DNA of 64,000 nt, from positions 1,612,001 to 1,676,000 of the forward strand of contig OX485804.1 of the NCBI GenBank assembly GCA_950295325.1, read 5' to 3'. This stretch comes from Polytrichum commune (taxonomy: Eukaryota; Streptophyta; Polytrichopsida; Polytrichales; Polytrichaceae). The translations under genes were made by a program, and so were the position numbers. Of the stretch, positions 1 through 64,000 are shown piece by piece. The notes under the pieces were generated by a model. It was not told where the DNA came from and searched no databases. It saw only the letters and a list, made by a program, of their open reading frames with translations. The stretch's first letter is position 1. Every line of letters begins with the position of its first letter.

Positions 1-1207
1 TGACAAGAAACATGCCTACGTCATAATCAAACATTTTTTTTAATATCATAAATGAAATGTCAAAAGCAATGGCAATTCATTGAGGGTAGGACATATCGAC
101 ATAGTACATCAGAGACATGTTGCTTGGTGGCTAGGATTATCAAGTAGAAAGTCAATTAAGCACGAGGAGAAAAGTATGGGAACCACTCATTAAAGAGTAA
201 ATGATGCAACATGGCAATTTGGATAATATAAATAAGCAAGTGAGGTTCACAATACACTTGACAACAATCATGACCAATATAGACGTTTCATCTCTGAAAT
301 ACATAATTATACAACATGTATGAAAACCAATTTATGTGGTAACAAATAATAATTTCATTTCAGTTGGATATATTGTAATTGTAAAACATCACGTGTTAAC
401 ACTGCATTCTTGTAGTATAATAATGCAAATATTGATGATTCATTTGCAACAAAAATAAATGATGCAAAGAGTTTCATGATAAAATAATTTTGTTTCTTCA
501 AATTCAAATAAGTAGTGTCAAACCATAGAGGGTGTTGTTCCACCTTGATTAATGCCAGAATGTGGTTGCCACTTGGGATTCATAAGTGTCTCGACCAATG
601 TAGGGTTGACAAGTGGCAAAACTCGAGGGACATATAATTGTTGTTTGTCGGAATAGAGAGACCTCTATGGTAGGTGATAGAAGATGATGTCTTACAACCC
701 TAGAACACCCAAATGCAGGGTTTTAGAATGCTAGAACAATGGGTCAATGAGAGCGTTGTAAAATTGTTCACAAAGCTGTAAACTACTGTGATGCGCATAG
801 CAAAAACGCCTCAGTGTAAAACCGTTGCTAACTGGGGGCCTGGGTACTAGAGCAAGTGCCTGATTTGCAGGGCCCAGGCGGCCGGAGCTTCAAAATTCCA
901 CAGACAGGAATGAATCCCACACAGACAGGGATGAATCCCACACAGATTTAGCACAGGATTCTGGCACAATTATGACAAATCTCATGCCAGCCTCTATTTG
1001 TGCTGCAGTATGTGCACGTACCGATCGAGAGGAGCCACTCCGAAGAATGGAACTCCTGTTGTACTTATACTGATGTGGTACTTGCTGTCCGAACCAAATG
1101 GCAGCTTCTGCCATGTGACCGAGTTATAAGTAAGCGAGCATATCTATGCTGGCCGGTGAATAGCCGATTCACCTACAGGTACCGGTATGAAGCTGACCTC
1201 CATCGTT
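1..1207. other. unassigned AT-rich DNA
   Basis: I see no convincing gene here. The open frames are short (under 80 codons), lack family motifs and have no consistent splice signals. The last few hundred bases lead into the tandem array that starts near 1208. Confidence 0.5.
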
Positions 1208-2075
1208 CAAGCCACAATTACTCATCATATTGATGCAAGTCTAATTTTTTCACTGTGATGAGCCTTACCTTCTTGTGGGAACATAGCCGGATCCACATCT
1301 GATCACAGGATCTGTCAGCCAGCATCAAACCCTAGACAATTTCAACAAGCCTGTTTTTGGCTTATAATGGTGTACTCACTCCTGCGAAATCAAGGTTTAT
1401 AGGGTGTAGGGTTTAGGGTAGCATGATAGACTTTGTAAGCTATTGTGTCAGTGTTGTTGTTGAATTGAGGTTCAATCTCATTCAAGGCACAATTTCTACC
1501 ATTAAATTGATGCACCGATTCAATGTGATATGCCTTAACTTGTGGGATTAACATAGCCAGCCGGATGCACATGTGATCAAAGAAGGATCTGTCCAGCTGT
1601 AACAAACCCTAGACCCTAGACATCATCCTACAGTTTCAACAAGCCTGTGTTTGAACCGTGATGACGTGTACTCACTCCTGAAATATCGAGGTTTATAGCG
1701 AATGTTGGGGTATGGCACGATCATGGACTTTGCAAAGTATTCTGTAAGTGTTGTTGTTAAATTGAAGACCATGCTCATCCAAGGCACAATTGCTCATCAT
1801 ATTGATACACTAATTTACTGTGATAAACCTTAACTTCTTGTGGGAACGTAGCCGGATGTACATGTAACCAAAGGATCTGTCAGCCAGCAACAAAACCTAC
1901 ACCCTACACATGTTACAAATTCAACAAGCTTGTGTTTGAACCATGATGACGTGGACTCACTCCTGGAATTTCGAGGTTTAAAGTGAATATTGCTGGTTTG
2001 GGGTACCATGATGATGGACTTTGCAAGGTATTGTGTCAGTGTTGTTGTGAACTTGAAGACCAATGTTATTCACAT
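1208..2075. repeat. tandem repeat, about 290-bp unit, about three copies
   Basis: Three diverged direct copies can be aligned by eye. The anchor CTCACTCCTG recurs at about 1375, 1671 and 1956 (spacing 296 and 285). Other shared blocks are CTTCTTGTGGGAAC, GGATCTGTCAGCCAGC, TTCAACAAGC and a stretch around CAGTGTTGTTG. The copies carry small indels and hold no long open frame. Similar arrays elsewhere in the window lie in gene introns or promoters, so this one may mark an unrecognised gene. Confidence 0.8.
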
Positions 2076-3643
2076 CTCCGGATGACAAGACTACCTGCAG
2101 CTTCAACCTGAACCACATATATACTCTCCAAAACAGTTGATGTCCTGTAAGTACAGGTACATCATGATTCATTCGCAGGTCCTTTTGCATCATGACCTGC
2201 ATCATGCCAACAGCTATACATCACCATCCCACCTTTGTCACATAATATAACCGTCTTCAACCCAGCCCTTTTCCTGCACTTTGCTGCTGCTGATGATCGC
2301 CGCCTGCAGCAACTCTAGTGATCATCAGGCTAAGAGAGGAGGAAATTAATCTAATCTTTGTCTCTGATCTAATCTTCCCAGATGCCTCTGAACTTTTTCC
2401 ACCAAGTGCAATGCAAGCAACCTCAACCCCCAGTTACTGTAACCTATTTTAGCGTAATTGAGCATGGAATGAGCGTTCACTGGACATCATTTCTCCTGTT
2501 ACATCACTGCTACAGCAATGGCCGGACCGGGATCCTCATACAGAACTTGAAATGTCCAAGAGGAGTAGAATTTTTGGGTCCATGGTGTAAAGCCTCAAAC
2601 ATGGCACTTCTCGTTTCTTCTTTAATCCTCCACTTTACCGTGGGAATTATTCATGTGGCAAAAGAAACATGGGCAAATTCTTCATCAGCATTAGGCGACT
2701 TATCTACACTAATGTTGAACATTTTGATAGTTGCCTGAAATTCAATGTAGTTCTGAACTCATAGAAGAAGGGACAGTGAGTGACCAATATGTACCAGAAC
2801 TCGATGTGAACGACCATAATCCACAAGGTGACCATGAAATGCAACAAAGTTTCACTAAGATTACCACTGTTAGCATTGCTCGCATGAGTTGCTCGAAGCG
2901 GTGATGTCTTCTGAAATCTAGATCAGAAAAACCCGTAGACTTTTGTCATGAGCGAATGTCACAAGATAAATGTTGTCAGCCTGCCTCTTCTGGGGTTAAG
3001 CAATGTGGGTTGCGATGTCTGTTCTGATGTAATCATAGTCTAAGCAATTTCACAGTTTGGTGACGTGATTGCTAGGCCACCAAAGGATTAATGACCTTGA
3101 TATTGTCCTTGAATGTCGACTAAGCAACGAATCTGTGAGACTCCTGTTATAACAATTAGAATATGAGGCTCAAGGCCTACCTCCAGTTAAACCATGTTTT
3201 TACAATGTGGACACATGATTACAAAAGGCTGATGGGATTACAACAAGGCTTATTGAGAATCTACGAGAATGACATATTGCAAAAAGCTCAATTTCACTAG
3301 GTAGGTAGTATGAACATTGCCAATTCCTTACAATTTCTCATTACAGTCCCTTCAAATTACACTACTCAATCGAAAGCTTGCGTAAAACTTCTGGTCCAGA
3401 GTTCTATCGAAGGCATGAACCATCCCTTCACGCGCCATTGGAGAAGTTGAGCTACCACCCAACTCCAAGACAGTGGAGATCATGTGTCTTGATCCTACCT
3501 CCCTTCCTCTATAGCTCCCAATGCCTTGTCTTAAGAGTAGGAGTTGATTGAGGTTTAGCGTTAACTTAACTTCCACATGATTCTATTTAGTTCCGATCCG
3601 TTCACACTAGCAAGAGTCAACCCTTACGTGGATTCCTAATTGC
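2076..3643. other. no recognised gene
   Basis: A 118-codon ATG frame at 2382-2738 (plus) has no recognisable domain and is compatible with chance. The stretch 2080-2340 is somewhat less AT-rich and reads like transcribed non-coding sequence, but nothing supports a product. Confidence 0.4.
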
Positions 3644-4195
3644 CTTACATGGAACCTTTACAAGTTACTTGAACTTGATGCTTTTTGTATCCTATAAGTG
3701 TTTTGATTCTCCCATGAATAGGTCCTCTAAAAAGTAGGGTTTTGATCTCTGTATTTTGTCAATTGGCCTTGCGTAAGAACCTAGTTGGAGTTTTTATTTG
3801 GTTTTTCAGGATTTTCAGGATTCTGCAAGGAAGGGACATTATCCGCTAGCAAAAGCAGAGCATCCAAGGTGGGAACACAGTAAAGAGTTTGGAAACAGGT
3901 TCAGGAACGCCTAGGTTTATCTTACATGGAACCTTTACACATGTTACAACTTAATGCCTTTGCATCCTACAAGTCCAATTCTCCATGAATAGGTACGGAA
4001 GAAAGTATGGTTTTGATCGTTATATGGTGTGACTTGACCTTGCCTAAAAACCTGGTTGGAGTTTCTCTTTGGTATTTAAGGATCCTACATAATGGATGTC
4101 TGCAAGCAAAATAGGAGCATCCAAGATGGGAACAAACGGAAGGGTTCGAAAACAAGCAGAAGGGTTTGGGAACGTCTAGTTTTTACGCTGAAGAA
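3644..4195. repeat. tandem duplication, about 277 bp, two copies
   Basis: The block beginning CTTACATGGAACCTTTAC occurs at 3644 and again at 3921. The rest follows in the same order in both: CCATGAATAGGT, GGTTTTGATC, TTGGAGTTT, AGAGCATCCAAG/AGGAGCATCCAAG, then a run ending GGAACGYCTAG. Divergence is substantial, so the duplication is not recent. Confidence 0.75.
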
Positions 4196-4361
4196 GGTTA
4201 GTTTGTCGGGCACCCTTGAATTCTTGGGCTCCCGCCTTTGTTCCCTCTATTTCATGTATACCCCCGTACAGTTTGGCTATGTACCCGAGTTCTCTACATT
4301 ACTGCAAGGTAAATATTACTTTCGTGCTAATGCTTCCATTCCATCTCATCTCATCCTGTTC

Positions 4362-4420
4362 ATTTCCCATTCATCAATGTTCATTACCCATTCATCAATG
4401 TTCATTACCCATTCATCAAC
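4362..4420. repeat. short minisatellite, about 21-bp unit, three copies
   Basis: The unit TTCATTACCCATTCATCAAT is repeated nearly perfectly three times in direct orientation. Confidence 0.85.
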
Positions 4421-5090
4421 CTGCCTGCTTTGTGTTCTTTGAGGACCAACAACACGTTCTGGGTAACCAAGAAAGATGTTTTCCCCTCATGTGATTCTTG
4501 TGGCTGCGAAGTTAAATTTTGAGCCAAAGTTGTTCCACTCATGCTAGACATGGGTTTCTCTGACTCATGTGATCTTTTGCCAGGTGGCAGCAGGTTACTA
4601 AGGTCGTGTTGTTTCAATTTTTCGGAATTTGAATGCCTGTCCACAACACTATGTTCGCTATGCATAGTGCAATAGTGGCCACTCCTCCCAGGAGTACAAA
4701 TCCCTAATGTGCCTTCCAAAAAGAGCTCATAGGCTTGATTACCTGAGAAAATTGTGGATTCTACACGTATCGTAATACCTCACCCAATTTATGTCCATGT
4801 GTAGAAAAGCAACTCCTGCGCTATGGTTGAGAACAAATACCTTGGTGGCAGGGTTTTTATATCGTTCTGGTGCATTTCGAGCATTATGGTGATACATGGC
4901 ACTATTAGTAATAACTCTCCCACTCTGGCATATCATAATTCTGCAGAGCATTGAGCAAGAAAGGGCCAAAGCATCATCATAAATCCTTGCTGCAATGTCT
5001 GGGGCGTCTGGCTTTCTGAGTCTTGAATGAGTCCTTAACAAATTTGCAATAGCAAGTGACAACCCAATTGGAAACTTTTAATTTTCAAAG
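4420..5090 (-). CDS. possible two-exon gene fragment, unidentified
   Basis: Two consecutive minus-strand open stretches (about 5062-4739 and 4733-4405) have protein-like composition. The upstream one reads RKPDAPDIAARIYDDALALS and the downstream one QAYELFLEGTLGICTPGRSG. A candidate donor (CTCAG/GTAATC) sits where the first stretch ends, and the second opens in a different frame immediately afterwards, as a short splice or a frameshift would give. I recognise no family. It could be a decayed gene or chance open frames. Confidence 0.25.
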
Positions 5091-6939
5091 CTGGAAATTA
5101 ATTAGAGCATAGCTCAACTAGTTAAATGCATAACATAGAGGAGCAATAAGGATAACACTTATGTTTGTGTACACTAGCATGAATCAAACTACAGAGCCTT
5201 TTCGCCTGCAAGGTACTACCACAATTAAGAGGTGGACTCTTTCTAACTGGGGCAACTTGAACATTTGTCGATTCTCCCCTCTTCTAATCTAGCATGGCTC
5301 AGTGGAGAATGGAACCTACCCACCTTGCAAGGTGGAGACGAGTCCCAAACACTCAAGTTGATGGCTTGATGCTTGCACATGACACATGCTTTGCACAATA
5401 TATGTGAGCTTCATGTGGATGTCAGACCCTATGTGGATAGTGAAAGCAACGAGAGGAAGAATATGACAACTAGGATGAGAAGAAAGAGAAACCGACAAAA
5501 CCCACAACGTAACGGGTTTGGGTGATCTTCTGGTAATTGTCAGCAGCATTTGGAAACAGAGTTCAAAATATAACTTAGAAATAGTACCTTCAAGGAACTC
5601 AAGTATCATATGTCATATTATTCCACAACAGGTTCGGAAATGTTTTTGGTAAGTCATACTGAGATGGAATCAACAGGTCTTCAGCTAAGCCTGCTGCAAG
5701 TGCGTGTGACTAAGGAGTAGCTTGTTAAAAATACCCATGCGAATTGTACCAGAATGAAGTGTACTAGTACAAATAACTGAAACAGTTGTATAAACTGTGC
5801 TGATAAAGATTAGCAGCTTACTCTTCTTTGAAGTCTTTGAAAAGAATTGTTGTCTTTTGGTTCAACCACTTTGTCATTCTCTTCATGGTTTTGTTCATGG
5901 TTTCTGCTTCACGACCTGCTTCCCGACCTGCTTCCCAACCTGCGCTTGATCTGATCGATCCTACACACAGGGCAAGCACTTGGTGCAGTTCTGCTTCATG
6001 AGAGTGTGTAAGTACTAAATTAGGTTGATGTGCGAGAGTCTGAATGATGATCTCTTAAGAAGGAATCTCCATACCTGTAGGAAACCAAGTGTCTGTACCG
6101 CTATGTGGATTCTATGCCTCTGAGAGTCCAGGTCAATGTCAAGGCAAGTCTTGATTCAGCACTTCACAAGAGGCGGAAGGTAGCACTTTACACGAAGCGG
6201 TAAAAGGAACAATCATGAAGGTTTACAAGTTGGAACGAGGGACCACGCAAAGAATCTCCAATGCAATTTAACTGTTGAATGTGACTACTTACATCGTAAA
6301 TGTGCCTTATACTGTGCACCTAGCTCACCCGTGCTCAATAGTGCAGATTGATGCATTGGGAGAGGGGAATACATTCATGAATGTTAGAGATTGTTGGGAC
6401 TTGCTTTGGTGCCTGAGAAAGAGGTCACCATGCACTTTCCAAGTTTTGTAGCACAAAAGGAAGAGGTCGCCAAGCTCTGCCATGAATGTTGTAAGTGGCC
6501 ATCAAGTCATGCAGCCTCAATCAACAATGGATGATTATGATCGTCACATCCCTCTCAGCAAAGATGTATAAACTGGTATAAGCATCTCCACAATCCCCTT
6601 AGCAAAGAGGATAGGACTAGGCGCTGATAATTCAGAGGTCACCACCAGTACCTGCCAATGACTTGATAGCAAGATCTTGTTGCTCCCAAGAAATAGCTGC
6701 ACTGCACCTCATGCACTGCTAAATCTTTGCTTATTACAAAATAATAACCAATATGTTGTAGAATCTGTGCTTCTTAGTGCTGGAATTGAGCCAAGTGCTC
6801 CTTGTTCTTCCTGTGACAGTTTTCTCAAAGTCAGCTTATACATACCTAGACTTGATTTCAAATTAACTGATCCATGAAAACTCAAGCTTCAGTTGTGTAT
6901 AAGGTAGACACTGCTTATTGAGTTACTTTTCTTATTAGA
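5091..6939. other. no recognised gene
   Basis: Only short frames without motifs are present. I found no transposon protein signature. Confidence 0.4.
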
Positions 6940-7225
6940 ACACCTATATTTGAATGGATACCAAAAAGACAAGTGATTAAAAGAGATTGGACTGTGTGCT
7001 CAAAATATGATAAGCACTCTAGGCTCAATAGTCAATATCATTAGAGGAGTTTTTTTTTGGGGGGGGGGTTGGGGGGCTATATGACCATTTAATGAGCACG
7101 AGAATCTTCACTTTGATAACGAATTAAATATTCATATAAGCTCCAAAAATCACAAGAAAAGTGCCTACAGCCTGGACTTGGATTCGCTAACCATCCTATA
7201 ATCATCCATGTCCTAGGAGAAGTCG
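6940..7225. repeat. dispersed repeat A, copy 1
   Basis: This segment shares ordered blocks with 29330-29640 in the same orientation. Both have an AAAAGA(G/T)ATTGGACT block, a GGCTCAATA/GGCCTCAATA block, and GAATCTTCACTTTGA followed by a CATAT(A/G)A(A/G)..TCCAAAAA block. It is interrupted by a T9-G10 homopolymer junction at 7050-7068. The family is unknown. Confidence 0.6.
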
Positions 7226-8433
7226 GAAAAAAACGCACACTAAATATGATATTTAGTGTCATATGGTAACTTTTCAGATGACACGTCTTATGAATAAGTG
7301 AACAAATATTGTCATGGATGATGGATGAGTTCATCAATTGGCCGAAACCCTGCCTTCTCTTGTCAGCAACTTGTGATGAAATATTGTCATGGATGATTGA
7401 ATGTTGGATGAAACATTACTTGGTAAGTGACAGTAATTGCAACACTGTAAATCTATAATCCTCCAAATTTTTCACAAGGAATGACAAATCATGTTGGGTT
7501 AACATTTAGTGTCGGTGACACTACACGGCGGTTTACAATTAGTATTGAGCGAGACAAAAAGAATTGGTGACACCAAATACAATATTCAGTGTAGCCATTT
7601 CAAGGACCATCTACCTCACAATAAATATAAGATTTCCTGGTTGAGATTGGGTTGTGAGGTCCGAGCCTAGGGCGGACCTTCCAGAAATTCTGGGGCGCCC
7701 TTGCGGGCACCGCAGGGGGGTTGGAAATAGTTTTCAACCAGCAATTGACGCGTCTCGGTTTCACCTCATTAACTGCGTCATTGCCCCAAGCGCAAAGATA
7801 AGTCTGAAGGTCCTCGGAGAATAGCTTATAGTTCTAAGAACCCCGCACCTATTCAAACCGTATGGGATATATGTCCTCATGTGGTTTAATCAATTAAATA
7901 TGTGGTTTCTTGTGACCTAGACTGTTTGTCTTGAAATCACTGGGTGGCAACTAGAGAGGGTGTCACATGGCACTTGGTGCTCCATGACAAGTCACAAAGA
8001 TCAATCTACTGAACATGGCATACCAATTTTAATGCCACACTAAATCAGGTGATCTGTGTAGTAATTTCTATGATGGGTGATTTTCATGTGCACACCGATC
8101 TACTTTTTAAGTCAGAGTTAGTGTAGGTTTGTGGGTCATGCCAGTTCTGAAAGCTTGAGCTGGGTATCATATCATGACCTAGTTTCATCCTGAGGTATTT
8201 CATAGGATCCTTGCAAAAGCTGAAGTAAGCATGAGGTGCAATTGGATGTTTCCATGCTAAAGAACACAGAGCATTTTACTTTGTGTATGAGAACTTAGGT
8301 ATCATCTTAGGATTTCAACAAATAAGTCCCTTCTTGTATGAGGTCTGGTTGAATCTATAGGTATCTAGTCGGTTGGCCCCGCACCATACAAACAAAAAGT
8401 ATAGTCAAGGGTGCTAATGGCACTGGGACACAC
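7226..8433. other. 3' side of the FHA gene; GC-rich patch and repeat B
   Basis: The terminal exon(s) of the minus-strand FHA-PBZ gene should lie here or beyond, but I could not place them. A GC-rich patch of unknown origin lies near 7655-7720. About 7950-8100 is a diverged copy of the sequence at about 39550-39720 (shared TGTCACATG.CACTTG, CATGACAAG and ACCAATTTTAAT blocks), an apparent dispersed repeat. Confidence 0.5.
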
Positions 8434-10960
8434 CTGAAACAGCTGCTCCCATATTTGCACAATGGTTTATCGGTGGTGGCCTTCTTGGATTTTGAACTTC
8501 TTGTGTTTGGAATGTGACTAGGACCGCTCCCATCCTCACCCTCATCCTCATCCTCATCCTCATCCGTCCACTCGCCTTCTTCCTCATCTCCAACCTGCTC
8601 AATAGTCCAGACTTCAGCTTTCTGTGATCCTACTCAGAGGATCAGTGCACAAATTGGAAACAAAAGACCTATTGTGACAGGATTCCTATTTTTTCTCTCA
8701 CTAAGAAGTATTGAAGCTGATAAAGAAGAGTCTGTCATCTGTCATATGTCATCTCAAGAAAGTTTAATCTGTGGTAAATCCAGTTTTATAAGATTGACCA
8801 ATTGCAATCGGGTGTAGGAGAATATAGTGACTACCTCTGCATCCTCTTCTTCAGCATCCTTAACAAGGAAACCATCAAGGTCTTCTCCGTCGTCGTCGTC
8901 ATCGTCATCGTCACCCTCCTCCTCCTCCTCCTCCTCCTCATCCTCATCCTTCTTGGCTTTTGATCTCTGTTTGGAGGTTTTTTGAGCAGGTCCTCTTGCC
9001 TTTGCATCTTGGACTCGATCATGCTTGGCTTCAGAAGAATCCTTCTTCCTTGGATCATCTTGGTTCACAGCTTCATCTTTTAGAGCATGAGTGACATGTT
9101 TCTCTCTCACACTCTGAAGTAGAGCAGAATCTGGATCACCGAGAGGATGTGGAGAGTTATCTGGTGTTCCTGGCTTTGGTAGTGCAGACCTCTTCCCACC
9201 TATTAGAACATCCTTCTCCTCTTCATTCTCTCCTTCCCAATCATCATCATCATCATCTTCAGCATTCGCATTTTTGTTTACACCCCCGATTTTAATGTTC
9301 GCTTTTGCCCCTATTTAATTGCAACAATTTCTTGGGTCACCACATCATATTGAGCTTCCATCATGCATCCAAAATCAAAACAAAGACATCATGCCTAGAT
9401 GTGTTTAACCTCCTTCAGGAAGAAAGTAAGACCTGAATTATTTTTGCTTCGCTTCCCAGCCGGCTCATCATCTACATCTTCATCTTCACCATCATCGTCA
9501 TCGTCATCGTCATCGTCTCGCCGATGTGTTCCAATCCGCCAGTCCCACTCACTGCAATCACGTGCTCTTTGCCCATACTGCTCAAACTCCAAGCCCTCCA
9601 CCAAGAATCCAAATGCTGGTCACATTGTTGAAACATTGACTTGAGAGCCAGACTCATACAATTACTCAAAATAAACAACCCCATAATCTTTCACATCTAC
9701 GTGCAGAATACGAAGGTTGCACGAAAATCGATGGAAGTCGTGCTGTGCAAATCTCATCAGATTTAGGTTTGAGATTTGTATGCTCACTTTTCACAGGATG
9801 GATGTCACTTGCAATTGTGCCTGGCATTTCCGTGACCTCTAGCTTGGGCTCCTGTGCTGATGAAGCTTGCCGAATACCTTCTCCTTCTCCTTCCCCATGA
9901 ATGTGACCCTTGCCTTGTATCTTCGCACTTGAACCTTCTTCCCGCAACCTGCGTCTCTCAAGCTCCAACCGCTCTCTTTTCCGCTGCTGCCACCTCGCCA
10001 CCGTTTCAGCTATGCCCGCTTCCTCATCTATCACAATCTCTCCTGATTTTTGGCTTCTTGTTTGGGACAAAACTTCTTCATCTCCTTGACCAGCTGTTGT
10101 AAAACTCTGGCAGACAATCAATACCCAGCCCACGTGATTTCGCCACAGCCATGACCTAATCCACAATTCCTTGAGCGCCCAAAACTCAAACCCCAGGGTC
10201 GGGAGAAGCCAAAACAAAATTTATACCTTTGCAGCACAATCCCAGAGCTTGTAGAACACCAGCTCTTGAATGACATGGAAAATTAGTCTCGTGGTTCTAA
10301 ACACTCAATATCCAGCCCACATGATTTCACCACAGCCATGATTCCTTGAGCACCCAAATGCATGAATCCGAAACTCAAACCCCGGAGTAGAGCGAAGCCA
10401 GTTTTATTTTTGTTTTCTTACCTGTGAAGCACAATCTCGGAGCTCGTAGAACACCAGCTCTTGAATGGACATGGAAAATGGTCTCCTGGTTCTAAACACT
10501 CAATACCCCGCCCACATGATTTCGCCACAGCCATGACCTAATCCACGATTCATTCAACACCAAATGCATGTCCCCCAAACTCAAACCCGAGGTGTAGAGA
10601 GAAGTTAAATTGTTTCCTTACCTTCGAAGCACAATCCCGGAGTTTGTAGAACATCGGCTCTTGAATGGACATGGAAAATTGGTCTCCGGGTTCTAAACAC
10701 TTCGATTCCCCTTTCTTCAGAACCAGAACCTTATTCTCCTTCCCGTCACCGGTGGGGTGAATTACACAAATTGGGTTCGGCCCAATGACCTCCACTAAAA
10801 CTTCGTAACTATATTTCACACCCTGTTGTAACGTAAGACGAACTTGTCGATGCGATACTGTTCGATCTCGGGGTGCGAACCCCGGGCCTCTTCCCAGCTC
10901 TCTCTGTGCGCCCTCCGCAGGAAGACCCACGATGCTCCCATCCTCTGCTTCAAGTTCCAT
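8434..10960 (-). CDS. FHA-domain protein with C-terminal PBZ zinc finger (APLF-like), 3' end not resolved
   Basis: Five exons join in frame with GT-AG borders: 10960-10622, 10106-9701, 9615-9433, 9310-8835 and 8621-8434, about 530 codons so far. Exon 1 begins MELEAEDGS and encodes an FHA-like fold with LGRGPGFAPRDRTVSHRQ. The usual S-R-x-H phosphothreonine-binding signature reads S-H-R-Q, so binding may be altered. Exon 3 carries FGFLVEGLEFEQYGQ and SEWDWRI, which fits plant FHA relatives, followed by an Asp-rich tract. Exon 4 has long acidic Glu/Asp and Lys-rich stretches. Exon 5 ends KPLCKYGSSCFR, the first half of a PBZ (poly-ADP-ribose-binding) finger, with the His half expected in the next exon. 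Family knowledge suggests a nuclear role in DNA-damage or PAR signalling. Intron 1 holds tandem copies of the exon 1 end. Confidence 0.8.
10120..10705 (-). repeat. tandem triplication of the exon 1/intron 1 boundary of the FHA gene
   Basis: Three direct copies of about 195-200 bp lie at about 10120-10310, 10311-10500 and 10501-10705. Each holds the 3' end of exon 1 (rightmost copy: codons for CLEPGDQFSMSIQEPMFYKL) and a 5' splice site. The boundaries align at 10622, 10422 and 10227. All three keep a GT donor (GTAAGG, GTAAGA and GTATAA on the minus strand). The two inner copies are decayed as coding sequence: one has a 1-base deletion in the GACCAATTTTCC stretch and the other a stop in the same place. 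Confidence 0.85.
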
Positions 10961-12196
10961 TTTCTCGCAAAAGCTTGAAAATAAATGCCAGTTTTAAAAA
11001 TCTCACACCTCCTTCTATGCACACATGCGGGTTTGCAATTTTAACAAATAACGTCCTCTCGGTCGATTTATTTTTCTGCAATTTTTGGTACTTTTCTATG
11101 CGCCTCCGAGCTCCGTCCTGCACATCCGATTGCTTTCAATTGACTGACTTAAAGATCCCCGCACTCGTGGAGATGCTTAGAAGCAGCAAACTCCGAATTG
11201 CGCGGATTGTTTTTAATAGCAACTTATTGTCGGTGTTGAGTTCACAGTTAAAATGCTGCAATTTCACATCGAAGGACATCGATGACTTGTAATCTTTGTG
11301 TAGGCTACAGGGGCAGTTCATGTGTCACTAGTTCGTTGAGCAGAAATAAATAAAGGATCTTGAGAGAATGTTGGCTTTGACTCTGCGGGCATGATTTGCT
11401 TGCACTCACATAGCTTTGCAGCATGAGGTCGTAAAGCGAAGTCAACAGACCAGTGCCCATGATTCAACTGAAAGGTTTTGAAGGAATTTGGAATGAAAGA
11501 GTGTACAGGGTTGCCTTCGAAAGCACATATCTATGCAACATTGTCACTAAATGGGAAGAAATTGAAGTCTTGTTTGAGCGCTGTGCAGCCCCACTGCTGT
11601 CATGGTTGCTCACTCACCCAAATGGCCGCCCCAGTTTGCTTTACAGTAATGACTCACTAATGACAAATTTAAGTTAAATCTTTTCCAAGTTTACATTTGT
11701 TGATAAGAGGAAGACTTCTTTTGATTCGTGATAACTAGATGTTTCAGTTCACCAGAAATTTTGTCAAGACCAGTTTCATTCTGCCATTGTGTGTATTTCA
11801 CCAGGGTCATGCATGAGTTACTTATCTCTCTGGTTGCCTGTTGTCCGTTTTATGTGCATTCCTTCCCACTAAAATTTGATGTTGTTGTACACCCAATCTG
11901 GTGTTACAACTTAGAATCACAAGTCTCGTTTCTGTGATAGGTGAACACAACACAATTAATTATTATGTTGAGTTTTGGAGTAGATTAAGTGTGATACAAG
12001 CATCCATTTGAATTCTTCAAACTTTGCACTTGTGAATAGACAATAAAGTCACCGTAAATTTGTTCACAGAAAAATTAGATTCTGTCTAGTACAACTAGAA
12101 AATCTAATGAGAAGTGCTGGTGACCTCAGCTCCTTCATGTTTTGCGCAAACACTACAGGAACATGTGACAACTATGTCTTGAACTTCTATGAATGT
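10961..12196. other. intergenic: FHA promoter side and Mini-RNase III 3' side
   Basis: This separates two minus-strand genes. It should hold the FHA 5' UTR and promoter and the 3' UTR of the Mini-RNase III gene. Frames of up to 139 codons (10873-11292, plus) overlap FHA exon 1 in antisense and look non-coding. Confidence 0.5.
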
Positions 12197-14729
12197 CTAC
12201 AAGGGAGGGTTCCCATTGACAGTGGTTTGCAACCCAAACCCAGCAAGTAAACAGCTGCTGTCCACACTAAAGCCTATTTTTGCCATGAGCTCCTCTAGCC
12301 GACTTTGATTCGTCAAATAGAGATACCCAATCTGCATATGGAGCCACATGACTTGCTTGTTAGGATCAACATTTTCAAAGATGAGAAGGATAAGTATTAG
12401 CATCTGGAAAAAACCATAGTAAATAGGGAAGCTGTAGTGGAGAGCACCATAAATTAAAACCAAACTTTGGAAACTTACTAAAGTTTCTAAGGCTGATGCA
12501 CTGCTATATGTTGCTGCTCCGGCACGCCTACTCGCACGCCTTTGACCAGTTTCTATATTCTTCCCCCATCTCACAACATCTCTGTAAAGACTCCCATGAT
12601 CACAAGATTAGCCACATGTTAAGGAAGACTAAAAGTTTCAACTCCACTATAGGACATCCTTCTACGACTGGAGTCCATATTAGTTGCCTCCTTGTTTCAG
12701 ATAATCAAGGTACAAAACTTCCAGAACAATAATACATGAATAGAACATGTTACTTACTGAACAGGTTTTGAGATTTTAAGCTCAAAAACATTGTGTCTTT
12801 AAGCCATATTACATTAGTCAGTCTATGAAAACGACTTGCCATTTCATGTCCACTGCTATTTGAATGAAGATAATAAGCTAAGCAAGTATGCCAATGAAGT
12901 TGACACTCCATGGATGCAAGAACTGACCTTTCTTCTTCTGTTAGAAAAGTGTCCTTCAGTAAGCCCTTGAGCATTGCATCCTGCCATTTTAACAATATAA
13001 AATCACAGTGAATGGGTGAACAATGCTACATGGTCCTGTCAACTTGTTTCCACAGGTCATGTACAATGAAAGACAACATCAACTTGAACTCGAGCACATC
13101 TACTTCAAGACAAGACTCTCAAACAACCTACTGTCAATCACATTCATTGGGAAAATGCATGTTCCCAACCTGCGCTTCACAGCAAACCACAGCCATAACT
13201 CGCTTGTTGTAGCTATCAATAGTTTGAGGTGGCATCAAGAAGTGGCGCCGCACATATACCTGTCCCAAAATCCATGATGTCACATTCAAGAGAATGTTTC
13301 ACATATCACCACAATTTCGAGGCCATGTACAAGATACCTAAAATTCATGAACTAGAGATTAAGAAAAAAAAGTTTTAAATTAAAAAAATAAACACAAGAG
13401 GATGAGGTAGTGAACCTCGTATATAGCATCACCCAAATATGCTAGGGACGCTGCATTATAGTTTGCTCTCGGCTTATCCACGGGAGGAGGCGAGGGCAGC
13501 CACACTTGTGCATTGTCCTGCACTGCTACTGACAAACCCAGATTAGCCTTCATAGGATAATGCTTCCTCTTAGAGCTCCAACACTCACTCCCAATTCATG
13601 TCTCTAGCTCTCAAAGTCACGTTATGTATGTGATTTACACATCCTGCAATGCAAATCCAGCCCTATCTCCCAGTTCACACCCTGGTTCCAATATTACCTT
13701 CTACACATGAAGTACTCGACCCTAAAACTCAATTTCTGCGTCTGGTTCTCAAATCATCTCGTTACAAAAACTGAACCCAACACTCACTCCCAATTCATGT
13801 CTCTGAATCTCAAACTCAGCTTATGTAAGTGAATTACACATGTAAGACTGAATATCCTTGCAATGCATATGAATTACTCCCCGAATTAAAAAACCCACCA
13901 ATGAAAACCCAAACTTCTGCCTCTGGTTCTCAAATTTCACACTCTACATTACAAAAACTGAACCCAACACTCACTACCAATTCATGTCTCTGAATCTCAA
14001 ACTCACCTCGTGTAAGTGAATTACATATCTAAGACCATAAACGCCTGCAATGCATGTGAATGTCTCATTGAAAACAAAACTCCAAAAATAGAAATCCAAA
14101 CTTTCTGCCTCTGGTTCTCAATTACACCTTCTACATAACCAAACTTCATACCCCTGGTTCCAAGATTAACCTTCTGCACATGAACTACTCAACCCTAGAA
14201 TATCAATTTCTGCTTCTGATTCTTAAAATCAACTTCTACACTACGAAAATTGAGCCTCCAACCCTTGCTTCCAATTCATGTCTCTGAATCTTAAGTTCTC
14301 GAACTCGCCTTAGGTAAGTGAATTACGCATCTAAGACCAAGAAACCTTGCAATGCATATGAATTACTCACCGAAAACATTCAAACAAACAAACAAAATTC
14401 CCAAATAGAAATTCAAACTTCTGCCTCGAGTTCTAAATTACGGCATTTACATAACAAGAATTTCTGCCACGGACAGAGAATAAATACACACCTGCAGAGG
14501 GCATTGTCAGGCCGGGCTCGCGATCCAAGAGCCTGCGCAGGTTAACTCCCAGCCGCTGTCTGCTTGGTTTGGTGGCCGGAGATTGGCCTTGGTGTTGTGG
14601 CGGATACGAAGTGGAAGGAGCGTCGCCTGGCGTGGCGGTCCATGGCCACGAGCTCATCCACCGATGCTGCAATTGCATCGCTATCGCCATCGCTGCCGAA
14701 ACGGAGATGTCTCGAAATCCCTCACACAA
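12197..14729 (-). CDS. Mini-ribonuclease III-like protein, organellar
   Basis: Six exons join with consistent phases: 14729-14492, 13528-13416, 13259-13170, 12980-12928, 12581-12479 and 12331-12197, giving about 243 aa. The exon 1 N-terminus is Arg/Ser-rich, lacks a conserved domain and looks like an organellar transit peptide; Met at 14729 or a downstream Met could be the start. The catalytic core reads NAASLAYLGDAIYE, VYVRRHFLMP, AQDAMLKGLL, LTEEERDVVRWGKN and ASALETLIGYLYL. This is the dsRNA-binding-domain-less Mini-III arrangement, with acidic Asp and Glu residues where RNase III coordinates metal. Plant relatives (RNC3/RNC4 type) act in chloroplast rRNA maturation and intron turnover. 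Intron 1 has tandem repeats. Intron 5 is 147 nt and open in frame. Confidence 0.88.
13575..14460. repeat. tandem repeats in intron 1 of the Mini-RNase III gene
   Basis: Four diverged copies are anchored by CCAATTCATGTCTCT, starting at about 13581, 13780, 13967 and 14261 (spacing 199, 187 and 294). Each continues with a GTAAGTGAATTAC-like block (GTATGTGATTTAC in copy 1), a TGCAATGCA block and CTTCTGCCTCTGGTTCTC. Unequal spacing reflects a roughly 100-bp module (CTGGTTCCAA.ATTA.CTTCT) present in only some copies. Confidence 0.85.
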
Positions 14730-15599
14730 CCCTAAATCTCATATCGCATCATCCTTGAAGGCTCTTCCGAACTTATTCAAAATTAAATTGTCCGGGCTGG
14801 AAGAGAAAAATCCTTGATCAAAAAGTGGGCCTTTCCGAAAATTATTTCTTATATGAGTGTTATTTTAGAAGATTTTTCTTAAAACAATTTTTTTTTTTTG
14901 TGAAGTAATTTTATTTTTTTTGTTCTTTTGCATTGTACAATATGGTGTTTTCCATTGACAGAATGAACATACACCTCACAAGGCAACTCAATGACCCAAG
15001 CCAGGCTTGAGAGACTTGGCAGCTTGGAGAAGATCCAAGAGATTGTGAAGTATCTTGTGTGCAAACTACATGAACGTCATTGGAGAATTCAAATGAGGAA
15101 CCCTCAACAAACCCTAATCTCATTTTACAGTCTTAAAGCTTATCCAGTTTACACATGCTCCAGTGTCAAAATTTTAGGACTTTAAGAAAATATGGGGCAT
15201 ATTTTGTGAACGACAAGTCTCAGTTGAAAAAGTGATTCTAATGATGTATTTTGTGTAGGATAAGTTATGGAAACAAATTTTATGGACACTTTGAGCAGTT
15301 CAACATATGCCATGTCAGAAGAAATGAAATTATGTGAGCACATTAGCAAATCCAAATGAGGAACATGATTTTTGTAATTGTTGTGTTGTAAAATCCAAGG
15401 GAGTGTTTTATGAAATCTTCAAATGAAATTCATAGATGGTATTTTTGATCGGCACTTGTAGGTCAAAAAATGCTTTAATTGGTGCATGAAAATCTAGCAG
15501 CCCATGTATATGACCCTCCGTATTCTAGTAAACCACCAAAATGTGGTTGGTTGGTGGCTTGTGCTTCCCTACATGAGAACACCTCTAACCCATTATTAT
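14730..15599. other. upstream region of the Mini-RNase III gene
   Basis: This contains its promoter by position. No distinct element is convincing. A poly-T run lies at about 14889. Confidence 0.4.
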
Positions 15600-15643
15600 C
15601 TAGAATCTAAAGGGCGAGCGGCCTCCATGGAAACTCACCCTAA
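15600..15643. repeat. fragment of a MITE terminus (same family as 54658-55085)
   Basis: The stretch with GGGCGAGCGGCC, CCATGGAAACTCACCCTAA and a neighbouring CTAGAATCT matches, in inverse orientation, the terminal repeat at 54658-54700. The other end of this copy was not found nearby. Confidence 0.6.
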
Positions 15644-15831
15644 TATGGTCCAATGAGCACATGATATTCACATCCCGACCTGCTTACATTTCAAGAAAAA
15701 TGCAACCGGATTCTAGGGCCCACAAACTTGTAGTAAGTAGACCATGGCGTCTAAATAATACTTTTCTCATGTGCCTACCCACAAACCTTGTCATTGAATT
15801 CACTATCGTCATTGGATCTAGAACAATGTCC

Positions 15832-16195
15832 GGAGATGGGGAGATTTTTAGCATAATTGTTTGAGATCCTAGTGTTTCCAAGTCCAGACATTTACATGTT
15901 GATATCTTTCAATTTTTCTTTACTAAATTGGGATAAAGTCTAAGATGACCCTAAACTACTGGATGATAGTGGAGAGGAACCCAAAACCGAATGGAGTGGT
16001 TGGTGGTTCCATTCCCAACCGTGAAATCTTCTCTATCCTAGATGGAAGAATTAGCCAAGTGACCACATGCCTCATGTGTTCCATAAAATAAATAAAAAAT
16101 GATCAATAATTATCCCAAAGTCTTGAACTTCAACTGGTTGTTTCGCATGCTCAACCAGTTCATCTACAACTAGCAGTCGGTTCTCCCCATTCATT
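15832..16195. mobile_element. dispersed repeat C, copy 1 (TIR-like ends)
   Basis: It begins GATGGGGAGATTTTTAGCAT and ends GTCGGTTCTCCCCATTCAT, so the ends are imperfect inverted repeats built on GGGGAGA/TCTCCCC. Internal blocks such as GAGATCCTAGTGTTT, TTTACTAAATTGGG and CTTGAACTTCAAC.GGTT recur in order in the 28681-28900 copy. Confidence 0.65.
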
Positions 16196-16292
16196 GCATT
16201 AGATCCAAAAATGCTTTCGACTTCCCGAACTTCAAAAGCACTTTCATTATTTCATTTCATGTCAATGCTAACTCATTGTTGAGTGAGCACAA

Positions 16293-16413
16293 CTGGAAAT
16301 GTGGTAATTTCGCAACGCGACGATTCGACACGAAGTGACCAGAATGACATAAACTCAACTCAGGCTTTTGCCGATCTGGTCACTTAGTGTCGTGAAACTA
16401 CCACATTTCTAGT
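16293..16413. repeat. imperfect inverted repeat, about 120 bp
   Basis: CTGGAAATGTGGTAATTTC... is answered by ...GAAACTACCACATTTCTAG, and GACACGAAGTGACCAGA by TCTGGTCACTTAGTGTC. The arms are about 45 nt with a loop of about 30 nt. A MITE remnant or a hairpin-forming transcript are both possible. Confidence 0.75.
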
Positions 16414-16886
16414 AGTGGAGAGATTCAAGTGAACTCAGTCAACAATTTCCCTCCCTCCTACGCAACATCCCAATAAAAAAAAAATCTATATATACCAACA
16501 GTAACCTCCGGCGTGGACTTGTGCAATTCATTCAGGTGCATAGACTTGAACTTTTAGCTCGACAGTAGCTTGAGAAATTATGTATTCAGCAAGATAGGTT
16601 TGCCGACACTGGAAGGAAGTTTCCAAAATGATTTCAGAATGGAACCATCTGCGTACCTGACTCCGTCATTCATGACGGTATAGAACTAGGTTCCTCAATT
16701 CCGAGAGAGCCTACTTAAAATCAGTACTTCAACTTAGTGCTCAACAATCAGTTTCCCATAGTGACATATTTTAAGAAGCTTACATAGAAGCTACGGTGTC
16801 TGTAAAGGTCGATCAATACCGACTGTTATCTTATTCATTCAAGGGAGAAGTGTATACATCATCACCACAAGTCGTCACAGCCTCAA

Positions 16887-18422
16887 GGCCGGTTTACACT
16901 ACGGTGGAGAAGTCCACCGGTCATGAAAAAAAGGGCGTTTTTCAATTGTGATTGGTCGAAAATGCAACTCTTGACCGGTGGGTGTTTACACTAGGTGAAG
17001 AAAACAATGGTGGTGAACTTTTTTCATGGATGATAAAATGACCTGGCCGCCTACATGGCGGCATTTTTTGGAGTTGGGCTCTCAGGGAGTGCACTATTCA
17101 TTAAATCCAAGCATCACGTGCGTGCATGCCCCTTATTAAAACACCCCTGTATACATTTTATTTTTGCTAAAATCAAGCAATATACTTACAAATCTCATTG
17201 CTTCAAAATACATTTCCATACGTACACAAGGGTCCAAAAACAAATACAGATTTTGTATATAACATGTGTACAAATGTTTGGAAATGCAAAAATATGGCCC
17301 TATTATATGTATAATATCAAATCATGGATTTTTAGTTATAAAGTTGTTACTTAGTGGATGAAAAAACGCATGATTCTTGGTCCAGGTCTGACTTGAACGC
17401 GTAAACGCGTAAACGCGTACTTTACATATATTTTTCTATAGCCTTATCTCCAGCCTCATGTATATCTACTTCCTGCTTAATAGCAATATGTCTCTTGTAC
17501 GTACATTTTGTACATGCTTGTTCTAAATAATACCCCTTTTGTGCACGCACGTGTATATTTATAGTACTTGAACAGTGCACTCCCTGGGGTTGGGCTTCTC
17601 CGGCCTCTTGAGGCCGGACAAGAAACTCCTCCTCCGGAGAAGCCCAACTCAATAAAAATTTAATTTTCAAAAACAGATCCGGACCGTAGATTTCACATAT
17701 CCACTTGGCCGGTCAAATTTCCACACCACCCTCTCCTTGCTCCCAAACAAAAAAATATGCCATCATCATAATTGAAGCATTATGGTGATACATGATGGTT
17801 TTTGGTATCGCCATAGTTGAAACGATAAAATACTTCAAAACCATAAAGATCATAAGAGAGCACAAAATCTCTCTTCTTCGATTATCCATGATTGAAGATC
17901 AAAGATAAGAAGAGAGAAATTGATGAGGATGATTAAGAGGAGAGCATGTCTTAAATAATACCAAAGAGTAGTGCTTTGTCCAATGTGTATGGGTTTTCCC
18001 CTCCTCATTCTTAAACACCCAAGGAGACATTTATTTCCTACATGGGCCAAACTTGACAATTGGCAATTTGGCAATTTTCATTATCTTTTGAATAAAATTG
18101 AACATTATATTACACAATTCTTATGAACACAATTCTTGTTGAAATCTTTTGATACAATGTGAATGTAGAGAATTATGGTTTTTTATCACAAAAAATCTTC
18201 ACCATTAGGTGAACTTCTCTTCACCGGTAGACTTCTCCAGTGGACTTCTCCGCTAAACTTCTCCTCTAGGTGTTTAGACTTCCACCGGTCAAGACTCCTT
18301 AAGAAATATTTTATTGCCTTTAATTCTTCTCCAGCACATCCACCATTTGCCTCATATAACCATGTCTTGGCCAAGCATTCTTGACCGACCGGAGGCCTTC
18401 TCCACCGTAGTGTAAACCAGCC
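16887..18422. mobile_element. 1.5-kb non-autonomous DNA transposon with TIRs and a 5-bp target duplication
   Basis: The ends are inverted repeats of about 26 bp with one mismatch; both share GGTTTACACTACGGTGGAG, preceded by GGCC or GGCT. Identical CTCAA sits at 16882-16886 and 18423-18427 as a target-site duplication. Subterminal regions are rich in GAGAAGTY and ACCGGT motifs. Internally GGGAGTGCACT and GTGCACTCCC form a second inverted pair (about 17085 and 17575), and CGCGTAAA is tandemly repeated at about 17398-17418. There is no transposase, so it would move in trans. The superfamily is unclear. Confidence 0.88.
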
Positions 18423-18427
18423 CTCAA

Positions 18428-19603
18428 CCTAGCAAGGTGTTTTTTCCTTTTCTTTATTGGCTATTTTTTGGTGGTTTGTCTTGATTTTGACATTCTGTGT
18501 AGTTGAGATGAATACTAATGCTTTCTCTTGAATACATACCTCATACATACATATCCATAAGAATTCATTATATGTCTCTATCTACATGAGGTGTATCCAT
18601 GTTAAACAATTGATTCATTTTATTTTTCTTAAAAAATTCTCGTTATGTATTTGAAGAGCCTTGTACTAGAATGTTGAGCCCACTTCATGCTTGTCATTGG
18701 TTGAAATTTCTATGAATGTATCCTCCCTTACAAGTGAAGTTGTACTTTAATTGGGAAATAAACTTTGTGCAATTAGTAAAAAATACTAAGATGTTGATTT
18801 TTTCCAAGTTTAAGCATGTCATGCAACTTCCATAATTTCTAGTTAACTAAACCAACATTTGAGTGATTTCATGGTGTGTTGGAGTAATGATTGAGTCTTT
18901 GAATGTAGCCTAAACTTTGTCCTTTGGGAATGTATTAAATGTGGTAAGTGTACACCCTAATGTGTTACCCTAAATGATGAGCGTATTTTATTGGAGATAA
19001 ATGGCATACATTAATTTACCTATAATTGTTTTGAATGATACACACTTCAATGAACAGTGGCCAATGAATAACTTACACCTTGAACATTGAAGAGGTGAAG
19101 GGAATGCAACCCTTGGCAACCAAAAGACAACATTGTCATCTCTTTCAATCTTCGCTAATTTATCCCTTGACATGTGTTCTTTGTCTCGCTCTAACATTAA
19201 ACCATGGTGAGACCTTCATGCGGTAGATTGAATACAACATCATATGTTTCATAAATTTGCACAAATACTATAGCATATCTGGAATCATTTGATTACAAAA
19301 GTAAAACCCAAGCCATCAATGTTGAGCTCCCCCCAAAAAAGAAACAACATCGAGTGAAATTCATTTGTTTCATGTAGTCTTTCATGTAAGCTCAAGGTCA
19401 CTTGATAATGACTTGATTTTGTCTTTGGACATACTTCAAAGAGATCAGCATCCAACATCTCCCCTGATGCATCATGATCGACTAGTTTTATAAGTTCCAA
19501 ACCTCGAAGCACATTGATGAACGGGGCATAAACGGGATAATTGAAGAGAATTCCAACATCGTCATTGAGAGGATTTCAACTTGTGTCTTGAAAGCTTCGA
19601 ATA
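18428..19603. other. no recognised gene
   Basis: AT-rich sequence. The minus-strand frame at 19285-19512 (75 codons) has no identifiable domain. The right end is the upstream region of the 19604 gene. Confidence 0.4.
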
Positions 19604-20701
19604 ATGTGGAATAGCAGAGCCATGAATGAAGAGGCAGGGGGTAAGGCGTGGATTCATGATATTTCCTTCTACAAGGATTTGAATACACCGAGACATGTGG
19701 TTCGTCGGCCTCCACCTGCGGATCGCATCGTGCACGAACGATGCTTGCCCACGCCATGGATTCCGACGTATCCTTTTGATCCATACAGGCGGCCGAATGC
19801 ACCCGACACCACGGGGAGGAGATCACCCGTCCCTACACAATGTCAGATGCCAAAGAACGAATGCGGCACGTCCTCTACATGTCTGGATGTTGAGTTTGAA
19901 GCATTTGAAACACCCGAAACCTCAAATAATAATGTTGTGATCATAGATCCCACCAAGACGGAAGATGGTAAACCTTGCGGTGACCGCTGCAGCGATGACC
20001 CTTGCTCTCCATGCGACAGTTGTGTCCCGTGCACAACCGACGAGTGTGTGAAGGATGACTCCTGCCAACTCCCGCCGATCGGAACAGGCGACCGAATACA
20101 CTTCGACGACGTGAAGAACACGGAGTGCAACCGGATGGATCGATACAAGATTGTCCCCTCTTGGTGGTACGCCGAACGAGACGACAGTTGCGACGACACG
20201 CCGTTGAACGCGATCATCAAAAAGCCCGATCACGCGCACTTGGACCCGAACCGGGAGATCGGGGTGAACTGTTACGCGGCCGCGGGGCTGGTCACGCGGC
20301 CCACTCTCGAGCTTCCCAAGCCGGTTCGGACGTTCCAAGGGTGCCCGCCGGGGACCGCGCCGCCCCTTGGGCGCACGGGGCGCGAGAGCAAGATCGTTGA
20401 GTTTCTTGCGTCCCACGTCGCGAGGTTCGACGACGAGACGTTCCCGCGCTACCTCATGCGGTGCGCGATGGTGGCGAAGAACGAACTCAAGAAATACCGC
20501 CGACTCAATGTGGGCTACGAGTGTTGCGAGCCCGTCGACAAGTTCGTCACCCGACTCTACATTGGGTCGAGGTTGGGACAAGCGGCGCACGGCGTCAATT
20601 GGTCGATGAAGGATGCGTGCGATGTGCAACGGTATCTGAAGGAGGAATGCAGGAAATTGGCGAGCCAAGGTGCTATCGATCTCAAGGTTCTAAGTTTTTA
20701 G
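19604..20701 (+). CDS. intronless cysteine-rich protein of unknown function (365 aa)
   Basis: This is one uninterrupted frame from ATG at 19604 (alternative ATG at 19622) to TAG. GC content and third-position GC rise strongly from about 19,950 onward, most clearly at 20,200-20,650, unlike the AT-rich flanks. Residues 20-65 are basic and Pro/aromatic-rich (PWIPTYPFDPY). Residues 80-175 hold twelve Cys, including closely spaced ones at 125, 129, 134, 137, 140, 143 and 148, with many Asp. The last 100 residues look helical and basic (FPRYLMRCAMVAKNELKKYR; MKDACDVQRYLKEECRKLAS). No signal peptide or membrane segment is apparent. I do not recognise a family. A retrocopy, a horizontally acquired gene and a lineage-specific gene (for example one lost from seed plants) all remain possible. 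Strong codon bias and length argue that it is or recently was coding. Confidence 0.65.
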   Translation: MWNSRAMNEEAGGKAWIHDISFYKDLNTPRHVVRRPPPADRIVHERCLPTPWIPTYPFDPYRRPNAPDTTGRRSPVPTQCQMPKNECGTSSTCLDVEFEAFETPETSNNNVVIIDPTKTEDGKPCGDRCSDDPCSPCDSCVPCTTDECVKDDSCQLPPIGTGDRIHFDDVKNTECNRMDRYKIVPSWWYAERDDSCDDTPLNAIIKKPDHAHLDPNREIGVNCYAAAGLVTRPTLELPKPVRTFQGCPPGTAPPLGRTGRESKIVEFLASHVARFDDETFPRYLMRCAMVAKNELKKYRRLNVGYECCEPVDKFVTRLYIGSRLGQAAHGVNWSMKDACDVQRYLKEECRKLASQGAIDLKVLSF

Positions 20702-22459
20702 CGGGCGCCACATATTCTGCTCCTCTTTTGAAAACAGAAACCGGATGCAACCACGAAATGCTTGGTTCTTCTTGTTCTTAGGTTTACTACCACATGCTCG
20801 ACAACATGAATCCGGTTCAGAGCTCCGAAGGTCTTTGATATAGTTCCTTGCACAAATTTGGTTTCAGATTGATCATAATACTAGGATGTGAAAAGAGATC
20901 ACAATCAATTCCTTTTCTGGCATTAGTGCATGACACTCTATTGTATGATAAAGAAACGAAAAAATCAAAATAAAAACTCAAATCAAATGGACCACCTTAC
21001 ATCTGTTCTTAAGGGATCCTACCGGCCCTTTGCAAACCTTTGGCACCTTCTGCACAAATGAACACACTGTTGTAAATGGAATGTGATGATGCAAAGCATG
21101 TAGATTTGTTATCATTTGTATTCTCACAACCTCACAATCTCTTTTGGTCAAGTTTTAAAGTTGTCACCAATTCGACATTTTAAAATAAGAAGTCAAATGT
21201 ACATAAATTTTAACGAGCTTGATCTTTTTGGGGGCTTTTGTTTGATTGAAAGCGAAAATTTCCAAATGAATGATTTGAATGCACTATTACTTGTAGGTAT
21301 GAACCGACTGTAATTTAATATGTACATGTATCCATGAAATTATCGTCGTAGTTAGGCGTCAAACAAGTGCGTGTTTTGCTTTGAGTATCAGTGATGATTA
21401 GGCATATGCAAAATGCAATGTACTTGAGGTGAGGTGCCAGATGCAGGATTGAAGTGCCATTCTTTTGAATGAGCCTTCCGAACCATTTTGTTGAACAATC
21501 TCATATGCAAAAGTGATATTTTGATGGGATCAACAATCACACCCTAAAATATTTATTTATTATATTTGTATTTACCAATATCTCATGGGTACATACTTGC
21601 AACCACAAGATAGTTCCCATGTGAACTCTGGTAGCACTAAGGATGAGTTTGGTATTATGAGTCACTAAGGATGGTTTGGTACCAGTGTTGTATCTACTTT
21701 TTTTTATTTTTTTTAATATCATTTGGATATCTATAATGAAGATTTCACATTTTAAAAGAACTAGTAGGGTGTGGGTTCTTGACAACGTTTTTGTTTTTTT
21801 TATATCATTTGGGTCTATAGACCATGCAAGAATCTTCATACCCAAGCAAAATTATCCTAATATCAATATGGTTTGGAAAGGTATTGACCCAAATAATAAT
21901 ATGGGTATACAAAGATTCTCTCACCTTGACACATGACCCAACATATATCAAAAATTGACTGGTGTTATTATTGTGATACCCATGGGTACTAGGATTTGAT
22001 GCCATTATTGATGTTGAGTATTGATATCATGAATTCACCTATATACCATACCAACATTGGTTTGCACCAAGACCATGCAAAGTGTCTAAAGCAACAGAAG
22101 GTATTTTACTTTGTTGAGTGTGACAATGCAAAGCGTGAGCCCAAAGCAAAATGGAATGTATTGGTATTTTTTATGGTTTAGATGTAAACTTAAAGAGAAA
22201 CCATAGTAGGAGCATGTATCCGTTTACTTTATACCCAACAAAATGGATTCCAGGGGTAGGGTTGATTGTACCTCCTATTGTGAGAAAGCCATAGGAGGTA
22301 CAATATTCCTCACACGAGGTTGCACCTCACCAAGGGGAAAGTATTGCAACCCAACAGTGGGTATAGGGAAGGCACCCATGAATTTGCACTTAATTCCATC
22401 ATGCCAAAACACAAACTACCCATTTCAATATCATGTCCTCTATGTTTTGATACAAACCA
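20702..22459. other. no recognised gene
   Basis: AT-rich sequence with short frames. The segment 21690-21880 contains two similar ATATCATTTGG blocks, probably repeat-derived. No protein motif was seen. Confidence 0.4.
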
Positions 22460-25400
22460 AATTCATTCATGTGAGGTAGCTTGAGCACTGTGTTGGCTAT
22501 GCAACCTCTCATGGAACAAGCCATGATGTTCTACTAGCTTGATCAAGAAATCAAAATAAACCTCAACAAGGGAGAAATTAAATTGTGCATCCTCCCCTCT
22601 CAAAAAGTCATTCCTATCATGATCCCATATATCTTGGAAAAATCTCAAACCTCCCTTGTAAAGGATGAAGGCCCTAGCCATGGTGATCCTGAAATATAGG
22701 CCTTGGCACCACCAAAGTTTAAATCATAAAATATCCTATCCTCCAAACATGAAGGACAGAGAAAAGTGGTTGTGTGCGCCATCACCTTCCACAACTAAGC
22801 AATATGGCATTGTTCTTGTAGTTGAGACCTATGATATTTAATGGCAGACTTAGTAGCTTTGCTTTGGGGATCTAAGTGGAGCTGAACTTGCTAAAATTCA
22901 AGGGATTTTCTTAGTCTAGCCTCTTCCACCTTGTCCACGGCAACTCTTGAATACAAAATTGTTGATAATATTTAACGAATTCCCTAAGTTTTGTAAGGAA
23001 AGGCATTTGAGGAGGAGATGCCTCCCATAAGGCCTTAATAGAGTCTTTGGTTTCTTGCAAAAATTTAGAGTTAACCTTCCAAGAGGAGCCACCTAGGGAA
23101 CTAGTGCTAAGAAGAGAGATTTGGTGGTGGTCAAAAAATGATGAATCTCCAAGTATCTTATAATGCATAATATGGGAAGATGGGTTCTGGATTGAACAAG
23201 AAAATGAGTAGAATATATCCACTCTAGCTAAAACTTGAACACCATCATCTTGTAAGTTGTCCCATGAGTAGATAGGACCATCCCCTCTACTAAAATAATC
23301 ATCAATGTTATACTTGTTCTTAATTTCTACCTATTATAATTCTTCCTTAAGTCCCATTAGATGGCTACAAGTAGATGTGGACCTATCTAAAGGGCTCTTA
23401 GCCATATTAAAGTCACCAATCATAATCCATTTGTAGTACGTTGGGAGAAACTGACAAACTTCCTCCCACATGACACACCTTTCCCCATCCATATCTCACA
23501 AGGGGTGCACCTACACTTGATTTATGTATACACGTATGAGAATCCCCTACTTAAAGGGGGGGGGGAGGTATTTACCTCCGTCCATTGAAAATTTATCACC
23601 CTATAAGTAGCTAAATTTACACTAAATGGTATTTTCTAACACCCTATCATTATACATAAAATTTAGAGTAGCATAATTATAATCACCATGTCTTATTTAT
23701 AAGTTGTAGCAATTTCATGTGAACAATCTGCACATACATTATGCATACAATACACTATGCATACATTACACTGCTCAAATATTACTTTGCACATTACACA
23801 CATACAACCATCATATTGTAAACTTTAGCACATTACGTATGGTTCTTGAACCCCCCCCAAAAAAAAACCCTAAATAAGCCAACCCACCCTTTCATTGCTG
23901 GATGACGGTATTTTTCATCCAAAGGCGACCGTTTCAACAAATCCATCCCCATGTCCACACACATTTTGCTTATTTCTCATCCAATTCTAGATGTTTTATG
24001 TTGAACCTATAAATTGAAAAAATGTAAATTTAATTATGTTTATGCTACTTTACATTTAAATATAAAAATACCACAACTTAAACCACACCATACATTATAT
24101 ATAATTCCCAAATTCACATTTAAAGGACGCTATTGTATATCTAAGAGAAATGTAAAAATCATGTGTCTTGAATAAAATCCATCTTATATTTTCTCGCACA
24201 TGGTTTCTACACTTTTGCCAGTCCCCCCCCCCCCCCCCAAGCCATATTTGTGGCTTAGACATGAAGAATTCCATGATGCCCACCTCTTAGCCTTTGAATC
24301 TAATCCCTTTGACTAGGGGTAGGGAAACTTGATCATAGATGAGCGCTTGCAATCTTAGGTGGATGTAGATGGCAATTCTCCCTCTCTCTACCCCTAGTCT
24401 CATATCGTCAACCTCATTACTAGGACTAGCCTCAAGGGCCCAAAGCTTGTCTCTCCTCCAAAACATCCTAATCTTCCTATCCACATTGGCACCTCTTAAT
24501 TTATGTTCTTGTAAACAAGAAAACGGTAGAACCGTGAGGCTCTGTCCTTTGTTATGAAAGACTATAATTGTAGTTGATTACTTTGCTCATGCCAATCCAT
24601 GGCTATTCACTATACCAAACCTTTCTTGGATTTTGTGCACCTTCTTCTCAAATACGGGTCAAGGATTGAAGCTACTCATTTATCACTCAAATTTTTAAAA
24701 ATAAATAATCAAGAACTGCCGAAATAACTATAATTAACTAGATTTCTTTCAATACATTTTAGGGAGCACTTATATATATATATATATAGTTAACATCCAC
24801 ATTACATAAAGTGGACCAAAAATAATAAGAACAAGTAACGTCCAAGTGTGAACACAAAGTGGTTAGGAAATTTGCTCTTGAAATGAAGAAGTTGATGCAT
24901 AGTCTCTGTCCTACAGACAAAGCCAACAAAGGACCTCAACCTTGGGAGAAAGGCTATTAAGACAATCCCTAATAATCCCTACTTTATGATCATTGTTGAT
25001 GCCCCGAACATTAATAGATAAGAGGTGTAATTTCATGAGAGGATGCAGAAGATGGAAGGATATCACCTAAACCTTTTTCACTCTTGTCTTTAGATGGAAT
25101 CTACTAAAGCTCCACCACAAGTTGAAGCTAGGGGCCACCTCACTACTTTGTTGGGTGTTCCTACGTGCAAATATTTACATCATCGTCTCTTGAAGTTCCA
25201 TGCATCCTACCTTAATGATGTGGTCAAGAAAAATGCTCCTAAAAAATCATGAAACATAATCCATTTTTGACCATATCAGATTCCAAAAAGATTTCTCGTC
25301 CAATGAGAATGGCGTAGGCCTTAGACTATAACTTAGCCTTAACATAGCTTAAATGTACATTGTGAGCCCAACTAAAGCACATTTTTAAAAATTCAAGCAG

Positions 25401-25640
25401 TTCTCCTAGTTGCTCGTGGTTATATATGAAAAGGAGCATTCCTTTCCCATCGAAGTGAAAAAAAAAAAAAAGTAAATCATAACCGCAATCACCTCCTGGC
25501 ATGCCATAAATGATGCTTCACTTAATATGGGCCACTTCACACACGAGCCAAGAGCCGTGACCATGAAATTGTGAGAGCCCAACATAAAGTTTCCAAAGGC
25601 CATCCCAAGATACCTCCAAAATCATGTAGTGTGGTCACAA
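22460..25640 (-). mobile_element. decayed LINE (L1-like non-LTR retrotransposon) with endonuclease motifs
   Basis: Read on the minus strand, order and motifs fit a plant L1-type LINE broken by stops and frameshifts. A pre-endonuclease stretch (WPILSEASFMACQEVIAVMI) lies near 25530. The endonuclease start LLSINVRGINNDHK lies near 25000. The central motif WIMIGDFNM is at about 23400-23435, YSWDN near 23260, and the C-terminal endonuclease motif reads SSFFDHHQI (usually S-D-H-H) at 23118-23152. A linker (22911-23100) follows, and 22463-22681 carries DIWDHDRNDFLRGEDAQFNF, typical of the region after reverse transcriptase. I did not find the RT core, so it is probably deleted. Inactive. Confidence 0.75.
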
Positions 25641-28191
25641 ATCTTCAAGTGTAGTGTGAAGCCATATGTGACCAGGCCCTCAACCAAATGTTATTTCAAT
25701 GAATTTTTATTCATGCGGGTCCTCACACATGATAAGATAGAATAACTCAACGGTTGTGAGCATTCGGAGTGCCATGGTCTCCCAATTTTGTGTTAGGCCT
25801 ACCTCCAAGAGGTGGTTTTTGATAATAGTCCAAGTGACCATGAAATATTATTCATTCGATGCCATGTAGGAATCCATGTAGACTTTACATCCATATTGCA
25901 TTCACATATTATATAGTTTGTGCAATTGGCCATGGATCCTCTCATGCATTAGACAAGATTATCTTCAATGTACTATTAATGTACAAGGGTGCAAGCACAA
26001 TACAAAGGACCATGAAAGTGCTATGGTATTTTAAAACCATTGTTTTTGGGGTCAAACACCTAAAAGTAGTAGCAAAATGTTGTTTAAATTTAAAAAAAGT
26101 TCATGGTGACCTTTATTTTTGTGTTAAGTACTTAGATGTAGAATATCAAGATGGGATCTTCAAAATTTATTATTAAAAGTAATGCTCAAAAGAAAATGGC
26201 TAGATTTGGTTTTGGACATATATTTCATGATCTTTTCTATTTTCAACTTGAATTTTTTCCTCATGTTCCTTGATTTCATTATGCAGTTGAGGTCATCATC
26301 AAATCATTTTGTAGAAATTCATCAATTCAATGTAATTTTATAATATTTAGAGTTCTGAAAAATAATTACTTGTTCAATATGACCACTTGCACACCCACTT
26401 GCACCTTCTTCTAAAATTTGTAGATTTCTTTTGATGATGTTTTTTCAACATAAATTGCTTGGCTTTGTAGATCAATATGTTATTTAATTTTGATAATTTT
26501 CAAAAAAATAAAATTCAAAGTTAGTATATATTTTTGGAATCACTCTCACTTGTGCAAGGATCAAGAGCTGCCCATTTTACCGTACTTGCACCCACACTGC
26601 GTTGATTTCATACTTAAAACCTTAGAGGTGTGAGAGGCCCATTACGGACCTCAATATTTCATAAGAGGATTTTAGGATTTGTTTTTGATATGTGGAATTG
26701 AATTTGTCAAAAATACCCTATCTAGACTTAGAAATATATTCTCATTCATTATTTCCATCGTAACATACAATTATGCAAATAGAGCTAAATTAGGCAGATT
26801 GGTGTTTTAATAAGTGATGTAGAATCAATTATTACATACCATGTGCATTTAATCACCGTTATCTCATTTAACCTTATATTGCTTTCTTGCTTGTTTGATA
26901 AGTTGTGCTTAATATGAATTCAATGAAAGAGAGCAAATGTAATGCTATTTCAATACTTATTGGGGAGTTTGTACAAATTGTTGTGTATCCCATTTGAAAA
27001 TACCCCTGGTCCCTTTAAGGGTAAAGGATTCCAAGTTCAATGAGCCACAACTTTAAGTTACACCCTAACCTTTGTAATATCACCCATCTTAAATCCCACT
27101 TCCATTCCTATATCCCCAAACCCTAGGGAACGGATTTTTCATTTTAAATCTCCTTCCTTGTTGTCACATTCCCCTCCGACACATCACGGGTTTTGACATT
27201 AAGGTAAACTACCAAAGAATTCAAACCACATCTTCACACACATCATGTTGTCATCATTGTCATTATTGTCAATATTTCAATGTTGACATCATATTATTCC
27301 ATAATGGCACGTGCTACATTGATCCTTTGTTATCACACATCCATGTTAAGACTACATACCTCCTCAATACCATATGCACTTTGGTTGCCACAACAATGTG
27401 ATATTAGGGAGGTTAGAGTGGATACTAAGGACACACACTGGTTATTTTAATGGAGCAGACCAAAGTTTGAGTAGCTAATGCCCCCTTCCCACTTGACTTT
27501 AGTTCAGCCTAAAAGTTGGTTCTAAAAATACAACCTTCGCACCATCATCACTATCTAGTCCCAAGCCTAGTTGGCAAATGATGTGGCATGGTTTAAAAGT
27601 GGAGGTTTTAAGCCTCAAGCACCGACCCTCCCATCGGTACCTAGACACGAGGCAAGAATGTAGGACCTTTGAAAGTGTCGCTTCCTGCCCTTGTGATTGG
27701 TTGCTTGTAGTCTGAGCTATGAGGGCACGAGGAGCTTCATTAACAAAAACCGATGATAAGATAGATGAGTAGTAAGGCATTTGGGGATGGGACAAAAACT
27801 ATCCAACATTCATTGCTTGCTAAATAGAACAATGAACAAGTGTGAAAACTACTTAACTAAAACCTACTCGAAAATCTCCGGAACAAGTTCTTATAGGTGC
27901 ATTGGGATAGTTGAATGCCTCCGCTATAACCAAGAGAGCTTTCACAACATTAAGTAGCAATGCTATTGGGGTATCCTTTGGGGTTGTGGGTGGGTGCAAG
28001 GCAATTGAGCATAAAGTGGAAATATTACTAGGCTAAATAAAGGTGAAATGTACAAATTTAGTGTCTCACACAAAATGCAATCAAAGCTTGTTCTTGATAC
28101 TTTGTAATAAATGCTAAAGAGTGAAAGTAACTACCTAAATTGATTAAAAATAGTCTAAGTAATATTCAAAGATAACACTACATTTGCTCTT
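25641..28191. other. no recognised gene
   Basis: Frames at 25859-26176 (plus, 105 codons) and 27499-27795 (minus, 98 codons) lack recognisable domains and may be transposon debris. I have no positive assignment. Confidence 0.4.
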
Positions 28192-28233
28192 AAAAGAGCA
28201 TCAAACCGGCGCGCGCCAGTTTGATGCTCTTTT
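28192..28233. repeat. near-perfect 42-nt palindrome with GC-rich centre
   Basis: Perfect 15-bp arms AAAAGAGCATCAAAC and GTTTGATGCTCTTTT flank a C/A mismatch and the self-complementary core GGCGCGCGCC. There is no loop. The GC-rich core stands out in AT-rich DNA. It could be two fused MITE termini. Confidence 0.9.
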
Positions 28234-28680
28234 GGGAAGGTCAATCCAGGGGTGCTAAATAATGTTATGTACCCGATTTATACGAAAGACTTTAGTCATT
28301 TGGTAAAGTTAGGTGGGAGGGGGGCATAAGACTTTTTGACGAAAGTTGGCTTAAAGGTTGTGTCACTTGTGTGTATCTTTTTTTAGTAGCTCACTCAATC
28401 TGAATGTGGCTCCAGCCTCCTTAGAGAAAGATTCTTACACTAATGAAGTTACAAGAGAACGTGGTCACAAGTTCAACATGGTTTCAAAGAGGATTATTGT
28501 ACAATTGACAACAAGCTCTAGATCAAGGGCATGCTCATTTAACAAAGGAGTCGTTTGGAGCTGTGTTATTTGACCATGTTTTCTACTACATTGTTTATTG
28601 GTATGGTGAATAAACTTACTTTGACCCTCCCTGAGATAGGCATACAAATCCAAATTTAATCATCTCAAGATCTCACCAGT

Positions 28681-28900
28681 GATGGGGGAGATTTTGGGGC
28701 ATAATCGGTTGAGATCCTAGTGTTTGCAAGTCCAACCGGTTACATGTTCACATCCTTCGGGTTTCCTTTACTAAATTGGGGTATATTTTCTAGATTCTTC
28801 TAAAACGATCGGTAATTTTTATGAAGTCTTGAACTTCAACCGGTTATTTTTCAAACTCAACCGGTTCATATGTAACTAACTGCCGGTTCTCCCCGATCAT
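28681..28900. mobile_element. dispersed repeat C, copy 2 (about 220 bp)
   Basis: It starts GATGGGGGAGATTTTGGGGC and ends CCGGTTCTCCCCGATCAT, giving imperfect terminal inverted repeats. Internal AACCGGTT-type motifs occur four times. It is the most compact of the three copies and the best guide to the element's ends. Confidence 0.7.
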
Positions 28901-29329
28901 AGGATCTCACATACATGTATGTAATCTAATAATGGACAACATTATGTGACTTTTAGCTAGATTCCTCATCTATTTCTCTATTCAATATAATAGAGAACGC
29001 TTTAGCTAGTTGCTTCAACTTTGCACACTTTTTATTTTTAGTCATTCAAATTTTTGGTTGAAGTGAAGAGATCCTTCTTCCCACATGTAAACTTTATGAA
29101 GTTGGCTTCCAAAACAAGAGGTCAATATATATTAAAAAAAGAAAGTGTTGGCGATAGTGAGTTCAAATGTCTTGAACATGAAGAGTGGTATGAAAGGGGT
29201 ATGAAAGATTCAAGTTCATTAGAAATTTGTGTTGTGAGACAATAAAGGGCTAAGTTGTGGACATTTGAAAAATGGTAAACCTAAGGTGAGCATGCCTAAT
29301 TTGGTTATTCGACCTGTATTTGAGTATTT
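28901..29329. other. no recognised gene
   Basis: Short frames only. A 63-codon frame at 29054-29245 has no motif. Confidence 0.4.
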
Positions 29330-29640
29330 TTGTGGTTACATGTAAATCTAAGAATGTACTTAGAGAGACACATGTTCAAAAGATATTGGACTACAAGCTC
29401 AAAGTTTGTTAGCTATTTTAGGTTCTCTCTCTATATATAGCATACTAGGCCTCAATATTGAACAATATCAAGACATACTTAAAAACTTGCATGACAATTT
29501 CAAGGAAGATGAATCTTCACTTTGAGAATGATTAAGATACTCATATGAAGTCCAAAAAGTATGAGGAAAGTGGCTAAATATATGGAGCCCTTCATGTGGA
29601 TTGCTAATCATCTTGTACGTATTGCATGTTTAACATCTTA
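29330..29640. repeat. dispersed repeat A, copy 2
   Basis: Same family and orientation as 6940-7225, with shared blocks around ATTGGACT, CCTCAATATTG, GAATCTTCACTTTGAGAATG and TCCAAAAA. Confidence 0.6.
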
Positions 29641-29948
29641 TTAAGATAGGAGAAGTGGACTAATAAAAGAAGTGTATAATTCCACTTACATTAGTGGGCT
29701 CAATTTGCCCTTGATATATATCAAGGACAATGTTATGAAAGTTCCATGTTCATTGCAATGTGCCCGGTGCAATAACATAAATGAGCCTATTATGGTTACT
29801 TCCAAGAGGCTTGGCCTACTATGTTATGGAATAAATCAAAGTCAAAAACTTAGTCAACTAGCAACTCTTATACAAACCCTATTATACCAAGAAAAAAACG
29901 AAAAGAAAAGAAAAAACTACGCCTGTATGTAAATACCGGCATGAAGGT

Positions 29949-30025
29949 GAGCCCGTTGGCCTAGTGCTGATCACGGTATTCCGTGATGCAGCATAGGTTT
30001 TATGCGTCCATTAGGAGGTGGGCTC
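29949..30025 (+). ncRNA. cloverleaf-like, possibly tRNA-derived sequence (77 nt)
   Basis: GAGCCC at 29949 pairs with GGGCTC at 30020. Inside are GTTGGCCTAGTGCTG, similar to the D-arm/A-box region of class II tRNAs, a 7-bp hairpin (ATCACGG/CCGTGAT) and a 5-bp hairpin (GCATA/TATGC). The canonical B-box is missing, so a functional tRNA is unlikely. A SINE head or tRNA relic is the more cautious reading. Confidence 0.35.
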
Positions 30026-32965
30026 TGGGTAGTCAAGTTATAGTCAACTCCAACTTGTTTACGCGGACATATCATACACTGTAATTGGTTTATGTATGAT
30101 TAATGCAATGAAATGCAAGACGGTCTTGCTGCTTGCAGTAAAGTTGCAACGGGATCCAAGTCGTGAGGAGATTGAGTATGAGATGCAACGACAAAAGGCT
30201 CGTAGGAAGCAACCGGTAGGCACTTCAAATGTGTCCCACATATCTGCTAGCGCAAGCGGAGCGCAGATGTTGTCTCCATCCCTTGTAATGGAAGTAAAAT
30301 CAATGAAGCGCGACTTTTATACCCGAATGGATGGGATAGAGGCAAGTGTGAAGGCAATCATGACAACCCTAAACATACCAGTTGTGGAAGACCGTAATAC
30401 TTGCAATGTGCAGCGGCTTTCATCATTCGAGCAATGGCAGTCAACTCCGAACACGGATAGCATGGCTCCGGATCAATCCACAGGAGAGAATATGATTACC
30501 TCACAGAGATTGGGCGGACTTCACCAGAGTACATCTGAGTGCTTGCTGAATTCGGTAGTGTTTCTCAGCAAAGTTTAACATGAATATGCTTTGGCCAATT
30601 TTTGTATGTGACCACCCTACACCCTAAACCTTGACTACATATTGTTGCCCATGTTTTGTAGTTCCTAGTCCAGAAATTGGCCTCATCAAAATCCAAAGGA
30701 GATTCAAGAGAAGAATGTCCTGAAAATGACAACGCTCCTGTGGTACACGCACACACTACAGATGAGCAAAAGGTGACATCTACAACACTCTGAACATAGA
30801 TCTTGTGACCACAACATATCCAAATACATATAATGTTGGCAATTGAAGTTGATGATGTTGTTCTTCTCTCGAGTTTGAATTCTGAACTTCATTATCTTGA
30901 ATTGGCTTGCTTTGGAATGTTGTTTATTGTTGACTTAATGTTAGTCAGTTGGATTCTCTGTATAGGGGAAGAAACGGAAGGTAGAAGATGGAAGTCCATC
31001 ACAACAGGAGGTTCCAGAATTGGACAAAGAAAACGATCAGGAGGTAAGCTTGGGCTCAAGGGAGAAGGTGGCCCCATATGTTGCAGTTGACAAAGGGGGT
31101 GGGATAGGAACTCCGAAGAAGAGGCCGCGGGCCACGGAGTTGCAGAAGCTACAGATTGGAATCCATGAACCACAAATGCCACGGAAATTACGAACTAAAC
31201 ACTATGTGGAAAAGGATTCGGAGAAGATTGGCAAAACTCAGTTGGAAACAAGGAGGGCTGGTAAAGAGAAGGTTGTGGAGGAGAAGCAACCACCTCCGAG
31301 AGCCAAGACATGTGATGTGAAGGCACCCAAAGAGAAGGACGGCAAAGGGGATGATGCAGGAAAGCGCCCCCCCAAAAAAGGTGCAGCCAAAACCACAAAG
31401 GTACAAAGTATCTATCACTTTCTCAAATTTTACGTAGACATTGTTCTTGGAATTGTGATAGACTAGTCAAGTCTTGGAACAGTGTGACTAACTATAGTCA
31501 CCATGTGGAAATACTGCACTTCATCATAGACACTTTAGTAGAAACTCTGACTATGAATAATCACTCTTGCGGTTTTTGCTTTGCTCGCTGGTAGTAGTCA
31601 GCAAAAGAGAAGTCATGTATCCACGGTCAGAACTATAACTAACCCCTAAAACTCGTCAATGCTTTTGTAGGAAAAAAACACATTGAAGGAGACAAAAGCA
31701 GTGCCACCCTTTGCATCAGGAGGCATTGTAAAAATCATGGGAATAAGAGTCGACGAGGAGTCGCTTTTAGTAGGGGACGGGAGGGTCACGAGTCTTCCGG
31801 GGGGGGGGACAGTGCACAAAGTAGTTATCTATGAAGGGACTGTGTCCGTGGAAGTATTGTGGAGCCACGATGATGCATATGTGTTATATCGGAGCATAAT
31901 GTTAGATGATCCACCAGTCACAAAAATTGGCGACGCTGTTGGGCAGTTTATTTTGTGGCCCACAGAATGTTTGCGCCACAGTCCGAAAGCTTAGCTCCTG
32001 TTATTTTCTAGGAACCTCAGCTTGCTTATGGGAGGACTATACTCAGAAATTTTTATTGTCAATATAACTTGGTATTTTTACCCATGTATGGAATCCCACT
32101 AGTATTCGTTTCTATGGAATGGTTGAGATGCGCAGCTGAGCTTTTTACCACAAATAGTACAGCCAAACATACAGAAATATGCATCTACTTCTATCACTAG
32201 TCATATTAATTTGACTACTTATAATAACAATATTAAAAATAAGGACCATAACTATTCACATGTAGTGACTAGAATCAGTCACCAATCTGGAATGTACAAC
32301 TAAAGTGAATTAGCAGAAGTGACTTTGCGTAGTCCTTTTCAATTGAAGTGAATTACTGAAATGATTGTTGGTGGTGAAGAAGACTATGTTTGATGACTAC
32401 TGAATGCCAATAATGTGATTAGTTTTAGTCAAAGTAAACCCTAGATTGTCCACCATGAACTACAACAACAAAATGCCTTGGGAATTGAACCCTAAATGTA
32501 GTGGAGACCACACATAGATATGAGCTTGACTAACCCGTTACTAATCCTCAACTACTCTTTGATTAATCCTAGTCCGACTAATGTGACTAAATATAGTGGA
32601 ATGTTGTACCAAAGATGACTATTTTTTTACGGATCATACACATTTATTATGACTAGAGTAATTATTGACATGACTAAGCATTTACTAGGTATAGTCAACA
32701 TATCATGACTATGTTTAGTACAGTGGGCACTACTTGTTTACTAATGTTAGTCAACAGTGCGTGACTATATGTAGTGAAGACAGACGATGTCCCAAGGGCG
32801 GTGCCAATCGAGGTCCCAAAAGGGCCTTGGGAACGCGCATAGGGAACGCGCATAGGGAACGAAATGCCAATAGAATAAACCATAGTCAATTTGTTGCAAG
32901 CGACTGGTCCGACCTGACAAGCATTTTACTGACTTTGCGACTACAGTAGTCCTAGTCAAGTACCT
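30026..32965 (+). mobile_element. CACTA/En-Spm-like element region with transposon-type ORF pieces
   Basis: The plus-strand pieces lie in order. 30096-30578 reads DPSREEIEYEMQRQKARRKQ, like the end of Ptta/En/Spm plant transposase-associated proteins. About 30967-31400 is Lys/Pro-rich, ending at a possible donor (AAG/GTACAAAG). 31673-31994 contains SLPGGGTVHKVVIYEG and GDAVGQFILWP, resembling the DUF8039-type domain of such elements. From 32200 to 32960 the hexamers TGACTA and TAGTCA recur about sixteen times, as in subterminal arrays of CACTA elements. I did not identify terminal CACTA inverted repeats. A G10 run at 31799-31808 interrupts the last ORF region. Confidence 0.55.
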
Positions 32966-33940
32966 GGTTTTATACGATTTTCAGTCAAAAACCCCAATCA
33001 AAAAAACATGTTTTTGGCATAGTGGGTTATATTGTATAGTATGTGGCGGGATGGTTGCTATTATATGGATGTCTGCTTGTCCAGTGATTGGTAGATGTTG
33101 TGGGGTCCAGTCTTTATAGTTGATTATTAAGATGGTGGTGGTTTGGTTATCTTCTTTGGCGGCCATCCTAGCCCAATGGATGGCTTCGAGGGTCGAGTTG
33201 TGGGAGGTTAACTTGGTGACTTTCCCTTCCTTTGTGACGAAAGCATACCTACTCATATGAGATCTTCTCAAAATACTGGTGAGTGTGGGACAAATATGAA
33301 CATTGACTTTTTGACTATCCCAAATTCCCAATCAATGAGGCGTCAATATATTCCTTAAGAGAATATTATAAATACTCGTTTTAGGAGAATATTGAACCTT
33401 TTTTGCACCCAAGAATAGGTAATTGACTAAGACATGTCTATGCTAAAAAGCGATAAGATTCGGACATGCAGTGAAACCCTTAAATGACAATCAAATTGAT
33501 TGAAACATATTTAAGTCAAAGTTCAACATAGTTTAATGCTATGTTTGCTTGCATCATGGGGGTCACCGAGGCACGTAAACTCCTACGGTGCTTTGAAAAA
33601 AACTGCCACTAAAACAATGAACGGGTAGTGCCAACAATTAGTTACAAGCTAGCCGGTTGATTTTGAGAATTTCCGAATGCAATTGGAAAGTTTAGGAAGG
33701 GGTTCCGGAAGAAATTCAAGGTTTACGGAAATGGGCCGATTAGAAGAAAAAAATGCCGGCATTAAGGCAAGTTGCCCTAGAGTATCCACGGCAAATTACT
33801 GATTGAAAATTTATTTTCACAGCGGGCAGCCGACCAAATATATATATTTAAGGTAATTTTTTCAATACTATGCATAGTTGGAGACTATGCCTTGTTGGCT
33901 TGTGGTTTAGGGTTAGTGTGGCTTGTGGTTTAGGCATGTG
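32966..33940. other. no recognised gene
   Basis: A minus frame at 32981-33331 (116 codons, containing TLEAIHWARMAAKEDNQTT) faintly resembles a retroelement RNase H region but lacks the catalytic pattern. Unassigned. Confidence 0.35.
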
Positions 33941-34224
33941 AGCGTGCTTTCAGTGTGCATAATTTGATCAAGACCAAAGTTAGAAATAGGTTGGGTAGTA
34001 AGAATCTCGATGCAATGCTGCGAATTGCCTTGGAAGGGCCAAATGAGGAGGTAGATGACATAATTGATGACACTATCCCACTTTGGAAGAAAGACAGTAA
34101 GTACCGTTTTTTGTATGCTAATCCCTCTTCTTATTTGAATTCTCCTAATACAGTGAGTGTAAGTGACGTGTCTTGTTCGTTTGGGGCAATTGATGCTAAC
34201 GGCAATGGTACGCAAATTTCGTGA
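33935..34224 (+). pseudogene. hAT transposase C-terminal dimerisation domain fragment
   Basis: The frame reads ERAFSVHNLIKTKVRNRLG, then LDAMLRIALEGP and DDTIPLWKKDSKYR. This is the conserved hAT family dimerisation (hATC) end of Ac/Tam3-type transposases. The rest of the transposase is missing upstream, so this is a truncated relic. It ends at TGA. Confidence 0.85.
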
Positions 34225-34296
34225 TTTTTCAATACTAACTAGCCTCCGGATAATACTTGGACCCTTTTGTGGTGCTTGTATTTTCTGAAGGCTAAA

Positions 34297-34348
34297 TCCT
34301 TAGCCCTAATATGGTAGGGGCTTTGCCAGGTTCAACTCCTGCTAAGGA
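34297..34348 (+). ncRNA. tRNA-like sequence lacking an anticodon arm (52 nt)
   Basis: Perfect 7-bp acceptor-like arms TCCTTAG/CTAAGGA (8 bp with the flanking A/T) enclose a D-arm-like hairpin (CCCTA/TAGGG around ATATGG) and a T-arm CAGG-TTCAACT-CCTG. The 7-nt loop matches the canonical T-loop, and GGTTCAACTCC matches the pol III B-box. Only a few bases separate the D- and T-arms, so there is no anticodon. It is most likely a deleted tRNA pseudogene. Confidence 0.6.
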
Positions 34349-35754
34349 TACTATTTAGACGAAAAAAAATGAAGAGTGAATGCCCACATTATTTAATCCT
34401 AAACACTTGAAAAAATAAAAAATAAAAAATGACAATGACACATCCACTGCCAAAATATAAAACTGGCCCCACTTTAGACCTTTCGGAAATTGCATAAATG
34501 AAAAAACAAATGTCGGCTAATTGCCTAAATACATTAGGAAGTGGGGGCTATCAACCAATAAATTTTGCACTCTCTAGGCCCACTTCCGGGTAAAAATTGA
34601 AAAATCCGAGCCACCTCCAGAAAGCTCAGCAATTAGCCTTTTCCTCTACAGAACTCCCCCCGGACTCCACTAAAACACTCCTTAGCTGTGGTCAACACCT
34701 GTGACGCCATTTTCAACTTAAACAAATTACACTCTTTCTCTATAAAATAGTAGAGCTACAGTGATGTCCAGGCAGGATTTTATAAGAGATTGGAATACAT
34801 TATTAACGTCTGGCAAGCTATGAAAGCAATCTCGGCGGTATTATGATTGCAGGGATGCTGAATCTGATGGATAGGATCAGGCTTTACTCTCCGATGGTCG
34901 GATACATAGGCTTCTTCGATCTTCGGCCTTATCACCGATTGTTTTGTAGGATTATTGTAACTGTGAATGCATGCATCTGCGCGTAAATATTATGAGTCGC
35001 GCACAAGCCTACACTAGATTCTTTTGAAGCTTTCAACACGAGGCTGTATGCCATCTTCTTACACTGGTCGGGGCTTGATTTAAAGCTAATTCCCAAATGA
35101 GTGACCGGAGGACGAGACAAGATGATGGACGGTGTCCAAGGCCGAGGCCATGGCCGACAAAGATTTTAGGAACTGGCTCAATACTTCCTCAGAGTTGAAA
35201 ATGTAAGCAGCAAGTACTTCTGCCTTCTGCATTTGCTGTCGGTGTGGTTCCCATACATCCTCACATGCTCGCATTCTATGCAACATTTATTCTACACTTG
35301 TCTTACGAACTTGGCTTCTTGGAAGTAGGATGTGAAGTTAGTCCCTCGCGCGCTATACATAATCTATTCAAGTGCCGCGCAAGTTTGTGCTGCTTTCTGT
35401 CGGTTGGTCTTCGATTCTCTAATAACCAGACACACATGTGTGCCGTTGTTCGCTTATCGATCAAATCCTGCAGCTCCTTAACTCTAGCGTTCCTTTCTGC
35501 CGTTCAGCATCCCTCTAGCTAGCCGATTCACTGTATATATTTCTAAACCAGGTCTTAGTTGACAGCAGTAGAAAGTGACTAGAAATGCTAACCGCCGTTG
35601 ACAAGATCAGCAAGTCTGTCCTGCAAACAGTTTGTCCAGGCACCAGTAGCCATGTATTTCAAAGAGATACTACGTTTGATAATCATTAAAGGCTTACCTA
35701 ACTGAGACATGTGTTCATGTGGATGCAGCAAGTATCACACACCTCCACTGCATA
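34349..35754. other. upstream region of the lectin receptor kinase
   Basis: Intergenic sequence with the kinase promoter and 5' UTR by position. A frame at 35244-35522 has no motif. Confidence 0.4.
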
Positions 35755-38040
35755 ATGAAGGTCCTCGCCTTCTACTTTCAGGTACTAGTGGCATCATCGA
35801 TCCTTCACGGGATGCTGCCCAGTTGCAAATTCTTGGTTGCATGTCAGAACACCAATTTTAGTTTTCAAAGTTTCTCCTCAGAAGCTCAATTTATTCTTGT
35901 GAAAGATGTGCAACACTCTGCAAACGACTCCTCATTTATCCTCAACGCCTCACAGGGGATACGTTCTTGCGGTAAGCTGCTGTACAAGGACATGGTGAGG
36001 GTAAAAGACCGTTCAGTTGGAGGCAAAGTTGCATCGTTCAGCACCTCCTTCACATTCCAAATCAGCTGTCCGAATTATAATGTAGGAAACGGAGATGGAT
36101 TGGCCTTCACCTTCACAACTGACAACAGAACCCTCGGAACTCCAGGGGCAGACATGTGCCTTCTCAATGAAATGAACGATGGAAATTCTTCCAATCAAGT
36201 GTTTGCCGTGGAGTTTGACACCTTTCTGAATTCCGATTATGGCGATCCAAGTAACAATCACATCGGGATTGATGTCAACAGCATAAACTCGACGACAACA
36301 TACGACTTATGTGGTTCTGATTCATATTCCACAGGCGATTGCTTGTATTTCTGCAGAAACAATTTAACGGTCTATACAGCGTGGATCGACTATAACGCAA
36401 CAGTGCAGAAACTGGAAGTGAGATTCACCAACAGAACATCTGCGACAGGCGCGACAAGACCAAGCAGACCTGTCATCCAGGTTCACAATTTTCATCTGAG
36501 TACGTTGTTCAATGAATATATGTATGTCGGTTTCAGTGCAGGCACTGGGGACTATAGTGAGGTTCATGAACTCAAGTCTTGGAGCTTCGTTAGTAGTGGT
36601 ATGCCAGAACCTCCTCTCCCATCACCGACAGTATTGTCACCGGTTCCGCCGCCGCCGCTGCTAGAGGGCAGGCCAATGAATTCGACGAAGATTGGATATA
36701 TTTTAGGTCTCTCTGGGTCATCTGCGGGTTGTTTGATGGTTCTGGTGTTGATCTTTCTGTGTGTAAGTTATCGGAAGAGGAGGCTCCCCAAGGTCGATCC
36801 AAATTCCATCAATCAACTTCTGGGACCGCATTTGTTCACCTACAAAAAACTCAAGAAGGCTACCAAAAACTTCTGCCGAAGTGAGCTTCTAGGTACCGGC
36901 GGGTTTGGAGCTGTCTACAAAGGCATTTTGCAGCCATCGGGCGCTTTGGTTGCTGTGAAGCGCATCCTTCATGAGTCCAAAGCAGGTGCAGAACAAGGAT
37001 TTGTAGCGGAAGTCTCTAGCATCAGCCAGATTCGTCACCGAAATCTTGTTCAGTTGCTCGGATGGTGTCACGAGGATGGACATTTGTTGCTGGTTTACGA
37101 CTACATGCCCAACGGAAGCTTAGACCAATGGATCTTCACAAGCATCCATAAGCAATCTGAACAGACTTGGTGGTACAATGGCCGTAACGTACTTCCTTTG
37201 AACCTACGACAGAACATCATCGGAGGAATAGCCGCAGCGCTTGCATACCTACATGACGAATGGCAACAATGTGTTCTCCATAGGGACATCAAGTCCAGCA
37301 ACGTGTTGTTGGATGCTGATTTCAACGCGCATCTGGCTGACTTTGGACTTGCTCGCCTAATAGACCACAAGAAGGTGGACAAGACCACATTAATGGCGGG
37401 GACCCTAGGCTACATGGCGCCAGAAATGCCGTACACCGGCAAAGCCACAAAGGAATCTGACGTATACAGCTTCGGAGTGTTGGTGCTCGAGGTTGTGTGT
37501 GGGAGACGGGCTCTGGACATTCATGCAGACAGCCCCGAGGATCTGGTGTTGGTCGAGAGCGTCCGGCGTATGTACGGGGCTGGAAATCTGTTGAGTGTTG
37601 CCGATGCAAGATTGGAATTGGGACCCGAATTAGTCGAGTCAGCTGCTCATGATGAGCCCTTGGAGACTGAGCATTCTATGGTGGCCGCCGACACATCTCT
37701 CGATGAGTCCGCAAATATTCTCGGTCGGGGAGTCTCGTATAATTCCGTGACGATGCCCCTCGAAAATTCCCGCTCGGTTGTTGGAAGTCGAGAGAAGAGA
37801 AAAATTGTGAGGCACCTACTCCACGTCGGCCTCCTCTGTAGCCAACCAAATCCAAGCGCACGACCATCGATGCGAGTGGTGAACCAAATGCTTCAGACCG
37901 GCGATTCGGACGCGTTGCCTCCACTTCCGGCTTTCGGGCCTCCGACACAATACAAGACGACGCCGAATGTGGGACCGACTACGCCGCTATCATCGATGCA
38001 AGATCACTCTGCCACTTGCAGCTCATCAAGCCATCAGTGA
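35755..38040 (+). CDS. L-type lectin-domain receptor kinase (LecRLK), intronless
   Basis: The first in-frame ATG is at 35755 and gives 761 aa. The start MKVLAFYFQVLVASSILHG is a signal peptide. The legume-lectin domain follows at about residues 32-285 (GDGLAFTFTTDN; VFAVEFDTFLN; NNHIGIDVNS, the metal/sugar-site region). A Pro-rich stalk and a membrane helix lie at about 313-339. The Ser/Thr kinase has GTGGFG at 380, VAVK Lys402, HRD 509-511, DFG 529 and APE ending at 557. All catalytic residues are present, so it should be an active RD-type kinase. An insert of about 70 residues lies between kinase subdomains X and XI (MVAADTSLDESANILGRG region). The C-terminus is Ser-rich. Intronless structure is usual for L-type LecRLKs. 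By family, it acts at the plasma membrane in sensing extracellular ligands in defence or development. The ligand is unknown. Confidence 0.95.
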   Translation: MKVLAFYFQVLVASSILHGMLPSCKFLVACQNTNFSFQSFSSEAQFILVKDVQHSANDSSFILNASQGIRSCGKLLYKDMVRVKDRSVGGKVASFSTSFTFQISCPNYNVGNGDGLAFTFTTDNRTLGTPGADMCLLNEMNDGNSSNQVFAVEFDTFLNSDYGDPSNNHIGIDVNSINSTTTYDLCGSDSYSTGDCLYFCRNNLTVYTAWIDYNATVQKLEVRFTNRTSATGATRPSRPVIQVHNFHLSTLFNEYMYVGFSAGTGDYSEVHELKSWSFVSSGMPEPPLPSPTVLSPVPPPPLLEGRPMNSTKIGYILGLSGSSAGCLMVLVLIFLCVSYRKRRLPKVDPNSINQLLGPHLFTYKKLKKATKNFCRSELLGTGGFGAVYKGILQPSGALVAVKRILHESKAGAEQGFVAEVSSISQIRHRNLVQLLGWCHEDGHLLLVYDYMPNGSLDQWIFTSIHKQSEQTWWYNGRNVLPLNLRQNIIGGIAAALAYLHDEWQQCVLHRDIKSSNVLLDADFNAHLADFGLARLIDHKKVDKTTLMAGTLGYMAPEMPYTGKATKESDVYSFGVLVLEVVCGRRALDIHADSPEDLVLVESVRRMYGAGNLLSVADARLELGPELVESAAHDEPLETEHSMVAADTSLDESANILGRGVSYNSVTMPLENSRSVVGSREKRKIVRHLLHVGLLCSQPNPSARPSMRVVNQMLQTGDSDALPPLPAFGPPTQYKTTPNVGPTTPLSSMQDHSATCSSSSHQ

Positions 38041-40130
38041 CAATCCTAGGTGATTCAATTCATTTGGCGTTGGCTGGGTTGGCCTTCTGTCTCAAAAAAA
38101 AAACAAAAAACAATCTTAGGGTGAGTCTAGGGGTGCTTTAGCTGCATGTATTTTTGACACAGTTTTTGCAAGTTTTTGACATTTGACACGGAAAAAACTT
38201 GCACCCTAAGAAAATGTGCACATCAATTCACATGCACAATTTTGAATTTGACATGTGGTGTGACTTGTGAAGAAAAAAACCACACGTCCATTGACACGTT
38301 AGAAATTGAAATGACAAGTACGACTAGGCATGTGGTATTAAGGTGACATTTTAGAAGAAAATGTAGATGTCAAATGACAATCAATTTTGTTTTTGAAAAA
38401 GTCACGTGATATCTTGGATTTGAAGTTGGACGTCAAATGAAATTTGTCAAAGATGCACACTACGCTTTGGATGGGGGTCCACAGTCCAAGAACATATATA
38501 GGGACCAATTTGAAGCAATTTGAAGCAATTTGAGGCAAATTGAACCCTTGAACCGTACATTCCTTTGGACACTACCTTCCAAAGTGGTTCTTCAAACACA
38601 TGAGCTCTCCTTTGAGCTTCATTTCTTAGTTCGGATCATTAGTGTTTCCCTGCAAAATGATGCCACGTAGGAGACACCTCACTTTGCCTCTTCTTGGTCT
38701 TGGCCCCTTATCTAAAGGCCTTCACTCCACTTTACACCTCTTGGTCAATATGATTGCTCTGTTTTGTTGAACCCCCATCTAAAGCGGCCCTTACATTAGG
38801 ATCCAAGTTCAAGAAACGTGAGGTACGAAGCAACCCTTCATGGAGTTTCGTGGAGCTTAAGTACTTTCACATTCAAGATTGGTTTCCCAAACTAGGAGGA
38901 GTATTTTCTTGAGCGGGGGCTACTGGAAGATGACATGAAAGTGTGATGCAACATTAGCACACCTTCATTTTTTGCATGCTTTGGACTCTAATGTTGTCAT
39001 TGGTGTGAATACAATCATGCCACTTCATTTTCAAATTGGTCTAATTTAATATGTAATCTCAAAATTGTGACCGCAAGAATTAGAACCGGGACCTTGACAT
39101 ATTTTTGCCTATATTTAAGGGTTAAAATCTATAATAAATCACTATGTTAAACAAGGAATATTGGAAACAAATATTTATTTGGATAACAATATGTATATAA
39201 CAATAGTCTTCCGCATTCAAACAAACATGTATATGATGTTTGAAACTTTATCTATGAGGCACATGTTGGATACATAGAAGTGGTCCCAAAGTGGTTATGC
39301 TCTTATCCTCAAATACCAATATCAAGGTTCATGAATACAAGTGGATGTTTGCTATGATCACTAGAAGGAGGAGTTGCCTTTAGTTTTATATAAAATGGCT
39401 TAATGACTTTTCATATACGTGTACAAGATCACATGCTGGCCAATTTACAAGTGCTTATGTGCAATTAAAACACCAAATTAGCTACGTTGAACATAAGATC
39501 TAATGTGGTCCACATTGTTTTTCATTGACCTACATTAATCGTCCAACAATCATTGGGCAAGAATTAGAAAAGATGTCACATGACACTTGACGCTACATGA
39601 CAAGCCATTATTATAATTTACATAACACACCAATTTTAATTTCACGCTAAGTATATGTGTAGGGGAGCCACATAAGACGAGTGATCACATGAGGCACACA
39701 CATCCGAGTGGATGTCCTAACTTAGTTCACCAAAAGGACGGAGTTTTATTGTGGATTAGATTACATGTAGAGGGGCACATAGTGATATGGGTGGGATTCT
39801 CCACACACTAAGATGGCTCTTTTGTCTTCCTTGCTTTGCATTGGATTTTGTACCGTGGCAATTGCAGCTGCTGATGGTTCTCCAGCAAATGCTCGCAATG
39901 GCAACCAGTTTAGAAGTGAAGAATGATGCATTGATGACAGACGGTAGTTGGAAGTCTCCATCTCTCGACGTCAATTTTTGGTGAGGGAGCTTGAAGGACA
40001 CTCCGGAGTAGAACATGAGTGCGGCTAACTTACTTTTCCTTCTCCGTTTCTGATTTGGACGATTGACAATCTGATTTTGGGGTAATTTACATATGTCACT
40101 TTGCAGAAATTCTGACAAGTGGCGTCTCAA
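38041..40130. other. no recognised gene; repeat B copy 2 inside
   Basis: AT-rich intergenic DNA. A short GAAGCAATTTGA repeat lies near 38511-38535. About 39550-39720 matches 7950-8100 (dispersed repeat B). No protein signature. Confidence 0.45.
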
Positions 40131-40249
40131 AGTTCATCACCCATCAAGTGTTCATTGGGAATTTGGTATTGAGCCCCTGAAATTGGAATGCTGCTGAGAA
40201 AATTATTAGATCGGAGGAGCCATTCCCGGGATGACTTTGAAATCCACAT

Positions 40250-40930
40250 CTCCATTGTGATTTGGTGAAGGGTTAGGCGCACTCTTGAATGTTAGGGATG
40301 ACGGGTTTATTAGAATTTCCAATGAGGAAATAGAATGGAATGCTGCTCAAGATGGAGAGCTTTCGGAGTGCAGCGGGATTACATTGAGATCTTAATGCTC
40401 AAATCGTTGGTTTGCGTGGGTTCAAAGAGCACTGCCAAATTTAGTGGATGTTTAGGGTTTATGGGTTTTGTGAGAATTTCAATGAAGAAGTGACGGAGCT
40501 CAAGGTTCGGGGTTAAGGATGTCTTGGAATTTCCAATGAGGACATGAATTGTATCAATGCTGCTCAAGAAGTAAAGCTGCTGAGCATAGCAGAAGCACCC
40601 TGAGATGTTCGAGGCTCAAACTGCCGGTTTGTGTGAGTTGAAGGAGCACTGCCAGATTTACTGAAGGCCAGGATTCTTGGGTTCTGTGAATGAGCTCAAG
40701 GCTTGGGATTAAGGGTTTTTTAGAATTTTCAATGAGGAAATGGAATGGAATGCTGCTCAAGAAGGAAAAGTTCTGAGCATTTCGGAGTGGAGCAGGATCA
40801 CATCGAGATCTTAACGCTGAAACTGTCAGTTTATGTGAGTTGAAGGTGCTGTGCCAAATTTACTGAAGGGTTAGGGTTCAACTTAGGGTTTTGTGAGAAT
40901 CTCAATGAGGAAGTGAAGGAGGAGCGTGGG
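40250..40930 (+). promoter_or_regulatory. tandem-repeat promoter/5' UTR of the DEAH helicase gene
   Basis: Three direct copies of about 200-210 bp are followed by a partial fourth that runs to the coding start. Anchors are CAATGAGGAMATGRA..AATGCTGCTCAAG near 40319, 40531 and 40728, with CTCAATGAGGAAGTGAAGG at about 40903. Each unit also contains GAGCACTGCCA(G/A)ATTTA-like and GTTTGYGTGRGTT blocks. Regulatory meaning is inferred from position. Confidence 0.75.
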
Positions 40931-40944
40931 GGAGATTGGTGACG

Positions 40945-43900
40945 ATGAGGGGTTCAGCTGGATCGATGACACGGTGGAAGCCAGGCACCCCGAAGCCCGC
41001 TGCGCAACCAGCAGCAGTCGAGAATTTGGACGAGGAACTGAATTTCTCAGTCCATTCGAGTGTGCAGAAACAGAGGCAGCAGTTGCCAGTGTACAAGCAC
41101 AAAGAGTCACTCCTGTACCTGGTGGAGACCCATGGCACCACCATCGTGGTGGGCGAGACTGGGAGCGGGAAGACCACTCAGATTCCTCAGCTTCTGGCCG
41201 AGGCTGGATGGGCGGAAGGCGGTCGCACAGTGGCTTGTACGCAACCTCGCCAGATTGCTGCGCAGACTGTAGCTGCAAGAGTGGCCGAGGAGATGCGGGT
41301 CACCCTTGGCACCCAGGTTGGATACTCCATCAGGTTTGAAGAAGTTGCAACTCGTGGCGTCACCAAAATCAAGTACCTCACTGATGGTGTGTTGCTGAGG
41401 GAGATGATGGCGGATCCCTTGCTGTCTTCTTACAGCGTTATCATGGTGGATGAAGCTCATGAAAGGAGCATAGCCACGGACATTCTTCTGGGCCTTCTTA
41501 AAAAGGTGTGCATCCCCATGGCAGATGATTCCAATTTAGGGTTTAGTAGTCAACGTCCATCGCCATTGATAGTATCTTGTACAGTGTGATGGAGCTGTGG
41601 TAAAATTCGAGCATATACATCTGGGCCTTTTAAAAAAGGTGTGCGTCTGCATTGCAGATGATTTCAATTTAGGGTTTAGCAGTCATCTTCCATCGCCATT
41701 GGTAGTAGCTTGTACAGTGTGATGGAGCTATGAATGGAAGCGAACCTAAACATCTGGGCCTTCTTAAAAAGGTGTGCGTCCACATTGCAGATTATTTCAA
41801 CTTAGGGTTTAGTAGTCATCTTCCATCGCCATGGATAGCTGCTTGTACAATGTGATGGAGCTGTGAATGAAATGGAAGATATACATCTGGAACTAATTTG
41901 TTCAGATGAGAGGGGAGAAAGTGTGTGTTGCATCAGATGGTGGAAGGAGGACCACTTGATGGCCCCATTTCCTTTCCGTGTAGAATTCATTATAGCAGGA
42001 TATCCAGACCATGCAGGAGCAAGAAGTTGGGGGTAGGATGAACGTTGAGATGGACACACTTTTTTCCTTCAAAATTAGAGAAATGCTGATAAGGCTGACA
42101 GAGGTTGTTGGAGCAAGTTGACATTAGAATTTGTGTGGATTATTATGTCTTGTTGTTTTAAACATGGTTGGGTGGAAGACAACTACACCCATTTATTTAA
42201 TTGTCATCCTAGATTCTCCTTCCCCCAATGTGAGGGCTCCTAGTGATTTTGACTTGTGTTGAATGCAATAAAGAATTTGTGGAGGCATGACCTGCATCCT
42301 ATGTATATCTGTATGTATTTGCTATGTTACTAGGTCGTTTTCATCCGCTTTGATGGGTTCCTGGTGGATGCAGATCCAGAAGCGGCGACCTGATTTGCGC
42401 CTTATTGTGGCCTCAGCAACAATGGACACCAAAAATTTTTGTGACTTCTTTGATGCAAGTGGAGAGAAAATACAGTCATCAAAGCCGAAAGAGTCGGTGC
42501 CTGATCAAACGCCTGCTTTACTGTTAGTTGAGGTAATTTTCATTGCCTTCTGAACGCTCCATATTTTAAGACCCAAAGCCTCTGGTTCTAAGTCTTAAGA
42601 TGCAACATAGTGCTTCATTTTCTTTGTGGTGTTGCTGGTTGAAAATTATGTTGGGGGCAGAATTTTTAAGTAAAAATGTCTTCATTTGTATCAGTGTGCA
42701 TTCCATTATAGTCAACAGTATAACCAGTGATATTTGACCAGATTTTCTTTTTGGAGTTGTGATTGTGGGGAAGATCTCCACGTTATTATTGATTTGGCGG
42801 GGTGTATAATTGTTTGCATCTGTGGTGGTGGCAGGGAAGGACACACCCAGTCCTTGTACATTACATGGATGAGCCTGTGCAAGACTATCTCCGTGCTGCA
42901 GTCTCAACCGTGATCACTATCCACAAGAAAGAAGGGCCGGGAGACATTTTAGTGTTTCTCACTGGCCAAGATGACGTTAATGCAGCTGTACAGTTGATTA
43001 GTGAAGAAGCTGAGAAACTGCCTGGAGCTTTGGTAGCACTTCCTCTTTATGCTGGGCTGCCCCCCACTGACCAGGTACTTCTGAAAGTCCCAAATGTGTG
43101 CGGTTATTTCAGAGCAACCCCTAGTTGAGGTTGCGCAGAAGTTTAAATTACAAGTTTGTTGCCTTTGAATTGCCACAAAGTCATGTTGATATTCCCTCCT
43201 TGGTTGTCAGAAAATTAAGTAATTGGTTAGTTAGGTGTTTTATTTGCTAAAGGGTGGCTGTCTCTTAAAAGACTCAAATAACTCTCATCTGTTGGGGGTT
43301 GCAATTCAGAGTACATTCTGATGGGTGATCCTTGCGTGTACAGGAGCTTGTCTTGCGACCCTCATCAGGAAGAAGGAAGGTGATTATTGCCACCAACATT
43401 GCTGAGACCTCAGTGACTTTACCAGGGATTGTGTATGTAATTGACAGTGGGTTTTCCAAACAAAAGTTCTACAATCCTGTGACAGATGTGGAGGCATTGG
43501 TGGTAGCTCCCATATCACAAGCCTCAGCAGAACAAAGGGCTGGCCGAGCAGGCCGTGAACGCCCAGGGAAATGCTATCGTCTGTATACGGAGGATACATA
43601 TGCAACAATGATGCCAGAGGGTGTACCCGACATTCAAAAATCAAATCTCTTGTCTACAATTCTTCAGCTCAAAGCTCTAGGAATAGATAATGTCATGCAA
43701 TTTGATTGGATAGCGCCACCACCGGCAGAATTTATGGTAAGGGCTTTGGAAGTCCTGTATGCCCTTGGTGTTATGGATACACATGCCAAGCTCACTTCAC
43801 CTTTAGGCTATCAAGTTGCAGAGCTTCCACTTGATCCCATGTCAGCCAAAGTGTTGCTCACAGCCTCAGAGAGTGGGTGCCGGCAAGAGGGTCTCACAAT

Positions 43901-44653
43901 CGCAGCTGTAACTTCCGTTCAAACAATTTGGGCATCAGGTAGGGAGAGGAAAGAGATGGATGAAGCTCGTTCTCAATTTGGAGTCGCAGAGGGAGATATG
44001 ATTTCTTACTTGAACGTGTATGAAGGGTACTTGCGGGCCAAGAACCGCGCACATTGGTGCTATGAGAACTGCATCAATTATCAAGCAATGGTACCCCCTT
44101 CTTGGTGCCATTAACTTATTAGTGCCTTACATGATTCTTTTTAGTGTTGTTAAGCCCTCGGTGCATGCCATTGACCTCCAACTTGCAAGTGTTGTGAATA
44201 ATTTTTGTGTCAGCCCATAGCTTGTTCCACCAGAAGAAGCTCATTATTGACTACATTTTGTGAATGGTGGAATAGGAGAAGGTTTTGCGGGTGAGGTCAC
44301 AGCTTGGCAAGTTGTTGCAGCAACTAGGGGAGGGCAAACAACAGTTGGAGAATAGGGACGTGAAGCTGGTTGCAAAGGCAGTAACAGCAGGCTTCTTTTC
44401 TCATGCTGCCCGACTGGAGTCAGATGGTGGAAATACGTATCGTTCTGTAAGAGGTAATCAGGAATTGTATATTCACCCAGCATCTGTGTTGTTCAGAGCT
44501 TCACCGAAGTGGGTGGTGTTCCATTCGACCATCTTCTTGGAGCGGTATTACATGTGGAATGTGACTGCCATTGACCCTGTGTGGCTTACCGAAGTGGCTT
44601 CCCATTTTTATCACTTTGGTAATACTCTGGCAGGGGTCGAAGGTGGGCGATAA
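40945..44653 (+). CDS. DEAH9: DEAH-box ATP-dependent RNA helicase, DHX35/DEAH9 type
   Basis: Five exons in phase 0 join into about 694 aa: 40945-41505, 42374-42532, 42835-43074, 43344-44090 and 44276-44653. The N-terminal MTRWKPGTPKP matches the short N-terminus of DHX35-type helicases; Met at 40945 or 40966 could be the start. Motifs: GETGSGKT (Walker A, residue 70), TQPRQIAAQTVAARVAEE, DEAH (169-172), SATMD, LTGQDDV, IATNIAETSVT and QRAGRAGR. The C-terminal helicase-associated and OB regions follow (LKALGIDNV; EGDMISYLNVY; VTAGFFSHAAR; IHPASVLF). All catalytic motifs are intact. DHX35 homologues are spliceosome-associated, nuclear and act late in pre-mRNA splicing. Intron 1 has tandem copies of the exon 1 end. 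Confidence 0.92.
41488..41890 (+). repeat. 133-bp tandem repeat including the exon 1 donor of the DEAH helicase
   Basis: CTGGGCCTTCTTAAAAAGG, the end of exon 1 with its GT, recurs at spacing 133 (GGG at 41490, 41623 and 41756), and a truncated fourth unit starts near 41887. Each full unit continues with GCAGATGATT-like, TTTAGGGTTTAG(T/C)AGTCA and CATCGCCAT blocks. The donor-like AAAAAGG/TGTGCG persists in the intronic copies. Confidence 0.92.
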
Positions 44654-45334
44654 AAGGATACAAGGTATCAGTTAGTGTGCTGCAAAATCTTGTGTTGATG
44701 ACCAGAGCAAATTTTTTTGTACAGTATTTGTGCTTGTTCTTCTGGTCATCATTTCAATATTGGAGATGATCTGCAGTTACAATTTTCCATCAGCATATTG
44801 AAAGAGTATCTGGACTGCAAATATGGATGATTTTACTATGTGTTCAGCTTCAAGGTTTTCTTATATTGTCAATGTTGGAATTCTACTGGCCCCTCATCAA
44901 CCTCGGTGTGTGCAAATAGCTGGTAAGACGTCTAAATGACTCAGTTTAACTTTGAACTAAGGCATGAATACCAAATACTTACATGTCAAATTTCATGGAA
45001 CTTCCTAACCACCAAAAAAACATGGAGTTTGTAAATCTAGCCTGGTCAATTCTTGGGGGAGTTCAGTTATTGGGAGAAGCACAACCAGTGAAAACTGAGG
45101 CAACATTCTGGAGGAGGCTACTGTACTTATTATTGGCATGTTACTAGATGTTCCTGGCACCAAAGAGCCACTGTAAACTCAATAAATATATGCAATTTGT
45201 TGTGTTGATGGATTTTAGAGAACTCATTGAGTGGTTACAGGACATGAACACATCATTTGTGCTTCTTTAAATACTTCATCACACAATTGTAGTGTTCACA
45301 CTTATGTTTTCAAGTCTATCTAAATAACCTAAGT
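44654..45334. other. 3' flank of the DEAH helicase gene
   Basis: Likely 3' UTR followed by intergenic sequence. No other feature was seen. Confidence 0.45.
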
Positions 45335-45550
45335 TCCCAATGGTTTGTTTTCGTTCCCAACTCGTCTTATGTTCCCAGTCTTGTTCCCGATCTTGGCTTC
45401 GTCCTAGTCTTGTTCCTGATCCTGGTCTCATTCCCGGATGCGTTCCCAATCCTAGTCTTGTTCCTGTCCGAGTTCCTGAACCTGGATCCTTGTTCCTGCA
45501 GACACGCGGCGTTCCTGAACCTGGTTCTCACGTTCCCAAGGCCTAAACTT
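45335..45550. repeat. degenerate GTTCC-rich minisatellite
   Basis: A C/T-rich strand is built from loosely repeated GTTCCTGATCCTGGTC-like and GTTCCCAATCCTAGTC-like units of irregular length. Long open frames on both strands (45340-45546 plus; 45367-45732 minus) are by-products of this simple composition. Confidence 0.7.
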
Positions 45551-45819
45551 ATGTTCCCTACCTTCCTGAGAAGAGAATTTCGTCTCTCTGCCTCCTTCGT
45601 TGCCTGGCTCGCCTCTCTTCGCAATGCTCGCTGCTCCTCTCCCATGCATATGTTCTCATATGCTTGTGACTCTACAGTATGCTCATGCGAAATATAAAAA
45701 GCTTCTTTGAGATAATGTTTTTGGCCGTGCATAACTGTGTTTTTGAATGTATATTGGTTCTCACATATCCCCCTTTTCTCCTCCTCCCTGTGTTTTGGTC
45801 CTTTTCTTGTCCACTGGTT

Positions 45820-46570
45820 TTTCTAGGACTCGGTCCAGATTGTTAACGACTCCAACTTGCAAAGCTTCTTCTATGATGCAGCTTGCAATGCGGTGTCCAT
45901 GATCAACTACTCCAAGGAACCCTTGGATGTTGACATCGTGGACAGCCCCCCACCCAAAAAAATCTTCCGTCTCTTGTTGTCCCCATCCCCACTCAAAGGG
46001 GTCACTTGTGCGCATGATTGTGGTCGGGACTCCCCTTCTTGGTCTGCCGGGGACATGGTGCTCACCGGTGTCTAGAGATGGACTTTCAACCAACACATAT
46101 GCGCCCATCCCCAGTCCCCCGTGTGACATGTTGCATGTCTATGCCAACTCAGCCCCCACAGTCCCATGTCCCAATGTATGCTATACCCTCTGCCAAGTTG
46201 CATTTCCCTTCCCATGTTTCTCCATTCCTTTTGTTTAACTTTGGTTTCGGTCTTCCTTCTCAAACTACCCCCCCCCCTTTCATTTGTTCCGTTGGTTTAT
46301 AGGTTGCGTTCAAGTTGGTACCAACATATTCCAAAGGCGCTTTATCCATCGAATGGGAGCGTTTCTACACCATATGTAGAAGTGTGAGGCAATCTTCTTC
46401 CCAAATGACATCCCATTTGAATTCATCCTCATACAATTCGGGTTTTTGTTGGCCTCCTAAATATACATGGTGGGCCGTCATCCTAACCTTGGCTACAACC
46501 ATAGAGCAAAGATATTCCGGAATGTGGAGGCCACGCAAGCAAAAGAAGTGGTGGTGAAAGGGAAAGAAGC
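45820..46570 (+). pseudogene. transposon-derived coding debris
   Basis: Plus-strand pieces have protein-like composition but broken frames. 45831-46050 contains DSVQIVNDSNLQSFFYDAAC and SPPPKKIFRLL. 46303-46556 contains FKLVPTYSKGALSIEWERF. Together with the following element they look like one decayed mobile-element cluster. Assignment to a family is not possible. Confidence 0.35.
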
Positions 46571-47129
46571 GGCCACCAAAGCCAAAAAACCATTGTATTA
46601 TAAACCTTGTACATAAATAGGCTTAGTTTAGGTCGCACTATCCAATAATGGTTATGTAGCGCTCGTTTGCTACTTAATTTCTTTGACTAGACCTTGTATT
46701 TTCTATTTCCTGTAATATGATATTCTCCTTTTTCTTCCAAAGTTGTTTCATGTTTAGGTTGTCTTGCTGAAACCATCGTAAATAAGTTTTTGATCAAGTA
46801 TCGCCTTCATTTGTGCATGGATTGATGTAGATCACCAGCATTAAACATTCGCATGTTCGAGTTTCACACACTTTTTCTAATATTTATATGATATTTCTAT
46901 GTTCTCATATACATAAATGTCTCGACATGCCATAATGATCTCAAATGACCTAATTTAGTGTTATGTCTATTTATTACTTTATCATTTTATGTAATATTGG
47001 TTGAAGTCTTTTATCCCCTTGTCAGGTGCTATGTTTTTAATGGATATATGTGCTATGTTATCTGTCCACTAGTAAAAAAAAACACACATTGGACATATTA
47101 TAAATGAGTGCATTTGTCCATGTTTTGTT
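46571..47129. other. no recognised feature
   Basis: AT-rich spacer between two groups of transposon-like fragments. Confidence 0.35.
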
Positions 47130-50100
47130 GTGCAACCATTATCATCTTTCTTCATGGCTACCATCCGTGTTGATGCATCATTTATTCCCTTCACTTTGCC
47201 TCTTGGTGATGATGATCATGTTGTTATTATGGGGGACCTAATTGGTTTGAGATTGAACCTCCATATAGGAACCTTATATGTCAAGCAAAAGATGTATGGT
47301 GAGGATGGAGTAGTATTTGAAACTATTGATACAAAATAATAGGAGTGATGATGGTTCCATGTGGATTTGGGGACTTGGTTAATTGAGGGTTATAGGTCTC
47401 TCTGAATCGCAAATGCAAGCTTCAACTATCATATTGACAAATGAATCAGGGACATCTATAGTTCAAATCCCTAGTGTTGTAACTATTAAATTAGAGCCCA
47501 ATGGTAATAATGTGTTTGTATTATCTAATTACGAAGATGGCATTTGTGCATCTGTTGATCTTTGATACATTGTCTTTTTCATTTAAATGTACATGTTCAA
47601 TCCTTCACAAGGATGTACCTATATCCCCTTACAAATTAATCCTTTGTACATGAGGCTGGCTCACTAGGGTACACCTTCTCAACATCCTTCATTACAACCT
47701 TTGACTTCATCTACTGGTTTGAGTATTGTGAATGATTTGAAATTAACAAAGTCTAGAAAAAAATTGTAGTCAAATCTTGCATCCATTGATTTTGACAACA
47801 TAGAGGTCCATGATGTCAAGTACTTACCATCATTTTTTGACAATCACGTATTATTTGTGTTGCCCTCTGTGGTATTTGGAGTTCTAAGTATATATGGTTG
47901 CTCAATGGATGACATGGACAAGATGTAAGATAGTCGCCCTTGTTGCACCACCAAAACCACAAATATCCAAAATTATTTTGGATTGTCATTCTGGTACTCC
48001 ACTTGTGTAGGTTATCTCCAATGTCATAATGAGTACTGCAATTACATGCATTGCAATGGGGGCATATGCAACATTATTGAATGGGCAGGTTCAACTCCTC
48101 TACCATTTTCCGTGGGCAACGGTGTCCCAAATAAGTCTAGATTGGAGTGTAAGGTATGTGTGCATTGCTTTGTGTCATGCTTGCATATATATATATATGT
48201 CCACTCCACATCCGTTGAGATGTCAAGACTTGCATTCATCTTGGTGTGCATGATCATCATGTGTCCAATGGAACATGTCGGGAATCATTGAACATAATGC
48301 ATCAGTGCGTGGCAAATAAAGTTTTGAAAACACCCACAGCAAAAAACTTGGCCATTGTTATGGCAACAAACAAACATTTTTGGTGGATTACCTTCTTAAA
48401 TACCCTACAAATGGGGAAGGCCATTACTTGGTTGGTTTGTCCTTAAAGGTGGTCATGGAAAAATTTAGCACATTTGCGTTCCCGAATTATCATAATTTTG
48501 TGTTTGGATCAAAAAAATTTGTGCGTAGTGAAATGGGGAGTATGGATGGTATTATGGCACTCAAAGACCATTCCACTTTTAAGCTTGTCCAAGGTAGTAG
48601 GTTCCCATGACAATCAAAAGACAAAGTGTTTGTTTTCAAGATGTCCGTAGACCTTCTAGGCAGTGGTGTGGAGCTTGTAAAGAGAATGCAAATCGGGGGG
48701 GAAGGGGGGAGGGGGGCATTCTCATATTTTTATAATGGTTGGGGTTTTGGCACTTCCGTTATAGGCAATGGTGTGGGCATATCTTATTTGTAAGTGCATC
48801 ATAACTGTATTCTTCAATTATGTCATTTTATTTATTTATTGTTATAATGAAAAGTCATGATTTTCTTGACCCTATATTTAGGTAAATGTGCACAAGATAC
48901 GACAATAGAAGAATGTGTGGAAATCCCAACATGTAACCTTGCAGAGACTGTACACAACAAATGGCTCCAACAGTTTGGCAACAAGATGACTTGCTTATAT
49001 GAAGCCATAGGACAACATGATCCGCTTTTTCAATTAGATTGTGAATTATAGGGCATGGTTGAAAGGGGGTCTAAAGGTAATTTAAGGTCATGACATGGCA
49101 TCTTTTAAATTCAAAGCAGTTGTTAGGTGTGGAGATCCTAAGATGTTGGTTGATGCCATAACGCTTTATCTAGGGAAGAAAATGTTAATACCATAATTTG
49201 TGTATTGGGGGGTTTGAGTTGTTTGGGTCCACCAAACAAAATCTTGACATGCTCTCAAGTGCTAATTACAACTCTCATCGACCTAACAAAGTTAATTACT
49301 TCAATCCTCGTCCTAACACCCGGGCAACTCATCAACACATGGAGGAGTTGTTGAGATCTATAGAGCATGGTGTAGCTCATAATACATCCGTGTTAAAGAC
49401 CGATTGTATTGCTTTGAAGTGGCACATTGCCACCCAACTCAACCAATTGATGTTGGCCAATGCAGGACATTACATGGACTTTTGCAATGCCAAAGTTAGG
49501 AGTGGCAAACATGGCATACATGCTCCAATAAACAAAGGGTTGAAGAGATAATTTCGTTCCATCAAGAATATGGAGTATGAGTTTTGGTTTTGCCCTAATA
49601 ACATCAAGTGTTGGGTGAGTGACAACAAGAAGAAGTATGTGTTGGATTGGCCTATAGTGCCCAACACTTGGTTGGTGAAGAGAGGAACCGATCTATTGAG
49701 GGAGGATGTGTTGGCACTTGAGAATGTTGGATTTCAAATGCAATAGAGGAAGGCATTGTCCCCTCGTCATAGGCTTTCAACAATTGTGTCCCTCCCCATC
49801 CCTCAATCGCATTTTTGTGCCCCCCCCCCCCAAATCCAGACGTCCACCGTACATTCAGGTTTGGAAAGTCGGTATGTTACAATCCAACAACACCAACAAC
49901 AGATTGCAAAAACAATTGGGAGAACGTTGAACTCATGAACTCATGTACTACATTATTGGAAGCACTATTATTATGTACCCATGCTTTGGAGTGATAATTA
50001 ACATTGTCTCCAAGGATGTTGTCACATACCGTGTCACAATTGGTAACATCCCTTGTTACATATGCTTAGACTCTATAAAAATGTCATCAAACTTTGGGAA

Positions 50101-50270
50101 AGAAAGGGAATGGGTGTATTATAAACATCTTTATCATGTCTTCAAATTTTTGTGCAAAGTAGGTTACGAGAGTAACAAGTTCATTCATGGACCTACCTTT
50201 ACCTACAACAAGGCCATGCAATTACTTGGACTTGTAGGTGTTGACGAGTGTGAGTAGTGTTGCAAATCAT
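47130..50270 (+). mobile_element. decayed transposon with SWIM-type zinc finger (MULE-like?)
   Basis: Plus-strand fragments lie in one order, separated by stops and frameshifts. 47130-47565 is beta-rich and of unknown family. About 48710-49050 includes YNGWGFGTSVIGNGVG and CNLAETVHNKWLQQFGNK. 49198-49740 includes CWVSDNKKKYVLDWPIVPN. 49943-50257 has VTYRVTIGNIPCYICLD followed by WVYYKHLYHVF. The last is a SWIM zinc finger (C-x-C...C-x-H pattern) in which the third Cys appears replaced by Tyr. SWIM fingers are typical of MULE/FAR1-type transposases. The transposase core was not found, so the class is an inference. Confidence 0.55.
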
Positions 50271-53242
50271 GTGTTGAGCCGCATTATTAAGAATGTTAGT
50301 GTATTACATGTATTGGTTTGGATTTTTATACTAAAATTGAGCAATGGACTGAAAGTATTCTAAATGATCCATGATAATAGGCCCCCTTCACTATTGCTTC
50401 ATTCAAAGTGTTTGCAAAATATGGCATTCAAGTAGTGCCGATTTTTAAATATGAACCTTAAACCCATGCACATTTATTAAATATGGATTCATTGCTCATT
50501 GGTTACTACTCACTCCTCACTACTCACTGCTTGTTGCTCATGAGATAGCTTCCCTCATGTATTAGAACCCATTTGGAAGTTGGGTGTAAATTTTGGGGCC
50601 TATTGTTTGCACCTCTCAAACTTTGAGAGAATTTTAGGATCTAAAATAGGACATGCACATGGAATTCATTGTCTTAAATCCCGGATTGGCCTATGCAAGC
50701 CTATCTTGGCTCACCCATCCTAATAGGACAAGCTAAAAAGCTAATTTTTAACAGCCTGACACCACTCTTTGTGTATGCTAATTTAACCATGGTTTCATCT
50801 ACCATACCTTGTGAATAACTCTAATAGGCACCATGTTCTTTTCCCCATCAACTTAACTTAGGCACAAAAACCTCAAGAATACTGGAACCCTCCCTCCCTC
50901 CCTCCGGAATTGACAACCACTCCCCCAATGGGATCTCCAAATTTTTGGGCAGAAACCTTAAATAAGTTATATGGGCAGCCAGCTGCTCGGCTCCCCTGCT
51001 AGTTGACCACTGCCCTACACGGAATCTCCAAAATTTTGGGCCCCCAAACCCGATTGGGCGGTCATGGGTGCTCCGGCCCATATTGGGGGCCGGGCAGCAT
51101 GCCAAAATTAGGTGTCAAAGGATGATGGGAACCGGGCAGGATAATTTTAGGCTACAAGACCATGGTGGGCCATGGCTGGGCCGTGGTGGGCTTATCCCCT
51201 TTTGTTTTTAGCCCAAATGTGGACCCCACTGTCTTAAGATTTTTGGGTCTCTTGCCAAGTGGATGACAGCATGTCATTTGGCAATAATAGTTTTAATTAT
51301 TGTTTTTTATTTGAATGGTATGGATACTACAGGCTGAGATCAATACACAGTATTTTTAGTCCTACTATGTAATTCCATTTTAGTTTGAGCCTGTTTACCA
51401 GGCTTAAGTTGTTGCGTATTGCATAAGTAGAGATTTGTTTCGAAGAAAGCATGGTAAGCTTTTGCACATTGCTACTAAATAAGGTTTTGTTGAACCCCTA
51501 AAGGTCAAGGCGGACGATATTGTTGGGTAGTTACCTTTGCCTAACAATTCAATGTATACATTTACACTATAATCTTCTAATATTGGACATGAGAATGGTT
51601 GAAAATTTATGTGAACAATCCCACTTTAGAAATCTTCCATTTATACGGTCGTATCTACCATGAGAAGAGTTGATTGTCATTAATAAGCTTATGAATTGAA
51701 CTAAATTGTTTTAGGCAATTTTGGGAAGATTTTACTTCAGCCTTTAGGCATGGGGTTAAACCCTTCCCAATGTTCTAGATCCGTTTGTGGAATCAAATGA
51801 ATGCCCATTGTATTAATTAGAAACACAAGTACCACCAAGAGACCAAGAGTTCAAAAGAAGGCATGTTCAAAGGCATGCTATAGGCTAACCTAGCAAGAGA
51901 CCGAAAATATTGAACTCAGGATCAAGTAAACAAGAGGACAACACTGGCACTACTAGGATCATTGTGGGGCCTAAAACACACTTCCCATTTGACACGGGTG
52001 GTCATCAAGACATGACCCCATTTACATGTCAAGTCCAATCTACAATTGTTTCTCATATTGGGTTTGAAGCATGTTTGGTTTGGGACATAACTACGTTGCC
52101 CAATGGTTAATTCTAGATTATTTTTGTAACATGCAATGATCACAGGTAAGCAAGCTTGCTCCACCCTCAAGCCTTGGTGAAGACAGACGACCATGAAATT
52201 AGGTGGCTTTGGTAATATTTTTTCATTTACAATAGTTTTGTCTTGGATCCAATGACACTGGTGAAAGCCGGTGTCTAGGGTGACGAAGGCATGATCTTCT
52301 ATGAGCTCCAACCACACATTGGATGAGCTTTTATTTGTTTTTAAACTCCAATCACATGAAACCTTCATGATCCTATTATTGAAACTCAAAGAAACTTATA
52401 TTTGAAGGGAGGCGCCACCTTCGCTCCATGACAAAGGCACGAGGTGGGTTTTCCCTTCCAAAAAGGGCTCTGGAGCCTCTGTAAGAGCGAAAGGGTTAAG
52501 GATCAATATTGGAAATGGTATTCTCTGGAGCAAGTGCTACTTTTGATGACGTGGGTTTTCAACTTGGAACCCCTTCAAATGATAGGCAGCTAAGGACACA
52601 CCCCAAAGGATGTCTCCAGAAGAAGCTACATGGTTGAAGCACGAGGCCATGAGAGAAAGCCAACGTGAAGCCGAGACTCGGGTCGGTTAGCAGATAAACC
52701 ATAATTGGGAGTGATTTTGAAGCTGTCAATCTGGGGCCAGACTACTTAACATAACTACCTACTACAGTAGAACAAAACAATAACTACCCCCAAATTCACT
52801 CCTAGAAAACATACACGTGGTTAAAAAAGACAATCAGAACATTAAAGTTATCTGTAAAGTCCTTCAAAGAGGGATGGAACCGTGGATTTGATCCTTTTTT
52901 GAAAAAAAAAACCTTTCTATTATGAACTCATTAGCTCGTGGTGTATCGGAGTCTATTTTGAAATTTGGGTAATATTTTTGAAACCTCTTTTTTTCACCTC
53001 AATTTTTTTGAATGAATTTTATGATCTAAAGACAGTATACGCATGGGACCCACTATCCTAAAATCCAGTACTAGCTTATGCCATGCTAGCTTGGCCCACA
53101 CATCCTAGTAAAACAAGCTAAGAAACCGTTTTTTAATAACATGACACTACTCTTTGTGTACGGTAATTTAAACATTAAGAAAACTTGGTGACTTTGTGTT
53201 AATTGTCATAAACTCAAAGTTAATTGGGACTAAACCAGGGTT
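50271..53242. other. repeat-rich intergenic region with dispersed repeat D pair
   Basis: A segment at 50637-50792 is repeated in direct orientation at 53023-53178 (GATCTAAA start, then CACNNATCCTA.TA blocks, CACT.CTCTTTGTGTA and TAATTTAAACAT/TAATTTAACCAT). The pair flanks about 2.2 kb. The frame at 51922-52389 (minus, 155 codons) has no recognised motif. About 50880-51200 is GC-richer with two GGAATCTCCAAA..TTTTGGG-like blocks. Confidence 0.5.
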
Positions 53243-54222
53243 CGGGAGATTTTTGAGCTCAACTAGCTAAAATCCGTCCCTTCATAATTTCTACCGGTCT
53301 TTTTAGGATTTGATCGGTTGCAAACTTGTTGTCATTAATTTGAATTGGCCAATATCCTATATTTTCTTTTTAATTGCTGGTTAATTTCCTCTTCATTGTA
53401 ATGACAACTGGCCAAAAACTCGGGCATTGATAAGTAAGTTGGTTTTCCAATTATATCTACAAACAACATACACTATTCAACAACAATGTTCAAAGAACAT
53501 ATCAGCATCCAACAATAATATGTAATGATATCAACATCCAACAAGAATGATCAACAATTTATCCGTAGCAAGAGTTGAACCTAAAATAAGCCATCAACCG
53601 GTTGATGGCCATGGATAAACTCTTCTATCATACCTAGGTCTTAAAACCTCATATTAGATTTGAGGCCACAACATGATAAAAGAGTAACCTAACATACCAT
53701 ACTATATACAAACATGAAATTCACCAATTGTTAGAGTCAAAATCAACAATATCATCTTCACCTTCAAGAGGAAAACGCCCTGAAAGGTATCTTTGTGGAT
53801 GTAAAAACAACCATCTAAACTTTGTAGAGTTCCTTCATAAAGCTATAATGGTTTCCATTAGTACATTATCAAGATCACCACAAAGATCTTCCATAGACAC
53901 ACTCATAATACATTCTAAACACTAAGCGTCAACAATGGAATGCAATAACGAAGCAAAAGCATCGTTAAGTTTCTTGTGACCTACACGGCTGAGAACCTTC
54001 CTCATTCAATATCCGCCCATACCCTCTGGAGACCCAACTCATTTCCGCCATTTTCTGAGCCTGAGGGGTTAAATTTCCTACATTATCTCATATTGGTCGG
54101 TTGATTTCCTATACTCTTCATATTTAACTCGGTTATAAGGCCGAAATCTCCCCAAAAAAATCGGTAATTTTGCAATTTCACTCAGCTAACTTACAACTAG
54201 CTGCCGGATCTCCCCGATCATT
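53243..54222. mobile_element. dispersed repeat C, copy 3 (about 980 bp, longer form)
   Basis: It begins GTTCGGGAGATTTTTGAGCT and ends GCCGGATCTCCCCGATCATT. The right end matches copy 2 closely (CTAACT.CCGG.TCTCCCCGATCAT). The interior is mostly different, so it is either a longer relative or a copy carrying inserted DNA. Confidence 0.55.
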
Positions 54223-54279
54223 GGACTACTAAACCCATGGGTTCATCTGCTTTACTTTATGGACTATTTTTAAGGCACT

Positions 54280-54530
54280 TTTTACAAGGTGGACCTCGGC
54301 CCCAGAAGGCCCTGGTAGGTGGCCAAGTTTAACCCCATAACTTAACAAAAGCAGGGGCAGGGGCAATAATAACTTGTTATTGGGGGTCCAGGAGATTCTA
54401 GAAAAGAGGGCCAGGGCTGGGTGGAGCCAGAATGGCGGGTGAGCCCCGCCCCACCCGGGGAAACAGGGGGATCGAGCCGCCGCGGTTAGTGACGCGGCAA
54501 ACCGCTCGCAGCGGCCATTGACTTCCTTCA
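54280..54530. other. GC-rich island of unknown origin
   Basis: A block of about 250 bp is far richer in G+C than its surroundings. A 101-codon minus frame spans it but shows no domain. Possible sources include an organelle or repeat-derived insert. I cannot assign it. Confidence 0.4.
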
Positions 54531-54657
54531 ACAAAGCACCACCGGATTCTTAAGCTATTGCTGGAGATCTGCCTAGTTTATATACAGTTCTAATTGATTT
54601 ATCAAAACAAAACAAACTCTAGATTCCTTGGTCAGTAACACCATCTACCTGATGAGT

Positions 54658-55085
54658 AAGGGTGAGTTTCCATGAAGGCCGCTCGCCCACTAGATTCTAG
54701 ACAACAACGGGTCGAAGATGTTCGCATGTACTTAAGCACGAACCGTCAACCAACCGCATTCTCGCAGTCCACTAGAATGCACAGTAGATGGTCTTAGACA
54801 TGGGCTGCTAGACTATCGTGAGACCACTAAAGAATATTTAATCTACAAGTGCCCAATCACCGAAGGATTAAGACTCGTTGAAGACTCAAGATAACCAATG
54901 TTGGTCTAGAATTCCATCCCTGGTAACCGGGAGGAGGAGGAGGAGACCCGGATTTGAGAAGATGGGAGTAGCTGGTGGGCACATATGAACTCTACCCCAT
55001 TATATTTCCTCTACATTTGGGCAAGTTTGTCCTTATTCATACTAGAATATGGTGGGTGAGCAACCTACATGGAAACTCACCCTAA
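54658..55085. mobile_element. MITE-like element with about 43-bp inverted termini
   Basis: TAGGGTGAGTTTCCAT-type ends face each other: 54658-54700 (GGTGAGTTTCCATGAAGG, GCTCGCCCAC, AGATTCTAG) against 55042-55086 (CTAGAATATGGTGGGTGAGC, CATGGAAACTCACCCTAA). There is no coding capacity. A related terminus lies at 15600-15643. Target duplication is not clear. Confidence 0.75.
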
Positions 55086-55479
55086 GTCTAACAAATACAC
55101 AAAGTATGTGCAACGAAAAATGTCAGATTACATGTTGCGGTAGGATCTAGTTAGAAGCCTAAAATGTATGCATTCCTCTTGTTGCTAGTCGTTGACTATA
55201 GCAGTGGCTCATGCCCCGATCACACCAAAATTTTCGTCCGCTTCCAATTGTGTAGGGATTATGTTGAGACATAGATGCTAGCCCACCACTTTTCACACCA
55301 GAGATGCCCACGTATGGTGCCAAAATTGGCCGGTGTGAGCAACTCCTCAGTTGGCAAACCTACAAGTTCATTTGCATCATCAAAAGTGAAAAGAAAGTAC
55401 AGGGAAAGCAAACTTGAACTCTAGGTCTCTTGGAAAGCCTGACGGACATCTACTATACATACAGGAACAACAACAGAAA

Positions 55480-56328
55480 AAGAATTCTGTGCAAAGAAAG
55501 TGTCAGATTCTCGGTAGTTGGTAGTTACATCTGACATGGAGCCTTTACATATACATAAGTTAAGCTAATTAGTATAAGACTCCTGAGCATCTCTCGTTCA
55601 TTTGCCAGTTGTCATGGCGTCGTTTTGAGATGAGGTAATTTGCTAGCTGATTAACAAATAAAAACCATCAGAGCTCTAGATTCCTTGGAGTTACGTGACT
55701 ATACTATACTATAGTCACAATTTTCAGCAAAGAAAAAGGTCGGACTCAAGCTCGGTACATGGTTACTTGGTAATATCTGTCTCGAAGGCTCTGAACCGAC
55801 TGTCCTCTCACTATTGTAAGTGGTCGAGTTTCGGAGGGTGAAACTATCTGATAAACCTCCAAGTAGACTGTTCCTCGGATAGATCTCCTGGTAGCATCGG
55901 AGTCAGCGATGTATATATAATGGGACAATCGCAGCTTGTAGCTATTTTTGGGCCTCTGCGGAATTTGCGCCTGCTTTTCCAAGATTGTAGAAATCCTCCG
56001 CAGCTTGCCAAACAGTAATTTGAGCTACAGTAACAACAGACAGAAATCCAACAATTCCTGCACAGTAGAAAGAAAAACAAAAAGGTTCGTAGATTCTCGG
56101 TAGTTGGTTAGTAGCGTCTGGCTCACTCCGAGCTGCCTTTATAAGAGAACTGCACCTCAGTCCTCTTGTTGCCAGTAGCCGAGGGAGCCTGTTGCATGAC
56201 TAAACCCTCAGACTCCTTGGACATGCTTCCGGGCATACTCACTAGTTTGCAATGAGCAGGAGTAGATTATAGTGAGAGAGTTGGAGTAATCTAATTAGTA
56301 ATCTGGTGCTGTTTATTCCAGAGAAAAG
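55480..56328 (+). promoter_or_regulatory. AMT1 upstream region with repeated promoter-like modules
   Basis: A TATA-like TTTATAAG at 56138-56145 lies about 185 bp before the ATG. The module GATTCTCGGTAGTTGG occurs just before it (about 56094) and at about 55507, where it is followed by GCCTTTACATATA. A weaker version (CAAAGAAAAAGGTCGGAC) lies near 55730. CTCTAGATTCCTTGG also recurs upstream (54616 and 55672). Function is inferred from position. Confidence 0.5.
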
Positions 56329-58668
56329 ATGACGAACTTTGGGTGTGCTGCGGCAGATTTGCTAACGTTGCAAAATGCGTTTGGGGGAGGGAATGCAACG
56401 GCGTTGCAGGATTTTCTGTGCGGGAAGCTCGATGGAATCTCTGCGCAACTTGGATACACAAGCCTGGCGGTGGACAACACATACTTGCTGTTCTCGACCT
56501 ACTTGGTGTTTTCGATGCAGCTGGGATTCGCCATGCTGTGTGCAGGCTCCGTGCGAGCGAAGAACACCATGAACATCATGCTTACGAATGTGCTTGACGC
56601 AGCCTGTGGAGGAATTTCCTACTACATCTTTGGATTTGCGTTTGCTTTCGGCCAGGGGCCTAACCCCAACGGCTTCATCGGTCACTTCAACTGGGGGTTG
56701 AATGGCATCCCAAGCTCCAGCTACGACTACAGCTTCTTCCTGTTCCAGTGGGCTTTCGCCATAGCCGCAGCTGGAATCACATCAGGATCCATCGCAGAGC
56801 GAACACAATTTGTTGCCTATTTGGTGTACTCATCCGTCCTCACGGGATTCGTTTACCCCATTGTCTCACATTGGGTTTGGAGCACCGACGGGTGGTTGTC
56901 TGCGTCCAAAGTCACTGGCCCAGGAGGGCTATTGTTCGGCACCGGCGCCATCGACTTCGCAGGCTCAGGAGTGGTGCACATGGTGGGAGGAATTGCAGGT
57001 CTTTGGGGAGCTTTGATCGAGGGACCTCGCATTGGCCGATTCGACAAGAGTGGGAACTCGATGATCTTCAGGGGCCACTCTGCGACGTTGGTTGTGCTGG
57101 GAACCTTTTTGTTGTGGTTCGGATGGTATGGGTTTAACCCTGGGAGCTTTGTCAAGATTCTGGTGCCGTATGCTGATTTCCGTGGGAACTGGACCGGAGT
57201 GGGGAGGACTGCGGTGACCACTACGTTGGCTGGAAGCATGGCTGCCATCACCACCTTGTTTGCAAAGCGGTTGCTGGATGGCCACTGGAATGTATTGGAT
57301 GTGTGCAATGGGCTGTTGGGAGGGTTTGCAGCCATCACCGCCTCCTGCGCTGTCGTCTCCCCCTGGGCTAGCATCATCTGTGGGTTCGGCTCCGCTTGGG
57401 TGCTCATCGGCCTCAACAGACTTGCAGGTAAATTCCCATCCTTGGTTTTTCTCCTCCGTCTTGCTTTTTCTTGGCTGAATTGGATATGCCGTCTCTAGTG
57501 GGTTAGGCGCCTAACAGATGCGTAGAGGGATCACTTGGCATCGGCCATTGCTTTGTGAATTTGGGTTCAACACCGACTGAAAACCAATTTCAGATGGTTG
57601 TCGGAACAATGTCGGACCTTTGTGTTTCCTCCGGGAATTGGATATATGGCTGGTAGGTTAGGCTGACAGTATCGTATAAGTATCACTTGTCGGTCATTGG
57701 TTTCAAACCTTAGGTAATTCGGCACGACTGGATACCAATTTCAGTTGGTTGTCGGATCAATGCCGGACCTCAGTGTTTCCTCCGGGGATTGGATTTGTCG
57801 ACTCTGGTGGGTTAGGCTAACAGATTCGTATAGGTGTCACTTGTCGGTCACTGGTCTCAGACTTTAGGTAATGCGACAACAACTGAAAACCAATTTCAGA
57901 TGGTTGTCGGATCAATGTCGGACCTCTGTATTTCCTTCGAGATTCGGACTTTGTGTCTGGTGGGACGTTAGGCTAACAGATTCGTATAGAATCTCTTCTC
58001 AGTCATTGCTTTCAGAATTTTGTTGATTGAATCAACACCGAGCTGATTTTTACTGTCGCTTTGAATTATCTCTGTTTGGTCTTTCTGACAATTAACATTG
58101 GCAAGTTTCTGTCACAGTAATCTCCTCACATCAATAGTCTATTCACAGGTGCACCGGTGAGTCTAATCCAATGTGTAAGTGTGCGTCTGTGAGTTTCAAT
58201 GTCAATGCAATAGTGAGTCTGATGATTCTGTTGGTTGCTGCAGCTCGATTGAAATTCGACGACCCTCTGGAAGCAGCACAGCTCCACGGCGGGTGCGGAG
58301 CGTGGGGGCTTCTGTTCGTGGGCCTGTTCGCCGAGAAGGACTACGTCCAGCAAATCTACGGTGGGGGAGACAGGCCATACGGTCTGTTCATGGGCGGAGG
58401 AGGCAAGCTCCTGGCAGCCCAGATTGTGGAGATTCTCGTCATTGCAGGATGGGTGACGGTCACCATGGGCCCCCTCTTCTACGCTCTACACAAGTTGCGT
58501 CTCCTCCGTATCAGCCCCGAAGACGAGATCGCAGGCATGGACGTCACCCGCCACGGAGGGACAGCGTACATCCACGCAGACGGATCCGAGCACATGATGC
58601 ACTTGAGCTCCATCAATGGTCTCAAACGACCTCACGAGCATAACGGCCACGACCAGATGCCCATCTGA
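56329..58668 (+). CDS. AMT1: AMT1-type high-affinity ammonium transporter
   Basis: Two exons (56329-57427 and 58244-58668; phase-1 junction rebuilding Ala) give 507 aa, the usual AMT1 length. The protein starts [12 protein letters not shown] and has about eleven hydrophobic segments. The family signature [16 protein letters not shown] contains pore His217, and [14 protein letters not shown] contains the second pore His381. The C-terminal tail [18 protein letters not shown] keeps the Thr (about 467) whose phosphorylation shuts AMT1 trimers in other plants. Family knowledge: a plasma-membrane trimer importing NH4+. The single intron (57428-58243) holds tandem repeats. Many seed-plant AMT1 genes are intronless, so the intron is notable. 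A 165-codon frame beginning at 58171 reads through the intron end into exon 2 and is not the true start. Confidence 0.95.
57480..58030 (+). repeat. tandem repeat, about 155-bp unit, in the AMT1 intron
   Basis: About three and a half direct copies are anchored by GGTTAGGC(G/T) at about 57501, 57656, 57810 and (as CGTTAGGC) 57966. Each unit contains TCGGTCA-like, AACCAATTTCAGATGGTTG, TCGGACCT and TTTCCTCCGG blocks. Unlike the FHA and helicase cases, the unit does not include exon sequence. Confidence 0.9.
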
Positions 58669-60239
58669 TTAAAAACCCTAAAAAAGAGTGATGTTGGCCA
58701 TCTGACCAAACCAATTGAATCGGTGGTTACTTTCGGAAACATCGATGATATCAAAACCAGAAATTTTAGCTCAGCTTCAGATGTACTGTTAGTGGCTTCT
58801 TTCTTTGTTGATCTGCTAGTTTTTTGGTAGGCTCGAAGAAAGATTCATACTAATTAATGAAGGTGTGGTTTAGAGAGGATTCAGTTGCGCCCACGATTTG
58901 GGTTTATAGAGGATTCACGGAATTCACAGAATTCACAGCAAGAAAGCAAGTTAGAAAGAAACAAAGAAAGAATTAAAGAAAACAAATTTGGGCGACCAGA
59001 TTATGATGGTGGCCTGCAACCGCTGCAGAAAGTCGTTTTGAAGCTTTCTGCGGGTAGTTCAATGTTAAGGCTGTGAAACACAAGAGTTGCAATCCGGGAC
59101 AATGTCAGGCTTCCTGATTGTATAATAAACAGCGCTTCTTCTCCGTTTCGACTGTTAGTCTATTGTACTTCGGTTCATTGTCTTGAAGGATGATCATGTT
59201 GTAGGGGTTTTCGTTCAACTTAAATATCTGTTGAGTTTTTTTGCAATGCTCGAATCTTGTGTGTAGCACTTCAATCTTCGTCACGGTTGCAATGTGGACG
59301 TCCCAAACTGAGCTGAATGATTTCAAGAATTGACTAGTTGGTCTGGGAAACTTGCATAAAGCTAATTAAGGTACCATTTGTAGCAGCGATACATAGTTAA
59401 AAATTGGTGACTTCATTGCACTGAACTGGTATCCCTCATGTACATTGTCAGAATGGTTACCAGAGTGTGTTTAGGCTTTTGCACAAAGTCATTTAGAGAA
59501 AGATTGCCTTGATTTATTCCCTGAATACCGAAACGTAGAATAAAATCTTGACATTAGAGCTCTCATAGCACTCCCTTCTTGGAAGGTGGATTAGGTCAAA
59601 TCTGAACTCATCAGACTCCCCTTAAACAACCTCCATCTTAATTGACAGCTTGAGGCTCGAGGGTATAACGTAGGTGATTAGCAAGAGTGTAGGTCCCAGC
59701 TGAATACCTACCAATCCCCAAATCTACCTGGGAGGCTGGCGATTCCTCATACCTTGGAGGTCTCACAAAGTCATTCGTTATTGAAATCATAGTTTCTTCG
59801 AAGAATGTATTGCACTCTAAGTATCATTCGAGTGGCTATAGAGGGCACATGAGCTCACTCTTAGAATCAGTTAATAAAGTTCTCATCTGCACGTGGCTCG
59901 AGGTCAGTAGGTAGCCCTATTGCTTGAAATAAGCTTGAATTTCACTAAGTGCTACCAAAGAAAGTTCATCACATATTTCAGCTCCAATAATTACCATGAA
60001 TTGCGCAATGACTTACGACGAGGAGATGACAGAGGATTGGAAGTCAATCCTGCAATGGGACAATCTTGTTTATGTCCTCTTTCTTACGCATAACTTGTGT
60101 CATCTTATATTAAGATTGAATGACGACCTCAAGTATTCGGAGATGTCTTAAGGTTATCTGCTGTGTAATGGAACTCCATCAAATCTGGTATAAGGAAACA
60201 CTTCTAAAGGGGATGGCGACACATATGGAAACGCTAGTC
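58669..60239. other. 3' flank of AMT1 and intergenic DNA
   Basis: Probable 3' UTR for the first few hundred bases. No further gene recognised. Confidence 0.4.
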
Positions 60240-60556
60240 TCAAAACAGAGATCGGTGGGCCACGGTAAAAGAAGCTTGGCCTTGACATGTGCCTAACCTT
60301 GAGGAGTTTTGGTTCCAAGGTTGGACCCTTTTTTTTTGGTTTTTTATCTTGGTTTATCAAACTCTGTTTTGAAACCTACATTTTTGAACGCGTGTGGCTT
60401 TTACATGTAAGGTTTAAAATCTCCGTTTCCAATCGGAGTTGAAAACGAACGGTTTTAACCATTAAATGAGGGAACAACCTTGAAACCACGCTTCTCAAGG
60501 TTAGGTCAAGGGTCAAATTCTTTTACCTAGGCCCACCAATCTCCATTTCAAAATTT
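60240..60556. mobile_element. foldback/MITE-like element, about 317 bp
   Basis: The left arm (60240-60345; GATCGGTGGGCC, GGTAAAAGAA, CCTAACCTTGAGGAG, TTCCAAGGTTG) is answered in inverse order by the right arm (60460-60556; CAACCTTGAAACC, CTTCTCAAGGTTAGG, TTCTTTTACC, GGCCCACCAATCTC). The arms are about 100 bp and imperfect, around a centre of about 115 bp. No coding capacity. Confidence 0.8.
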
Positions 60557-62425
60557 GGCATTATCAAATGTTGTGTGGCCTCCACATAAGTTGATCAAAG
60601 CAAGTGCATTGGTTGTTGACCTCCTATAGCGGGCATTTTAGATTTTTTCATCAATAGGTTTAGGTTGTAAAAACCCTCAGGTAACGAAGTATGTGCAAAG
60701 TACATAGCTTCAATCCTTTCATTTACCAAAGCTTTGATCTAAATTTGTGCGCTGACATGATTAAACTTCGCAAGTGTCTCTAGAGTTGCTTTGGATCTTT
60801 ATGACACTTGGGCGAGCCGATCCTTTCAAGTGGAATGGATTGCCTTCCCAAAAAATGCACACTTGGGAAAGTATGCATCAATATCAATGCATTGTATAGA
60901 GTATTGTACAAGCTTAGTGTATCTCACATGTAAGAACCCCTTCACTGAGGTGTGTCACATGCTCTGGCCTTGAAGTTCTCTTCCGTATCATGTTTTTCTA
61001 CATGACAATTTGAGGATGATTAAATGTGTGGCGTGATCATATTTCTGTGCATGCTCTGTTACACGACACTTGTACAATCAGTATACACCGCCAATGATGC
61101 AATGAATTTCAAATGTTTACTCCAATAATCTTTGCACAACTTTTTTTTAGAAGTTATGCCCTTCAAGAGGGTGTCCACCATTGCACTTTGAATTTCCCAT
61201 ATGCCTATGAGTTCTTATCATATTCTGTCAGTGTTTGTGCTCTCCCAAGCCACACATGTTTAGATTTATGTTTTGCATCATGTCTTATCAATAGAAAATC
61301 CCCTACCAGTATGTCCTTCCGTGAAAGGTGTGCATATGTGCTGAATAAATATGGACTTACAGAACGTAGATTTTGTGCGATGATTTCCAGTGCTATGAGT
61401 TGAGCATTCAAGATAACCCACCACCTACTGAAATTTTGGCAGTGCGATTTTCCTGAAGCTCATACTGTAGATTCAAACATTATTCTCATCAACCAGGTGA
61501 GGTGACAGATGTGCACAAAATTGGAGATTAGCCCTAGATCTTCAAGTTCTATCAATCTCTCTGGCTGATTGCAATTTGCCATACATCAGCAACAAATTTT
61601 GCAGTACTAACGAGTCATTGATTATATAATTATGTTGCCTTAGGCCTCCTCCACACCATTGAGTCAGTATCATAGACGGATATACAAGGACGTATATAGC
61701 TCAAGTGACCAAAAGCTTTATTGATTTTCATGGTAGCAGATTGCTACATGTAAAGTACCACTATTGTGACCCAATGCCAAATGCACCGGACCCCTGAGGG
61801 AGGGGACTTGTAACCATGTGCGATCGCTCATCCATGAGCAAAAGGGTTATTTGAACTCGTTACGATTTTGCTTCCATTGAGGCACAATATAATCCATAAT
61901 TTCCAGTCTGTCCATGAGCTGATCTTAAGCTGATAGAAGGTGAGATTTCAAAAACAAATTGTCATAGGATGCATACAATTGAAGATGCAACATGTGCGTG
62001 GTGAATAAAAAACACTTATAACTGTGTAGTCCACTTTGGTGGCGATTACCATGCAATTTGAGAGGAAGTCAACAACACTACATTTCAAAAGCCCAGTTCT
62101 GATCAATTTATATTTTGTATGCATCAAGTAGATAAACAAACGTCAACCTAAGATATCAACATCTCAAGTGACGACAAGGTAAGTTCACGACACCCTGGGA
62201 TCAGTTTGTGCCTGACCTAAACCTTCTAAGCATTTGCAAACCCAAAAGGACAGTCATACTCACCTACAAAACATGGACATAATCAAGTGGCAACCTCTCA
62301 TAATTCCACACCCGTCATCGCTACCTTTCTTCAGACAAAGCCTTCTCCCGTCTACCAAGGTCCAACTCAAAGAACGCAGTTTAAAGAAATATGCATGTGC
62401 CAAACGAACTATTCTTTCGCCTTTT
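60557..62425. other. no recognised gene
   Basis: Frames up to 96 codons (61113-61403) without domains. The segment near 62405-62455 contains a 19-bp GAA(C/G)TATTCTTTCGCCTTT block twice. Confidence 0.4.
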
Positions 62426-62729
62426 AGAGCGAAGTATTCTTTCGCCTTTCACTAAAGAATACCGTGCGCTGGTTACATTCACCGGCATATCCCAATTTTT
62501 GGACTGCCTCTTTCGGGGCCCAACCAAGAAATCATAAGCAGGAGATTACATCTGTGACATGGGCAATTGAAGTGTCTCCAAACGCGAGCCGAGTGCAAAG
62601 TGTCACCAGGTGAATACTACGGAACAGTTGTCTTCTCAATTCTGCTTGAGAACTGGAACTTTATCTTGCAGTGCAATCACAGGATTCACTAGATTGTAGC
62701 TAAGCTAAAGTGTAGGGAGGGAGATTAGA
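62426..62729. repeat. direct repeat pair, left copy (about 304 bp)
   Basis: It matches 63261-63567 along its whole length, from AGAGCGAA(G/C)TATT to GGGAGGGAGATTAG, with shared blocks ACTAAAGAATACCGTGC, GGGCAATTGAAGTGT and CACTAGATTGTAGCTAAGC. The copies are visibly diverged. Confidence 0.88.
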
Positions 62730-63260
62730 GAACCTCTGTGGATTGACCTAATCGAAATTGATTTGCAAGATCAGGTGTTGCGAAAATCCTGCGTTTTCAA
62801 TTTTGCCGCCTCTGATCGGTTCTTGCCTGAAACATTGATGCTTTCCTCTTGTGCCGCAAGCAAAGTAAAGTCAGGGAACCGAAATGCTGCAAAATGCAAG
62901 CAAACTGTAAAGCATCAAGTTGGCACTACGGCACAGTTTCGCTTTCTCAGCTCCTTCTTGCAATTTGCAACTCAAAGCACAGGACTGAGATATCTATCAT
63001 TACCAAGTCAATTTTGAAATTGATTTAGAGTGATTCCATTACTAAGTAAAATTCTCACCCTTGAGATGTTCAGAAATATCAATGGTCACAGGTCCTCAAG
63101 CTCTAGTGTAGAGTGCCCCTAACTCATTTCGCTCACATCTCCTCAAAAACAAGATAGAGAGCATTCCGGAGATTGTCCCATATCGCTTGTGCGCAACGCT
63201 CAATCGTATATAAAGTCGCACCCTTCCTGATAGATAATTACACAGCCGGGTGCTCAGCAC
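62730..63260. other. spacer between direct repeats
   Basis: A sequence of about 530 bp holds frames of 84-88 codons but no recognised protein. Confidence 0.4.
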
Positions 63261-63567
63261 AGAGCGAACTATTTTTTCGCCTTTTACTAAAGAATACCGT
63301 GCACTGGGTACATTCACCGGTATATCCCATTTTTTGGACTGCCCCTCTTTGGGCCCAACCAAGGAAACATAAGCAGGAAATTACACCTGTGCCATGGGCA
63401 ATTGAAGTGTTTCCAAGACGAGCCAAGTGCAAGGTGTCTGTCATCAGGTGAGTACTACGGCATAGTTGTCTTCTCAATTCTGCTTGCAAACTGTAACTTT
63501 ATCTTGCAGTGCAAGCACAGGATCCACTAGATTGTAGCTAAGCCAAAGAGTAGGGAGGGAGATTAGG
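63261..63567. repeat. direct repeat pair, right copy (about 307 bp)
   Basis: Second copy of the 62426 unit, 835 bp downstream in the same orientation. It ends next to a telo-box-like GATTAGGGTTTAGGG at about 63561-63575. Confidence 0.88.
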
Positions 63568-64000
63568 GTTTAGGGTTTTCCTCCAATTGAATACCAAATG
63601 AAAGATGTCCCAGCTTTGTTCAAGTTGAATGGCCAGAATTTATACATCCAATAAATACAAGACAAACGAAAAATCTTACATCGAGATGTAATAAGCTTAT
63701 GCAAACCTCGAATCAGGTCAAATTGACCGCTTATTGAGTGCCACAAGTGGCGGCTTATCAACTGAATACACACATAATTAATCACACACATAAAGGCATG
63801 TGATTAATACACATCCAAACCTCTATATTTGACCTAGCTAAACACAACCACTAGGTAGCTTGAACCTAATCATTCTCCTGTACAAGACATACGTTAGATA
63901 ATTATCGTAACTATGATGCTACATATATGAAGACTTAGTAACTATGACTCATGTGGAACCAATGTAGAGTACTTCGCCACATTTTGTCATTGCAACGTAC
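63568..64000. other. no recognised gene
   Basis: AT-rich sequence after the telo-box-like motif. No further feature is supported. Confidence 0.4.

Follow-up and report, generated by a model that had tools for sequence, protein, structure and literature searches.

The window, a 64-kb stretch of DNA from the moss Polytrichum commune, contains four genes with a tandem array in or across the first intron: an FHA-like gene and a Mini-RNase III gene on the reverse strand, and a DEAH helicase gene and an AMT1 gene on the forward strand. All four arrays were verified by TRF and self-blastn and have 3-4 copies with units of 133-199 bp and ~71-85% identity, bearing out an earlier sequence-only reading that each gene carries three or more direct copies of 130-300 bp. 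Dinucleotide shuffling abolished the signal: neither 501 kb of shuffled loci nor three shuffles of the window yielded an array. The same reading had placed the four arrays within intron 1, which holds for Mini-RNase III and AMT1, but the FHA and DEAH arrays start within exon 1.

The Mini-RNase III gene, named from a Ribonuclease_3 domain and matches to PDB Mini-ribonuclease 3 chains, has a first intron placed by reading at 13518-14491, and its array (13578-14455; ~4 copies of a ~187-199-bp unit) is entirely intronic. AMT1, named from a Pfam Ammonium_transp match, has a single recognised intron at 57428-58243, with an array of ~3.4 copies of a ~155-158-bp unit at 57477-58020 that starts 49 bp downstream of the donor. 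The FHA-like gene rests on a weak Pfam FHA_2 match (E 0.007) below the family cut-off; its first intron (10107-10621) is of phase 0, with donor GTAAGG at 10621 and an acceptor ..GCCAG ending at 10107, and the reading frame is open over the splice junction. The array at 10114-10711 (~3.2 copies of ~187-195 bp) starts 90 bp within exon 1 and includes the 5' splice site, and in its units as much as ~90 bp from the end of exon 1 precedes GTAAGG, GTAAGA or GTATAA, with 1-nt indels in this exonic part of copies 2 and 3. The DEAH helicase gene is named from Pfam and PDB matches (DEAD, Helicase_C/HA2), and from reading and the Pfam DEAD match its first exon (40945-41505) likely runs from the ATG to ..LLGLLKK, followed by intron 1 at 41506-42373. 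Its array of 3.0 copies of 133 bp (41487-41890) starts 19 bp within exon 1, such that the donor AAAAAG/GTGTGC is present in triplicate.

Three more arrays lie in the window, all outside first introns and absent from the earlier reading. One (1203-2072) has ~3.2 copies of ~275-285-bp units and another (3644-4183) has two ~277-bp copies with 71% identity, detected by blastn and missed by TRF; no gene was recognised at either and neither is assigned a strand. The third (40288-40921, forward strand; three copies of ~214-bp units) is upstream of the DEAH gene, ending ~24 bp short of the ATG taken as its start codon. No two arrays in the window match at E<=1e-6 and none was found in the transposon block at 15-35 kb, both in agreement with the sequence-only reading. 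Later introns in the window are also free of arrays as it had claimed, but those measured by reading are short (156, 189 and 346 bp in Mini-RNase III, and ~300 bp for DEAH intron 2) relative to the 515-974 bp of the four array-bearing first introns.

To place these arrays in a wider context we sampled 42 genes outside the window in the same 408-Mb genome (7 AMT, 25 peroxidase-domain and 10 MIP genes), taken from domain-search listings before their sequences were seen; AMT is the family of the window gene, and the peroxidases and MIPs have several introns and many copies. The sample leaves out 12 of the about 37 peroxidase genes made out from the 150 of 191 candidates scored, and four of the 14 MIP loci with at least two matches; two of these MIP loci and several of the peroxidases are near-copies, and the other two MIP loci are weak matches. 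Arrays were counted at E<=1e-8, dropping those at E 1e-5 to 1e-8 (random DNA keeps 9 of 11). Short peroxidase first exons were added by tblastn before the final intron count, and four exon splits (L017, L019, L020, L030) and two exon ends (L025, L049) were set by hand. Locus L012 is ambiguous and contributes to neither the first introns nor the 5' flanks; the intron known there was counted as later.

Arrays are common in this sample, with at least one at 25 of the 42 loci. Introns contain 28 in 83 kb compared to nine in 90 kb of random DNA (0.10/kb), a 3.4-fold higher density (p 6e-4; random DNA was unmasked for transposons). The density is 0.197/kb in 5' flanks, and none was found in 34 kb of exons of the sampled genes; the 3' flanks, at ~375 bp each, are too short for judging array content. 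Array frequency rises with intron length, from 0/9 below 300 bp to 12/18 at 1300 bp or longer, both ranks pooled. The first introns in the window were thus probably hit due to their length rather than their rank, although this is partly circular, since arrays themselves add length. The unit periods spread widely (quartiles 158 and 272 bp), and with no sharp peak among them we rejected a nucleosome-sized unit.

The copies are mostly old. Across 55 arrays the median divergence between copies, K, is 0.218, and only two (at L014 and L032) have K<0.1, whereas a constant birth rate predicts 16.3; divergence has left the duplication junctions of nearly all copies unreadable. Transitions and transversions between copies number 1471:1422, a lower ratio than the 113:68 in DEAH pseudogene introns, suggesting that more than ordinary point mutation may underlie copy divergence. 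RIP-like hypermutation was rejected as the source of this divergence, there being no transition excess.

Some of the units are plainly local in origin. Only five matching pairs (E<=1e-6) emerged among the 55 arrays: two are internal to one locus, and the other three link AMT1 paralogues, two peroxidase genes and two random stretches, respectively. Six of 32 intron arrays (FHA, DEAH, L018, L031, L050 and L053) duplicate an exon tail together with the 5' splice site, and the acceptor side is overlapped by at least 5 bp in two of the 32. The local exon tails in these six support the earlier proposal of a recurrent local duplication process rather than one transposon family, and the arrays have the characters of local tandem duplication, with head-to-tail copies that were not shared with unrelated loci where the genome was searched (DEAH and FHA arrays). 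We therefore favor, with a probability of about 0.72, the interpretation that the arrays are decayed remnants of a process at work across the genome that tandemly duplicates ~100-300 bp of local DNA. The initial duplication would start from a staggered break or from slippage of a replication fork, and the array would then grow by unequal exchange. Such duplications would survive in non-coding DNA, even over an exon-intron border, which is presumably tolerated as long as the original first donor remains available for splicing, and the copies would then decay neutrally. The process appears to have been commoner in the past than recently. Two observations sit less easily with this interpretation: the array excess of introns over random DNA, and the comparatively low share of transitions between copies.

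None of the open-licence papers listed by our searches reported such arrays in a moss. Known systems offer partial parallels. Short tandem duplications among natural insertions in rice have been explained by patch-mediated repair of double-strand breaks (Vaughn and Bennetzen 2014, via PMC7407515), and these are likewise local, tandem and in a plant, with 10-1000 bp derived from sequence near the break; the moss copies differ in being mostly old (K ~0.2) and often present in three or more copies. Fill-in by CST and Pol alpha-primase at staggered breaks generates small tandem duplications (PMC8355091) and would duplicate the DNA between two offset nicks, as the moss units require, but the 43-bp overhangs described in mouse cells are shorter than the ~100-300-bp moss units. 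A tandem-repeat survey covering 31 plants and algae reports greater density near gene ends and intron-exon junctions (PMC3887541), a likeness to the moss arrays; it is restricted to units of 1-50 bp and is therefore blind to arrays of this type.

A more particular scenario is an ancestral burst in which non-coding DNA close to genes underwent intense local tandem duplication, perhaps with a bias towards 5' splice sites, that enlarged a large share of the introns and then largely stopped, and we regard this as possible but tentative. The bias depends on the positions of array starts, 12 of 32 of which are no more than 50 bp from the donor (null 5.5, p 0.003) when the ends of domain matches are used as donors. 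With exact donors where these were read, 11/32 are near the donor (p 0.0006 to 0.08, depending on the allowed overhang), and removal of the four window arrays leaves 8/28 (p 0.008 to 0.14). Eight of the 32 arrays are close to an acceptor (p 0.03 to 0.32), and only 19 are nearer the donor than the acceptor. With these ranges of p values and only 19 donor-side arrays, the clustering of array starts at donors is no more than suggestive; if real, a blind duplication process would need selection to explain it.

The sequence-only reading had tied the process to the first introns or 5' ends of genes, either as duplication linked to transcription or replication or through selection on the length of intron 1. 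All four window genes have arrays at their first introns, and in the sample the point estimate leans in the same direction, with arrays in 14/41 first and 13/53 later introns (odds ratio 1.6, 95% interval 0.65-3.9), 26.6% and 13.2% of bases within arrays, respectively, and arrays in 6/10 first and 0/9 later introns of 900-1300 bp. However, the overall difference is not significant, either by intron (Fisher p 0.36) or by density per kb (p 0.57), and it is reversed among introns of 300-600 bp (0/6 first and 5/16 later). A preliminary count on raw domain-match exons gave 9/32 first and 9/28 later introns, but there peroxidase introns were assigned the wrong rank, as many of the short first exons had gone undetected. 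Moreover, arrays are present in the second introns of AMT2 genes (four of five at E<=1e-5, three of five at E<=1e-8), in later peroxidase introns, and in random DNA. In the three gene families sampled, the outcome was the one that the reading had named, for a genome-wide count, as counting against it, namely no surplus of arrays in first introns over other introns; first-intron specificity is thus not supported in the 42-gene sample, and a process of this kind is unlikely, although the interval of the odds ratio leaves room for a moderate first-intron excess of up to ~four-fold odds.

Could the arrays be functional, as repeated intronic enhancers or as decoy donors that are kept by selection for splicing or expression? 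Introns are indeed richer in arrays than random DNA, and the donor copies read in the six arrays that duplicate a 5' splice site all keep the GT, although this is not improbable by chance at K ~0.2. But a conserved core within the units is indicated (z>2) in only six of 46 arrays, with z of 2 or less in the other 40, the FHA exon tails are frameshifted in their copies, and paralogous genes differ in whether they have an array, and we consider a functional role quite unlikely.

Gain of introns by tandem genomic duplication is very improbable as a general account, even though six arrays copy an exon tail with its donor and the FHA acceptor lies, by eye, within an apparent partial fourth copy. 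The potato RdRp case (PMC4974935) provides a precedent in that duplication over an exon-intron border yields extra splice sites. However, two AMT1 paralogues have an intron at a position equal to that of the window gene, and this intron is common to three paralogues, one of which has no array inside it. AMT1 is the sole gene in which this could be checked, and here, unlike in the potato case, duplication enlarges the intron rather than creating it. In addition, 26 of the 32 intron arrays lack an exon tail and donor, and many arrays are outside introns altogether.

That the units belong to a transposon or satellite family can be dismissed almost outright, and is contradicted for the FHA and DEAH arrays: the DEAH array has seven further matches in the genome at 88-92%, but the three that were retrieved are truncated DEAH gene copies with the same intron, the FHA array matches only itself (a lower bound, since the search skips common words), no unit shared by many unrelated loci was found in these two genome searches, and matching pairs are as few as described above.

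Tandem duplication of local DNA, followed by decay, therefore remains our preferred explanation for the arrays, and it has consequences for how introns in this lineage are viewed. If our sample is representative, decayed local duplication makes up 13-27% of intron sequence (in later and first introns, respectively), and the length of the lineage's introns would owe much to a mutational process that is invisible to short-unit repeat surveys. The scarcity of young copies makes a change in the duplication rate a countable question, and if there was indeed an ancestral burst, the arrays would be the relic of a short-lived shift in break repair or in replication coupled to transcription and splicing.

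Comparison of the window with itself identified seven arrays with units of at least 130 bp, lying at 1203-2072 and 3644-4183, in the FHA-like (10114-10711), Mini-RNase III (13578-14455), DEAH helicase (41487-41890) and AMT1 (57477-58020) genes, and at 40288-40921, immediately 5' of the likely DEAH helicase start codon (40945). TRF on its own recovers five of the seven, and dinucleotide-preserving shuffles yielded no arrays, either in 501 kb of shuffled loci or in three shuffles of the window. The sequence-only reading had noted arrays in the first introns of the four named genes; all of these are present and make up four of the seven. This observation holds in part.

The most similar pair among window self-matches of at least 60 bp is a direct repeat of about 307 bp (62426-62728 and 63261-63566, 88% alike and spaced 835 bp), which might be a small LTR-type element; Pfam gave no match for the single frame of this region that was searched. 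A long imperfect palindrome at 60248-60543 (66% over about 300 bp) is perhaps a MITE-like element. An open frame of 369 amino acids on the plus strand (19592-20701), Cys- and Pro-rich by eye and with no Pfam match, sits in a block previously described as transposons.

The assembly is 408 Mb, nearly all of it in seven contigs of 42-78 Mb each, and the window is C2:1612001-1676000. PsaB encoded on the plastid contig has its best PDB matches in chains 8htu, 6l35 and 7ksq, which are from Physcomitrium and so point to a moss; a set of seven chromosomes fits Polytrichaceae. We sampled 42 loci from gene families picked by domain search, together with nine 10-kb stretches of random DNA at fixed positions, and counted arrays at E≤1e-8. 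Arrays are present in 14 of 41 first introns vs 13 of 53 later introns of the sampled loci, an odds ratio of 1.6 (95% interval 0.65-3.9), and the interpretation that first introns are specifically affected is unsupported by this sample. As raw fractions, bases in arrays (26.6% of first introns, 13.2% of later ones) lean toward it. Length classes show no consistent difference between first and later introns across the 42 loci: arrays occur in 6/10 first and 0/9 later introns of 900-1300 bp, and in 0/6 first and 5/16 later introns of 300-600 bp. Array densities per kb are 0.386 in first introns, 0.299 in later introns, 0.197 in 5' flanks, zero in exons and 0.10 in random DNA (nine arrays in 90 kb). 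Relative to this random DNA, taken with any transposon content, introns taken together are enriched (28 arrays in 83 kb vs 9 in 90 kb, p = 6e-4), and 5' flanks show no clear excess (p = 0.10).

The exon borders of the window genes were read from genomic sequence alone. DEAH helicase exon 1 ends at 41505 (junction AAAAAG/GTGTGC), and because the array unit begins at 41487, within that exon, the donor is present three times. Exon 1 of the FHA-like gene ends at 10622, with 90 bp of it covered by the array, and the donor copies are GTAAGG, GTAAGA and GTATAA; in the later copies the exon-derived tail contains 1-nt indels and therefore seems noncoding. The AMT1 and Mini-RNase III arrays start 49 bp and 36 bp downstream of the donor, respectively. 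Among 32 intron arrays (28 from the sample and four from the window) the exon tail and donor are duplicated in six (FHA-like, DEAH helicase, and the sampled loci L018, L031, L050 and L053), and the exon following the acceptor is overlapped by at least 5 bp in two.

Starts near the donor exceed uniform placement when donors are taken as the ends of domain hits (12/32, p = 0.003). Using exact donors where read, the count is 11/32, with p from 0.0006 to 0.08 by choice of null, and without the window arrays it is 8/28 (p from 0.008 to 0.14). The donor is nearer than the acceptor in 19 of 32 arrays, a weak contrast between the two sides, and the clustering of array starts at donors is suggestive only. 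Selection could yield such an asymmetry, because duplicating the donor would keep the first donor usable and duplicating the acceptor may lead to its premature use.

The DEAH array has seven further matches in the genome, six of them inside 0.5 Mb on C5. The three retrieved (L001-L003, at C5:48.6 and 48.9 Mb and C6:17.9 Mb) are truncated copies of the helicase gene that retain intron sequence and two units each, reflecting dispersal of a gene fragment at the DNA level. Identity is about 83-86% between units within these three pieces and about 87-91% between the pieces and the window gene; because the units diverge more than the pieces do, the array looks older than the gene copies. The AMT1 intron is common to three paralogues, one of which (L005) lacks an array within it, and the arrays of the remaining two have only short segments in common.

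Divergence between copies (K) was measured over 55 arrays (39 from gene loci, nine from random stretches and seven from the window), giving a median of 0.218. Two arrays fall below 0.1, or four if the most similar pair of each is taken. A simulation with a constant birth rate and the same detection, assuming random base order, a single indel rate, two to four copies and independent arrays, predicts 16.3 at K <0.1 (binomial p = 1e-6), and young arrays are therefore scarce. Simulated detection drops with divergence, reaching 45% for K of 0.35-0.40 and 9% for K of 0.40-0.50, and the K data speak to the scarcity of young arrays, not to the onset of the active period. Loss of copies over time would be expected to produce the opposite trend. 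Two young-looking arrays, at 2404-2996 of L014 (97% alike) and 3088-3334 of L032 (93% alike), with coordinates in gene orientation, are candidates in which duplication junctions might be read.

Block-wise identity within units is close to shuffled values (mean z 0.74, with z>2 in 6 of 46 arrays), which favours neutral decay. Transitions and transversions between copies number 1471:1422 over the 55 arrays, a lower ratio than the 113:68 between the DEAH gene and pseudogene introns (three related copies); misalignment near indels is one candidate explanation.

We found no report of such arrays in mosses in the open-licence literature searched. Tandem repeats of 31 plants were surveyed in PMC3887541 for units of 1-50 bp only. 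PMC7407515 cites rice duplications from break repair, PMC8355091 describes how staggered breaks can give rise to small duplications, and PMC4974935 presents tandem duplication as a route of intron gain. The data leave a local duplication process that is widespread, mostly old and sometimes copies 5' splice sites, and that merits a whole-genome and cross-species count.
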